A stretch of 64,000 bases of DNA from Asterias amurensis (Eukaryota; Echinodermata; Asteroidea; Forcipulatida; Asteriidae): assembly GCF_032118995.1 (NCBI RefSeq), contig NC_092652.1, forward strand, positions 20,940,544 through 21,004,543. The letters are read 5' to 3'. The notes beneath the pieces were generated by a model, which saw only the letters and a list, made by a program, of their open reading frames with translations, was not told where the DNA came from and searched no databases. Shown here piece after piece: positions 1-64,000 of this stretch. Numbering within the stretch: position 1 is the stretch's first letter; each line of letters opens with the position of its first letter. A program made the position numbers and the translations under genes.

Positions 1-289
1 GGCATTTTTTGCTTCGATGGCACATAAAAAAGAACAGACGCACGATCATGCAAACAGCCGTACAATTGCCGTACAAAATTTCAAGCTTTTGTATTGGTTT
101 GTACATAAACATGGATGCGCCCACACTGCTTCAAAACCTTAGTGCGTGTATAACGGGTTGTTAGCGCTCTAGTCAATATATATAGCTCTATGGTTTTACC
201 CCTAATTCTGGTAAGCATAGTTTTGTACTTAGCCACTTTTTGTGCTTAAATGCAGCTTTATGAAATTGTACTCTGGGCCCAAAAGAGCT
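1..289. other. upstream flank, no gene seen
   Basis: AT-rich DNA without a supported gene. Around 243-280 there is a worn fragment of the same kind of inverted-repeat element that is complete just downstream. Confidence 0.5.
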
Positions 290-533
290 GGGCCCAATTT
301 CATAGAGCTGCTTAATCACAAAATTTTGCTTGGGCAAAAAAATACTTGCTTAGTAAAATCAGATTACCGGCCAAGACTCCACTCAATTGTTACGCTAAGT
401 AAACAGCAGCTAAATACCAGTCACAAGCAATGTACATGGCATGAAATTTTGGCCAGTAACATGTGTAAAATAAGCGAGCTATTTTCGTGCTTAAGCAAAT
501 ATTTTGCTTAAGCAGCTCTATGAAATTGGCCCC
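290..533. repeat. MITE with GGGCCCAATTTCATAGAGC ends
   Basis: The left end reads GGGCCCAATTTCATAGAGC and the right end is its inverted complement (GCTCTATGAAATTGGCCC). There is no coding capacity. A worn fragment of the same family lies at about 7880-7940, with copies in the later units, and an older full-length relative at 57796-57988. The family looks dispersed and non-autonomous. Confidence 0.65.
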
Positions 534-584
534 TGCCTTAAAGCACAACAAAATTGCTTAGCATGAAATTTCTACCTCTAGTAA

Positions 585-1780
585 TTAAACCAGGATGACT
601 AACCACATTTCCACGTATTCGAACATTATGACCAGATAAATTGTACGGGTTTCCTCTCCATGGACGTGTGACGTGACCAAAGTGTTCCCCAAATTTCGCG
701 CAAATTTACGAATTTCCGGGACCAGTTGGTTCCATTTAAACTGTGACATCTTTTCTAAATCAAACTTCAATTTTGGGGCTTAACAATTAATATCTTGTTT
801 ACATACTCCGAAGTGAAATGTTTCCTAAAAAATTAATATACTATCGAAATCTGCTGTTATAGACTTCTTCCAATAGTCTGCATTGCCATTAGTTTTAGCG
901 ATTACCAAACGATACCTCCCCTCACGTTGCATTACACAACTGATAAAGTTTCATGTGCGCGATTCTGTTTCTTCAATTACTTTATTCTATTTCTTAAACT
1001 CCCTTGTGGTTTAACGTAGTTTCTTTGCTGTAATCATATTGTTGGGAAACTAGTTTGCCGTTATTATGTCGAAGTAAAGTAAATTTGTCAATATGACTTG
1101 AAAAAAAAATGTGTTATTCCTTTTTCATTCTTTCTTTTGTAGAAGTATTAAAAAACGCATAAACTTACTCTACCAGAAATTAACCAGATTCATGGTATGG
1201 TAAAACATTGAGTGGGTTTTCACATGTGGTATTTATATTGAACGATTCGACTCATGACCTTTATTGTAGCGGTAAATTTCTAGCCTTGGTTTGAAGGCGC
1301 TCGCGGCTTCCTAGAAAAAAGAAAGAAAGAAAAACACGAACAGCGCCAACACTGGTGCTCGCGCGGTTTGTGTTTTATTATTGCAGAGGGGAATTCCCTA
1401 TCGCCACTGGGCCCATCAAAACAAATACATGTAAAGTTTTATTTGCTATAAGACTTCGACCTTTGCTTTAGGCTAAAGTGACGCCCAAACTAGAATTTGA
1501 GTATAGAATTATACATCGTTCATCCGCTTGGTACATTACATTTAGCATTTCGAGGGACCCCACAGCCATGGCATGCACCCGGGATGTTCTTTTTGTTATC
1601 CAGATATTAAGTCTGCTGGTGCAGAACTAAGTGTCTGGATGCCAAAAGTCAAGGGCAGTGATGTATGAAAGGCATAATTGTTGATGTAAGAATAGTTGTT
1701 GTTGTGGTTCACCAGGAAATATCATTTGCTGCTCACATCAGATGATGGCCAGCAACAGTGTTGCATGACAGGATTACAGT
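585..1780 (+). other. 5' flank of gene A1, paralogous to the flank of gene B1
   Basis: No gene seen. Short stretches align in order with 8700-11700 upstream of B1, for example the segments near 720-860, 900-1100, 1165-1300 and 1520-1700. This shows that A and B genes duplicated together with their upstream DNA. The B flank has since gained several inverted-repeat elements that are absent here. The site of the LINE pair found upstream of A2 and AB4 is empty here, near 1720-1727. Confidence 0.6.
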
Positions 1781-1781
1781 G

Positions 1782-1788
1782 TATATAA
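1782..1788 (+). promoter_or_regulatory. TATA box of A1
   Basis: TATATAA lies 93 bases before the A1 start codon. The same motif is at 19606-19612 (A2) and 51073-51079 (AB4). The distance fits transcription starting near 1812-1818 with a short 5' leader. Start-site data would be needed to confirm. Confidence 0.45.
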
Positions 1789-1880
1789 CGCATCTACATC
1801 ACCGTCCTGTACACATTGTTCTAGTTTGTTGTTGTTGTTGTTTTGTTTATCGACCACTGAGGGTTTCAACAAGACCAATC

Positions 1881-4800
1881 ATGGCTAATGGAATTGCCAA
1901 CGTCGTCAGCTTTTGCCAACCTCTGGGCACCAGTGAGACAGTTTGTCACAACATTTCCTGCAGCAGATGGATACTTGAGCTGCCATTACTTCCGCCAATA
2001 CCAAATGACTGTAACGGTAAATGTACACGTTGTGATGATTTCAATTATATTTATTGTACATTTAAACAAAATTATTAACAAAATGTAAAGTTGTTTAAAT
2101 TATGTTCACATTACAAATGCCATGGTATAATTTTGTTCATTGTCACAACGTTCCCTGCTGCAGAAGGCCGCCACCAATTCCGGACCCACCATGCCTGCCG
2201 CCTAACGGTAAATTAACACGTTGTGATGATTTCAGATATATATATATTGTACATTTATCATACCAACTGACCAGGTACCGATCACTTGTACCAATTCGTT
2301 CAGTTCATTTGTTCAAGGTGCAACCAGAATGTGCATTTTACTCAATGACACAATGAAACCATCAAACGTCGTGTTATCCCATAGCAAATGATGTGCTCTA
2401 TTGACCCATTTCACCTGACGTCATCAGCAGAAAAATCTTGGATGCGCCATACTGGTGGGCAATTTTACTGTGCGTTTTTATATTAACTCTATGGTGCACG
2501 GTATGCAGTGAAAGTGTGCATTTTAGGCGACGCGGCGTTAATAGACTGTGCAAGTCTCGCGCAGATTTGAACTTCCGGGACCATTGTGGTCCCAACCTTA
2601 TGGAGTTTTACGTTGGGGAGATTTTGTTTCGTCCATTACTTTAGTTTAATATAGTTTATGACCATAAAAATGACATATGTTAAAAATGTAATATTAATTA
2701 ACAACATATATAAAAGTTATAAAAAAGTCAACATAATAACGAAGAAAAACCGATATTTAAACTTGACCTCAGGTCAGGTTACTTGTAAAAAATTAAGAAT
2801 TTGTGCCCATCTCCGATCACGAAACTTACGCAGACGCTTGTTTTGGCCGCGCGGGGTGGAAAGCTTTTTTATTGGTCGCTTAGGCGTCGGCTTCCTCTTT
2901 AAAATGCGTCACGCGTTTATCTAACGCCCTTGCGACCATCGTGCGTCCGCGTATAAACCAGCTTTTAGTAGTTTCACATTTGGGCGTAGATTTACAAAAG
3001 GGGTTTCAAAACATTTAAGATCAAACAAACATCCTTGTCCCAGAGTTTTACTTTTGTCTATACATAGACTTTAACCGATAATTGTGTATTTGTTTAAAAA
3101 GCTAAAACTAACTTAAACACGCTCTAATGGTTATTTTTATTGTTCAAATTCGGCATTAAGAAAAAATTAAAGCAAAGATTTGACTCATAAAAAAATTAAG
3201 TTCTTCAGTTGTCGTGTTTTCTCGCTCCGGTGCGCGCGAGACTTGCAGAGTCTATACACGTAAACCTAACTTTACGGTGGCCCACAACTGTCACGGCAAA
3301 ACAAAAAGCGCCACGGCAAAACAAAAAGCGCCACGGCAAAACAAAAAGCGCCACGGCTAAACAAAAAGCGCCACGGCAAAACAAAAAGCGCCACGGCAAA
3401 ACAAAAAGCGCCACGGCAAAACAAAAAGCGCCACGGCAAAACGAAAAGCGCCGCGGCAAAACAAAAAGCGCCACGGCAAAACGAGAAGCGCCACGGCAAA
3501 ACGCAAAGAGCCACGGCAAAACGAAAAGCGCCGCGGCAAAACAAAAAGCGCCACGGCAAAACGAGAAGCGCCACGGCAAAACGAAAAAAGCCACGGCAAA
3601 ACGCAAAGAGCCACGGCAAAACGCAAAGAGCCACGGCAAAACGCAAAGAGCCACGGCAAAACGAAAAGAGCCACGGCAAAACGAAAAGCATGTGGGTTAA
3701 AGGTCAAAAGGAGTCGCGGTGGTTCGGGATAGGTTATAAATGTTCAGCACGCGCAGTGTGCAGTTGATCTTTAGGCCCACGTAACGTGTACACACGTACA
3801 GAGGTCCCACATTCACCAGGCTTCACGGCACATGTAGCATACGCATAATTATGGGTACCGGTCAACTCGGTCCCAAGCCAACTCGGTCCAAGTCAACTCG
3901 GTCCCAAGTCAACTCGGTCCCAGGTCAACTCGGTCCCACGTCAACTCGGTCCCAGGTCAACTCGGTCCCACGTCAACTCGGTCCCAAGTACAAGTCAACT
4001 CGGTCCTTCGACCAACCTTCATGTTTTTTTAATTATTTTATTGTACTGTTTCGTGTAAGTTAACTTGATAATATTATTATGTTCGTGTAAGTTTACTTAC
4101 TTTTTGTTTTCAACCAACCTTAATGTGTTTTTTAATTTTGATTTTTTTTTATTACGTGTAAGTTAACTGGAAAGTTTTGTTTACTATTATTTTTAACAAA
4201 CATTAATTTTCTCATGTTTTTTTTTAGAAATCGTACTTTTTATTATTTGTTGTATGTGTTTTTGAGAATTTTGTTTTGATAAAATAAACATACACTGAAA
4301 GAAATCAAAGATGATTCAATTGTTAATGTTTGTCAATTAATGTTAATTGTTGAGAGCCATACAAAAAAACAATACTGGTTGAAAGCAAAGAAACATTGAA
4401 CCCATTGTTTTTCAGTTGCATTTACTCGCCCAACACAATTATGGTAATATTCAAAAGTGAAACAAACACATGTTGAATATAAAAACAAATGAGACGCTAT
4501 TGAAGGCATCGAATAAACCCTGGAGATCGGTACACACTCATCTCGTTTAATGTACAAAGTCAAAGGATTTTTTTTTAGTTATTTGTTTTCCAAGTCAAAG
4601 AACTTTCCGTCAACCATACTTACCGAGTTGACTTGGGACCGAGTTGACTCATAAGCATAATTATAGCATGCACCGTTAAGGCTGACGTTTAAAACAAAAA
4701 AGGAAGAAAAGAAATAGAAAGGAAATGCCCTTCTGCAGTAATTGCGGGATTGAACTCAGGAGTGCAGACAATTTTTGTTCCAATTAATGTGGAAAAGGAG

Positions 4801-7791
4801 GTGGAAGAGGAGTGGATTTTAAGTGAGGCAGTAAGTTTAGGCTAAACTGATGTTTTAAATTTAAATTTTAGTATTTTTTATATTTATGTTCTTCTGTTCT
4901 TTTTAAAGATGCTATGTCAGATTTTTGGCCGATTTGACCCAAAAATTTTGATTTAAAATTCAATAGGTATTTTGATGGGGGTCGAGAAAGTTACACGCTT
5001 TCGTTTGAGCCATTGCTCGAAAAGGTCCGCCAGTTATTAGTAGCGGTGAAATAAAGTGCTCAAAATTAGTTTTTGTCGGGATCCCGACAATATATCACGT
5101 GACCAATTCTTATGTGTTTTATAAGAAACGTTTAAATTTTTGTCAAGGTTCCTGACCATTAAAAGTAAAAGGTTAAACTTTTTTGTTAGAGCGGGTAATA
5201 CTCCTGAAATACCATTCACTCAAAACAATCTATAACAGTGATGTATACTTCTACGTACTAGTAGTACTATACTTGTAGTAGTATACAAAGATTAGTTTAG
5301 AACAGAGTGTACTATACTTCTAGCTGCTGGTTAGTACAAAAGTACTCTCCGTATTTTTAGCATATGTTCAGGAACACTGACTGACCACCACAGCTAGAAA
5401 CGTCGTCAGTCCAAACTCCAATTGTCGTGTCATGGAAATTTCAAACGTCTCATGACGAGTCATACCAAGGGCTAAAGCCCTAGAAATTGACACACTTGTC
5501 TGTACTGCCGGTGTACTGACATAAACCAACACGATTTCCGACAACACATTACGTGGGCCTAAAGATCAACTGCGCGTTCTGACCATGTATAACCTATCCC
5601 ATGAATCACCGCGACTCCTTTCGACCTTTAACCCGCATGCTTTTCGTTTTGCCGTGGCTCTTTTCGTTTTGCCGTGGCGCTTTTCGTTTTGTCGTGGCTC
5701 TTTTCGTTTTGCCGTGGCGCTTTTCGTTTTGCCGTGGTTCTTTTTGTTTTGCCGTGGCTCTTTTTGTTTTGCCGTGGGGCTTTTCGTTTTGCCGTGGCGC
5801 TTTTTGTTTTGCCCTGGCGCGTTATGTTTTGCCGCGGCGCTTTTCGTTTTGCCGTGGCGCTTTTTGTTTTGCTGTGGCGCTTTTTGTTTTGCCGTGACAT
5901 TTGTGTGTCACCGTACTAACTGCCCACCAACATGGTGAGCGTGGCATTGGTCGCCGCGTGTGATACGCGTGCAAGGGGTCAATAGCAACATAATTTATCA
6001 CTTCAATCAGTCCATTGCATGATAAGAACTGTATACTACAAACTATACCAAGATCTAGCTATGGTGATTTGACATAGCAGCATTTTGGGGTCAAACAGAA
6101 TGGTCATCGAGACGAGAGGAACAATTTGAATCTGTTACTTTTCACCTGCTTTGAATTTTGAATGTTTTAATCGTGACACATTAGTATTATTGTTTCGATT
6201 GTCTGTATTTCGATGAGTGTTTTATCACCGGGAAAACACTTTTTATGTGTAAGCTCTATAATCATGACTAACGCCGCGTTTGCATTGGACAATTGGGTCT
6301 GGTAAAACTACCGGCCCGTCAAGTTTACCATTTTAAAGTTGGACACTTTTGGTATTACTCAAAAACGTTGTTAGCATAAAAACTTACTTGGTATTGAGTA
6401 ATGGAGAGCTGTTGATAGTATACAACATTGTGAGAAACAGCTCCCTCTGCAGCAGTAACATAGTTTTCGAGAAGAAGTAATTCTCCACCAATTTGATTTC
6501 AAGACCTCAGACTTAGATTTTGAGATCTCGAAATCAAGCATCTGAAAGCACACAACTTCGTGTGACAAGGTTTTTTTTCTTTCATTATTATCTTGCAACT
6601 TCGACGACAAACGTAGCTCAAATTTCCACAGGTTTGTTGCTTTATGCATATGTTGAGATAATTATACCAAGTGCGAAGGCTGGTCTTTGAAAACTACCAA
6701 TAGTGTCCAGTGTCTTTAAGTCCAATGCGAACACGGCTTAAATAAATCGAATTTCATCTAATTTAACTCTCTCTTAATTAATTGTTTATCAACAGTGACG
6801 ACGACTACGACGCCTATGCCCACTACGACACCTATGGACACTACGACACCCATGGACACTACGACACCTATGGACACTATGACACCTATGGACACTACGA
6901 CACCCATGGACACTACGACACCCATGGACACTACGACACATATGCCCACTACGACATCCTTACCTAGTGGCGGTATGACAGAGGTGTCCACCCCGATCTC
7001 TCCACCATCAGATAATGCAGTGTGTTGGTGGATTGTTCTTATAATAGCAGCAGTAGGCCTACTGCTAATAATTCTATTGATCTGGAAGCGAAGGTGAGAA
7101 ACCGATAATTTTTATGGTTGTAAGATCATCAATGGGTTAAAATCACCACTGCCTAATACATGCCTTTACGACTCACAACCAACAATCCTGGGTCAGTGAT
7201 TGACCCAGCGGTGTCAACATGACCCGGGTTAGATCACACTGACACAGAAGCCGACTCAGAATTTCACAGTCATTAAAATTTTAATTCAATTGGCTTTATC
7301 CAATGTTTTCAGTTTGCTGTACCTCATTTTATGGAACAATCTCCCTCTTCATCATAATTTATAGCCGAATTATCGCCTTTTTGCTATGCAGGTCTTTCAG
7401 GGTAATTAACTGCCTCTGTTCTTCAAAACCTCGTGACGAAGTTCCACCTGACGTTGGACTTTTTGTTGAGCCTGTCGAGCTTGTTGAGCCTGGCGTTATT
7501 GAGTTGCATGCACGTTCAACTGACGTGGAACCGCCGCCACATCGTTACGAGGAGATTGGAAATGCAGCACCAGTACAGCCAGAATCTGTGCTGCTCTACG
7601 AGACAAGTTTTGGTAATGAAGGGCAACTTCGTGGTGTACATGCTGACCATGACGTGGAACTACATGCTGACCATGCAGGCGTTGAAGAACGTTCAACTGA
7701 CGTGGAAACAACCCCCAATATTTACGAGGGAATCAGTAATGCAGCACCAGTAGAGCCAGAAGCTAAACTGTTCAATAAAATTTCCATTTGA
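1881..7791 (+). CDS. Gene A1: small single-pass membrane protein with mucin-like stalk and tyrosine-motif tail (3 exons)
   Basis: Exons are 1881-2016, 6796-7093 and 7392-7791 (136, 298 and 400 bp), giving 277 residues. Junctions are G|GTAAAT, CAACAG|, AAG|GTGAGA and TGCAG|G, with intron phases 1 and 2. Residues 1-45 hold four cysteines. Residues 46-119 are a stalk of six-residue repeats of the form TTTPMD, likely O-glycosylated. Residues 122-142 are a membrane span (starting WWIVLIIAAVG) followed by Lys-Arg-Arg. The tail has two juxtamembrane cysteines and two copies of a 59-residue repeat with YEEI at 197 and YEGI at 256. The ATG context is strong (A at -3, G at +4). No cleavable signal peptide is visible, so an N-out signal-anchor topology is likely. 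I know no named family with this architecture. A surface receptor or adhesion role is inferred only from layout. Intron 1 carries a large foldback element. Confidence 0.7.
2141..2207 (+). pseudogene. partial duplicate of A exon 1 within intron 1
   Basis: This segment repeats the second half of exon 1 and its donor (TGTCACAAC ... CTAACG|GTAAAT), followed by the same downstream intron bases. Read in the exon frame it gives a Pro/Cys-rich string (RPPPIPDPPCLPPN). No good acceptor sits before it in the needed phase, so it is probably a relic or an optional exon. Copies lie at 19967-20033 and 33561-33627. Confidence 0.5.
2542..3254. mobile_element. 713-bp MITE nested in the foldback element
   Basis: Inverted ends TAGACTGTGCAAGTCTCGCGC and GCGCGAGACTTGCAGAGTCTA, near TA. 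The same element sits at 33961-34673 with identical length. The foldback copy in A2 has the empty site at 20366/20367, so the insertion boundary is defined by comparison within this window. No coding capacity was recognised. Confidence 0.7.
3292..3689. repeat. left-arm tandem array, about 20 units of 20 bp
   Basis: The consensus unit is CACGGCAAAACAAAAAGCGC. Unit variants are ordered: AACAAAAAGCGC types prevail at the outer end and AACGCAAAGAGC types at the inner end. Because 20 is not a multiple of three and the unit has no stop in any frame, long but meaningless open frames run on both strands. Confidence 0.85.
3837..4671. mobile_element. second, nested foldback-like element with 16-bp repeats
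   Basis: A GCAT..ATAATTATG motif and the repeat GTCAACTCGGTCCCAA lie at the left (nine units, 3860-4008). Their inverted complements lie at the right (about 4620-4671, two units). The interior is AT-rich with no recognised gene. Copies lie at 21109-21889 (six left units) and 35316-36117 (seven left units). Confidence 0.6.
5639..5897. repeat. right-arm tandem array, about 13 units of 20 bp
   Basis: Inverted complement of the left-arm unit (TTTTGCCGTGGCGCTTTTCG). Variant order mirrors the left arm, with AAAAGAGC-type units innermost, as expected if both arms descend from one array by inverted duplication. Confidence 0.85.
6273..6737. mobile_element. two nested MITEs in A1 intron 1
   Basis: The outer inverted ends are GCCGCGTTTGCATTGGAC and GTCCAATGCGAACACGGC. 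Inside sits a second element (6333-6719) with TTAAAG..GGACAC / GTGTCC..CTTTAA ends. That inner family recurs at 54498-54886 and 55025-55413. The nested pair is also present in A2 (inner part 23811-24198) and A3 (37806-38193). Confidence 0.65.
7190..7224. promoter_or_regulatory. GGGTCA/TGACCC inverted half-sites in A1 intron 2
   Basis: GGGTCA (7190-7195) and TGACCC (7201-7206) form an inverted pair with a five-base spacer. A GTGTCA-ACA-TGACCC pair follows. The five-base-spaced pair is also present in B genes (12883-12899), so it predates the A/B split. The half-site resembles nuclear-receptor half-sites, but binding is conjecture. Confidence 0.35.
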
Positions 7792-8952
7792 TGGATATTG
7801 CCTGTTACTGGTATTCAGCTGTTGTTGGCTTATCCTGAAAACCACATCGAAATTTGGTTGGAAATCCTGTTTTTATGAAGGCAAAATTTCATGCTTAGCA
7901 AATTTTTGTGCTTAGCAGCTCTATGAAATTGGGCCCTGCTCTATGAGTTACTGTTTTGGAAATCGGATGAAAAATGCTCCACCACGCAGAATTAACACGC
8001 GTTGTTAACATTATCGTTGTCGTTCTGTTTATCGCGGCCTGTGTGGCCGGGCCTTTAGCCTTGCTCAAGGCAGTCGCACTATTTACCTCGAAAAAGACGC
8101 CGTATCAACCCATCCAAAAAGTTTGTGGTAGAAGAGGTGTGCTATGAATCCCACAAAGACAGTTTGGACACCACAAAAGGCTCGATGGCCAAATCAACAA
8201 AACACACAGAGTCAAGTCTTTATATCATTGAAGTCCTACAAAGTGAAACATTAGTTCTTAATCATCATGAAGGAAGTTTGATGTAGAAGAGGGGGTGTGC
8301 CACAGTGACAAATCTACACGATAGTTCAGACATCACAAAAGGCTCGATGGCCAAATCAACAAAACACAGGGTCAAGTTTCCCTAAGCAATGAATTATCTA
8401 CGTCGCCGAAAAAAAAACCTCAATCAATATGGTTTGGTGGAGTTATTTGTGGTTGTATTATTTAACAATGAGCTCACTTTATAAAAACAGTCGATGAAGG
8501 CACTTTCGCATAAAATAATCACGAGGTGAAATCTGGACGGGTTCCATTTATACGAGGCATTGCGCCAAAAGAATGTTGAAGGATTGTGTAAAAATTCCTA
8601 CTAGTAACCCTTTGCAGAAGAAAAAATCCCGCCTGAAATCCCTTCGAAGTTTGAAAAGAAAATGGCATTTAATTTCGAAAAAAAGAAAACGACCCTGTCA
8701 GATCACCTCTAAAATGACACTGCATACACCGTCGCGTCTGCTCAAAGTTTGACCGAGAGTGTGCAAGTTTCGCACGTATATAGGAACTTCCGGTATCAAA
8801 GTTGGTTCTATTTCAACTGTGACTTCATTTCTAAATCAAGCTTAACAACTGATATCTGTTTACATACTTCGAAGTGTAATGTTTCTTGAAATGCTTTATA
8901 TACTATCGAAATCTAATGTATAGTTCCAAAAGTATGTGTTGCTATTAGGCAT
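7792..8952 (+). other. 3' flank of A1 with repeat fragments and a short membrane ORF
   Basis: It holds a worn MITE fragment (about 7880-7940), a 57-codon hydrophobic ORF (listed separately), and a direct repeat of about 85 bp (near 8128-8215 and 8284-8375, both containing CACAAAAGGCTCGATGGCC). From about 8700 it aligns with the 5' flank of the A genes. No other gene is supported. Confidence 0.5.
7974..8147 (+). CDS. short ORF, 57 residues, one membrane span; may be a relic
   Basis: An ATG preceded by an in-frame TGA opens 57 codons. Residues 10-39 are hydrophobic (starting VVNIIVVVLFIAACVAG), then Ser-Lys-Lys. The copies at 25771-25941 and 39448-39618 are one codon shorter through an in-frame three-base difference. 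In the +1 frame, from about 8092 to 8286, a basic-then-acidic stretch stays open (containing FVVEEVCYESHKDSLDTTKG). The pattern looks like a membrane span and tail separated by one frameshift. It could be a small protein, an unlinked exon, or a relic of another membrane gene. I do not recognise it. Confidence 0.3.
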   Translation: MLHHAELTRVVNIIVVVLFIAACVAGPLALLKAVALFTSKKTPYQPIQKVCGRRGVL

Positions 8953-9597
8953 ATGTTATGTTCGCGTAACCCGACCTACCCTAAAAATACGGTCGACCCT
9001 GGGTATTTTCATTTTTATTTTTAAATAAATTTAAAGATTAAAATCTATTAAAGCCATTTACACTTTCAGTACAGAAAAAAAGGTTCACAGATTTACAAAT
9101 AATTTACAGGGTTTACAGAAGGTAAGATTTCTCTTGAAATATTGTTCCATGAAATGCTTTACTTTTTGAGAAAACATTTAAACAATATCAATTCTCGATA
9201 GCGAGAATTACGGATTTATTTTAAACACATGTCATGACACGGCGAAACGCACGGAAACAAGAGTGGGTTTACCCGTTATTTTCTCCCGACTCCGATGACC
9301 GACTGAGCCTAAAAAAAAATATATTAAAGTTTGTTATTTTATATATAAGTTGTGATACACGAAGTGTGGGACTTGGACAATACTGATTACCGAAAGTGTG
9401 TAATGGCTTTAAAGACAGGTCATCAAGAGTTTAAAAATATTTATTATCTGTTGTGTGTAGCCTTGTTTTCTTTTGTTATCGTGTATACGACCGGCTTAAA
9501 CAACAGGAAAACTTGTCATTTTCGTTACTGGGAGGGAGAAGAAAAAATCCCTACCTACCTACCCTATTTTTGGGGGCCCGTTACGCCAACATAACAT
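8953..9597. mobile_element. 645-bp MITE upstream of B1
   Basis: Inverted ends ATGTTATGTTCGCGTAAC and GTTACGCCAACATAACAT. Copies at 26762-27406 and 40438-41082 have exactly the same length. A1's flank lacks it. The open frame inside it has only a GTG start and is not treated as a gene. Confidence 0.65.
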
Positions 9598-10068
9598 ATT
9601 TTTGTGTATGCCTTAGTTTAAGCGAATTCCAAACGATACATTCCCTTCAAACGCTACACAACCGACAGTTTCAGGTGTGCGCGATTCGATCATTTTCTTC
9701 AATTACTTTTATTCTATTTCTTTGGTCTCACGTAGTTTATTTGCTATAGTCATATTGTTTGGAAACTAGTTTGTCGTTATTATGTGGAAGTAAAGTAAAT
9801 TTGTCAATAATTTCTTTTTTAATATGACTTGAACAATGTGTTATTCCTTTTCTTTTCTCTTCTGTAAAAGTACGTAGAAAAACTGCATAAACTTACTCTG
9901 CCAGAAATTAACCAGATTCATATGGTAAACATTGAGTGTATACACTTTAACATTCCTTTCATAGCAAGGTTGGCTACAAGAGGTCAGACTTTTTCTAATT
10001 CTTGACCCTGTTTCTTTGTATTAAACGATTCGACTCATGACCTTTATTGTAGCGGTATATTTCTAGCC

Positions 10069-10540
10069 TTGTTTTCAAGGCGCTCGCGGCTTCCTGGATT
10101 AAAAAAATCACGAACAGCGCCAACATTGGTGCTCGCACAGACATAAAGAACCTTATTCTAAAAATTGTTGGTGAATTTTTCACCCTTAAAACACAAACTT
10201 GTTATCATCACCTCCTCATTCGCCCATTGCTTTACACGTTGTTTTGCTTGCGATTTGCGGAATTTGCCCACGGTTTGGGGTAAAGTCGGTTGCTGTCAAA
10301 ATAACGGCACCCAGACGTTGATTTCCATAGGTGCTGCCCGTCTTTGTGTCTGTGGGTGCTCGCCATAGAGTTATATATAAGACCTAGAGGGCGCACTGGC
10401 CTATTATTATACGTGGCGTTTGTGCACGAAGCATCACTCGTGCGCCCTCTAGTTCTTATAATATAACTCTATGGTGCTCGCGCGGTTTGCGATGTACTCG
10501 GGTCATACGGGAAGCCGCGAGCGCCTTGACTTAAGTCTAC
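10069..10540. mobile_element. probable MITE with CAAGGCGCTCGCGGCTTCC ends
   Basis: CAAGGCGCTCGCGGCTTCC near 10076 is matched by GGAAGCCGCGAGCGCCTTG near 10528. A related copy spans about 17330-17920, with partners near 48820-49380 and a trace near 1290-1370. A smaller element has inserted into this copy. Confidence 0.45.
10364..10473. mobile_element. 110-bp MITE with 8-bp target duplication (hAT-like)
   Basis: Ends CATAGAGTTATAT / ATATAACTCTATG with about 34-bp inverted repeats. It is flanked by GTGCTCGC on both sides (10356-10363, 10474-10481). A related element has the undisrupted target once, at 17845-17852. Eight-base duplications are typical of hAT elements. Copies lie at 28173-28282 and 41816-41925. 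Confidence 0.7.
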
Positions 10541-10825
10541 AACAGGCCCAGACGGGGAGAAAGATTATCAAAGGGCTCCCCCATGTGACGGGATTGCAGA
10601 GGGGAATTCCCTACCGTCATAAGCCCAGATGTCAAAATTACATGCTGATCGTCTTTTGTCTGTACATCAGCAGATTACCAGAGTGTTCATTTTTTAACTC
10701 AAAATTAAAAAGATACAAACACTCATTGTTTACCACGTTGACCATCGTTGACGATACGTACATGTCTTTGTGTAAACAACTTGCTTGAAAATGTTGTAAT
10801 TTTAAGTGGTTTGTGTTTGCTGATA

Positions 10826-11214
10826 TTAAAGGAACACGTTGCCTTGGTTCGGACGAGTTGGTCAAAACAAAAGCGTTTGTAACCGTTTTTTATAAAATGC
10901 ATATGGTTGGAAAGATGTTTTAAAAGTAGAATACAATGATCCACACAAGTTTGCCTCGAAATTGCGTGCTTTTCCCTCTACTGTGCGAACTTACATGGTC
11001 GGCCATTTATGGGAGTCAAAATTTTGACCCCCATAAATGGCCGACGTGTTAGTCGACGAGGTAAAAGGAAAACCACGCAATTTCGAGGCATGTTTGTGTG
11101 GATCATTGTATTCTACTTTTACAACATCTTTCTACCCATATGCATTTTATAAAAAACGGTTACAAACGCTTTTCAAAGACCAACTCGACCGATCCAAGGC
11201 AACGTGTTCCTTTA
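10826..11214. mobile_element. 389-bp near-palindromic MITE
   Basis: It begins TTAAAGGAACACGTTGCC and ends with the inverted complement. The two halves match almost throughout and meet in a palindromic centre near 11000-11040. Copies lie at 28650-29039 and 42293-42682. TTAA or TA could be the target; the sequence does not decide. Confidence 0.7.
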
Positions 11215-11677
11215 ATTTGAAAAGAATCGAAACAATTGTCTTTTTTATTTCCTTTTTATGTAGATGGCATTTTTATAAGGCCAAGGGGTCAATCAAAACA
11301 AACAAATAAATGTACAGTTTTCATTTCTATAACTCTACCTTTGCGTTTAGGCTAAAGTGACTTAAGTATAGAATTCATACCTCTGCCCACTTTCGTCAAG
11401 AGTTCATCCGCTTGGTACATTACATAGCATTTCGAGGGACCCCACAACACCCCGTGTGCATGCCATGGCTGTGCACAGCCATGTCATGGGGGTGTTCTTT
11501 TTGTTATCCAGATATAAGTCTGCTGGTGCAGAACACTGTCTGAATGCCATAGTCATAGGCAGTCATGTAAGAAAGGCATAATTGTTGGTGTAAGAATAGT
11601 TGTTGTGGTTCACAAGGAAGTATCATTATTTTGATGGTGCACCAGTGTTGCCGTTTGCTTCCCAGGAATATAGAGCG

Positions 11678-11685
11678 TATAATAT
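11678..11685 (+). promoter_or_regulatory. TATA-like box of B1
   Basis: TATAATAT sits 100 bases before the B1 ATG. It is conserved at 29503-29510 (B2) and 43145-43152 (B3). A TTG microsatellite and a conserved leader separate it from the start codon. Confidence 0.4.
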
Positions 11686-11784
11686 TGGAACGCATCTACG
11701 TGTGTATACATTGTTCTAGTTTGTTGTTGTTGTTGTTGTTGTTGTTTTGTTTATCGACCACTGAGGAGTTCAACAAGACCAATC

Positions 11785-13709
11785 ATGGCTAGTGGAATTG
11801 CCAACGTCGTCAGCTTTTGCCAACCTCTGGGGACCAGTGAGACAGTTTGTCACGTTCCCAGCAGCAGAAGGCTGATGTGTGACCTGCCAGAACTTCCGCC
11901 AATACCAATTGACTGTAGCGGTAAATTTCAATTATATTTATTGTGCATTTATTAATTAAACAAAATTAACAAAGTGTAAAGTTCAAAATGCAAATGGCAT
12001 GGAATATTGTTGTTCCTAATTTCAATTATATTTTACCAGTGCTCATTTTTGTAAATACATTGCCTTTTACAATCATACAAACTGGCAAGGGGCTGATTCG
12101 TTCAGTTCATCGATTAAAATATCCAAGATGCAACCAGAATGTGCATTTTACTCACTCAATGACACAATGAAACTATCAAACATTGTACTATCACATAGCA
12201 ACTGATGTGCTCTACCCATAGCAACAACATTTGGAGTCTTAGTTTTAACCATTCACTTCAATCAGTTCATTGCATAATAAGAACTGTATACTACAAACCA
12301 TTCAAAGATCAAGCTGGTCACCTCTGGTGATTTGACAAAGCAGCATTTTGGGGTCAAACCTAATGGTTATTGAGGGGGGGGGAACCCAAATACAGGCACT
12401 ATTATTAGTTCTATATTCATTTAAAAATCCTGCTTGTGGCTTGTAGTGTTTTTTTGTACTGTTTTGTGGTAAAACAAATAATTTTAGGTAATTTTTGCAA
12501 ATTTGATGGAAAAATAATTGCAAAAATTACATAAAATTATATTTCGGCCTTTATATATACATTGTATATATAAAGGCCGAAATGAATTTCCCATCGTGGA
12601 TAAAAAAAAAATGAATTGAAACTGAAATTGAATTGAAATTCTCTTTTGTACTATATAACAGCCAATCCACCAACGTGCACACCAACACGTCCAGAGAATC
12701 CATACTGTTGGATTATTCTGGGATGTATCATGCTTTCAGCAGCAGTATTGTTACTTTTTGTTATCTGGAGGGGAAGGTAAGACGCCGAAAGCTTTATATC
12801 GTTGTGATCAAAGAGTTTAACTCACCATAAGTTATACCCAATTCGTGCCGTTGTGACTCATAGAACACACTTTAAAAATCCCGGGTCAGCGATTGACCCA
12901 GATTTCGGGTCCCCGTGGGGGTATGACCCATTATGGGTCAACATGACCCAAAACGTGTGTCACAATGACCCGGGTCAGGTCACAATGACCCGGGTCAGAT
13001 CACACTGACGTAGAATCCGAGTCAACAGCTTATTTTGTAATCGTTTCCGGGTCAGTCCTGGGACACGGAATCTGTCACTTCTGACCCTTGTTTTTGTTTT
13101 TTAAAATTACGGTACTGTGTTACCATTGCATAGCTGAAAAACACAAAATAAAACGAGAAAGAGCAGTCTTAATAATTGAATTTTATTTTACTAATTTATC
13201 CAAGTGAAAGTAAAGATTTCGAGCCATATCAGAGAGTGGCGAGTATGACACCTGTATAATCATTTTTTTTTTTTTTTTTTTCAAAAATAATAAATTTAAT
13301 AAAAGTAATGATAGAAATATCTTCCCAAGTATTACCCAAATATATGTGCCATAATATTTGTTTACCCTGCAATTTATTTTGTCTTACTGCTCCCACAATG
13401 TACTGTGTTCTCAACGTAATTACCCTGTAAATTTGTGACTTCAGTCATTTTGAAATAAAGATGTCATCGTAAAAGTCATAGTCTTCTCCTTTTTCGTTAC
13501 TCCATGTTCTTCATCATTTAACCCCAAATTATCGCAACTTTTTGTTTTGCAGGTATTTCAAAGTCATTTTCTGGATCAATTCTCATGACAACGAGTCAAG
13601 GTCTGGTACCGATGGTCCACCTGATGTTGACGTTGAGTTGGATGAAACTGACGTTGAAACGACGCCACAATGTCACAGGAGATCGGAAATCCAGCAGTCC
13701 ACTAACTAA
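11785..13709 (+). CDS. Gene B1: short-stalk membrane protein with truncated tail (3 exons)
   Basis: Exons are 11785-11920, 12662-12776 and 13553-13709 (136, 115 and 157 bp), giving 135 residues, with phases 1 and 2 as in A1. The first exon has the same length as in A genes and about 75% identical residues by eye. Its cysteines fall at 12, 22, 32 and 44. The stalk is only about 14 residues. The membrane span is residues 61-81 (CWIILGCIMLSAAVLLLFV), then Trp-Arg-Gly-Arg. The tail, residues 85-135, is acidic but loses the YEEI motif: compared with A and B2 the DNA around that motif has shifted frame and reaches a stop soon after. Worn tail repeats continue downstream in what is now 3' DNA. Function unknown. 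Consistent phases across all copies make this model fairly secure. Confidence 0.68.
12488..12583. repeat. two adjacent hairpins in B1 intron 1, one a 43-bp palindrome
   Basis: The larger has 21-base arms (ATTTCGGCCTTTATATATACA) around a single base at 12562. The smaller pairs GTAATTTTTGCAA with TTGCAAAAATTAC. Both persist in B3 (about 43964-44058) and AB4 (about 51908-52003, with a slightly changed loop) and are largely lost in B2. Confidence 0.6.
12883..13010. promoter_or_regulatory. cluster of GGGTCA/TGACCC motifs in B1 intron 2
   Basis: Contains the five-base-spaced inverted pair (12883-12899), a three-base-spaced pair GGGTCAACATGACCC (12935-12949) and two TGACCCGGGTCA palindromes. Similar clusters lie at about 30729-30860, 44355-44490 and 52290-52400. 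The three-base-spaced pair matches estrogen-response-element spacing. Any function is inferred. Confidence 0.35.
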
Positions 13710-14388
13710 ACTGTTCTACGAGCGAAGTCTTTGGTAACGTTTAGGGCAACCTCGTGTTGAACTACTCTCATGACGTTGAACTACATGTTGACCCCGACGT
13801 TGAACTATACATGCACGTTCAACTGACGTGGAAGCAATTAACCCCAACGTTTACGAGGGAATCAGTAATGCAGCACCAGAGAGCCAGAATCTAAGTTACT
13901 CTACGAGTCGAGTTTTGGTAACGTGTAGGGCAATCCTGTGCTGTAGGCCTCACGCTGACCCTGACGTTGAACAACATTTTGACCCAACGTTGAACTATAT
14001 GCACGTTCAACTGACGTTGGATCGACACACAACTTGTTGCCAACGAGGGAATCGGTAATACAGTAGAGCCAGAATCTAAGCTGCTATACGAGTCAAGTTT
14101 TGGTAACGTTTAGGGCAACCTCGTGTTGAACTACATGTTGACTCTCATGACGTTGAACTACATGTTGACCCTGATGTTCAACTATACATGCACGTTCAAC
14201 TGACGTGGAAACGACCCCAAATGTTTACGAGTGAATCAGTAATGCAGTAGAGCCATAATCTAAATTGCTATGAGTCAAGTTCTGGTAAAGTGTATAGGGC
14301 AACCCCCTGCTGTAGGCCTACATGCTGATCCTGACGTTGTATGTGGACCCTGACGTTGAACAATGGTTATGAGTCGAGGGGATCACTA
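13710..14388 (+). pseudogene. worn tail-repeat DNA downstream of B1
   Basis: Several degenerate copies of the tail-exon repeat follow the B1 stop (recurring TACGAGGGAATCAGTAATGC and CGTTCAACTGACGTGGAA), with many stops. They show that the ancestral B tail was longer and repeat-bearing like A. Equivalent stretches lie at 32562-33110, 45184-45862 and 53094-53300. Confidence 0.65.
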
Positions 14389-14390
14389 TA

Positions 14391-15407
14391 CAGGGTGTCT
14401 CAAAAAAAAGGTAATCCTACTTTAAAGGGTTTTTATGGCCAGACTTTTATGTTTACCAGCAGAAAGTATGGCATCATCTTAAAGCTGAAACCTTGTGCTT
14501 TCCAATGTTATATTTGGTTACATTCCAGGGTCATGCATCAGCGAGCACCATTGTCTTGACAATGTGGTGCAAAAATGCAGTTGGTTCACTTTTAAACCCT
14601 TGTCATTCTGGCCTTCAGACAGTGTGTAAACCTCAGGTTGTCACAATGGTTCAGCTAACGGCAGAACAGAGAATATTTGTGGTCAAGAAATGGTATGAAA
14701 CCAGAACTTTTTGCAGGCTACACAGGATGCATTTGGAGAAGCATTCCCAGATCGAGAACCACCAGCAAAGAAACAATCTGGGCCAATGTGTGAAAGTATG
14801 GAACCAGCCTCAATCGCAACAAAGGAAGTTCAGGAAGGCCAAGACAGCGAGATCTCAGGAAAACATTGCTATCCTACGACAGCAACTGATTGACCACCCA
14901 CGGGAGACAAGTGCAAGACGGAATGGTTTCGGACTGATGAGCCACACCACTTTTAATCGGATTACTCATCTGGACCTTCCACTTCCATCTGTTCCACATT
15001 TTCACATCCGTCATGAACTTCTGCTTCCTGATCTTGCAAGAAGACATACTTTCTGTGAGTGGCTTCTTGAGCGGTGTGAGAGAGATCCCAGCAAACTTCT
15101 GGTTTTATACCTTTTCTTGACCACTCTGCTGTTATTAGCTGAACCATTTGTGACAACCCGAGGTTTACACTCTGTCTGAAGGCCAAAATGACATGGGTTC
15201 AAAAGTGAACCAACTGCATTTATGCACCACAACTTCAAGACAATGGTGCTCGCTGATGCATGACCCTGGAATGTAACCAAATGTATCATTGGAAAGCACA
15301 AGGTTTCAGCTTTAAGATGATGCCATACTTTCTGCTGGTAAACATAATAATCTGGCCATAAAAACCCTTTAAAGTAGGATTACCTTTTTTTTTTTTGAGA
15401 CACCCTG
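14391..15407 (+). mobile_element. Tc1/mariner-like element with long inverted ends, non-autonomous
   Basis: Ends CAGGGTGTCTC / GAGACACCCTG are flanked by TA on both sides. Inverted arms are about 320 bp each, so the start of the transposase gene is present twice in opposite orientation. From 14646 the + strand encodes a transposase-type N-terminus (MVQLTAEQRIFVVKKWYE, later TARSQENI and TSARRNG and RHELL..FCEWLLER), as in DUF4817-bearing mariner-like proteins. It is spread over shifted frames. The DDE catalytic part is missing. B2's flank has the empty site at 33131-33132. The second copy is 45865-46880. Confidence 0.8.
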
Positions 15408-15764
15408 TATAAATGCAGCACAAGTAGAGCAGCATCAGTAAAGCCATAAACTAAACTGCGCATAGAGCTACGTACGGCACTTATATGCTTCTAATTATAT
15501 AAACTAATAATGACGAGCGTCGTGTATAGAAATGTATACTGTTTTCTGCATTGAATTCACTTTGTGTGGATCGTTTTAGTGAGGGGGTGTGGGTCACCCT
15601 CTCATGTAGGGGGGGGGGGGTCCAGTAGGCCTACCTATCGGATAATCCCCAAGTTTAAATCCGAGGTTGAAATTCTTTTATAATTAGCCCGGTTCATATA
15701 CACGGGGCGCAAACAATAACCTGACGCGCCGCAGGGCAATATGTTATTAAGGAGAATGGACGAG

Positions 15765-16020
15765 AAAGTGTAGATTCGTGAATAGAATGTACCAGCCGAA
15801 GGTGAGTACATTGTAGTCACGAATCTACACTTTAGAGTCTATTCTCTGACTTAAACTATTTCCACCATTGACTAACAGTTTCAATTATTTGGATTTCTCA
15901 ATAGTAACAACTATAGTTAGTCTAATTTCGTGTACGTTGCCAAACGACGGTTGGTCACATTATTTTTATATAGTGTAGATTCGTAACGAAGTGTAGATTC
16001 GTAAAAATAATCTACACTTT
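15765..16020. repeat. inverted-repeat element with AAAGTGTAGATTCGT motifs
   Basis: A 69-bp hairpin at the left (15765-15833) and two further copies of GTGTAGATTCGT with an inverted partner at the right end make four copies of one motif. Copies at 47240-47495 and 53407-53662. Confidence 0.55.
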
Positions 16021-16444
16021 CAACAATAGAGTGACGTCACAGAAATAGTTTAATAGCGAGGAATTAGCTGTGTTGTTTCTGGGTGACTTCGACACTTTGA
16101 GCTTATTGCATGCTCACGTATAACGTCTGACCCACCAGTGTGATCGAGTATCTTTGACGTCATTGTGGAGACATGAGTGAAATAGCATAGGCACGGTTTC
16201 AATGCTATTGTACAACATTCAAATTGTTTTGTTTACAAAAAAAACCCATAAAAATGTATTATTTTGTTAATTATAATTTGCCTTTCTCTCACACCTCCTC
16301 ACACTGCTCCCATCTCTCTCTATATAAATTTGGTGGGTTGTGTTCAGAACTACTAGAGGCCTACTATATGTTATTGTGTTTTTTAATTTACTAGATGTTT
16401 TCCTCGTTTAACAGTGGGGTTCCCCTTTTCTGACCCACTCAATT

Positions 16445-16585
16445 AGAGTGCAGAGTTTTTGTATAATGTTACCAAAGATCATGGGTTCGAATCTCACCCG
16501 AGTGATTGTATCCCAGTTCTCGGGAAAGTACTGAGTATACACAGCTCTTAATAATTATTATACACATCGTTGTAAGGGGAGCAAA
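16445..16585 (+). repeat. SINE-like repeat with a Pol III B-box
   Basis: GGTTCGAATC at 16484-16493 matches the tRNA B-box and is followed by CTCACCCGAGTG and a CTCGGGAAAGTACTGAGTATAC tract in a typical SINE layout. No full tRNA fold is visible. Copies near 47915-48062 and 54085-54235. Confidence 0.45.
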
Positions 16586-18063
16586 GCTTTTCTGTTATAT
16601 ATGCAATTAAGTACACAGGTTATCATGTTCCCAACGCGAAGCATGGGCCAGCAAAGCTATAATACATGGCAAAGGAATAAGTAGCTGCATAGGCCACCCC
16701 TATACATAACATGATATATTTTTTTATATAGAATTCTTTATAAAGCATAATTAATCTTTTGTTTTTTATATGACTCGGATATATTGAAACACCACAATGA
16801 CAGCTAAAGCGACCAAATCTACTCAAAATCAACAACAACATATAAACTGCATCAACTTACTCTGCCAGAAATTAACCAGTCATATGGTAAACTTTGAGTG
16901 GGTTGGCGCATGAAATGTGTACACTTTAACATTCCATTCACAGCAAGGTTGGCCAGACTATTTATTGACGCTGTTTCTTTGTATAGACCTTTCTTTTGCA
17001 ACGTCACATCAGCCCGAGTTTTTTTCCAACCCAGATTGGAAAACTATAGAAAGCCATAAGTGCAAATCAAGAATAGATCGCTGTTTTTGGTAACAATGTT
17101 TCAAAATTTGTTGATGTTGTTTAAAACAAAGCAACTTATCATGAGAGGTATTTTATTTATATGAAAATTTGCAGAAAATGTTGAATTTTGTGGAAACATC
17201 TGTTTTTACCATTGAGTGTTTTACTAACATCCGGCCGACCATGCCAACCAAGGCGGTTTGTTTATCAACAAAAGAAAGGTTTATTGAACGATTCGACTCC
17301 ATCATGACCTTTATTGTAGCGGTATATCTCTAGCCTTGTTTTCAAGGCGCTCGCGGCTTCCTGGATAAAAAAAACATGAACAGCGCCAACACTGGTGCTC
17401 GCACAGACATAAAGAACCTTATTTTAAAAATTGTTGGTGAATTTTTCACCCTTAAAACACAAACTTGTTATCATCACCTCCTCATTCGCCCATTGCTTTA
17501 CACGTTGTTTTGCTTGCGATTTGCGGAACTTGCCCACGGTTTGGGGTATAGTCGGTTGCTGTCAAAATAACGTGTGTAATAATACCAATAATTCCCACAA
17601 TGCACTTTCCCATAATATAATCACGAGGTGAAATCTGGACGGGTTACATTTATACGAGGCATTGCGCCAAAAGAATGTTGAAGGATTGTGTAAAAATTCC
17701 TACCAGTAACCCTTTTCAGAAGAAGAAGAAAAATCCGCCGGAAATCCCTTCGAAGTTTGAGGAAATGGCATTTAATTTCGAAAAAAAGAAAACGACACTG
17801 GATGCCAGAAGTGCTGTCCGTTTATAGGTTCTTTATGTCTATGGGTGCTCGCGCGGTTTGTGTTGTACTCGGGTCATACGGGAAGCCGCGAGCGCCTTGA
17901 CTTAAGGCTACAACAGGCCCAGGTATTAAGTCTGCTGGTGCAGAACTAAGTGCCTGGATGCCAAAAGTCAAGGGCAGTGATGTATGAAAGGCATAATTGT
18001 TGATGTAAGAATAGTTGTTGTTGTGGTTCACCAGGAAATATAATAATAATAATAACAATAATA

Positions 18064-19111
18064 ATCAATGATTTTGTTCCTGATCTTCCAGCGGTAAAAC
18101 ATTACAAATATGTCGATGACCTGACTTTAAGTCAGACCCTCTCTAATCCTAATGAGAGCTCCAACATGCAAAATGTGCTTAATGACCTAAATCAATGGAC
18201 TGATCTGAATAAAATGAAACTTAATCCCGCAAAATGCCAGTACAGGAATATCAGTTTTCAACGTAACCAACCTGATCCACCCACCTTTGACATTTTAGAT
18301 TCTCAAATTAATCGAACTGATTGTTTGAAATTGTTGGGTATTAATATACAGAGTAATTTGAAGTGGGGTTCCCAAGTGAACAACATGTGTGGTAATTTTA
18401 ACCGTAGACTGTTCTTTTTACGCCAGCTTAAACGTTGTTTTATTTCTGTCAAGGATCTGTTAACTGTAAATGTTATGTATGTCCGACCCACTATCGAATA
18501 CGCCTGTCCTGTTTGGTACTCTGGACTCACTAAAACACAACTCATAACCCTTGAAAGGTTACAAAAAAGGGCTTTTCGTATCATTCTGGCTGGTCAGCCA
18601 AATACACCAACAGCATATGTGGAAGTATGCCAATTGTTCAGTTTACCTACAATCACTGATAGACTGAGCAATTTGTTTGTCAATTTTGGTAAGACCTTGT
18701 TTGAATCTGAAAATTACAGGCACTGGCTCCCACCAAACAAAAACAACAACTTGCGGAATGCCAACAAAATGTGCCCCCCAAAATGTAGAACTGGTCGTTA
18801 CAAAAATAGTTGCATTCCATCCCTTGTCCAAGCACTCAACAATAGCTCTTGATTTTTGTTCACTCAGCTTGCTTGCCTTTTGTCCCCAACCCTTCGCCTT
18901 GTTCCTTTAAGGTGACTTGCTGTGCAATTTTTTGTTTTATCTAATTTGTTACTGGCACTAGCCAGTTTGCCCTTTTAATGTATAAAAACAGATTGTAATT
19001 CTTAATGTATTTTTGTAATTTTTAAACATTTCGATTTTTGATGAATCTCTGTATTTTAAACTCAATTCAGCTTGTGGCTGCAATGTTTGAATGTGTTTTA
19101 ATAAACCAATA
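18064..19111 (+). mobile_element. 5'-truncated LINE (reverse transcriptase C-terminal part)
   Basis: An open frame from 18064 to 18852 encodes 262 residues. It starts just before the catalytic motif (KYVDDLTLSQT) and runs through the thumb and C-terminal region (LERLQKRAFRI). A 3' tail follows, with AATAAA near 19100 and an AAT-rich end. There is no start codon or upstream reverse transcriptase. The clade is unresolved (CR1/L2/Jockey-like). The copy at 49525-50583 has a frameshift near its C-terminus. Insertion is just upstream of the A2 promoter. Confidence 0.75.
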
Positions 19112-19537
19112 ATAATAAAAAAGAAATGCTTATATAGCGCAATTCAGTACTGCAAGTACTCTCAGTGCGCTTTACAAACAAATAAACAAATTTATACAAG
19201 AAAAAGCAACAAATAAACTAAACAATGCAATATTCCAAAATATTGAGTGAATAAGTGAGTTTTGAGATGGGATTTGAAGAGGTCCGGGTTTATCTGGGAA
19301 CGGAGAGTAGCAGGAGGAGAGTTCCAAAGTGTGGGTGCGCTGAAAGCAAAGGTTCTTTTACCGTACGTTTTTGTTCTGTATGGGGGGAACTTGTAGGAGA
19401 AGCTGTGAAGAGGATCTATAAGTGACCTTGTCGGGGTGTATGGCGTTATCAGTTCAGAAATGTAATGAGGGGAGAGACCATGGACAGCATTGAACGTGAG
19501 GAGCAGGACTTTGTACTGTATGCGAGCATTATAATAT
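19112..19537 (-). mobile_element. second truncated LINE, tail to tail with the first
   Basis: Read on the - strand, 19530 down to 19192 is open for 112 codons with a CR1/L2-type C-terminus (LTFNAVHGLSPHYISELI, YGKRTFAFSAPTLWN, FKSHLKTHLFT). No start codon is present. Its 3' end meets the AAT-rich tail of the + strand LINE. The copy is about 50584-51011. Confidence 0.7.
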
Positions 19538-19605
19538 CATTAATATCATTTGCTGCTCACATCAGATGATGGCCAGCAACAGTGTTGCATGACAGGATTA
19601 CAGTG

Positions 19606-19612
19606 TATATAA
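19606..19612 (+). promoter_or_regulatory. TATA box of A2
   Basis: TATATAA lies 101 bases before the A2 start. The LINE pair ends only about 70 bases upstream, so anything further upstream has been pushed away by about 1.5 kb relative to A1. Confidence 0.45.
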
Positions 19613-19706
19613 CGCATCTACATCACCGTCCTGTACACATTGTTCTAGTTTGTTGTTGTTATCGTTTTGTTTATCGACCACTGAGGGTTTCAACAAGACC
19701 AATATC

Positions 19707-22700
19707 ATGGCTAATGGAATTGCCAACGTCGTCAGCTTTTGCCAACCTCTGGGCACCAGTGAGACAGTTTGTCACAACATTCCCTGCAGCAGATGGATAC
19801 GTGAGCTGCCATTACTTCCGCCAATACCAATTGACTGTAACGGTAAATGTACGCGTTGTGATGATTTCAATTATATTTATTGTACATTTAAAAAAAATTA
19901 TTAACAAAATGTAAAGTTGTTTAAATTATGTTCACATTACAAATGTCATGGTATAATTTTGTTCCTTGTCACAACGTTCCCTGCTGCAGAAGGCCGCCAC
20001 CAATTCCGGATCCACCATGCCTGCCGCCTAACGGTAAATTAACGCGTGATGATTTCAGATATATATATATATTGTACATTTATCATACCAACTGACAAGG
20101 TACCGATCACTTGTACCGATTCGTTCAGTTCATTTGTTCAAGGTGCAACCAGAATGTGCATTTTACTCAATGACACAATGAAACCATCAAACGTCGTGTT
20201 ATCCCATAGCAAATGATGTGCTCTATTGACCCATTTCACCTGACGTCATCAGCAGAAAAATCTTGGATGCGCCATACTGGTGGGCAATTTCACTGTGCGT
20301 TTTTATATTAACTCTATGCTGCGCGTTATGCAGTGAAAGTGTGCATTTTAGGCGACGCGGCGTTAATACACGTAAACCTAACTTTCACGGTGGCCCACAA
20401 CTGTCACGGCAAAACAAAAAGCGCCACGGCAAAACAAAAAGCGCCACGGCAAAACGAAAAGCGCCACGGCAAAACAAAAAGCGCCACGGCAAAACAAAAA
20501 GCGCCACGGCAAAACAAAAAGCGCCACGGCAAAACAAAAAGCGCCACGGCAAAACAAAAAGCGCCACGGCAAAACAAAAAGCGCAACGGCAAAACAAAAA
20601 GCGCCACGGCAAAACAAAAAGCGCCACGGCAAAACAAAAAGCGCCACGGCAAAACAAAAAGCGCCACGGCAAAACGCAAAGAGCCACGGCAAAACGCAAA
20701 GAGCCACGGCAAAACGCAAAGAGCCACGGCAAAACAAAAAGCGCCACGGCAAAACGCAAAGAGCCACGGCAAAACGCAAAGAGCCACGGCAAAACGCAAA
20801 GAGCCGCGGCAAAACAAAAAGCGCCACGGCAAAACGAGAAGCGCCACGGCAAAACGAAAAAAGCCACGGCAAAACGCAAAGAGCCACGGCAAAACGCAAA
20901 GAGCCACGGCAAAACGCAAAGAGCCACGGCAAAACGAAAAGAGCCACGGCAAAACGAAAAGCATGTGGGTTAAAGGTCAAAAGGAGTCGCGGTGGTTCGG
21001 GATAGGTTATAATGTTCAGCACGCGCAGTGTGCAGTTGATCTTTAGGCCCACGTAACGTGTACACACGTACAGAGGTCCTACATTCACCAGGCTTCACGG
21101 CACATGTAGCATACGCATAATTATCGGTACCGGTCAACTCGGTCCCAAGCCAACTCGGTCCAAGTCAACTCAATCCCAAGTCAACTCGGTCCCAGGTCAA
21201 CTCGGTCCCAAGTCAACTCGGTCCTTCGACCAACCTTCATGTTTTTTTAATTATTTTATTGTACTGTTTCGTGTAAGTTAACTTGATAATATTATTATGT
21301 TCGTGTAAGTTTACTTACTTTTTGTTTTCAACCAACCTTAATGTGTTTTTTAATTTTGATTTTTTTTTATTACGTGTAAGTTAACTGGAAAGTTTTGTTT
21401 ACTATTATTTTTAACAAACATTAATTTTCTCATGTTGTTTCTCAGAAATCGTACTTTTTATTATTTGTTGTATGTGTTTTTGAGAATTTTGTTTTGATAA
21501 AATAAACATACACTGAAAGAAATCAAAGATGATTCAATTGTTAATGTTTGTCAATTAATGTTAATTGTTGAGAGCCATACAAAAAACAATACTGGTTGAA
21601 AGCAAAGAAACATTGAACCCATTGTTTTTCAGTTGCATTTACTCGCCCAACACAATTATGGTAATATTCAAAAGTGAAACAAACACATGTTGAATATAAA
21701 AACAAATGAGACGCTATTGAAGGCATCGAATAAACCCTGGAGATCGGTACACACTCATCTCGTTTAATGTACAAAGTCAAAGGATTTTTGTTTTAGTTAT
21801 TTGTTTTCCAAGTCAAAGAACTTTCCGTCAACCATACTTACCGAGTTGACTTGGGACCGAGTTGACTCATAAGCATAATTATAGCATGCACCGTTAAGGC
21901 TGACGTTTAAAACAAAAAAGGAAGAAAAGAAATAGAAAGGAAATGCCCTTCTGCAGTAATTGCGGGATTGAACTCAGGAGTGCAGACAATTTTTGTTCCA
22001 ATTAATGTGGAAAAGGAGGTGGAAGAGGAGTGGATTTTAAGTGAGGCAGTTAGTTTAGGCTAAACTGATGTTTTAAATTTAAATTTTAGTATTTTTTATA
22101 TTTATGTTCTTCTGTTCTTTTTAAAGATGCTATGTCAGATTTTTGGCCGATTTGACCCAAAAATTTTGATTTAAAATTCAATAGGTATTTTGATGGGGGT
22201 CGAGAAAGTTACACGCTTTCGTTTGAGCCATTGCTCGAAAAGGTCCGCCAGTTATTAGTAGCGGTGAAATAAAGTGCTCAAAATTAGTTTTTGTCGGGAT
22301 CCCGACAATATATCACGTGACCAATTCTTATGTGTTTTATAAGAAACGTTTAAATTTTTGTCAAGGTTCCTGACCATTAAAAGTAAAAGGTTACACTTTT
22401 TTGTTAGAGCGGGTAATACTCCTGAAATACCATTCACTCAAAACAATCTATAACAGTGATGTATACTTCTACGTACTAGTAGTACTATACTTGTAGTAGT
22501 ATACAAAGATTAGTTTAGAACAGAGTGTACTATACTTCTAGCTGCTGGTTAGTACAAAAGTACTCTCCGTATTTTTAGCATATGTTTAGGAACACTGACT
22601 GACCACCACAGCTAGAAACGTCGTCAGTCCAAACTCCAATTGTCGTGTCATGGAAATTTCAAACGTCTCATGACGAGTCATACCAAGGGCTAAAGCCCTA

Positions 22701-25588
22701 GAAATTGACACACTTGTCTGTACTGCCGGTGTACTGACATAAACCAACACGATTTCCGACAACACATTACGTGGGCCTAAAGATCAACAGCGCGTTCTGA
22801 CCATTTATAACCTATCCCATGAATCACCGCGACTCCTTTCGACCTTTAACCCGCATGCTTTTCGTTTTGCCGTGGCTCTTTTCGTTTTGCCGTGGCGCTT
22901 TTCGTTTTGTCGTGGCTCTTTTCGTTTTGCCGTGGCGCTTTTCGTTTTGCCGTGGTTCTTTTTGTTTTGCCGTGGCTCTTTTTGTTTTGCCGTGGCTCTT
23001 TTCGTTTTGCCGTGGCGCTTTTCGTTTTGTCGTGGCTCTTTTCGTTTTGCCGTGGCGCTTTTCGTTTTGCCGTGGTTCTTTTTGTTTTGCCGTGGCTCTT
23101 TTTGTTTTGCCGTGGGGCTTTTCGTTTTGCCGTGGCGCTTTTTGTTTTGCCCTGGCGCGTTTTGTTTTGCCGCGGCGCTTTTCGTTTTGCCGTGGCGCTT
23201 TTTGTTTTGCTGTGGCGCTTTTTGTTTTGCCGTGGCTCTTTTTGTTTTGCCGTGGGGCTTTTCGTTTTGCCGTGGCGCTTTTTGTTTTGCCCTGGCGCGT
23301 TTTGTTTTGCCGCGGCGCTTTTCGTTTTGCCGTGGCGCTTTTTGTTTTGCTGTGGCGCTTTTTGTTTTGCCGTGACAGTTGTGGGCCACCGTACTAACTG
23401 CCCACCAACATGGTGAGCGTGGCATTGGTCGCCGCGTGTGATACGCGTGCAAGGGGTCAATAGCAACATAATTTATCACTTCAATCAGTCCATTGCATGA
23501 TAAGAACTGTATACTACAAACTATACCAAGATCTAGCTATGGTGATTTGACATAGCAGCATTTTGGGGTCAAACAGAATGGTCATCGAGACGAGAGGAAC
23601 AATTTGAATCTGTTACTTTTCACCTGCTTTGAATTTTGAATGTTTTAATCGTGACACATTAGTATTATTGTTTCGATTGTCTGTATTTCGATGAGTGTTT
23701 TATCACCGGGAAAACACTTTTTATGTGTAAGCTCTATAATCATGACTAACGCCGCGTTTGCATTGGACAATTGGGTCTGGTAAAACTACCGGCCCGTCAA
23801 GTTTACCATTTTAAAGTTGGACACTTTTGGTATTACTCAAAAACGTTGTTAGCATAAAAACTTACTTGGTATTGAGTAATGGAGAGCTGTTGATAGTATA
23901 CAACATTGTGAGAAACAGCTCCCTCTGCAGCAGTAACATAGTTTTCGAGAAGAAGTAATTCTCCACCAATTTGATTTCAAGACCTCAGACTTAGATTTTG
24001 AGATCTCGAAATCAAGCATCTGAAAGCACACAACTTCGTGTGACAAGGTTTTTTTTTCTTTCATTATTATCTTGCAACTTCGACGACAAACGTAGCTCAA
24101 ATTTACACAGGTTTGTTGCTTTATGCATATGTTGAGATAATTATACCAAGTGCGAAGGCTGGTCTTTGAAAACTACCAATAGTGTCCAGTGTCTTTAAGT
24201 CCAATGCGAACACGGCTTAAATAAATCGAATTTCATCTAATTTAACTCTCTCTTAATTAATTGTTTATCAACAGTGATCGACACTACGACACCTATGCCC
24301 ACTACGACACCCATGGACACTACGACACCTATGGACACTACGACACCTATGGACACTACGACACCCATGGACACTACGACACATATGCCCACTACGACAT
24401 CCTTACCTAGTGGCGGTATGACAGAGGTGTCCACCCCGATCTCTCCACCATCAGATAATGCAGTGTGTTGGTGGATTGTTCTTATAATAGCAGCAGTAGG
24501 CCTACTGCTAATAATTCTATTGATCTGGAAGCGAAGGTGAGAAACCGATAATTTTTATGGTTGTAAGATCATCAATGGGTTAAAATCACCACTGCCTAAT
24601 ACATGCCTTTACGACTCACAACCAACAATCCTGGGTCAGTGATTGACCCAGCGGTGTCAACATGACCCGGGTTAGATCACACTGACACAGAAGCCGACTC
24701 AGAATTTCACAGTCATTAAAATTTTAATTCAATTGGCTTTATCCAATGTTTTCAGTTTGCTGTACCTCATTTTATGGAACAATCTCCCTCTTCATCATAA
24801 TTTATAGCCGAATTATCGCCTTTTTGCTATGCAGGTCTTTCAGGGTAATTAACTGCCTCTGTTCTTCAAAACCTCGTGACGAAGTTCCACCTGACGTTGG
24901 ACTTTTTGTTGAGCCTGTCGAGCTTGTTGAGCCTGGCGTTATTGAGTTGCATGCACGTTCAACTGACGTGGAACCGCCGCCACATCGTTACGAGGAGATT
25001 GGAAATGCAGCACCAGTACAGCCAGAATCTGTGCTGCTCTACGAGACAAGTTTTGGTAATGAAGGGCAACTTCGTGGTGTACATGCTGACCATGACGTGG
25101 AACTACATGCTGACCATGCAGGCGTTGAAGAACGTTCAACTGACGTGGAAACAACCCCCAATATTTACGAGGGAATCAGTAATGCAGCACCAGTAGAGCC
25201 AGAAGCTAAACTGTTCACCGAGTCAAGTTTTGGTAATGAAGGGCAACTTCGTGGTGTACATGCTGACCATGACGTGGAACTACATGCTGACCATGCAGGC
25301 GTTGAAGAACGTTCAACTGACGTGGAAACAACCCCCAATATTTACGAGGGAATCAGTAATGCAGCACCAGTAGAGCCAGAAGCTAAACTGTTCACCGAGT
25401 CAAGTTTTGGTAATGAAGGGCAACTTCGTGGTGTACATGCTGACCATGACGTGGAACTACATGCTGACCATGCAGGCGTTGAAGAACGTTCAACTGACGT
25501 GGAAACAACCCCCAATATTTACGAGGGAATCAGTAATGCAGCACCAGTAGAGCCAGAAGCTAAACTGTTCAACAAAATTTCCATTTGA
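19707..25588 (+). CDS. Gene A2: membrane protein with shorter stalk and expanded tail (3 exons)
   Basis: Exons are 19707-19842, 24275-24536 and 24835-25588 (136, 262 and 754 bp), giving 383 residues. Compared with A1, the stalk has lost two six-residue repeats (36 bp). The tail has gained two perfect-looking 177-bp repeats, giving YEEI near residue 185 and YEGI near 244, 303 and 362. Both changes keep the frame. A two-base insertion just before the ATG (ACCAATATCATGG) would break any reading frame entering from upstream. This argues that this ATG is the real start and that what precedes it is leader. The membrane span and basic stop-transfer residues are unchanged from A1. It is the longest intact member of the cluster. 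Extracellular ligand and partners are unknown. Confidence 0.7.
20405..20962. repeat. left-arm 20-bp array, about 28 units (A2)
   Basis: Same unit and same outer-to-inner variant order as in A1, with about eight more units, mostly AACAAAAAGCGC types at the outer end. Confidence 0.85.
22859..23374. repeat. right-arm 20-bp array, about 26 units (A2)
   Basis: It is twice as long as in A1. The extra length is higher-order: a run of about 120 bp (six units) from about 22876 is repeated next to itself, and a run of about 140 bp (seven units) from about 23116 is also repeated. Confidence 0.8.
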
Positions 25589-25770
25589 TGGATATTGCCT
25601 GTTACTGGTATTCAGCTGTTGTTGGCTTATCCTGAAAACCACATCGAAATTTGGTTGGAAATCCTGTTTTTATGAAGGCAAAATTTCATGCTTAGCAAAT
25701 TTTTGTGCTTAGCAGCTCTATGAAATTGGGCCCTGCTCTATGAGTTACTGTTTTGGAAATCGGATGAAAA

Positions 25771-25941
25771 ATGCTCCACGCAGAATTAACACGCGTTGTT
25801 AACATTATCGTTGTCGTTCTGTTTATCGCGGCCTGTGTGGCCGGGCCTTTAGCCTTGCTCAAGGCAGTCGCACTATTTACCTCGAAAAAGACGCCGTATC
25901 AACCCATCCAACAAGTTTGTGGTAGAAGAGGTGTGCTATGA
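25771..25941 (+). CDS. short membrane ORF downstream of A2 (56 residues)
   Basis: Counterpart of 7974-8147 with one histidine codon fewer and a Lys-to-Gln change near residue 48. The membrane span is identical. Same doubts apply. Confidence 0.3.
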   Translation: MLHAELTRVVNIIVVVLFIAACVAGPLALLKAVALFTSKKTPYQPIQQVCGRRGVL

Positions 25942-26761
25942 ATCCCACAAAGACAGTTTGGACACCACAAAAGGCTCGATGGCTAAATCAACAAAACACA
26001 CAGAGTCAAGTCTTTATATCATTGAAGTCCTACAAAGTGAAACATTAATTCTTAATCATCATGGAGGAAGTTTGATGTAGAAGAGGGGGTGTGCCACAGT
26101 GACAAATCTACACGATAGTTCAGACATCACAAAAGGCTCGATGGCCAAATCAACAAACCACAGGGTCAAGTTTCCCTAAGCAATGAATTATCTACGTCGC
26201 CGAAAAAAAAACCTCAATCAATATGGTTTGGTGGAGTTATTTGTGGTTGTATTATTTAACAATGAGCTCACTTTATAAAAACAGTCGATGAAGGCACTTT
26301 CGCATAAAATAATCACAAGGTGAAATCTGGACGGGTTCCATTTATACGAGGCATTGCGCCAAAAGAATGTTGAAGGATTGTGTAAAAATTCCTACTAGTA
26401 ACCCTTTGCAGAAGAAAAAATTCCGCCTGAAATCCCTTCGAAGTTTGAAAAAAAAATGGCATTTAATTTCGAAAAAAAGAAAACGACCCTGTCAGATCAC
26501 CTCTAAAATGACACTGCATACACCGTCGCGTCTGCTCAAAGTTTGACCGAGAGTGTGCAAGTTTCGCACGTATATAGGAACTTCCGGTATCAAAGTTGGT
26601 TCTATTTCAACTGTGACTTCATTTCTAAATCAAGCTTTTTGGAGGCTTAACAACTGATATCTGTTTACATACTTCGAAGTGAAATATTTCTTGAAATGCT
26701 TTATATGCTATCGAATTCTAATGTATAGTTCCAAAAGTATGTGTTGCTATTAGGCATAAAA

Positions 26762-27406
26762 ATGTTATGTTCGCGTAACCCGACCTACCCTAAAAATACG
26801 GTCGACCCTGGGTATTTTCATTTTTATTTTTAAATAAATTTAAAGATTAAAATCTATTAAAGCCATTTACACTTTCAGTACAGAAAAAAAGGTTCACAGA
26901 TTTACAAATAATTTACAGGGTTTACAGAAGGTAAGATTTCTCTTGAAATATTGTTCCATGAAATGCTTTACTTTTTGAGAAAACATTTAAACAATATCAA
27001 TTCTCGATAGCGAGAATTACGGATTTATTTTAAACACATGTCATGACACGGCGAAACGCACGGAAACAAGAGTGGGTTTACCCGTTATTTTCTCCCGACT
27101 CCGATGACCGACTGAGCCTAAAAAAAAATATATTAAAGTTTGTTATTTTATATATAAGTTGTGATACACGAAGTGTGGGACTTGGACAATACTGATTACC
27201 GAAAGTGTGTAATGGCTTTAAAGACAGGTCATCAAGAGTTAAAAAATATTTACTATCTGTTGTGTGTAGCCTTGTTTTCTTTTGTTATCGTGTATACGAC
27301 CGGCTTAAACAACAGGAAAACTTGTCATTTTCGTTACTGGGAGGGAGAAGAAAAAATCCCTACCTACCTACCCTATTTTTTGGGGCCCGTTACGCCAACA
27401 TAACAT
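26762..27406. mobile_element. 645-bp MITE upstream of B2
   Basis: Same length and ends as the copy at 8953-9597. Confidence 0.6.
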
Positions 27407-28172
27407 ATTTTTGTGTATGCCTTAGTTTAAGCGAATTCCAAACGATACATTCCCTTCAAACGCTACACAACCGACAGTTTCAGGTGTGCGCGATTCGATC
27501 ATTTTCTTCAATTACTTTTATTCTATTTCTTTGGTCTCACGTAGTTTATTTGCTATAGTCATATTGTTTGGAAACTAGTTTGTCGTTATTATGTGGAAGT
27601 AAAGTAAATTTGTCAATAATTTCTTTTTTAATATGACTTGAACAATGTGTTATTCCTTTTCTTTTCTCTTCTGTAAAAGTACGTAGAAAAACTGCATAAA
27701 CTTACTCTGCCAGAAATTAACCAGATTCATATGGTAAACATTGAGTGTATACACTTTAACATTCCTTTCATAGCAAGGTTGGCTACAAGAGGTCAGACTT
27801 TTTCTAATTCTTGACCCTGTTTCTTTGTATTAAACGATTCGACTCATGACCTTTATTGTAGCGGTATATTTCTAGCCTTGTTTTCAAGGCGCTCGCGGCT
27901 TCCTGGATTAAAAAAATCACGAACAGCGCCAACATTGGTGCTCGCACAGACATAAAGAACCTTATTCTAAAAATTGTTGGTGAATTTTTCACCCTTAAAA
28001 CACAAACTTGTTATCATCACCTCCTCATTCGCCCATTGCTTTACACGTTGTTTTGCTTGCGATTTGCGGAATTTGCCCAAGGTTTGGGGTAAAGTCGGTT
28101 GCTGTCAAAATAACGGCACCCAGACGTTGATTTCCATAGGTGCTGCCCGTCTTTGTGTCTGTGGGTGCTCGC

Positions 28173-28282
28173 CATAGAGTTATATATAAGACCTAGAGGG
28201 CGCACTGGCCTATTATTATACGTGGCGTTTGTGCACGAAGCATCACTCGTGCGCCCTCTAGTTCTTATAATATAACTCTATG
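28173..28282. mobile_element. 110-bp hAT-like MITE, unit 2 copy
   Basis: Same ends and GTGCTCGC flanks as 10364-10473. Confidence 0.65.
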
Positions 28283-28649
28283 GTGCTCGCGCGGTTTGCG
28301 ATGTACTCGGGTCATACGGGAAGCCGCGAGCGCCTTGACTTAAGTCTACAACAGGCCCAGACGGGGAGAAAGATTATCAAAGGGCTCCCCCATGTGACGG
28401 GATTGCAGAGGGGAATTCCCTACCGTCATAAGCCCAGATGTCAAAATTACATGCTGATCGTCTTTTGTCTGTTAATCAGCAGATTACCAGAGTGTTCATT
28501 TTTTTAAGTTTCATTTTTCAACTCAAAATTAAAAAGATACAAACACTCATTGTTTACCACGTTGACCATCGTTGACGATACGTACATGTCTTTGTGTAAA
28601 CAACTTGCTTGAAAATGTTGTAATTTTAAGTGGTTTGTGTTTGCTGATA

Positions 28650-29039
28650 TTAAAGGAACACGTTGCCTTGGATCGGACGAGTTGGTCAAAACAAAAGCGT
28701 TTGTAACCGTTTTTTATAAAATGCATATGGTTGGAAAGATGTTTTAAAAGTAGAATACAATGATCCACACAAGTTTGCCTCGAAATTGCGTGGTTTTCCC
28801 TCTACTGTGCGAACTTACATGGTCGGCCATTTATGGGAGTCAAAATTTTGACCCCCATAAATGGCCGACGTGTTAGTCGACGAGGTAAAAGGAAAACCAC
28901 GCAATTTCGAGGCATGTTTGTGTGGATCATTGTATTCTACTTTTACAACATCTTTCTACCCATATGCATTTTATAAAAAACGGTTACAAACGCTTTTCAA
29001 AGACCAACTCGACCGATCCAAGGCAACGTGTTCCTTTAA
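28650..29039. mobile_element. 390-bp near-palindromic MITE, unit 2 copy
   Basis: Same ends and palindromic centre as 10826-11214. Confidence 0.65.
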
Positions 29040-29612
29040 TTTGAAAAGAATCGAAACAATTGTCTTTTTTATTCCCTTTTTATGTAGATGGCATTTTTAT
29101 AAGGCCAAGGGGTCAATCAAAACAAATAAATGTACAGTTTTCATTTCTATAACTCTACCTTTGCGTTTAGGCTAAAGTGACTTAAGTATAGAATTCATAC
29201 CTCTGCCCACTTTCGTCAAGAGTTCATCCGCTTGGTACATTATATAGCATTTCGAGGGACCCCACAACACCCCGTGTGCATGCCATGGCTGTGCACAGCC
29301 ATGTCATGCGCACGGGGTGTTCTTTTTGTTATCCAGATATAAGTCTGCTGGTGCAGAACACTGTCTGAATGCCATAGTCATAGGCAGTCATGTAAGAAAG
29401 GCATAATTGTTGGTGTAAGAATAGTTGTCGTGGTTCACAAGGAAGTATCATTATTTTGATGGTGCACCAGTGTTGCCGTTTGCTTCCCAGGAATATAGAG
29501 CGTATAATATTGGAACGCATCTACGTGTGTATACATTGTTCTAGTTTGTTGTTGTTGTTGTTGTTGTTGTTGTTTTGTTTATCGACCACTGAGGAGTTCA
29601 ACAAGACCAATC

Positions 29613-32561
29613 ATGGCTAGTGGAATTGCCAACGTCGTCAGCTTTTGCCAACCTCTGGGGACCAGTGAGACAGTTTGTCACGTTCCCAGCAGCAGAAGGC
29701 TGATGTGTGACCTGCCAAAACTTCCGCCAATACCAATTGACTGTTGCGGTAAATTTCAATTATATTTATTGTGCATTTATTAATTAAACAAAATTAACAA
29801 AGTGTAAAGTTCAAAATGCAAATGGCATGGAATATTGTTGTTCCTAATTTCAATTGTCTTTTACCAGTGCTCATTTTTGTAAACAATTGCCTTTTATTAT
29901 CATACAAACTGGCAAGGGGCTGATTCGTTCAGTTCATCGATTAAAATATCCAAGATGCAGCAGAATGTGCATTTTACTCAGTGACACAATGAAACTATCA
30001 AACATCGTACTATCACATAGCAACTGATGTGCTTTACCCATAGCAACATCATTTGGAGTCTTAGTTTTAACCATTCACTTCAATCAGCTCATTGCATAAT
30101 AAGAACTGTATACTGCAAACCATAAAAAGATCAAGCTGGTCACCTATACTATGGTGATTTGACATCGCAGCATTTTGGGGTCAAACCTAATGGTTATTGA
30201 GGGGAGGAAACCCAAATACAGGCACTATAATTAGTTCTAAATTCATTAAAATATCCTGCTTGTGGCCTGTAGTGTTTTTTGTACTGTTTTATGGTAAACA
30301 AAATAATTTTATGTAATTTTTGAAAACTTGATGCATAAAGACGGAAATGAATTTCACATCGTGAATAATAAAATGAACTGAAACTGAAATTGAATTGAAA
30401 TTTTCTGTTGTACTATAACAGTCGATCCACCAACATGCCCGCTGTTGTGCACTGATGGTACTACGACACCTGGGCCCGGTTGCGGTACCGCTCCAATGCC
30501 ACCTGATAGTACCACTCCAATGCCACCTGATGGCGGTACTTGTATACCTTGTATACCTAGTATACCTATAGCAGTTATGGCCATGGCCATAGTTATAACT
30601 GTATTTATCTGGAAGAGAAGGTAAGACGCCGAGAGCTTCATATTATCGTCGTGATCAAAGAGTTTAACTCACCATAAGTTATATCTAATTCGTGCCGTTG
30701 TGACTCATAGAACACACTTTAAAAATCCCGGGTCAGTGATTGACCCAAGATTCCGGGTCCCCGTGGGAGTATGACCCATTATGGGTCAACATGACCCAAA
30801 ACGTGTGTCACAATGACCTGGGTCAGGTCACAATGACCCGGGTCAGATCACACTGACGTAGAATCCGAGTCAACAGCTTATTTTGTAATCGTTTCCGGGT
30901 CAGTCCTGGGACACGGAATCTGTCACTTCTGACCCTTGTTTTGAAAGAGCAGTCTTAATAACTGAATTTATTTTACTAATTTATCCAAGTTAAAGTAAAG
31001 ATTTCGAGCCATATCAGAGAGTGGCGAGTATGACACATGTATAATCATTTACTTTTTTCAAAAATAATCAATTTATGGTAGTGATAGAAATATCTTCCCA
31101 AGTATTACCCAAATAATATATAATAACAATAATAATAATATGGATTTATAACGCGCACTTCTCCAGAAAACCAATCTAGGCGCCTACACAAAATGAAAAC
31201 AATAGAAAATCAAACATAATGTAACTTATACCCAATGAAAGTCTAAGTGAACAAGTGTGTTTTTAGTTCCCTCTTGAAATTGTTCAGTGATGTTGTTTGG
31301 CGAAGTGAGACAGGGAACTTATTCTATAGGGCAGGAGCAGCTTTGGCGAAAGCACGGTCTCCGTACCTAATTGTTCTAGACCTTGGCTCTACCAGCAAGT
31401 GAGATCCAGCAGACCATAGGGCACATCTGCTGTGCTATAGTTGAGATTAGTTCACAAATATACTGTGGGGCTTGTCCATGCAGAACTTTGAACACAAGAA
31501 GGCAGATTTTGAAGGTGATCCTCTTTGCAATGGGGAGCCAATGTAGGCGTCTTATATAGGACAGCCGAAATGCGGTCGTATTTTCTGGCTTGGACAACGA
31601 CTCGAGCAGCATTATTATGTACACGTTGCAGACGAGAAGTAGATGTAGCTGGAAGCCCAACCAAGAGCAAGTTGCAACAATCCAAGCGGGAGGAGACCAG
31701 AGCATGGATGACTTTCTCAGCTGTATCCAGAGACAAGTATTTGCGAATTTTGGCTATGGAAGTTAGCGCTTTTGCACACGCTTGAGATGTGTGATTCCAT
31801 GTTGAACAGCTTGACGAACACAACTCCAAGATTTATAAATCCAACGGTTCTTTTCAGAACCACCCCCAACTCATTTAGAGATAGTTATTACATGGTGTTA
31901 CCGCAAATTCTTCTTTCCACCATGCAAAGTTTCAAATCCTATTTAACTCCTAGATTGCGTGCACTATTGGAGGCGGACAGATCGTGGTTGTTGATTGAGA
32001 ACTGTTGTGATGTAAACTTTGCACGGTCGTGTCGCGATCCCACAACAAGAACCTGTGCCATAATAATATTTGTTAACCCTGCTATGTATTTTGTCTTACT
32101 GCTCCCACAATGTATTGTGTTCTCAACGTAATTACCCTGTAAATTTGTGACTTCAATCGTTTTGATGTCATCGTAAAAGTCTTCTCCTGTTTTGTTACTT
32201 CATGTTCTTCATCATTTTAACCCCAAATTATCGCAACTTTTTGTTTTGCAGTTATTTCAAAGACTGGTTAAATTCTTCAAAATCTCATGACAACGAGTCA
32301 ATTTCTGGTACCAATGGTCAACATAATGTAGTACTTCAAGAAGTTGAGTCTGTCAAGTCTGTTGAGTCTTGCGTTGAGTTGCATGCACGTTCAACTGACG
32401 TGGAACCGCCGCCACATCGTTACGAGGAGATTGGAAATGCAGCACCAGTGCAGCCAGAATCTAAGCTGCTCTACGAGACAAGTTTTGGTAACGTTGAGGG
32501 CAACCCTCGTGATGAACTACATGTTGACTCCCATGACGGAACTACCCTGACGTTGAACTAA
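29613..32561 (+). CDS. Gene B2: membrane protein with Pro/Cys-rich stalk and YEEI tail (3 exons)
   Basis: Exons are 29613-29748, 30422-30620 and 32252-32561 (136, 199 and 310 bp), giving 214 residues, phases 1 and 2. The stalk is intermediate between A and B1: it has TTTPGPG, two PMPPD-like repeats and extra cysteines before the span (about residues 93-109, VMAMAIVITVFIW, then Lys-Arg-Ser). The first base of exon 3 is T rather than G, turning the junction Arg into Ser. The tail keeps RYEEI at 168-172 and LLYETSF at 184-190, unlike B1 and B3, so it is the least reduced B gene. Intron 2 has gained an L2-like LINE (31113-32052). The next cluster member downstream (A3) lacks a first exon of its own. 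Confidence 0.66.
31113..32052 (-). mobile_element. L2-like LINE fragment in B2 intron 2
   Basis: On the - strand, from about 31829 to 31300, reverse transcriptase C-terminal motifs appear (SRLDCCNLLLVGLP, LQRVHNNAARVV, LHWLPIAKRITFKI, YGDRAFAKAAPAL). They are spread over shifted frames with a stop in the last motif. The 3' end carries ATT-type microsatellite. B1, B3 and AB4 lack it at the same point of intron 2, so it inserted after B1 and B2 separated. Confidence 0.75.
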
Positions 32562-33110
32562 AGATGCACGTTCAACTGACGTGGAAACAACCCCCAATGT
32601 TTACGAGGGAACCAGTAATGCAGCACTAGTAGAGCCATAATCTAAGCTGCTCTACGAGACAAGTTTTGGTAAAGTTTAGGGCAACCCTCGTGTTGAACTA
32701 CATGTTGACCATGACGTTGAACTACATACTGACCCTGACGTTGAACTAAAGATGCACGTTCAAACGACCCCAAAATGTTTACGAGGAGATTGGAAATGCA
32801 GCACCAGTAGAGCAATAATCTAATATGCTAGACTAGACAAATGGTAACATATAGGGCAACCTCCGTGTTGAACTACATTTTAACTCTCATGACGTTGAAC
32901 TACATGGTGACCCTGACGTTGAACTATACCATGCACGTTCAACTGACGTGGAAACGACGTGGAACACCGAATGTTTACGAGGGAATCAGTAATGCAGTAG
33001 AGCCATAATCTAAGCTGCTATATATACGAGTCAAGTTTTGGTATAACGTTTAGGAAAACCCCGCGTTGAACTCAAATGTTGACCATGACGTTGAACAAAA
33101 TGGTTATGAG
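32562..33110 (+). pseudogene. worn tail-repeat DNA downstream of B2
   Basis: Degenerate repeats of the tail exon continue past the B2 stop, with recurring TTTACGAGG and CGTTCAACTGACGTGGAA, interrupted by stops. Confidence 0.6.
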
Positions 33111-33122
33111 TCGACTCGAGGG

Positions 33123-33140
33123 GATCACTATATAAATGCA
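33123..33140. other. empty target site of the mariner-like element
   Basis: GATCACTATATAAATGCA is continuous here. At 14381-14390/15408-15417 and at the unit 3 copy the same bases are split by the element with TA on each side. Confidence 0.7.
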
Positions 33141-33960
33141 GGACAAGTATAAAGCAGCAATAGTAAAGCTAGAAACTAAACTGCGCATAGAGCTACATAG
33201 AGTTCGGCATTTATATGCTTCTAGTTATTATATATTAACTAGTATGAAGAGCATCGTTTATATACAAGTCTGTATACTGTTTTATTTTTGCATTGAACTC
33301 ACTTTGTGTGGATCGTTTTGGTGAGAGGGTGTGGCTCATCCTCTCATGTAGGGGGTGTCCAGTAGGCATACCCATCGGATAATCCCCAAGTTTAAATCCA
33401 AGGTTGAAATTCTTCCATAATCAGCCCGGTTCATAATATAAATTATGCGTTGTGATGATTTCAATTATATTTATTGTACATTTAAACAAAATTATTAACA
33501 AAATGTAAAGTTGTTTAAATTATGTTCACATTACAAATGCCATGGTATAATTTTGTTCCTTGTCACAACGTTCCCTGCTGCAGAAGGCCGCCACCAATTC
33601 CGGATCCACCATGCCTGCCGCCTAACGGTAAATTAACACGTGATGATTTCAGATATATATATATATTGTACATTTATCATACCAACTGACAAGGTACCGA
33701 TCACTTGTACCGATTCGTTCAGTTCATTTGTTCAAGGTGCAACCAGAATGTGCATTTTACTCAATGACACAATGAAACCATCAAACGTCGTGTTATCCCA
33801 TAGCAAATGATGTGCTCTATTGACCCATTTCACCTGACGTCATCAGCAGAAAAATCATGGATGCGCCATACTGGTGGGCAATTTCACTGTGGGTTTTTAT
33901 ATTAACTCTATGGTGCACGGTATGCAGCGAAAGTGTGCATTTTAGGCGACGCGGCGTTAA

Positions 33961-34673
33961 TAGACTGTGCAAGTCTCGCGCAGATTTGAACTTCCGGGAC
34001 CATTGTGGTCCCAACCTTATGGAGTTTTACGTTGGGGAGATTTTGTTTCGTCCATTACTTTAGTTTAATATAGTTTATGACCATAAAAATGACATATGTT
34101 AAAAATGTAATATTAATTAACAACATATATAAAAGTTATAAAAAAGTCAACATAATAACGAAGAAAAACCGATATTTAAACTTGACCTCAGGTCAGGTTA
34201 CTTGTAAAAAATTAAGAATTTGTGCCCATCTCCGATCACGAAACTTACGCAGACGCTTGTTTTGGCCGCGCGGGGTGGAAAGCTTTTTTATTGGTCGCTT
34301 AGGCGTCGGCTTCCTCTTTAAAATGCGTCACGCGTTTATCTAACGCCCTTGCGACCATCGTGCGTCCGCGTATAAACCAGCTTTTAGTAGTTTCACATTT
34401 GGGCGTAGATTTACAAAAGGGGTTTCAAAACATTTAAGATCAAACAAACATCCTTGTCCCAGAGTTTTACTTTTGTCTATACATAGACTTTAACCGATAA
34501 TTGTGTATTTGTTTAAAAAGCTAAAACTAACTTAAACACGCTCTAATGGTTATTTTTATTGTTCAAATTCGGCATTAAGAAAAAATTAAAGCAAAGATTT
34601 GACTCATAAAAAAATTAAGTTCTTCAGTTGTCGTGTTTTCTCGCTCCGGTGCGCGCGAGACTTGCAGAGTCTA
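33961..34673. mobile_element. 713-bp MITE, unit 3 copy
   Basis: Same length, ends and insertion point as 2542-3254. Confidence 0.65.
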
Positions 34674-34710
34674 TACACGTAAACCTAACTTTACGGTGGC
34701 CCACAACTGT

Positions 34711-35168
34711 CACGGCAAAACAAAAAGCGCCACGGCAAAACAAAAAGCGCCACGGCAAAACAAAAAGCGCCACGGCTAAACAAAAAGCGCCACGGCAAAA
34801 CAAAAAGCGCCACGGCAAAACAAAAAGCGCCACGGCAAAACAAAAAGCGCCACGGCAAAACGAAAAGCGCCGCGGCAAAACAAAAAGCGCCACGGCAAAA
34901 CGAGAAGCGCCACGGCAAAACGAAAAGAGCCACGGCAAAACGCAAAGAGCCACGGCAAAACGCAAAGAGCCACGGCAAAACGCAAAGAGCCACGGCAAAA
35001 CGAAAAGCGCCGCGGCAAAACAAAAAGCGCCACGGCAAAACGAGAAGCGCCACGGCAAAACGAAAAAAGCCACGGCAAAACGCAAAGAGCCACGGCAAAA
35101 CGCAAAGAGCCACGGCAAAACGCAAAGAGCCACGGCAAAACGAAAAGAGCCACGGCAAAACGAAAAGC
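34711..35168. repeat. left-arm 20-bp array, about 23 units (A3)
   Basis: Differs from the A1 array by about three extra units in the middle, all of the AACGCAAAGAGC or AACGAAAAGAGC kind. Confidence 0.85.
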
Positions 35169-37093
35169 ATGTGGGTTAAAGGTCAAAAGGAGTCGCGGTG
35201 GTTCGGGATAGGTTATAAATGTTCAGCACGCTCAGTGTGCAGTTGATCTTTAGGCCCACGTAACGTGTACACACGTACAGAGGTCCCACATTCACCAGGC
35301 TTCACGGCACATGTAGCATGCGCATAATTATGGGTACCGGTCAACTCGGTCCCAAGCCAACTCGGTCCAAGTCAACTCGGTCCCAAGTCAACTCGGTCCC
35401 AGGTCAACTCGGTCCCAAGTCAACTCGGTCCCAAGTACAAGTCAACTCGGTCCTTCGACCAACCTTCATGTTTTTTTAATTATTTTATTGTACTGTTTCG
35501 TGTAAGTTAACTTGATAATATTATTATGTTCGTGTAAGTTTACTTACTTTTTGTTTTCAACCAACCTTAATGTGTTTTTTAATTTTGATTTTTTTTATTA
35601 CGTGTAAGTTAACTGGAAAGTTTTGTTTACTATTATTTTTAACAAACATTAATTTTCTCATGTTGTTTCTCAGAAATCGTACTTTTTATTATTTGTTGTA
35701 TGTGTTTTTGAGAATTTTGTTTTGATAAAATAAACATACACTGAAAGAAATCAAAGATGATTCAATTGTTAATGTTTGTCAATTAATGTTAATTGTTGAG
35801 AGCCATACAAAAAACAATACTGGTTGAAAGCAAAGAAACATTGAACCCATTGTTTTTCAGTTGCATTTACTCGCCCAACACAATTATGGTAATATTCAAA
35901 AGTGAAACAAACACATGTTGAATATAAAAACAAATGAGACGCTATTGAAGGCATCGAATAAACCCTGGAGATCGGTACACACTCATCTCGTTTAATGTAC
36001 AAAGTCAAAGGATTTTTTTTTTAGTTATTTGTTTTCCAAGTCAAAGAACTTTCCGTCAACCATACTTACCGAGTTGACTTGGGACCGAGTTGACTCATAA
36101 GCATAATTATAGCATGCACCGTTAAGGCTGACGTTTAAAACAAAAAAGGAAGAAAAGAAATAGAAAGGAAATGCCCTTCTGCAGTAATTGCGGGATTGAA
36201 CTCAGGAGTGCAGACAATTTTTGTTCCAATTAATGTGGAAAAGGAGGTGGAAGAGGAGTGGATTTTAAGTGAGGCAGTTAGTTTAGGCTAAACTGATGTT
36301 TTAAATTTAAATTTTAGTATTTTTTATATTTATGTTCTTCTGTTCTTTTTAAAGATGCTATGTCAGATTTTTGGCCGATTTGACCCAAAAATTTTGATTT
36401 AAAATTCAATAGGTATTTTGATGGGGGTCGAGAAAGTTACACGCTTTCGTTTGAGCCATTGCTCGAAAAGGTCCGCCAGTTATTAGTAGCGGTGAAATAA
36501 AGTGCTCAAAATTAGTTTTTGTCGGGATCCCGACAATATATCACGTGACCAATTCTTATGTGTTTTATAAGAAACGTTTAAATTTTTGTCAAGGTTCCTG
36601 ACCATTAAAAGTAAAAGGTTACACTTTTTTGTTAGAGCGGGTAATACTCCTGAAATACCATTCACTCAAAACAATCTATAACAATGATGTATACTTCTAC
36701 GTACTAGTAGTACTATACTTGTAGTAGTATACAAAGATTAGTTTAGAACAGAGTGTACTATACTTCTAGCTGCTGGTTAGTACAAAAGTACTCTCCGTAT
36801 TTTTAGCATATGTTCAGGAACACTGACTGACCACCACAGCTAGAAACGTCGTCAGTCCAAACTCCAATTGTCGTGTCATGGAAATTTCAAACGTCTCATG
36901 ACGAGTCATACCAAGGGCTAAAGCCCTAGAAATTGACACACTTGTCTGTACTGCCGGTGTACTGACATAAACCAACACGATTTCCGACAACACATTACGT
37001 GGGCCTAAAGATCAACTGCACACTGCGCGTTCTGACCATTTATAACCTATCCCATGAATCACCGCGACTCCTTTCGACCTTTAACCCGCATGC

Positions 37094-37370
37094 TTTTCGT
37101 TTTTCCGTGGCTCTTTTCGTTTTGCCGTGGCGCTTTTCGTTTTGCCGTGGCTCTTTTCGTTTTGCCGTGGCGCTTTTCGTTTTGCCGTGGCTCTTTTTGT
37201 TTTGCCGTGGCTCTTTTTGTTTTGCCGTGGCTCTTTTTGTTTTGCCGTGGGGCTTTTCGTTTTGCCGTGGCGCTTTTTGTTTTGCCCTGGCGCGTTATGT
37301 TTTGCCGCGGCGCTTTTCGTTTTGCCGTGGCGCTTTTTGTTTTGCCGTGGCGCTTTTTGTTTTGCCGTGA
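37094..37370. repeat. right-arm 20-bp array, about 14 units (A3)
   Basis: About one unit longer than in A1 and without the higher-order duplications seen in A2. Confidence 0.85.
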
Positions 37371-38269
37371 CATTTGTGTGTCACCGTACTAACTGCCCAC
37401 CAACATGGTGAGCGTGGCATTGATCGCCGCGTGTGATACGCGTGCAAGGGGTCAATAGCAACATAATTTATCACTTCAATCGGTCCATTGCATGATAAGA
37501 ACTGTATACTACAAACTATACCAAGATCTAGCTATGGTGATTTGACATAGCAGCATTTTGGGGTCAAACAGAATGGTCATCGAGACGAGAGGAACAATTT
37601 GAATCTGTTACTTTTCACCTGCTTTGAATTTTGAATGTTTTAATCGTGATACATTAGTATTATTGTTTCGATTGTCTGTATTTCGATGAGTGTTTTATCA
37701 CCGGGAAAACACTTTTTATGTGTAAGCTCTATAATCATGACTAACGCCGCGTTTGCATTGGACAATTGGGTCTGGTAAAACTACCGGCCCGTCAAGTTTA
37801 CCATTTTAAAGTTGGACACTTTTGGTATTACTCAAAAACGTTGTTAGCATAAAAACTTACTTGGTATTGAGTAATGGAGAGCTGTTGATAGTATACAACA
37901 TTGTGAGAAACGGCTCCCTCTGCAGCAGTAACATAGTTTTCGAGAAGAAGTAATTCTCCACCAATTTGATTTCAAGACCTCAGACTTAGATTTTGAGATC
38001 TCGAAATCAAGCATCTGAAAGCACACAACTGCGTGTGACAAGGTTTTTTTTTCTTTCATTATTATCTTGCAACTTCGACGACAAACGTAGCTCAAATTTC
38101 CACAGGTTTGTTGCTTTATGCATATGTTGAGATAATTATACCAAGTGCGAAGGCTGGTCTTTGAAAACTACCAATAGTGTCCAGTGTCTTTAAGTCCAAT
38201 GCGAACACGGCTTAAATAAATCGAATTTCATCTAATTTAACTCTCTCTTAATTAATTGTTTATCAACAG

Positions 38270-39265
38270 TGACGACGACTACGACGCCTATGCCCACTAC
38301 GACACCTATGGACACTACGACACCCATGGACACTACGACACCTATGGACACTACGACACCTATGGACACTACGACACCCATGGACACTACGACACCCATG
38401 GACACTACGACACATATGCCCACTACGACATCCTTACCTAGTGGCGGTATGACAGAGGTGTCCACCCCGATCTCTCCACCATCAGATAATGCAGTGTGTT
38501 GGTGGATTGTTCTTATAATAGCAGCAGTAGGCCTACTGCTAATAATTCTATTGATCTGGAAGCGAAGGTGAGAAACCGATAATTTTTATGGTTGTAAGAT
38601 CATCAATGGGTTAAAATCACCACTGCCTAATACATGCCTTTACGACTCACAACCAACAATCCTGGGTCAGTGATTGACCCAGCGGTGTCAACATGACCCG
38701 GGTTAGATCACACTGACACAGAAGCCGACTCAGAATTTCACAGTCATTAAAATTTTAATTCAATTGGCTTTATCCAATGTTTTCAGTTTGCTGTACCTCA
38801 TTTTATGGAACAATCTCCCTCTTCATCATAATTTATAGCCGAATTATCGCCTTTTTGCTATGCAGGTCTTTCAGGGTAATTAACTGCCTCTGTTCTTCAA
38901 AACCTCGTGACGAAGTTCCACCTGACGTTGGACTTTTTGTTGAGCCTGTCGAGCTTGTTGAGCCTGGCGTTATTGAGTTGCATGCACGTTCAACTGACGT
39001 GGAACCGCCGCCACATCGTTACGAGGAGATTGGAAATGCAGCACCAGTACAGCCAGAATCTGTGCTGCTCTACGAGACAAGTTTTGGTAATGAAGGGCAA
39101 CTTCGTGGTGTACATGCTGACCATGACGTGGAACTACATGCTGACCATGCAGGCGTTGAAGAACGTTCAACTGACGTGGAAACAACCCCCAATATTTACG
39201 AGGGAATCAGTAATGCAGCACCAGTAGAGCCAGAAGCTAAACTGTTCAACAAAATTTCCATTTGA
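38270..39265 (+). CDS. Gene A3: A-type exons 2 and 3 only, no exon 1 in place
   Basis: Exons are 38270-38567 and 38866-39265 (298 and 400 bp), same lengths and phases as A1, both fully open. The stalk has the same repeat number as A1, and the tail has YEEI and YEGI. The duplication junction at about 33448 lies downstream of where exon 1 should be, and no A-type first exon or TATA box is present between B2 and here. The gene is therefore either silent or uses a first exon from upstream. Exon 1 of B2 (29613-29748) ends in the right phase to splice to it, but that is inference. Intact frames suggest the loss is recent. Confidence 0.6.
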
Positions 39266-39447
39266 TGGATATTGCCTGTTACTGGTATTCAGCTGTTGTT
39301 GGCTTATCCTGAAAACCACATCGAAATTTGGTTGGAAATCCTGTTTTTATGAAGGCAAAATTTCATGCTTAGCAAATTTTTGTGCTTAGCAGCTCTATGA
39401 AATTGGGCCCTGCTCTATGAGTTACTGTTTTGGAAATCGGATGAAAA

Positions 39448-39618
39448 ATGCTCCACGCAGAATTAACACGCGTTGTTAACATTATCGTTGTCGTTCTGTT
39501 TATCGCGGCCTGTGTGGCCGGGCCTTTAGCCTTGCTCAAGGCAGTCGCACTATTTACCTCGAAAAAGACGCCGTATCAACCCATCCAAAAAGTTTGTGGT
39601 AGAAGAGGTGTGCTATGA
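39448..39618 (+). CDS. short membrane ORF downstream of A3 (56 residues)
   Basis: Counterpart of 7974-8147, lacking one His codon but keeping the Lys near residue 48. Same doubts apply. Confidence 0.3.
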   Translation: MLHAELTRVVNIIVVVLFIAACVAGPLALLKAVALFTSKKTPYQPIQKVCGRRGVL

Positions 39619-40437
39619 ATCCCACAAAGACAGTTTGGACACCACAAAAGGCTCGATGGCTAAATCAACAAAACACACAGAGTCAAGTCTTTATATCATT
39701 GAAGTCCTACAAAGTGAAACATTAATTCTTAATCATCATGGAGGAAGTTTGATGTAGAAGAGGGGGTGTGCCACAGTGACAAATCTACACGATAGTTCAG
39801 ACATCACAAAAGGCTCGATGGCCAATTCAACAAACCACAGGGTCAAGTTTCCCTAAGCAATGAATTATCTACGTCGCCGAAAAAAAACCTCAATCAATAT
39901 GGTTTGGTGGAGTTATTTGTGGTTGTATTATTCAACAATGAGCTCACTTTATAAAAACAGTCGATGAAGGCACTTTCGCATAAAATAATCACAAGGTGAA
40001 ATCTGGACGGGTTCCATTTATACGAGGCATTGCGCCAAAAGAATGTTGAAGGATTGTGTAAAAATTCCTACTAGTAACCCTTTGCAGAAGAAAAAATTCC
40101 GCCTGAAATCCCTTCGAAGTTTGAAAAAAAAATGGCATTTAATTTCGAAAAAAAGAAAACGACCCTGTCAGATCACCTCTAAAATGACACTGCATACACC
40201 GTCGCGTCTGCTCAAAGTTTGACCGAGAGTGTGCAAGTTTCGCACGTATATAGGAACTTCCGGTATCAAAGTTGGTTCTATTTCAACTGTGACTTCATTT
40301 CTAAATCAAGCTTTTTGGAGGCTTAACAACTGATATCTGTTTACATACTTCGAAGTGAAATATTTCTTGAAATGCTTTATATGCTATCGAAATCTAATGT
40401 ATAGTTCCAAAAGTATGTGTTGCTATTAGGCATAAAA

Positions 40438-41082
40438 ATGTTATGTTCGCGTAACCCGACCTACCCTAAAAATACGGTCGACCCTGGGTATTTTCATTTT
40501 TATTTTTAAATAAATTTAAAGATTAAAATCTATTAAAGCCATTTACACTTTCAGTACAGAAAAAAAGGTTCACAGATTTACAAATAATTTACAGGGTTTA
40601 CAGAAGGTAAGATTTCTCTTGAAATATTGTTCCATGAAATGCTTTACTTTTTGAGAAAACATTTAAACAATATCAATTCTCGATAGCGAGAATTACGGAT
40701 TTATTTTAAACACATGTCATGACACGGCGAAACGCACGGAAACAAGAGTGGGTTTACCCGTTATTTTCTCCCGACTCCGATGACCGACTGAGCCTAAAAA
40801 AAAATATATTAAAGTTTGTTATTTTATATATAAGTTGTGATACACGAAGTGTGGGACTTGGACAATACTGATTACCGAAAGTGTGTAATGGCTTTAAAGA
40901 CAGGTCATCAAGAGTTTAAAAATATTTATTATCTGTTGTGTGTAGCCTTGTTTTCTTTTGTTATCGTGTATACGACCGGCTTAAACAACAGGAAAACTTG
41001 TCATTTTCGTTACTGGGAGGGAGAAGAAAAAATCCCTACCTACCTACCCTATTTTGGGGGGCCCGTTACGCCAACATAACAT
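40438..41082. mobile_element. 645-bp MITE upstream of B3
   Basis: Same length and ends as 8953-9597. Confidence 0.6.
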
Positions 41083-41815
41083 ATTTTTGTGTATGCCTTA
41101 GTTTAAGCGAATTCCAAACGATACATTCCCTTCAAACGCTACACAACCGACAGTTTCAGGTGTGCGCGATTCGATCATTTTCGTCAATTACTTTTATTCT
41201 ATTTCTTTGGTCTCACGTAGTTTATTTGCTATAGTCATATTGTTTGGAAACTAGTTTGTCGTTATTATGTGGAAGTAAAGTAAATTTGTCAATAATTCCT
41301 TTTCTTTTCTCTTCTGTAAAAGTACGTAGAAAAACTGCATAAACTTACTCTGCCAGAAATTAACCAGATTCATATGGTAAACATTGAGTGTATACACTTT
41401 AACATTCCTTTCATAGCAAGGTTGGCTACAAGAGGTCAGACTTTTTCTAATTCTTGACCCTGTTTCTTTGTATTAAACGATTCGACTCATGACCTTTATT
41501 GTAGCGGTATATCTCTAGCCTTGTTTTCAAGGCGCTCGCGGCTTCCTGGATTAAAAAAATCACGAACAGCGCCAACATTGGTGCTCGCACAGACATAAAG
41601 AACCTTATTCTAAAAATTGTTGGTGAATTTTTCACCCTTAAAACACAAACTTGTTATCATCACCTCCTCATTCGCCCATTGCTTTACACGTTGTTTTGCT
41701 TGCGATTTGCGGAATTTGCCCACGGTTTGGGGTAAAGTCGGTTGCTGTCAAAATAACGGCACCCAGACGTTGATTTCCATAGGTGCTGCCCGTCTTTGTG
41801 TCTGTGGGTGCTCGC

Positions 41816-41925
41816 CATAGAGTTATATATAAGACCTAGAGGGCGCACTGGCCTATTATTATACGTGGCGTTTGTGCACGAAGCATCACTCGTGCGCCCT
41901 CCAGTTCTTATAATATAACTCTATG
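41816..41925. mobile_element. 110-bp hAT-like MITE, unit 3 copy
   Basis: Same ends and GTGCTCGC flanks as 10364-10473. Confidence 0.65.
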
Positions 41926-42292
41926 GTGCTCGCGCGGTTTGCGATGTACTCGGGTCATACGGGAAGCCGCGAGCGCCTTGACTTAAGTCTACAACAGGCC
42001 CAGACGGGGAGAAAGATTATCAAAGGGCTCCCCCATGTGACGGGATTGCAGAGGGGAATTCCCTACCGTCATAAGCCCAGATGTCAAAATTACATGCTGA
42101 TCGTCTTTTGTCTGTTAATCAGCAGATTACCAGAGTGTTCATTTTTTTAAGTTTCATTTTTCAACTCAAAATTAAAAAGATACAAACACTCATTGTTTAC
42201 CACGTTGACCATCGTTGACGATACGTACATGTCTTTGTGTAAACAACTTGCTTGAAAATGTTGTAATTTTAAGTGGTTTGTGTTTGCTGATA

Positions 42293-42682
42293 TTAAAGGA
42301 ACACGTTGCCTTGGTTCGGACGAGTTGGTCAAAACAAAAGCGTTTGTAACCGTTTTTTATAAAATGCATATGGTTGGAAAGATGTTTTAAAAGTAGAATA
42401 CAATGATCCACACAAGTTTGCCTCGAAATTGCGTGGTTTTCCCTCTACTGTGCGAACTTACATGGTCGGCCATTTATGGGAGTCAAAATTTTGACCCCCA
42501 TAAATGGCCGACGTGTTAGTCGACGAGGTAAAAGGAAAACCACGCAATTTCGAGGCATGTTTGTGTGGATCATTGTATTCTACTTTTACAACATCTTTCT
42601 ACCCATATGCATTTTATAAAAAACGGTTACAAACGCTTTTCAAAGACCAACTCGACCGATCCAAGGCAACGTGTTCCTTTAA
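42293..42682. mobile_element. 390-bp near-palindromic MITE, unit 3 copy
   Basis: Same ends and palindromic centre as 10826-11214. Confidence 0.65.
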
Positions 42683-43187
42683 TTTGAAAAGAATCGAAAC
42701 AATTGTCTTTTTTATTCCCTTTTTATGTAGATGGCATTTTTATAAGGCCAAGGGGTCAATCAAAACAAACAAATAAATGTACAGTTTTCATTTCTATAAC
42801 TCTACCTTTGCGTTTAGGCTAAAGTGACTTAAGTATAGAATTCATACCTCTGCCCACTTTCGTCAAGAGTTCATCCGCTTGGTACATTACATAGCATTTC
42901 GAGGGACCCCACAACACCCCGTGTGCATGCCATGGCTGTGCACAGCCATGTCATGGGGGTGTTCTTTTTGTTATCCAGATATAAGTCTGCTGGTGCAGAA
43001 CACTGTCTGAATGCCATAGTCATAGGCAGTCATGTAAGAAAGGCATAATTGTTGGTGTAAGAATAGTTGTTGTGGTTCACAAGGAAGTATCATTATTTTG
43101 ATGGTGCACCAGTGTTGCCGTTTGCTTCCCAGGAATATAGAGCGTATAATATTGGAACGCATCTACGTGTGTATACATTGTTCTAGT

Positions 43188-43220
<33 letters not shown>

Positions 43221-43257
43221 TGTTTATCGACCACTGAGGAGTTCAACAAGACCAATC

Positions 43258-45183
43258 ATGGCTAGTGGAATTGCCAACGTCGTCAGCTTTTGCCAACCTC
43301 TGGGGACCAGTAAGACAGTTTGTCACGTTCCCAGCAGCAGAAGGCTGATGTGTGACCTGCCAGAACTTCCGCCAATACCAATTGACTGTAGCGGTAAATT
43401 TCAATTATATTTATTGTGCATTTATTAATTAAACAAAATTAACAAAGTGTAAAGTTCAAAATGCAAATGGCATGGAATATTGTTGTTCCTAATTTCAATT
43501 ATATTTTACCAGTGCTCATTTTTGTAAATACATTGCCTTTTACAATCATACAAACTGGCAAGGGGCTGATTCGTTCAGTTCATCGATTAAAATATCCAAG
43601 ATGCAACCAGAATGTGCATTTTACTCACTCAATGACACAATGAAACTATCAAACATTGTACTATCACATAGCAACTGATGTGCTCTACCCATAGCAACAA
43701 CATTTGGAGTCTTAGTTTTAACCATTCACTTCAATCAGTTCATTGCATAATAAGAACTGTATACTACAAACCATTCAAAGATCAAGCTGGTCACCTCTGG
43801 TGATTTGACAAAGCAGCATTTTGGGGTCAAACCTAATGGTTATTGAGGGGGGGGGGAACCCAAATACAGGCACTATTATTAGTTCTATATTCATTTAAAA
43901 ATCCTGCTTGTGGCTTGTAGTGTTTTTTTGTACTGTTTTGTGGTAAAACAAATAATTTTAGGTAATTTTTGCAAACTTGATGGAAAAATAATTGCAAAAA
44001 TTACATAAAATTATATTTCGGCCTTTATATATACATTGTATATATAAAGGCCGAAATGAATTTCCCATCGTGGATAAAAAAAAAAATGAATTGAAACTGA
44101 AATTGAATTGAAATTCTCTTTTGTACTATATAACAGCCAATCCACCAACGTGCACACCAACACGTCCAGAGAATCAATACTGTTGGATTATTCTGGGATG
44201 TATCATGCTTTCAGCAGCAGTATTGTTACTTTTTGTTATCTGGAAGGGAAGGTAAGACGCCGAGAGCTTTATATCGTTGTGATCAAAGAGTTTAACTCAC
44301 CATAAGTTGTACCCAATTCGTGCCGTTGTGACTCATAGAACACACTTTAAAAATCCCGGGTCAGCGATTGACCCAGATTTCGGGTCCCCGTGGGGGTATG
44401 ACCCATTATGGGTCAACATGACCCAAAACGTGTGTCACAATGACCCGGGTCAGGTCACAATGACCCGGGTCAGATCACACTGACGTAGAATCCGAGTCAA
44501 CAGCTTATTTTGTAATCGTTTCCGGGTCAGTCCTGGGACACGGAATCTGTCACTTCTGACCCTTGTTTTTGTTTTTTAAAATTACGGTACTGTGTTACCA
44601 TTGCATAGCTGAAAAACACAAAATAAAACGAGAAAGAGCAGTCTTAATAATTGAATTTTATTTTACTAATTTATCCAAGTGAAAGTAAAGATTTCGAGCC
44701 ATATCAGAGAGTGGCGAGTATGACACCTGTATAATCATTTTTTTTTTTTTTTTTTCAAAAATAATAAATTTAATAAAAGTAATGATAGAAATATCTTCCC
44801 AAGTATTACCCAAATATATGTGCCATAATATTTGTTTACCCTGCAATTTATTTTGTCTTACTGCTCCCACAATGTACTGTGTTCTCAACGTAATTACCCT
44901 GTAAATTTGTGACTTCAGTCATTTTGAAATAAAGATGTCATCGTAAAAGTCATAGTCTTCTCCTTTTTCGTTACTCCATGTTCTTCATCATTTAACCCCA
45001 AATTATCGCAACTTTTTGTTTTGCAGGTATTTCAAAGTCATTTTCTGGATCAATTCTCATGACAACGAGTCAAGGTCTGGTACCGATGGTCCACCTGATG
45101 TTGACGTTGAGTTGGATGAAACTGACGTTGAAACGACGCCACAATGTCACAGGAGATCGGAAATCCAGCAGTCCACTAACTAA
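43258..45183 (+). CDS. Gene B3: short-stalk membrane protein, near twin of B1 (3 exons)
   Basis: Exons are 43258-43393, 44137-44251 and 45027-45183 (136, 115 and 157 bp), giving 135 residues. Visible differences from B1 are few: Glu19 becomes Lys, Pro59 becomes Gln, and Arg82 after the span becomes Lys. All are missense, none disrupts the frame. The truncated tail without YEEI is shared with B1, so the tail frameshift predates the 31-kb duplication. The upstream TTG microsatellite is a little longer than in B1. Role unknown. Confidence 0.66.
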
Positions 45184-45862
45184 ACTGTTCTACGAGCGAA
45201 GTCTTTGGTAACGTTTAGGGCAACCTCGTGTTGAACTACTCTCATGACGTTGAACTACATGTTGACCCCGACGTTGAACTATACATGCACGTTCAACTGA
45301 CGTGGAAGCAATTAACCCCAACGTTTACGAGGGAATCAGTAATGCAGCACCAGAGAGCCAGAATCTAAGTTACTCTACGAGTCGAGTTTTGATAACGTGT
45401 AGGGCAATCCTGTGCTGTAGGCCTCACGCTGACCCTGACGTTGAACAACATTTTGACCCAACGTTGAACTATATGCACGTTCAACTGACGTTGGATCGAC
45501 ACACAACTTGTTGCCAACGAGGGAATCGGTAATACAGTAGAGCCAGAATCTAAGCTGCTATACGAGTCAAGTTTTGGTAACGTTTAGGGCAACCTCGTGT
45601 TGAACTACATGTTGACTCTCATGACGTTGAACTACATGTTGACCCTGATGTTCAACTATACATGCACGTTCAACTGACGTGGAAACGACCCCAAATGTTT
45701 ACGAGTGAATCAGTAATGCAGTAGAGCCATAATCTAAATTGCTATGAGTCAAGTTCTGGTAAAGTGTATAGGGCAACCCCCTGCTGTAGGCCTACATGCT
45801 GATCCTGACGTTGTATGTGGACCCTGACGTTGAACAATGGTTATGAGTCGAGGGGATCACTA
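45184..45862 (+). pseudogene. worn tail-repeat DNA downstream of B3
   Basis: Near-identical to 13710-14388, ending at the mariner-like insertion. Confidence 0.6.
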
Positions 45863-45864
45863 TA

Positions 45865-46880
45865 CAGGGTGTCTCAAAAAAAAGGTAATCCTACTTTAAA
45901 GGGTTTTTATGGCCAGACTTTTATGTTTACCAGCAGAAAGTATGGCATCATCTTAAAGCTGAAACCTTGTGCTTTCCAATGTTATATTTGGTTACATTCC
46001 AGGGTCATGCATCAGCGAGCACCATTGTCTTGACAATGTGGTGCAAAAATGCAGTTGGTTCACTTTTAAACCCTTGTCATTCTGGCCTTCAGACAGTGTG
46101 TAAACCTCAGGTTGTCACAATGGTTCAGCTAACGGCAGAACAGAGAATATTTGTGGTCAAGAAATGGTATGAAACCAGAACTTTTTGCAGGCTACACAGG
46201 ATGCATTTGGAGAAGCATTCCCAGATCGAGAACCACCAGCAAAGAAACAATCTGGGCCAATGTGTGAAAGTATGGAACCAGCCTCAATCGCAACAAAGGA
46301 AGTTCAGGAAGGCCAAGACAGCGAGATCTCAGGAAAACATTGCTATCCTACGACAGCAACTGATTGACCACCCACGGGAGACAAGTGCAAGACGGAATGG
46401 TTTCGGACTGATGAGCCACACCACTTTTAATCGGATCACTCATCTGGACCTTCCACTTCCATCTGTTCCACATTTTCACATCCGTCATGAACTTCTGCTT
46501 CCTGATCTTGCAAGAAGACATACTTTCTGTGAGTGGCTTCTTGAGCGGTGTGAGAGAGATCCCAGCAAACTTCTGGTTTTATACCTTTTCTTGACCACTC
46601 TGCTGTTATTAGCTGAACCATTTGTGACAACCCGAGGTTTACACTCTGTCTGAAGGCCAAAATGACATGGGTTCAAAAGTGAACCAACTGCATTTATGCA
46701 CCACAACTTCAAGACAATGGTGCTCGCTGATGCATGACCCTGGAATGTAACCAAATGTATCATTGGAAAGCACAAGGTTGCAGCTTTAAGATGATGCCAT
46801 ACTTTCTGCTGGTAAACATAATAATCTGGCCATAAAAACCCTTTAAAGTAGGATTACCTTTTTTTTTTTGAGACACCCTG
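45865..46880 (+). mobile_element. Tc1/mariner-like element, unit 3 copy
   Basis: Same insertion point, TA flanks and long inverted ends as 14391-15407, one base shorter. It was copied with the block, not inserted anew. Confidence 0.75.
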
Positions 46881-46882
46881 TA

Positions 46883-49524
46883 TAAATGCAGCACAAGTAG
46901 AGCAGCATCAGTAAAGCCATAAACTAAACTGCGCATAGAGCTACGTACGGCACTTATATGCTTCTAATTATATAAACTAATAATGACGAGCGTCGTGTAT
47001 AGAAATGTATACTGTTTTCTGCATTGAATTCACTTTGTGTGGATCGTTTTAGTGAGGGGGTGTGGGTCACCCTCTCATGTAGGGGGGGGGGGGGGTCCAG
47101 TAGGCCTACCTATCGGATAATCCCCAAGTTTAAATCCGAGGTTGAAATTCTTTTATAATTAGCCCGGTTCATATACACGGGACGCAAACAATAACCTGAC
47201 GCGCCGCAGGGCAATATGTTATTAAGGAGAATGGACGAGAAAGTGTAGATTCGTGAATAGAATGTACCAGCCGAAGGTGAGTACATTGTAGTCACGAATC
47301 TACACTTTAGAGTCTATTCTCTGACTTAAACTATTTCCACCATTGACTAACAGTTTCAATTATTTGGATTTCTCAATAGTAACAACTATAGTTAGTCTAA
47401 TTTCGTGTACGTTGCCAAACGACGGTTGGTCACATTATTTTTATATAGTGTAGATTCGTAACGAAGTGTAGATTCGTAAAAATAATCTACACTTTCAACA
47501 ATAGAGTGACGTCACAGAAATAGTTTAATAGCGAGGAATTAGCTGTGTTGTTTCTGGGTGACTTCGACACTTTGAGCTTATTGCATGCTCACGTATAACG
47601 TCTGACCCACCAGTGTGATCGAGTATCTTTGACGTCATTGTGGAGACATGAGTGAAATAGCATAGGCACGGTTTCAATGCTATTGTACAACATTCAAATT
47701 GTTTTGTTTACAAAAAAACCCCATAAAAATGTATTAATTTGTTAATTATAATTTGCCTTTCTCTCACACCTCCTCACACTGCTCCCATCTCTCTCTATAT
47801 AAATTTGGTGGGTTGTGTTCAGAACTACTAGAGGCCTACTGTATGTTATTGTGTTTTGTAATTTACTAGATGTTTTCCTCGTTTAACAGTATGGTTCCCC
47901 TTTTCTGACCCCACTCAATTAGAGTGCAGAGTGTTTGTATAATGTTAGCAAAGGTCATGGGTTCGAGTCTCAACCGAGTGATTGTATCCCAGTTCTCGGG
48001 AAAGTACTGAGTATACACAGCTCTTAATAATTATTATACACATCGTTGTAAGGGGAGCAAAGCTTTTCTGTTATATAAGCAATTAAGTACACAGGTTATC
48101 ATGTTCCCAACGCGAAGCATGGGCCAGCAAAGCTATAATACATGGCAAAGGAATAAGTAGCTGCATAGGCCACCCCTATACATAACATGATATATTTTTT
48201 TATATATAATTCTTTATAAAGCATAATTAATCTTTTGTTTTTTATATGACTCGGATATATTGAAACACCACAATGACAGCTAAAGCGACCAAATCTACTC
48301 AAAATCAACAACAACATATAAACTGCATCAACTTACTCTGTCAGAAATTAACCAGTCATATGGTAAACATTGAGTGGGTTGGCGCATGAAATGTGTACAC
48401 TTTAACATTCCTTTCACAGCAAGGTTGGCCAGACTATTTCTTGACGCTGTTTCTTTGTATAGACCTTTCTTTTGCAACGTCACATCAGCCCGAGTTTTTT
48501 TCCAACCCAGATTGGAAAACTATAGAAAGCCATAAGTGCAAATCAAGAATAGATCGCTATTTTTGGTAACAATGTTTCAAAATTTGTTGATGTTGTTTAA
48601 AACAAAGCAATTTATCATGAGAGGTATTTTATTTATATGAAAATTTGCAGAAAATGTTGAATTTTGTGGAAACATCTGTTTTTACGATTGAGTGTTTTAC
48701 TAACATCCGGCCGACCATGCCAACCAAGGCGGTTTGTTTATCAACAAAAGAAAGGTTTATTGAACGATTCGACTCCATCATGACCTTTATTGTAGCGGTA
48801 TATCTCTAGCCTTGTTTTCAAGGCGCTCGCGGCCTTGCTGGATAAAAAAAAAAACATGAACAGCGCCAACACTGGTGCTCGCACAGACATAAAGAACCTT
48901 ATTTTAAAAATTGTTGGTGAATTTTTCACCCTTAAAACACAAACTTGTTATCATCACCTCCTCATTCGCCCATTGCTTTACACGTTGTTTTGCTTGCGAT
49001 ATGCGGAACTTGCCCACGGTTTGGGGTATAGTCGGTTGCTGTCAAAATAACGTGTGTAATAATACCAATAATTCCCACAATGCACTTTCGCATAATATAA
49101 TCACGAGGTGAAATCTGGATGGTTCCATTTATACGAGGCATTGCGCCAAAAGAATGTTGAAGGATTGTGTAAAAATTCCTACTAGTAACCGAAGAAAAAA
49201 ATTCCGCCTGAAATCCCTTCGAAGTTTGAGGAAATGGCATTTAATTTCGAAAAAAAGAAAACGACCCTGGATGCCAGAGGTGCTGTCCGTCTATAGGTTC
49301 TTTATGTCTATGGGTGCTCGCGCGGTTTGTGTTGTACTCGGGTCATACGGGAAGCCGCGAGCGCCTTGACTTAAGGCTACAACAGGCCCAGGTATTAAGT
49401 CTGCTGGTGCAGAACTAAGTGCCTGGATGCCAAAAGTCATAGGGCAGTGATGTATGAAAGGCATAATTGTTGATGTAATAACAGTTGTTGTTGTGGTTCA
49501 CCAGGAAATATAATAATAATACTA
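46883..49524 (+). other. intergenic DNA between B3 and AB4
   Basis: No gene seen. It repeats the layout of 15408-18063: inverted-repeat element at 47240-47495, SINE-like stretch near 47915-48062, then A-type 5' flank. Confidence 0.5.
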
Positions 49525-51011
49525 ATCAATGATTTTGTTCCTGATCTTCCAGCGGTAAAACATTACAAATATGTCGATGATCTGACTTTAAGTCAGACCC
49601 TCTCTAATCCTAACGAGAGCTCCAACATGCAAAATGTGCTTAATGACCTAAATCAATGGACTGATCTGAATAAAATGAAACTTAATCCCGCAAAATGCCA
49701 GTCCATGAATATCAGTTTTCAACGTAACCAACCTGATCCACCCACCTTTGACATTTTAGATTCTCAAATTAATCGAACTGATTGTTTGAATTTGTTGGGA
49801 ATTTATATACAGAGTAATTTGAAGTGGGATTCCCAAGTGAACAACATGTGTGGTAATTTTAACCGTAGACTGTTCTTTTTACGCCAGCTTAAACGTTGTT
49901 TTATTTCTGTCAAGAAAGTTTTATTAACTGTAAATGTTATGTATGTCCGACCCACTATCGAATACGCCTGTCCTGTTTGGTACTCTGGACTCACTAAAAC
50001 ACAACTCATGACCCTTGAAAGGTTACAAAAAAGGGCTTTTCGTATCATTCTGGCTGGTCAGCCAAATACACCAACATCATATGTTGAAGTATGCCAATTG
50101 TTCAGTTTACCTACAATCACTGATAGACTGAGTCATTTATTTGTCAATTTTGGTAAGACCTTGTTTGAATCTGAAAATTACAGGCACTGGCTCCCACCAA
50201 ACAAAAACAACAACTTGCGGAATGCCAACAAAATGTGCCCCCAAAATGTAGAACTGGTCGTTACAAAAATAGTTGCATTCCATCCCTTGTCCAAGCACTC
50301 AACAATAGCTCTTGATTTTTGTTCACTCAGCTTGCTTGCCTTTTGTCCCCAACCCTTCGCCTTGTTCCTTTAAGGTGAATTGCTGTGCAATTTTTTGTTT
50401 TATCTAATTTGTTACTGGCACTAGCCAGTTTGCCCTTTTAATGTATAAAAACAGATTGTAGTTCTTAATGTTTTTTTGTACTTTTTAAACATTTCGATTT
50501 TTGATAAATCTCTGTATTTTAAACTCAATTCAGCTTGTGGCTGCAATGTTTGAATGTGTTTTAATAAACCAATAATAATAAAAAAAGAAATGCTTAAAAA
50601 GCGCAATTCAGTACTGCAAGTACTCTCAATGCGCTTTACAAACAAATAAACAAATTTATACCAGAAAAAGCAACAAATAAACTAAACAATACAATATTAC
50701 AAAAAAAGATTGAGTGAATAAGTGAGTTTTGAGATGGGATTTGAAGAGGTCCGGGTTTATCTGGGAACAGAGGGTAGCAGGAGGAGAGTTCCAAAGTGTG
50801 GGTGCGCTGAAAGTAAAGGTTCTTTTACCGTACGTTTTTGTTCTGTATGGGGGGAACTTGTAGGAGAAGCTGTGAAGAGGATCTATAAGTGACCTTGTCG
50901 GGGTGTATGGCGTTATCAGTTCAGAAATGTAATGAGGGGAGAGACCATGGACAGCATTGAACGTGAGGAGCAGGACTTTGTACTGTATGCGAGCATTATA
51001 ATATCATTAAT
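49525..51011. mobile_element. tail-to-tail LINE pair, unit 3 copy
   Basis: The + strand LINE (49525 to about 50583) again starts just before YVDDLTL. One base fewer in a C-run near 50240 shifts its C-terminus. The - strand LINE (about 50584-51011) keeps its open C-terminal frame, including a three-base in-frame insertion. Position is the same as upstream of A2. Confidence 0.7.
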
Positions 51012-51072
51012 ATCATTTGCTGCTCACATCAGATGATTGCCAGCAACAGTGTGGCATGGCAGGATTACAGTG

Positions 51073-51079
51073 TATATAA
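51073..51079 (+). promoter_or_regulatory. TATA box of AB4
   Basis: TATATAA lies 93 bases before the start codon, as in A1. Confidence 0.45.
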
Positions 51080-51171
51080 CGCATCTACATCACCGTCCTG
51101 TACACATTGTTCTAGTTTGTTGTTGTTATCGTTTTGTTTATCGACCACTGAGGGTTTCAACAAGACCAATC

Positions 51172-53093
51172 ATGGCTAATGGAATTGCCAACGTCGTCAG
51201 CTTTTGCCAACCTCTGGGCACCAGTGAGACAGTTTGTCACAACATTCCCTGCAGCAGATGGATACGTGAGCTGCCATTACTTCCGCAAATACCAATTGAC
51301 TGTAACGGTAAATGTACACGTTGTGATGATTTCAATTATATTTATTGTACATTTAAGCAAAATTATTAACAAAATGTAAAGTTGTTTAAATTATGTTCAC
51401 ATTGCAAATGCCATGGTATAATTTTGTTCCTTTCATTGGCCTTTCAATTGTCTTTTACCATTGCTCATTTTTGTAAACAATTGCCTTTTATTATCATACA
51501 AACTGGCAAGGGGCTGATTCGTTCAGTTCATCGATTAAAATATCCAAGATGCAACCAGAATGTGCATTTTACTCAGTGACACAATGAAACCATCAAACAT
51601 CGTACTATCCCAGCGCAACTGATGTGCTCTACCCATAGCAACATCATTTGGAGTCTTAGTTTTAACCATTCACTTCAATCAGCTCATTGCATAATAAGAA
51701 CTGTATACTACAAACCATTCAAAGATCAAGCTGGTCACCTATGGTGATTTGACAAAGCAGCATTTTGGGGTCAAACCTAATGATTATTGAAGGGGGGGGG
51801 GGAACCCAAATACAGGCACTATTATTAGTTCTTAATTCATTTAAATATCCTGCTTGTGGCTTGTAATGTTTTTTGTACTGTTTTTTGGTAAAACGAACAA
51901 TTTTAGGTAATTTTTGCAAATTTGATGGAAAAAAATTGCAAAAATTACATGAAATTATATTTCGGCCTTTATATATTAAATTGTATATATAAAGGCCGAA
52001 ATGAATTTCCCATCTAGGATAAAAAAATTGAATTGAAACTGAAATTGAATTGAAATTCTCTTTTGTACTATATAACAGCCAATCCACCAACAACTCCAAC
52101 ACCAGAGAATCCATACTGTTGGATTATTCTGGGATGTATCATGCTTTCAGCAGCAGTATTGTTAGCTTTTTGTATCTGGAAGGGAAGGTAAGACGCCGAG
52201 AGCTTTATATCACTGTGATCAAAGAGTTTAACTCACCATAAGTTATACCTAATTCGTGCCGTTGTGACTCATAGAATACACTTTAAAAATCCCGGGTCAG
52301 TGATTGACCCAGATTTCGGGTCCCCGTGGGGGTATGACCCATTATGGGTCAACATGACCCAAACGTGTGTCACAATGACCCGGGACAGATCACACTGACG
52401 TAGAATCCGAGTCAACAGCTTATTTTGTGATCGTTTCCGGGTCAGTCCTGGGACACGGAATCTGTCACTTCTGACCCTTGTTTTTGTTTTTTAAAATTAC
52501 GGTACTGTGTTACCATTGCATAACTGAAAAACACAAAATAAAACGAGAAAGAGCAGTCTTAATAATTGAATTTTATTTTACTAATTTATCCAAGTGAAAG
52601 TAAAGATTTCGAGCCATATCAGAGAGTGGCGAGTATGACACCTGTATAATCATTTCTCTTTTTTTTTTCAAAAATAATAAATTTAATAAAAGTAATGATA
52701 GAAATATCTTCCCAAGTATTACCCAAATTATGTGCCATAATATTTGTTTACCCTGCAATTTATTTTGTCTTACTGCTCCCACAATGTACTGTGTTCTCAA
52801 CGTAATTACCCTGTAAATTTGTGACTTCAATCATTTTGAAATAAAGATGTCATCGTTAAAGTCAGTCTTCTCCTTTTTCGTTACTCCATGTTCTTCATCA
52901 TTTAACCCCAAATTATCGCAACTTTTTGTTTTGCAGGTATTTCAAAGTCATTTTCTGGATCAATTCTCATGACAACGAGTCAAGGTCTGGTACCGATGGT
53001 CCACCTGATGTTGACGTTGAGTTGCATGCAACTGACGTTGAAACGACGCCACAATGTCACAGGAGATCGGAAATCCAGCAGTCCAATAACTAA
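51172..53093 (+). CDS. Gene AB4: chimera of A-type exon 1 and B-type exons 2-3
   Basis: Exons are 51172-51307, 52079-52187 and 52937-53093 (136, 109 and 157 bp), giving 133 residues. Exon 1 and the promoter are A-type (Asn at residue 3, CHNIPCSRW). From about 51400 the intron and everything after is B-type. The early intron looks like B2 (AACAATTGCCTTTTATTATC) but exon 2 and the tail look like B1/B3, so the B part is mosaic. Exon 2 is two codons shorter, and the span ends LLAFCIW instead of LLLFVIW through two offsetting one-base changes that restore the frame. Splice sites and phases are intact, so an A head on a B body can be made. It is the last member of the cluster. Confidence 0.65.
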
Positions 53094-53300
53094 ACTGTTC
53101 TACGAGCGAAGTCTTTGGTAACGTTTAGGGCAACCTCGTGTTGAACTACTCTCATGACGTTGAACTACATGTTGACCCCGACGTTGAACTATACATGCAC
53201 GTTCAACTGACGTGGAAGCAATTAACCCCAACGTTTACGAGGGAATCAGTAATGCAGCACCAGTAGAGCCAGAAGCTAAACTGCTCTACGAGTCGAGTTT
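53094..53300 (+). pseudogene. shortened tail-repeat remnant downstream of AB4
   Basis: Worn tail repeats run to about 53300. There they join directly to DNA that lies beyond the mariner-like element in B1 (AATCCCCAAGTTTAAATCC). About 1.7 kb is missing relative to B1. Confidence 0.6.
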
Positions 53301-53406
53301 AAATCCCCAAGTTTAAATCCGAGGTTGAAATTCTTTTATAATTAGCCCGGTTCATATACACGGGACGCAAACAATAACCTGACGCGCCGCAGGGCAATAA
53401 TACGAG

Positions 53407-53662
53407 AAAGTGTAGATTCGTGAACAGAATGTACCAGCCGAAGGTGAGTACATTGTAGTCACGAATCTACACTTTAGAGTCTATTCTCTGAATTAAACTA
53501 TTTCCACCATTGACTAACAGTTTCAATGATTTGGATTTCTCAATAGTAACAACTATAGTTAGTCTAATTTCGTGTACGTTGCCTAACGACGGTTGGTCAC
53601 ATTATTTTTATATAGTGTAGATTCGTAACGAAGTGTAGATTCGTAAAAATAATCTACACTTT
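53407..53662. repeat. AAAGTGTAGATTCGT inverted-repeat element, third copy
   Basis: Same motif arrangement as 15765-16020. Confidence 0.5.
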
Positions 53663-54084
53663 CAACAATAGAGTGACGTCACAGAAATAGTTTAATAGCG
53701 AGGAATTAGCTGTGTTGTTTCTGGGTGACTTCGACACTTTGAGCTTATTGCATGCTCACGTATAACGTCTGACCCACCAGTGTGATCGAGTATCTTTGAC
53801 GTCATTGTGGAGACATGAGTGAAATAGCATAGGCACGGTTTCAATGCTATTGTACAACATTCAAATTGTTTTGTTTACAAAAAAAACCCATAAAAATGTA
53901 TTATTTTGTTAATTATAATTTGCCTTTCTCTCACACCTCCTCACACTGCTCCCATCTCTCTCTATATAAATTTGGTGGGTTGTGTTCAGAACTACTAGAG
54001 GCCTACTGTATGTTTTTGTTATTTGTAATTTACTAGATGTTTTCCTCGTTTAACAGTGGGGTTCCCCTATTTCTGACCCCACTC

Positions 54085-54235
54085 AATTAGAGTGCAGAGT
54101 GTTTGTATAAAATGTTAGCAAAGGTCATGGGTTCGAATCTCACCCGAGTGATTGTATCCCAGTTCTCGGGAAAGTACCGTGTATACACAGCACTTAATAA
54201 TTATTATACACATCGTTGTAGGATAGCAAAGCTTT
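54085..54235 (+). repeat. SINE-like repeat, third copy
   Basis: Same B-box-bearing stretch as 16445-16585 (GGTTCGAATCTCACCCGAG). Confidence 0.4.
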
Positions 54236-54497
54236 TCTGTTATTATGACACATTAACAGGTCATGTTTCCCAACGCGAAGCATGGACCAGCAATTATAAT
54301 ACATGGCAAAGGAATATAGTTATTCAGCTGCATAAGCCATACACACCTATACATGTACATAACATGGTTTACATGTAATGGATTCTTTATAAAGCATGAC
54401 TCGGATATATTGAAAAACCACAATGACAGCTAAAGCGACCAAATCTACTCAAATTCAACAACACCACCACACACATTCATGTTTCTTCGGCACAACA

Positions 54498-54886
54498 TTA
54501 AAGGGAGCTGGACACTATTGGTAATTGTCAAAGTCTAGCCTTTACAGTTGGTGTATCTCAACATATGCATAAAATAACTAACCTGTGAAAATTTGAGCTC
54601 AATCGGTAATCAAACTTGCAAGATAATAATGAAAGAAAAAAAACACCCTTGTCACACGAAGTTGTGTGCATTTAGATGGTTGATTTCGAGACCTCAAGTT
54701 CTAATTCTGAGGTCTCGAAATCAAATTCGTGGAAAATTACTTCTTTCTCGAAACCTATGGCACTTCAGAGGGAGCTGTTCCTCTCAATGTTTTACACCAT
54801 CAACCTCTACCCATTACTCGTCACCAAGAAAGGTTTTATGCTAATAATTATTTTGAGTAATTACCAATAGTGTCCACTGCCTTTAA
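54498..54886. mobile_element. 389-bp MITE with TTAAAG / CTTTAA ends
   Basis: Inverted ends, with a GGACACTATTGGTAATT arm matched by AATTACCAATAGTGTCC and a palindromic ATTTCGAGACCTCA centre. Same family as the inner element at 6333-6719 but better preserved. Short open frames inside are incidental. Confidence 0.7.
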
Positions 54887-55024
54887 AGTCAGGAGGTATT
54901 TTATATCCGTCTTTACTCTAGACTATAAGGATGGGCGACCAACTGTGACTATGTCTATCCCAGGCTTTGGTTCCATACTTATTAAATAGTTTGCCTTGTA
55001 AACAAAATAATGCATATTTAATCG

Positions 55025-55413
55025 GTAAGGCAGTGGACACTATAACGACAATTACTCAAAATAATTATTAGCATAAAACCCTATTCTTGGTAACGAGTAA
55101 TTATGGAGCTGGTGATAGTTTAAAGCTTTGCGAGGAACGGCTCCCTCTGAAGTGGCGTAGTTTTCAAGAAAGAAGTAACTTTCCACGAATTTGATTTCGA
55201 GACCTCAAAATTAGATTTTTAGGTCTCAAAAGCATCTGAAAGCACACAACTTCGTGTGAAGAGGGTGGTTTTTCTTCCATTATTATCTCGCAACTTTGAC
55301 GACCAATTGAGTTCAAATTTTCACAGGTTTGTTATCTTGTGCATATTAATGTTGAGATACACCAAGTGAGAAGACTGGTCTTTGATAATCAATGTGTCCA
55401 TCAGAGTCTTTAA
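55025..55413. mobile_element. second copy of the same MITE family, more worn
   Basis: Begins near TAAGGCAGTGGACACTAT and ends near GTGTCCATCAGAGTCTTTAA, in the opposite orientation to the one at 54498. Confidence 0.6.
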
Positions 55414-56278
55414 ATCAATGTTTTGGCTAAATTAAGTAATGTAATAGTTTAAAATCTTCATGGAGTAATGAAATAAATTTATGATGTGTAGAATAATACT
55501 GATCAAATTGCCACACTCTCGTTATGGGTGACTTACACCCCAAATGTACCGACACCCCTTCCTAACCGAAAGGCCTAACCCTAACCATAACCCTGACCCT
55601 AACCAACCCTCAGCATGTATATCCGAACTTTCATTGTGTCAGAATACGGAACATCCATCATTGTATGAACAACATACTCGAATTGGCCGGTTATTCATCA
55701 CTCATCAAGTTTGGTTCTATGCATAAAAACGTATACAATTTCCGGGTTCAACATCTATTGTGCATGTGCCTGTGTGACGCCCATAACAAAAACAGCCTAC
55801 ATTTGTAGGCCTACGTCATCAGCAGGAAACTTCTTTTAAGAAGTTAAAATATTTCACATTATTATCTGCAAAATATGACACTAAAAACGCAGCCAGGGAG
55901 GGGAACTATATCAATGGACACGTTTGGCAATTATTGTCAAATACCAGTATTGGGAAAAGACCAGTATAGGGGTACACTGGGGGAAGACGGGAAACATATA
56001 CAGTTTGATAGTTAAAATAAATGTATAGGCTACCAAAATTTGTCACATAGGCTAATACAGTTTTGTTATATTTTCACCTTTAAATGAAGTTTCAATGGTT
56101 TTGGACAATTTTCAGATACTAAAACTTGACTCTATACAAAAAAAAAGTTAGTATCTTTTGCCAACCATAGATTGTCAGCCACTGACGGGGCTGTTTATGC
56201 GGCCAAAAGTCTAGTCTTAATGGGCGTCCATTTTGCGAAGTCGCCCGCGATACCGCAACACGAATTACTGGAGAAGGG
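55414..56278. other. unique intergenic DNA
   Basis: No gene seen. A short run of telomere-like CCTAACCCTAACC units sits near 55574-55612. A more GC-rich patch near 56210-56270 precedes a possible small exon. Confidence 0.4.
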
Positions 56279-56685
56279 ATGTCGCTATATAAAGCCACCT
56301 GGCTCAAAACGAATTTAAACTTGCCTAGTCCCTCCGAGTTGAACTTAAAACGGTCGATGTTGCGCCAGCTACCGGTGACTAAAATACAAAAAACAGCGTC
56401 GCCAGTCAAGACTACCAAAAGTCCGGTAGGCCTATTGGTATTTTTTAATATATCAAACACCAGTCAGTTTCAATAATTCCTACAGCCGTTACTATTTCCG
56501 TCTAAAATAATTCCAGTCCCTTCATCTACGATCAATTATAGGAAGTTGAGTCTAAAAAGTCAAGCTTTACACGCTAGACCGTTTGTTTGGTAGTGGTGGT
56601 ATTGCATCTCTCTGCATAATGCGATCATTTGTGACCTTTTGTTATTATTCTACAGAAGGGGAAACCCCAAATGTATAGTCACTGA
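56279..56685 (+). CDS. possible small two-exon gene (tentative)
   Basis: An ATG at 56279 opens 49 codons of a Lys/Ser/Pro-rich sequence (including KTASPVKTTKSP), ending at a good donor (CCG|GTAGGC, 56425). An acceptor TTATTCTACAG at 56655 would add nine codons and a stop at 56683-56685. AATAAA follows near 57016. Upstream bases are richer in GC and CpG than the surroundings. A competing reading is that TATATAAA at 56286 is a promoter element and the ATG is not used. I do not recognise the product. Confidence 0.2.
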
Positions 56686-57795
56686 CGATAATATAAGGTC
56701 AACAAACTTTGTACACGCATTATGTCATGCTCTCCCATTGTAAACCAAGGTAAAACAGCCTTTAAAAATAAACAAATAACATCAGGGAAAGCTATTTTGT
56801 CATATAAACGTTCAGAAAGTGTAAAAAGAGGCCGAGATATAGCATTTTATCACATCCATACACAATATAATATAGTCTATGTCTTATTGACCCACAACAT
56901 TATCAACAACCATGTAATTGGGCTGTTATGCCATGGGAGTGACACTTGACTATGTTATCTCTTTATAAAACTTGTTCTGTATTTTCTGTTTACATTGTAC
57001 ATAAGCTTTATGAAATAATAAATAATGGGCCATTATCTTTTTGGCTGTTAAAGTGATTCTATATAGTTGAATTATGTTATATATGAACTTGGAGAGTCAA
57101 TCAATGTAGCTAGTTCATCTTTATAGACTTTATTGTATAATTTTATACAGATTACCAAAACATTCATTTGTACTAATACTATTTCCTCAACTCATGATAG
57201 GAAAGACATCCATAAAGAAAAGAATACAACAATCAAATTTGTATTTTTTTTTTTTTTTTTTTAATAATCCTTTCTCATCAATGAAAACAATATGTAGCCC
57301 CAGAAAAGTCACTTCTAGGCCTCTTTGAACGCTGTGAATTTCTTTTTGTAAAAGACTTGCTGAAAACAAATGTTGTTATAAGTGTACTTATTAACAGTAA
57401 GTGGTGTATTTATGCAATGCTACAGGATGAAGAGCAGCTAGCTTACCAATTCTCTCTTATTCCCCCTTTTCCTTTTTATTATGTATATATATAAATATAA
57501 AAAAGAACATTGCCTAAACAAATTGTCGTAACGAAAAAAGAAAGAAAAAACAACGAGACAACTCAGTTCTTCAATCAACTTCTCAAAAAAAAAAAAAAAT
57601 GGAAAACAAAATAAGAGGTTTTTTTTTACAGCTTATAAATCAGAGTTACATGTATATAAGAACATGAACAGATCTAGGGGAACTAAACATTTTTTTAAAA
57701 CAATCTCTTGGAATTCCCCCAACCCATCCATCCACAATAAAACCAGAGCCTGGGTTTCTGGCATGGTTTACAAGTGATTTGGGCTATGGGTCCAT

Positions 57796-57988
57796 GGCCC
57801 AACTTCACAGAGCTGCTTATAAGCACAATAAGTAGCTAAGCACAACACAATAATGCTTACCAGAATAAGGTTACCAGCCAAATTACCATGTCACATGTAC
57901 AATTTGTGACTGGTGTCCAGCTTATTTTTGCTTAGCAGAAACATGTTGAGCACAAATCACTGCTTAGGCAGCTCTATGGAATAGGGCT
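57796..57988. mobile_element. old MITE of the GGGCCCAATTTCAT family
   Basis: GGCCCAACTTCACAGAGCTGC at the left and GGCAGCTCTATGGAATAGGGC at the right are worn relatives of the ends at 290-533. Confidence 0.55.
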
Positions 57989-60475
57989 CTGGCTGCAGTA
58001 GCCAGTGTCAATTGAACACTGTAAACAACTATGCGGACAGAAAAGTGTACATGGTAGATGATTATGATTGAAGTTTCTGAGGTATTCCAAAATGTTTAAG
58101 AAAAAATTACTTTACAGAAGTCCCGAAAATGAAGTATAGAAAAGCGCACATAAATATATGGCATAGACAACAGGGAGAGAAAGAAAATCATAAAATTGTG
58201 CCAAAAAGTTCTTGGCTTTCATGAAAATTTCTTGGTGTGGTGTGTGTGTGTGTGTCAATCTGTTTGGACTCAAAGAAAATAATTAAACTGCCTCAAGCTA
58301 CCTCTTTAAGTAAAACATTTTGTAGAACACTGACTAATAAAAATTTCAAAACATATCAGTTAAAAAAGGCCAACACTCATCTTGTAAACAAGAAAATTAA
58401 CCCTTGGTGTAACATACTAATTAATGAATTTGTAAGAATCAACTCTTTTTTTTATTATTCTGATTTCCACCAGAACTTTTTCTCCAAATTATTCTTTTGT
58501 CATCACCCATTTTTGCTCTCCCCTGATATCATATAATTTACTCTGTATCTTCACACACTCAGCCGATAACATTTATACGCTACACGTTTTTTTTCCATTC
58601 ATTATCGTTATTATTTGTTTTGCTTTTTTAAAGTTACATGTATATACATTAAACATAATTATTAAGAAATATACAAAATGTACCACCCCATTCGGGCTTC
58701 ATGTTGAATCTACAAGAAATCTATCAAGTCGCGAGAAAAAACAAAAACAAAAGGAAAACAAAACCATAACTGATTTGCTTTCCAATTAAGGACCAAATAC
58801 TGGGTCCATGATGATATTCATTCAATTAATCAAAAGACACATATCAACTACACATGTACTTCTTAAGTTCTACCAACTCTAAACAACTGATTACATACAA
58901 TTAATAGATTGTGTCAATTATGAACAAAAGCTCTTCCACTTTCGACTACCGTTTCCAATCCTTGGAAGCTAATCTTTAATTTAAACACAATAGCCACACA
59001 GTTCTTTCACATTCTGCGCAAAAAGTGTCTAATACTTTTTTAGTAATGCCCTGAAATCAAGCAGTACTTATTTTTTAATCCAAGTAATTAAACACTAGGA
59101 ATCTTGAGAAAAATTCCGCACAGAAAGCAATGTTGCTTACTATTAAAAGCATGGTAGAGAGTTGCTGTATAAAGTACGCAACTAGTTCTAATCTAAAAGG
59201 TTTCTTGGTGTTAAGTCCTTACCAATACTCTTAGAAATACTAGTCTGAAAAAATCAGATTTTTTTTCTCTTAAATTGTGTTGAAAATCATTTGCCATTCC
59301 CTTTAATTTGAGAGAAAATGAATCATACCAAACAAAAACTAATAACCCCAAAGCATGCACCAGTCATCAACTGCATCTTAAAAACCATGATTTAGTTCAC
59401 CAATATTGGTTCAATTTTTGGGGGATACAGTCGACTCTTGTCATAACAAGGCCGCTGTGACTAGTGGCCTCTTTATATCAGCAAAGCAAAGGAGCAGAAA
59501 CTACATTCTGGACCTCCGAATATACTCTATACAAGCAGAGCCTCTTCGTAACAGTGTTCTTTATAACAAGAGCAATATGTACGTGGTCTCTCTTCATAAA
59601 ATCAGAATGGCAGAATGAATGCAACTCTTGTTAAAAAATACAACAAATAATTCATTTCAATCCCTTTAATATGTAGTGGATTCTCAGGATCCTTAAATAA
59701 TTGGCTCGTCAGGGTCTCTTTAGTCAAGAACGAAAACATGATTCGTGCTTTCACAGCCAGAGCCAGCTTATTTCCAACCGATAAGGGTGTGTCATACTTC
59801 ACATGAGTATAATGTATCATGGCTTATGACGCCAAGGAAAATTGTTGCCAAATTAAACAACCAATTCAAGTCAATCAAACCCTCTCAAAAACAGATTAGA
59901 GTCGTCAGCTTCATTAGATCTTCAAAAAGTTGGCTTTGTTTCAAATGTTGGATTTTTTTCATTTCTACCTTGAATTTACTGTTCACACCTTTTCAAGTTA
60001 GTCCTATCCCAAGACTCTACGCTGTGAAAATCAATTCTCTTGAAAATAAATCCCACAGACGAGCCAATTATACAGGCCCCAAACAATAAGACACAATTTT
60101 TGACAAACTTGTCGGTGTTGTTGTTTGTGGCCTACTTTGCTAAATAGAGCAGTCAAGTGGTAAACCATTGATTCGGTAGCCCCCCCAAAAAACACAACAT
60201 GCAAAAACCAAAGTTCGCCCAAGGGACCAATTTCAGAGAGCTGATAAGATACAAGATTACTCAGGAACAAGCCAGCCACCTTTGATCTGCCAAAGTGCAG
60301 AGTGAGTTAAGTGACTGACGCTTAAGGGTGTAAAAACTTTAAAATGCCTCCCAACTCTCCCACACCATTTTTTTTTAGCCATTCTTTGACCCGATTGTTG
60401 GTTTTCAGATTAAATGGCTCAAAAAGAAGAAAACAAAAAAGATTGTTACTGAATATAAGATTACAGTAAGAAGTA

Positions 60476-60601
60476 CAGAGGTGGACTTCACAAAGAGTTG
60501 GGTTAGCACTAAGCCTAGGAGATATTAAACGAGTTAGGACGAGTAACTCATCCTAACTCGAGATAAGACTAGTTTTAACTCTTTGTGAAACCCACCCCTG
60601 G
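60476..60601. mobile_element. 126-bp MITE with CACAAAGAGTT inverted arms
   Basis: GGTGGACTTCACAAAGAGTT at the left pairs with AACTCTTTGTGAAACCCACC at the right. The centre carries short inverted TAGGACGAGT / CTCATCCTA motifs. No coding capacity. Confidence 0.65.
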
Positions 60602-61917
60602 TTTTTGTTTTCATACAACCCTTTGAAAGTGGGAGAATAGCGAGGTGCCATTTGATGGAATGTTGAAGATGCTTTAAACAACAGCTTTGATTGAGGCCTA
60701 CACAAAAATGACAGACTTTGTTTCAGCTATTCTTTGCTGTTGTGGAAACAGGTGTGGGTTTTGGTTTATAAAAAAAAACAAAAAAAAAACAAAACAGAAA
60801 TTGATCTTAAGATAACTCTCTTTAAGATAAGTTAATAATACTACCGTAGCGACTTGTTCATGTATTGTGACACCACTCGGTGCTTTATAGCAATTAAGAT
60901 TGATACACAGTTAACACCAATCTAGCTCTTTGAGAAACCAGCCCCGACACGATTTTAACAGTACGTTGTTCAAAGAAAATACATAGTCAGTCTAACCCAG
61001 GGAGTTAATATTATATTGAAATGTTTACATCTCAAGATTACTGCTAAGTTTAAATGCATTCTTCTCAATTGGGTAATAAAACATTGCCAAACTACAGACA
61101 CCATCCCAGGTAGGAATATATCCACAAGACCTCAAAATTTAACCTAATTATTTCTCTTCAAGTATTCATATAACCTTTTATGTACATGTGATCACCAGTT
61201 GAAACTAAAAGATAAACAAAAAATAAAAAAATAAAAAAGGAAATAACAAACTACTCTTAGTCTAATGAAGACCTTTTTCAAATTGATTTTAAAATGAAAT
61301 CCTAAAAAAAAAGAAATCCTGAAAGCTTATTTTTTTATAAAGTTTTTTTTTTGTATTATTTCCTGGGGTTTTTCCCACTGATAATTTCAATTTTTGTTTA
61401 TACCGCAGTGCTACATGAAAAATAACAAATATAAAACGCCGTATTTAAGGTTCTTATAAAATACAATACGCACAACCTATCAAGCTTCAACCAAAGACAA
61501 CATTTTTTTTTTCTCAAATTCTCAGCAACTCGCAAATTCTTCAGTTAAATACCTTCATAGCTTCATCATTCAATCGACTTTAACCATTTTTTTTCAAATA
61601 CACTTTAGGATTATCATGAATATTCATACACATTCTCAAAGGTTACAACAAGCTTCAAGTTGCCTTTACACCAAATGACAGCTTTTTTATAATGTATTGA
61701 ATGACTTTACAGTGAAGATTCGGGTAAAAGCAAAACAAAAAAATTAATAAATAAATGAAAAATGATATGGGAACAAACGTTTGGTTTTTATAAAAGCCAA
61801 TCACTTCTAAAATCAGAATGTTGATTTCAAAACCACTCAAACTAGAAGGACTCCTTATTTTCGCATTTTTATGCTGACTTAGAGAAAAAACAAAACGGGC
61901 CAAAGTTATAGGTCATC

Positions 61918-64000
61918 TCACATAGGAGGAGGAGGGGGAGGGGGCAGATTCTCTCTAGGGAGGGGTGGTGGGGGAGGAGGAAGGTGCCCATCAGTCTGTT
62001 GTTGACCGTATGGATAGAACGAGAACCCATCAGAGGATGGTAATGCCGTGACTGTTGTGAGGGGTGCGTTGTTCAACATACCCGACGTGTTGTACGAGAA
62101 CTGACCAGTGGAAGCTAAGCTGGGACTGTTGTCCTGCAGTTTCGTGCGACTGTGTTTGTTGTAGTCCATGTAACCCGCCTGGGCAGAAGACTGGTTAGGA
62201 TCAGCGGGTGGCATGGGAAAGCGCAACAGAGACTGATCGCTGGGGAGAATAGACTGGGTCTTCAAGTAGTGCTCCCCACCATGAGCTCTCTTCTTCGCTG
62301 GTGAGGAGATGGCGGGGGATTCCTCTCTACCCGAAGAGATGGACTCCGAGCGGCTGTGCGATCGTTTCCTTCGATGTGGCTCACCACCATCCTCTCCTCT
62401 GTGACTTCTGGACTTGTGGTGGCGTTTATGCTTGCGATGGTGGTGGTGATGCTGCCTGTGGCTGCTGCCTCGCTCCCTATCCGGGGTGATTTCCGCTTCA
62501 GGAGAATGGTCAGAATTTGCCTGCATCTTGGCCAGATTCAGCTTTAGGCGTAACGCAGGTGAGCCCGTTTGTCTGCGGTCTGACGGTGACTCCACTTTGG
62601 CGTTATTACTGCTGCCGCTGTTCATCGAGTTGGACAGACCCTTTATCTTTAACCTGATGCCTGTTGATGTGGTGAGGATGGAGTGGGGCTGGCTGTCGCC
62701 AGCAGCATCGGTAGTAGGGGCTGGTTCAACTGGGCTCGGAACGGCATCAATGGTCGGAGTACCTCTTCGATTATGATCTGACGACCGATGGTGTTTATGT
62801 GATGAACTCTTGGATCTGTGCTCATCCGAATGCCGTTTTCTGTGATGGCTTTCCTTTTCTCTGTAGCTCTTCGGAAGAGATTTGTCTTCACGATCCCTAC
62901 TTCTCTCTTTGGGTTCCACTGTATTAACTTCAAGATATGAAGGCTTTGGTTCTGAGAGGGTAGGTGGTTCAAAACCCTGCTTCCTTGACAGTGCTGCAAT
63001 ATCTGCATTAATAAGTTCATCAATGTTCGCTTCTACAGATTCGCTGTCAGGTGCCTGATCTGAGCCTCCTGATTTTAGTACTTCAAAGGGTTTGATCGAT
63101 TCCCACACAACTTTTTTTTTCTCGGGCATTTCTCCTGTATGGGCAACTGTTGGTGTCTCAGACACTGCTGCCTTCGACGGCTTGGAGGCTTGGCTTGAGG
63201 CTCCGGGTGAGGCCCGTGATCTGGGCGTTGAGGATTTCTGAGATTTCGGAGTCACAGGTTTGTGCTGTTTCTCTGTGTTCGCCTTCAGAGGATTAACGGT
63301 TTCTGCCCTTTGTGATTTGGCCTTGTCAGGAATGTATGAGTTCGATATATGTGACTGTTTAGGTGCTACTGGCTTTAGTGAAGAGGGCATGTCCATTTTG
63401 TCCAAAGGATTCTCAAGTTTTGCAGATGGTGGTGTCTGAGGCTTTCTACGTATTGCTCCTTTTGAACTGGATGCTGCTATATCTAATATCTCTGTCTTAA
63501 TATTAAGATCAGCTTGCAGAACCGCCATTTCCAAGATTTTAAGTTTCGGCCCTGGAGACAAGGGTGAAGTCAGCTCCGGGGTTGGCGACTTCTCTAGCTT
63601 AACAGATACAGCTAGAGGGGGAACCTGTGATTTTGGCGTTGTTGGTCTGTGAGTTCCACCAGGTTCCACCTTTACTCTGTGACGCTTTGATGGATCTGAT
63701 TTGGGAGGTTGAGGATGATTAGACTTTTGTGTTCTGGGAGCATCTAGTCTCTCTGCTTTCACCACTGGTGTCGGAGGAATCTGTGGTTCTTGTTTGACCA
63801 TCTTTATTGGAAGTACATTTGGCTTCAGTTTTGAGGATAGTTCTGAAGGGTCAGTTTTTAGCAGTTTGAGCAGATCATTGTTTGGAGTAATTTGAGCATC
63901 CGTCTTCGGTAACCTTGGTGTCTCCATTTTCTGAGGTTTATGCCCAACAGATTTCTGCACTTTGGGTAATTCCGGGACCTTCACTTTTGTAACCTTTGGA
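61918..64000 (-). CDS. cyclin-T-like protein, C-terminal part (runs off the window)
   Basis: One open frame of 693 codons enters from beyond 64000 and stops at 61918-61920. It has no ATG near its upstream end, so the start and the cyclin boxes lie outside. Visible residues 68-170 are Pro/Lys-rich with five sumoylation-type motifs (VKQE, VKAE, VKVE, VKLE, IKTE). A Ser/Arg/His-rich part follows (375-415), then IRLKIKGL (about 450) and LRLKLNLAKM (about 485), a His-rich tract (about 505-525, QHHHHHRKHKRHHK), AKKRAH, GYMDY and a polyproline end. Vertebrate cyclin T1/T2 have the same order: basic-hydrophobic repeats, a His-rich tract that contacts the RNA polymerase II tail, an RK-rich patch, and in T1 a Pro-rich end. 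Cyclin T with CDK9 forms P-TEFb. The diagnostic cyclin fold is not visible, so another nuclear disordered protein remains possible. Confidence 0.58.
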   Translation of the reverse strand, partial: PKVTKVKVPELPKVQKSVGHKPQKMETPRLPKTDAQITPNNDLLKLLKTDPSELSSKLKPNVLPIKMVKQEPQIPPTPVVKAERLDAPRTQKSNHPQPPKSDPSKRHRVKVEPGGTHRPTTPKSQVPPLAVSVKLEKSPTPELTSPLSPGPKLKILEMAVLQADLNIKTEILDIAASSSKGAIRRKPQTPPSAKLENPLDKMDMPSSLKPVAPKQSHISNSYIPDKAKSQRAETVNPLKANTEKQHKPVTPKSQKSSTPRSRASPGASSQASKPSKAAVSETPTVAHTGEMPEKKKVVWESIKPFEVLKSGGSDQAPDSESVEANIDELINADIAALSRKQGFEPPTLSEPKPSYLEVNTVEPKERSRDREDKSLPKSYREKESHHRKRHSDEHRSKSSSHKHHRSSDHNRRGTPTIDAVPSPVEPAPTTDAAGDSQPHSILTTSTGIRLKIKGLSNSMNSGSSNNAKVESPSDRRQTGSPALRLKLNLAKMQANSDHSPEAEITPDRERGSSHRQHHHHHRKHKRHHKSRSHRGEDGGEPHRRKRSHSRSESISSGREESPAISSPAKKRAHGGEHYLKTQSILPSDQSLLRFPMPPADPNQSSAQAGYMDYNKHSRTKLQDNSPSLASTGQFSYNTSGMLNNAPLTTVTALPSSDGFSFYPYGQQQTDGHLPPPPPPLPRENLPPPPPPPM

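Follow-up and report, generated by a model that had tools for sequence, protein, structure and literature searches.

The Sp185/333 (SpTransformer) genes of sea urchins form an echinoderm-restricted, tandem, repeat-rich family diversified by recombination, in which two-exon genes encode secreted proteins with a leader and no transmembrane (TM) segment. LAT-type adaptors, to our knowledge, lack a signal peptide. The TRAPs (LAT, NTAL/LAB, PAG/Cbp, and LIME) are described as having a single TM segment, juxtamembrane cysteines, and several tyrosine motifs in the tail (PMC2803307), with an ectodomain of a few residues (PMC4861716). In the CEACAM family of paired immune receptors, among which Siglec, CD300, and KIR are also counted, tandem copies carry similar heads on dissimilar tails, with recombination near the head exon (PMC2832619). 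Type III membrane proteins are leaderless, have their N-terminus outside, and are positively charged C-terminal to the TM segment.

The gene family described here, from the sea star Asterias amurensis, resembles each of these in part. Compared with Sp185/333 as generally described above, it is likewise an echinoderm, tandem, repeat-rich family, but its proteins have a TM segment. It shares with TRAPs a single TM segment, juxtamembrane cysteines, and several tyrosine motifs in a long tail, the motifs being a feature of the A-type proteins only. In the six complete copies, however, the part preceding the TM segment comprises 60 to 123 residues, and where LAT, LIME, NTAL, and PAG have a CxxC next to the membrane, the A-type has CLC and the B-type neither. 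Tandem copies, similar heads on dissimilar tails, and recombination near the head exon are shared with the paired receptors, from which the family differs in lacking a recognized Ig or lectin domain, a visible signal peptide, and an ITIM or ITAM.

A tandem family of three-exon genes

The window, meaning the whole 64,000-nucleotide stretch of DNA analyzed (positions 20,940,544 to 21,004,543 of NC_092652.1), carries seven copies on the forward strand that fall into two types, A and B. All six first exons are open, 136 bp long, start with ATGGCTARTGGAATTGCC, and are followed by the donor G|GTAAAT (6/6). Each of the seven second and seven third exons has an open reading, so that 20/20 exons are open, and intron phases are 1 then 2 in every copy; the exon counts, lengths, and phases given by the first-pass annotation hold throughout.

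In A1 (277 aa), exon 1 (1881..2016) encodes the head in 45 codons plus 1 base, exon 2 (6796..7093) a Thr-rich stalk and the TM segment, and exon 3 (7392..7791) the CLC and an acidic tail with YEEI and YEGI. A2 (383 aa; 19707..19842, 24275..24536, and 24835..25588) has a stalk 36 nt shorter than that of A1 and a third exon with a YEEI unit and three YEGI units in a 177-nt repeat. B1 (135 aa) consists of a B-type head (11785..11920), a short stalk with the TM segment (12662..12776), and a short tail without YxxI (13553..13709). B3 (135 aa) lies at 43258..43393, 44137..44251, and 45027..45183. B2 (214 aa) has its head at 29613..29748, a distinct stalk and TM segment at 30422..30620, and a third exon (32252..32561) in which one A-like YEEI unit is followed by an early end. 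A TATATAA at 1782..1788, 99 bp 5' of the A1 ATG, is a possible core promoter; TATATA also stands 101 bp before the A2 ATG and 99 bp before the B4 ATG, and none was found upstream of the B1, B2, and B3 starts. A mini-copy of exon 1 in the A-type intron 1 (2145..2205) was rejected by hand as an exon, because using the preceding AG as acceptor gives 44 nt and breaks the phase.

Dinucleotide shuffles provided the controls for the coding reading, with exon 2 tested in five copies (A1, A2, B1, B2, and B4). In none of 2000 shuffles per copy was exon 2 both open and as hydrophobic in its membrane segment as observed, and the hydrophobic segment alone was reached in 0/2000 for four copies and 1/2000 for B2. 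Shuffled third exons were open in 1/1000 (A1), 0/1000 (A2), 1/1000 (B2), and 83/1000 (B1) cases. About 14% of 2000 shuffles of exon 1 (A1, B1) were open, so the openness of this exon is by itself weak evidence. Indels came in multiples of three in 8/8 scored coding cases versus 6/35 cases from introns or flanking sequence (Fisher p 2e-5), a comparison in which scoring of A-to-B exon 3 stopped where the B tails go out of frame, the non-coding pairs have copies in common, and a compensating +1/−1 pair in B4 exon 2, noticed by eye, was counted by the aligner as substitutions. The tandem family of single-pass membrane proteins proposed earlier is confirmed as a genuine gene family at one Asterias locus, an echinoderm family in which open exons and NCBI models agree.

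Among the protein matches listed, only B3 and B4 were found from the window; they are identical, letter for letter, to P0002 and P0003, both A. amurensis "uncharacterized proteins" at NCBI. An A-type A. amurensis model was absent from the matches listed and could hide in the 90% cluster of P0001 (three members). The relatives in Asterias rubens, LOC117305895 (P0001) and LOC117305888 (P0004), are likewise named "uncharacterized protein". P0001, matched at E 3.1e-105 over TM segment and tail, is like the A-type in its head, TM segment, and tail with YEEI and YEGI, with a shorter stalk than the A-type copies of the window; in P0004 an A-like head is combined with a B-like tail. A profile finds P0001 to P0005, and beyond the NCBI proteins of the two species the matches listed included one unnamed ENA frame; as far as seen, the family appears confined to Asterias.

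Protein, Pfam, and PDB searches bear out the earlier statement that the proteins match no named family, although the label "unrecognised" fits the name only, two copies being already present as uncharacterized NCBI proteins. At a Pfam threshold of E 1, A1 matched only DUF4381 (0.2), B2 only HisZ-like (0.19), and B1 nothing; at E up to 0.1, P0001 and P0004 gave no match, and none of these five proteins had a Pfam match indicating homology to TRAPs. The PDB search returned nothing credible (for A1, a NosK match at E 0.041). We found no mention of LOC117305895, LOC117305888, or this family in the literature searched, and the main text of a coelomocyte proteome paper, as far as it was available, has no word beginning LOC117 (PMC13409769). 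P0001 also has four weak matches on contig C13 (E 0.001 to 0.77). One of these, a 476-residue frame with an Ig-like look, a Ser/Thr stalk, a TM segment, and a tyrosine-rich tail, was set aside as a compositional likeness judged by eye.

Two types, a chimera, and a headless copy

The A-type is marked by a Thr-rich stalk, the CLC close to the membrane (residues 152 and 154 in A1, where the B-type has no cysteine), and tails with YEEI plus one to three YEGI, as in A1, A2, A3, and P0001. Thr, Ser, and Pro make up 59–62% of the ectodomain after the head in A1, A2, and P0001. Counted per tail, YxxI occurs twice in A1, four times in A2, twice in A3, and once in B2 (YEEI), and is absent from B1, B3, and B4, which have only a juxtamembrane YFKV, and from P0004. 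The acidic tail with tyrosine motifs in the first-pass annotation describes the A-type and, with its single motif, B2, but not the other B tails. Behind B1, self-matches reveal decayed tyrosine-tail units (13710..14361, forward strand) with stops that can be read in the sequence. The four-cysteine head is likewise the usual arrangement and not a fixed one: the cysteines lie at residues 12, 22, 27, and 44 in A1, A2, and B4 and at 12, 22, 32, and 44 in B1 and B3, B2 adds one at 45, P0001 lacks C12, and P0004 lacks C27.

B4 (133 aa; 51172..51307, 52079..52187, and 52937..53093) is a chimera that joins an A-type head to a B-type tail, with the switch from A-type to B-type sequence in intron 1 at approximately 51436..51445. 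Its head agrees with that of A2 in 44/45 residues, while the A2 tail is A-type and the B4 tail B-type; since the stalks of the two also differ, near-identity on unlike tails holds for the head only. A3 (38270..39265) has exon 2 (38270..38567) and exon 3 (38866..39265) but no first exon: at 33436..33439, sequence found downstream of B2 joins A-type intron 1, and the promoter and exon 1 are absent. A further route by which a head could reach a different tail would perhaps be a transcript in which B2 exon 1 is spliced to the exons of headless A3.

Divergence between copies and an outgroup gene

Divergence within the window gives little indication of constraint. Between A and B heads, dN/dS is about 1.1 to 1.3; in exon 3 it is 0.95 for A1 versus B2 and 0.5 to 0.8 for the remaining pairs and tail units with nonzero dS. 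In the A-type, exons 2 and 3 show no greater conservation than intron 2, with 0 differences in the three stretches compared, and A1 and A3 differ at 1/400 positions over the whole of exon 3. B1 and B4 differ more in exon 2 (11/109) than in intron 1 (33/639) or intron 2 (13/749). Recent copies show 13 nonsynonymous changes and 1 synonymous change (p 0.15 against neutrality), a ratio that is not significant, and positive selection was rejected as an explanation on that basis.

Gene C, a diverged relative with three exons and phases 1 then 2, lies on the same strand and upstream of the window at a distance of about 15 kb; a head profile that did not include it detects it at E 8.9e-10. Its head gives a pN/pS of 0.48 against A2 (95% bootstrap 0.29–0.81, Fisher p 8e-4) and 0.58 against B1 (0.34–0.97, p 0.015), values that come from 40 codons, in which silent sites are close to saturation, and that are biased downward by the discovery of gene C through protein similarity. 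This comparison gives the only sign in the family of purifying selection, on the head. The dN/dS check suggested in the first-pass annotation accordingly came out divided, with the values inside the window, taken by themselves, leaning toward the refuting outcome set by that annotation and the head constrained relative to gene C. The gene C tail lacks YxxI, which means that an SH2-type tail is not family-wide. In the PDB it has a CMRF35-like match (E 0.0092), and its best Pfam match, DUF4834 (E 0.013), falls under that family's cut-off. A further candidate, gene D, is tentative: profiles built without it score its putative exon 1, at about 20,911,013 of G000 C5, at only E 0.043 and 0.11, and a second exon with matching phases can be drawn; a search for exon 3 found none.

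These data bear on the possibility that the copies are young, loosely constrained paralogs, with one or two of them and gene C functional, the rest drifting, and the decay of the B tails amounting to pseudogenization. Neutral-looking change in the window heads and the recent copies would fit, as would the stop-containing remains of further units behind the B tails and the loss of exon 1 from A3. We nevertheless regard this as unlikely, given that every exon is open, all scored coding indels are in frame, the membrane segment is kept even where exon 2 sequences are unlike, B3, B4, and two A. rubens genes have NCBI models, and the head is constrained relative to gene C.

Predicted topology and possible functions

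All ten proteins scanned, namely the seven window copies, P0001, P0004, and gene C, which are related and hence not independent, contain a strongly hydrophobic stretch (KD 2.47 to 3.46). In the same ten, the 15 residues preceding the TM segment carry a net charge of 0 to −3, with +2 to +5 after it, a pattern that fits the positive-inside rule and predicts an N-out/C-in orientation, with the positive charge placed as in type III proteins. The AlphaFold model of P0001, built from four sequences, is confident only for one helix, residues 76–107, which corresponds to the membrane span, and has low confidence in the head.

By eye, no signal peptide is apparent at the protein start, a feature on which the first-pass annotation was silent. 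P0001 to P0004 begin at the head ATG, and the sequence upstream of the A1 head has an in-frame stop at about 1743 (by hand). The ENA frame P0005 (162 residues) runs from an upstream in-frame Met through the leader and the head into intron 1, so a longer N-terminus is possible in that sequence. An upstream signal-peptide exon is considered less likely, because the acceptor-like AG just before the head gives another phase (by hand) and the head ATG is also the start of the four NCBI models; as P0005 starts further up, such an exon may nevertheless exist.

Our reading of these sequences is that the family consists of leaderless single-pass proteins whose long-tail form may dock SH2 proteins, with tail-less sisters as putative non-signaling counterparts. 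YEEI is a preferred site of Src-type SH2 domains. The head of about 45 residues, usually with four cysteines, and the stalk, Thr/Pro-rich in the A-type, would lie outside and the C-terminus inside; the tyrosines of YEEI and YEGI in A-form tails would be phosphorylated and then bound by SH2 proteins, for example Src-family kinases, and the juxtamembrane CLC could be acylated. B forms, which keep the head and mostly lack the tail motifs, would act as non-signaling or competing counterparts. Unequal crossing-over, together with recombination within intron 1 and within exon 3, would have put the same heads on different tails and altered how many tail and stalk units a copy has. We favor this scheme as a whole only tentatively, at somewhat less than even probability.

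If it is right, a lineage-restricted family displays head/tail recombination between tandem neighbors in an array where the chimera and its two parents all persist, an adjacent outgroup gene polarizes the changes, and sea-star biology gains small candidate surface markers. Under the ordinary reading alone, this would be another lineage-specific, fast-evolving tandem family whose gene models can be completed.

A rather unlikely alternative is that these are paired recognition receptors, in which a shared head binds ligand, long and short tails act oppositely or as decoys, and recombination keeps the heads alike. The same head on two tail classes and the direct intron 1 swap in B4 would fit, as would the A. 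rubens pair of P0001, a long form with two YxxI, and P0004, a short form lacking the motif, which share 41/45 head residues by eye and whose genes each lie on a 225,230-bp contig. In mammals, CEACAM N domains are reported to be kept alike on different tails through gene conversion (PMC2832619). Against it, no folded ligand-binding domain is recognized, and the head, modeled from only four sequences, has low confidence. The P0001 head is, moreover, equally near to A2 (41/45, by eye) and to P0004, which leaves species-wise head homogenization unsupported. Membership among ITIM, ITSM, and ITAM receptors was rejected: position −2 of HRYEEI and NIYEGI holds none of I/L/V/S or T, and the 59-residue spacing of the tyrosine motifs is not that of an ITAM, by the definitions given in PMC2832619. 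The surface recognition role inferred in the first-pass annotation stays unproven, with no recognized ectodomain fold, no signal peptide seen, and tyrosine motifs in some tails only.

It is quite improbable that part of the copy number is artefactual, the assembly having placed haplotypes of one individual in tandem. Units 1 and 3 differ by 0.89% and 0.60% substitutions over the two longest stretches, close to the heterozygosity of 0.96% given for one A. amurensis assembly (PMC11090083), but by 2.0 and 2.7% over two shorter ones. Units 1–2 and 2–3 differ by 1.25–3.2% in most stretches and 0.64–0.74% over exons 2–3, with one stretch at 10.9% that compares unlike tail units, and B3 and B4 by 3.65–3.8%. 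B2, A3, and B4 also differ structurally, and the published assembly, which may not be that of the window, is described as using HiFi reads and Purge_haplotigs, with 0.7% duplicated BUSCOs (PMC11090083).

We consider decidedly improbable a more far-reaching reading, a paired system at one locus of an invertebrate, its proteins without Ig-type domains, in which intron 1 recombination, and perhaps the B2-to-A3 splicing raised above, would deal short leaderless heads onto signaling and non-signaling tails, so that tail output would evolve apart from head recognition. Very improbable is a mucin-like adhesion or trafficking protein with YEEI and YEGI as YxxPhi endocytic signals and not SH2 sites, given that the B1, B3, B4, P0004, and gene C tails lack YxxI and that YEEI is also a Src-type SH2 preference. 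The Thr/Ser/Pro-rich ectodomain of A1, A2, and P0001 would suit such a protein, and PMC2832619 names Yxx(L/M/V/I/F) as an endocytic motif.

Seven tandem gene copies and two tail types

The window holds seven tandem units in the order A1, B1, A2, B2, A3, B3, B4, with A denoting long-tail and B short-tail copies. All six 136-bp ATG exons predicted in the first-pass annotation (starting at 1881, 11785, 19707, 29613, 43258, and 51172) were confirmed, each with a G|GTAAAT donor at its 3' end, and the intron phases, 1 and then 2, hold across all 7 second and 7 third exons. These combine into 6 full genes, with proteins of 277 (A1), 383 (A2), 135 (B1), 214 (B2), 135 (B3), and 133 (B4) residues, and 1 headless gene, A3, whose 232 residues lack the first exon because the copy begins inside an A-type intron 1, at about 33439. 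B3 and B4 are identical to the last letter to 2 NCBI entries (P0002 and P0003, respectively) named "uncharacterized protein [Asterias amurensis]"; members of the family are thus already known, standing in databases as uncharacterized proteins.

The tyrosine-motif tail described from the sequence is present in the A copies (1 YEEI and 1 to 3 YEGI) and in B2 (1 YEEI), but B1, B3, and B4 carry no YxxI. The tail unit is 177 nt and the stalk unit 18 nt, both multiples of three, and changes in unit number therefore preserve the frame. In B2, the single A-like YEEI unit is nearly identical in DNA to A while the surrounding sequence is unlike A, and from this pattern the unit looks like the product of conversion or crossover. 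B4 joins an A-type promoter, exon 1, and intron 1 start, near 51436, to a B-type intron, exon 2, and exon 3. The family carries a clear record of head-tail recombination. Around their ATGs (about −75 to +50), A2 and B1 are 84% to 96% alike per 25-base bin, versus only 12% to 72% from −250 to −75, so the 5' leader and first codons appear to be jointly conserved or converted.

Haplotypes could account for part of the copy number, since units 1 and 3 differ by 0.89% and 0.60% in their two longest stretches (2.0% and 2.7% in two shorter ones), near the heterozygosity of 0.96% that PMC11090083 gives for a published A. amurensis assembly, perhaps not this one.

Coding evidence and distribution of the family

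For each copy tested (A1, A2, B1, B2, and B4), 0 of 2000 dinucleotide-shuffled exon 2 sequences combined an open frame with a segment as hydrophobic as the real one. Exon 2 of A1, B1, and B2 specifies in every case a membrane span with basic residues after it, although the three sequences show no mutual match by blastn at E 1e-4. Indels are divisible by three in 8 of 8 scored coding cases versus 6 of 35 non-coding ones (p 2e-5), a generous p-value because A-to-B exon 3 was scored only up to the loss of frame in the B tail, the non-coding pairs have copies in common, and the count omits a compensating +1/−1 pair noticed by eye in B4 exon 2.

Translated searching of the flanks (40 kb upstream, 10 kb downstream) revealed a head of 40% to 46% identity, belonging to a diverged member, gene C, with exons at C5 20,923,005-20,923,128, 20,925,171-20,925,378, and 20,925,775-20,926,012 in phases 1 and 2. 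Its 189-residue protein has a four-cysteine head in the A-type order (by eye), a Ser/Thr stalk, a membrane span, and a tail without YxxI. A head profile built without it, from 2 A heads, 1 B head, and the A. rubens LOC117305888 protein (P0004), retrieved gene C from 314 kb of sequence at E 8.9e-10, with candidate D as the next match, at E 0.043. Candidate D (C5 about 20,911,013) has an ATG one codon past an in-frame stop, a cysteine-rich head-like exon ending in a phase-1 donor, and an exon 2 that fits this phase and encodes a hydrophobic stretch; its profile E is only 0.04 to 0.11, and a search for exon 3 found none.

The first-pass failure to match the proteins to a named family was borne out in these searches: Pfam and PDB gave no credible match for them, gene C included, and the database relatives are the uncharacterized proteins P0002, P0003, P0004, and A. 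rubens LOC117305895 isoform X2 (P0001), together with P0005, an unnamed 162-residue ENA frame that has an upstream start and runs from a leader through the head into the start of the intron. Besides P0005, the protein searches yielded relatives in A. rubens and A. amurensis, whose split is put at about 28 million years in PMC11090083. Some protein searches scored only about 8000 candidates, under length limits, and gene C was not among the queries, so other sea-star relatives were possibly missed. Judged by sequence, this is a real unnamed family, found by these searches in Asterias only, P0005 aside.

Within the 491.5-Mb genome, searches place what they find, among the matches listed, in one cluster. 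All 6 listed matches to exon 1 DNA fall in the window (C5:20,940,544-21,004,543); of 27 listed matches to P0001, 23 lie in the cluster, the other 4 being weak and on C13; for gene C, 9 of 15 listed matches are in the cluster and the other 6 are at E 0.2 or worse. Of the C13 matches, which lie at 18.86-18.99 Mb, the one examined belongs to an unbroken frame of 476 residues that has a leader-like start, an Ig-like look, a Ser/Thr stalk, a membrane span, and many tail tyrosines; the region is a possible immune-type receptor cluster.

Selection within the window and over longer time

The dN/dS check suggested in the first-pass annotation gave different answers at different depths. A-type and B-type heads in the window differ by dN 0.18-0.21 and dS about 0.17, and exon 3 of A1 and B2 by dN 0.26 and dS 0.27; the dN/dS ratio is about 0.7 to 0.8 for the remaining exon 3 pairs with dS >0 and 0.5 to 0.8 for the A2 tail units. 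Gap-free aligned exon stretches of recent copies contain 13 nonsynonymous and 1 synonymous point changes, counts that show no departure from neutrality (p 0.15). A-type exons 2 and 3 show no extra conservation over intron 2, and between B1 and B4 exon 2 divergence exceeds intron divergence. Taken alone, the window comparisons would favour weak constraint.

Gene C is the best outgroup for selection tests on the family. Against its head, A2 has pS 0.70 and pN 0.34, a ratio of 0.48 (95% bootstrap 0.29-0.81; Fisher p 8e-4), and B1 a ratio of 0.58 (0.34-0.97; p 0.015), values with two reservations: gene C was picked up through protein similarity, a bias that depresses pN, and silent sites are near saturation. 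On these ratios, the head seems to have been under purifying selection over longer time.

Topology, possible function, and other elements

A positive-inside charge pattern occurs in 10 of 10 proteins scanned, all of them related, and an N-out/C-in topology is therefore likely. No leader was seen by eye, and a head-span-tail architecture without one is unusual. AlphaFold modelling of P0001 (four sequences; mean pLDDT 52.2) is confident for the membrane helix alone.

YEEI is the textbook ligand of Src-type SH2 domains, and A1 has 2 cysteines ten and twelve residues past its hydrophobic segment. By analogy, the A tail may serve as a docking tail and work like transmembrane adaptor proteins, which, as described in PMC2803307, function via a docking tail with tyrosine motifs and juxtamembrane cysteines. 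We say "works like" rather than "is" because the ectodomain here is longer than the few residues noted for those proteins in PMC4861716, and because the A copies have CLC in place of their CxxC. A head common to different tail classes is reminiscent of paired receptors, whose binding domain is kept alike through recombination according to PMC2832619. Degraded tail units lie downstream of B1 and B3 and, in part, of B4, and most B copies may simply be decaying.

Other elements share the window. An element at 3273-5915, whose inverted arms are made of a 20-bp minisatellite and have relatives in the first introns of A2 and A3, is reminiscent of sea urchin foldback/TU elements. Inverted repeats of ~275 bp flank a reading frame at 14387-15411 and 45861-46884, a transposon-like arrangement; the frame in the former has no credible Pfam match. 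Reverse-transcriptase-like frames were recognized by eye at 18166-18852 (no Pfam match at E up to 0.1) and 49627-50373. On the minus strand at 61918-64000, and running on past the window, are long charged, proline-rich frames that bring to mind the C-terminal region of cyclin T, although their window part has no Pfam match.
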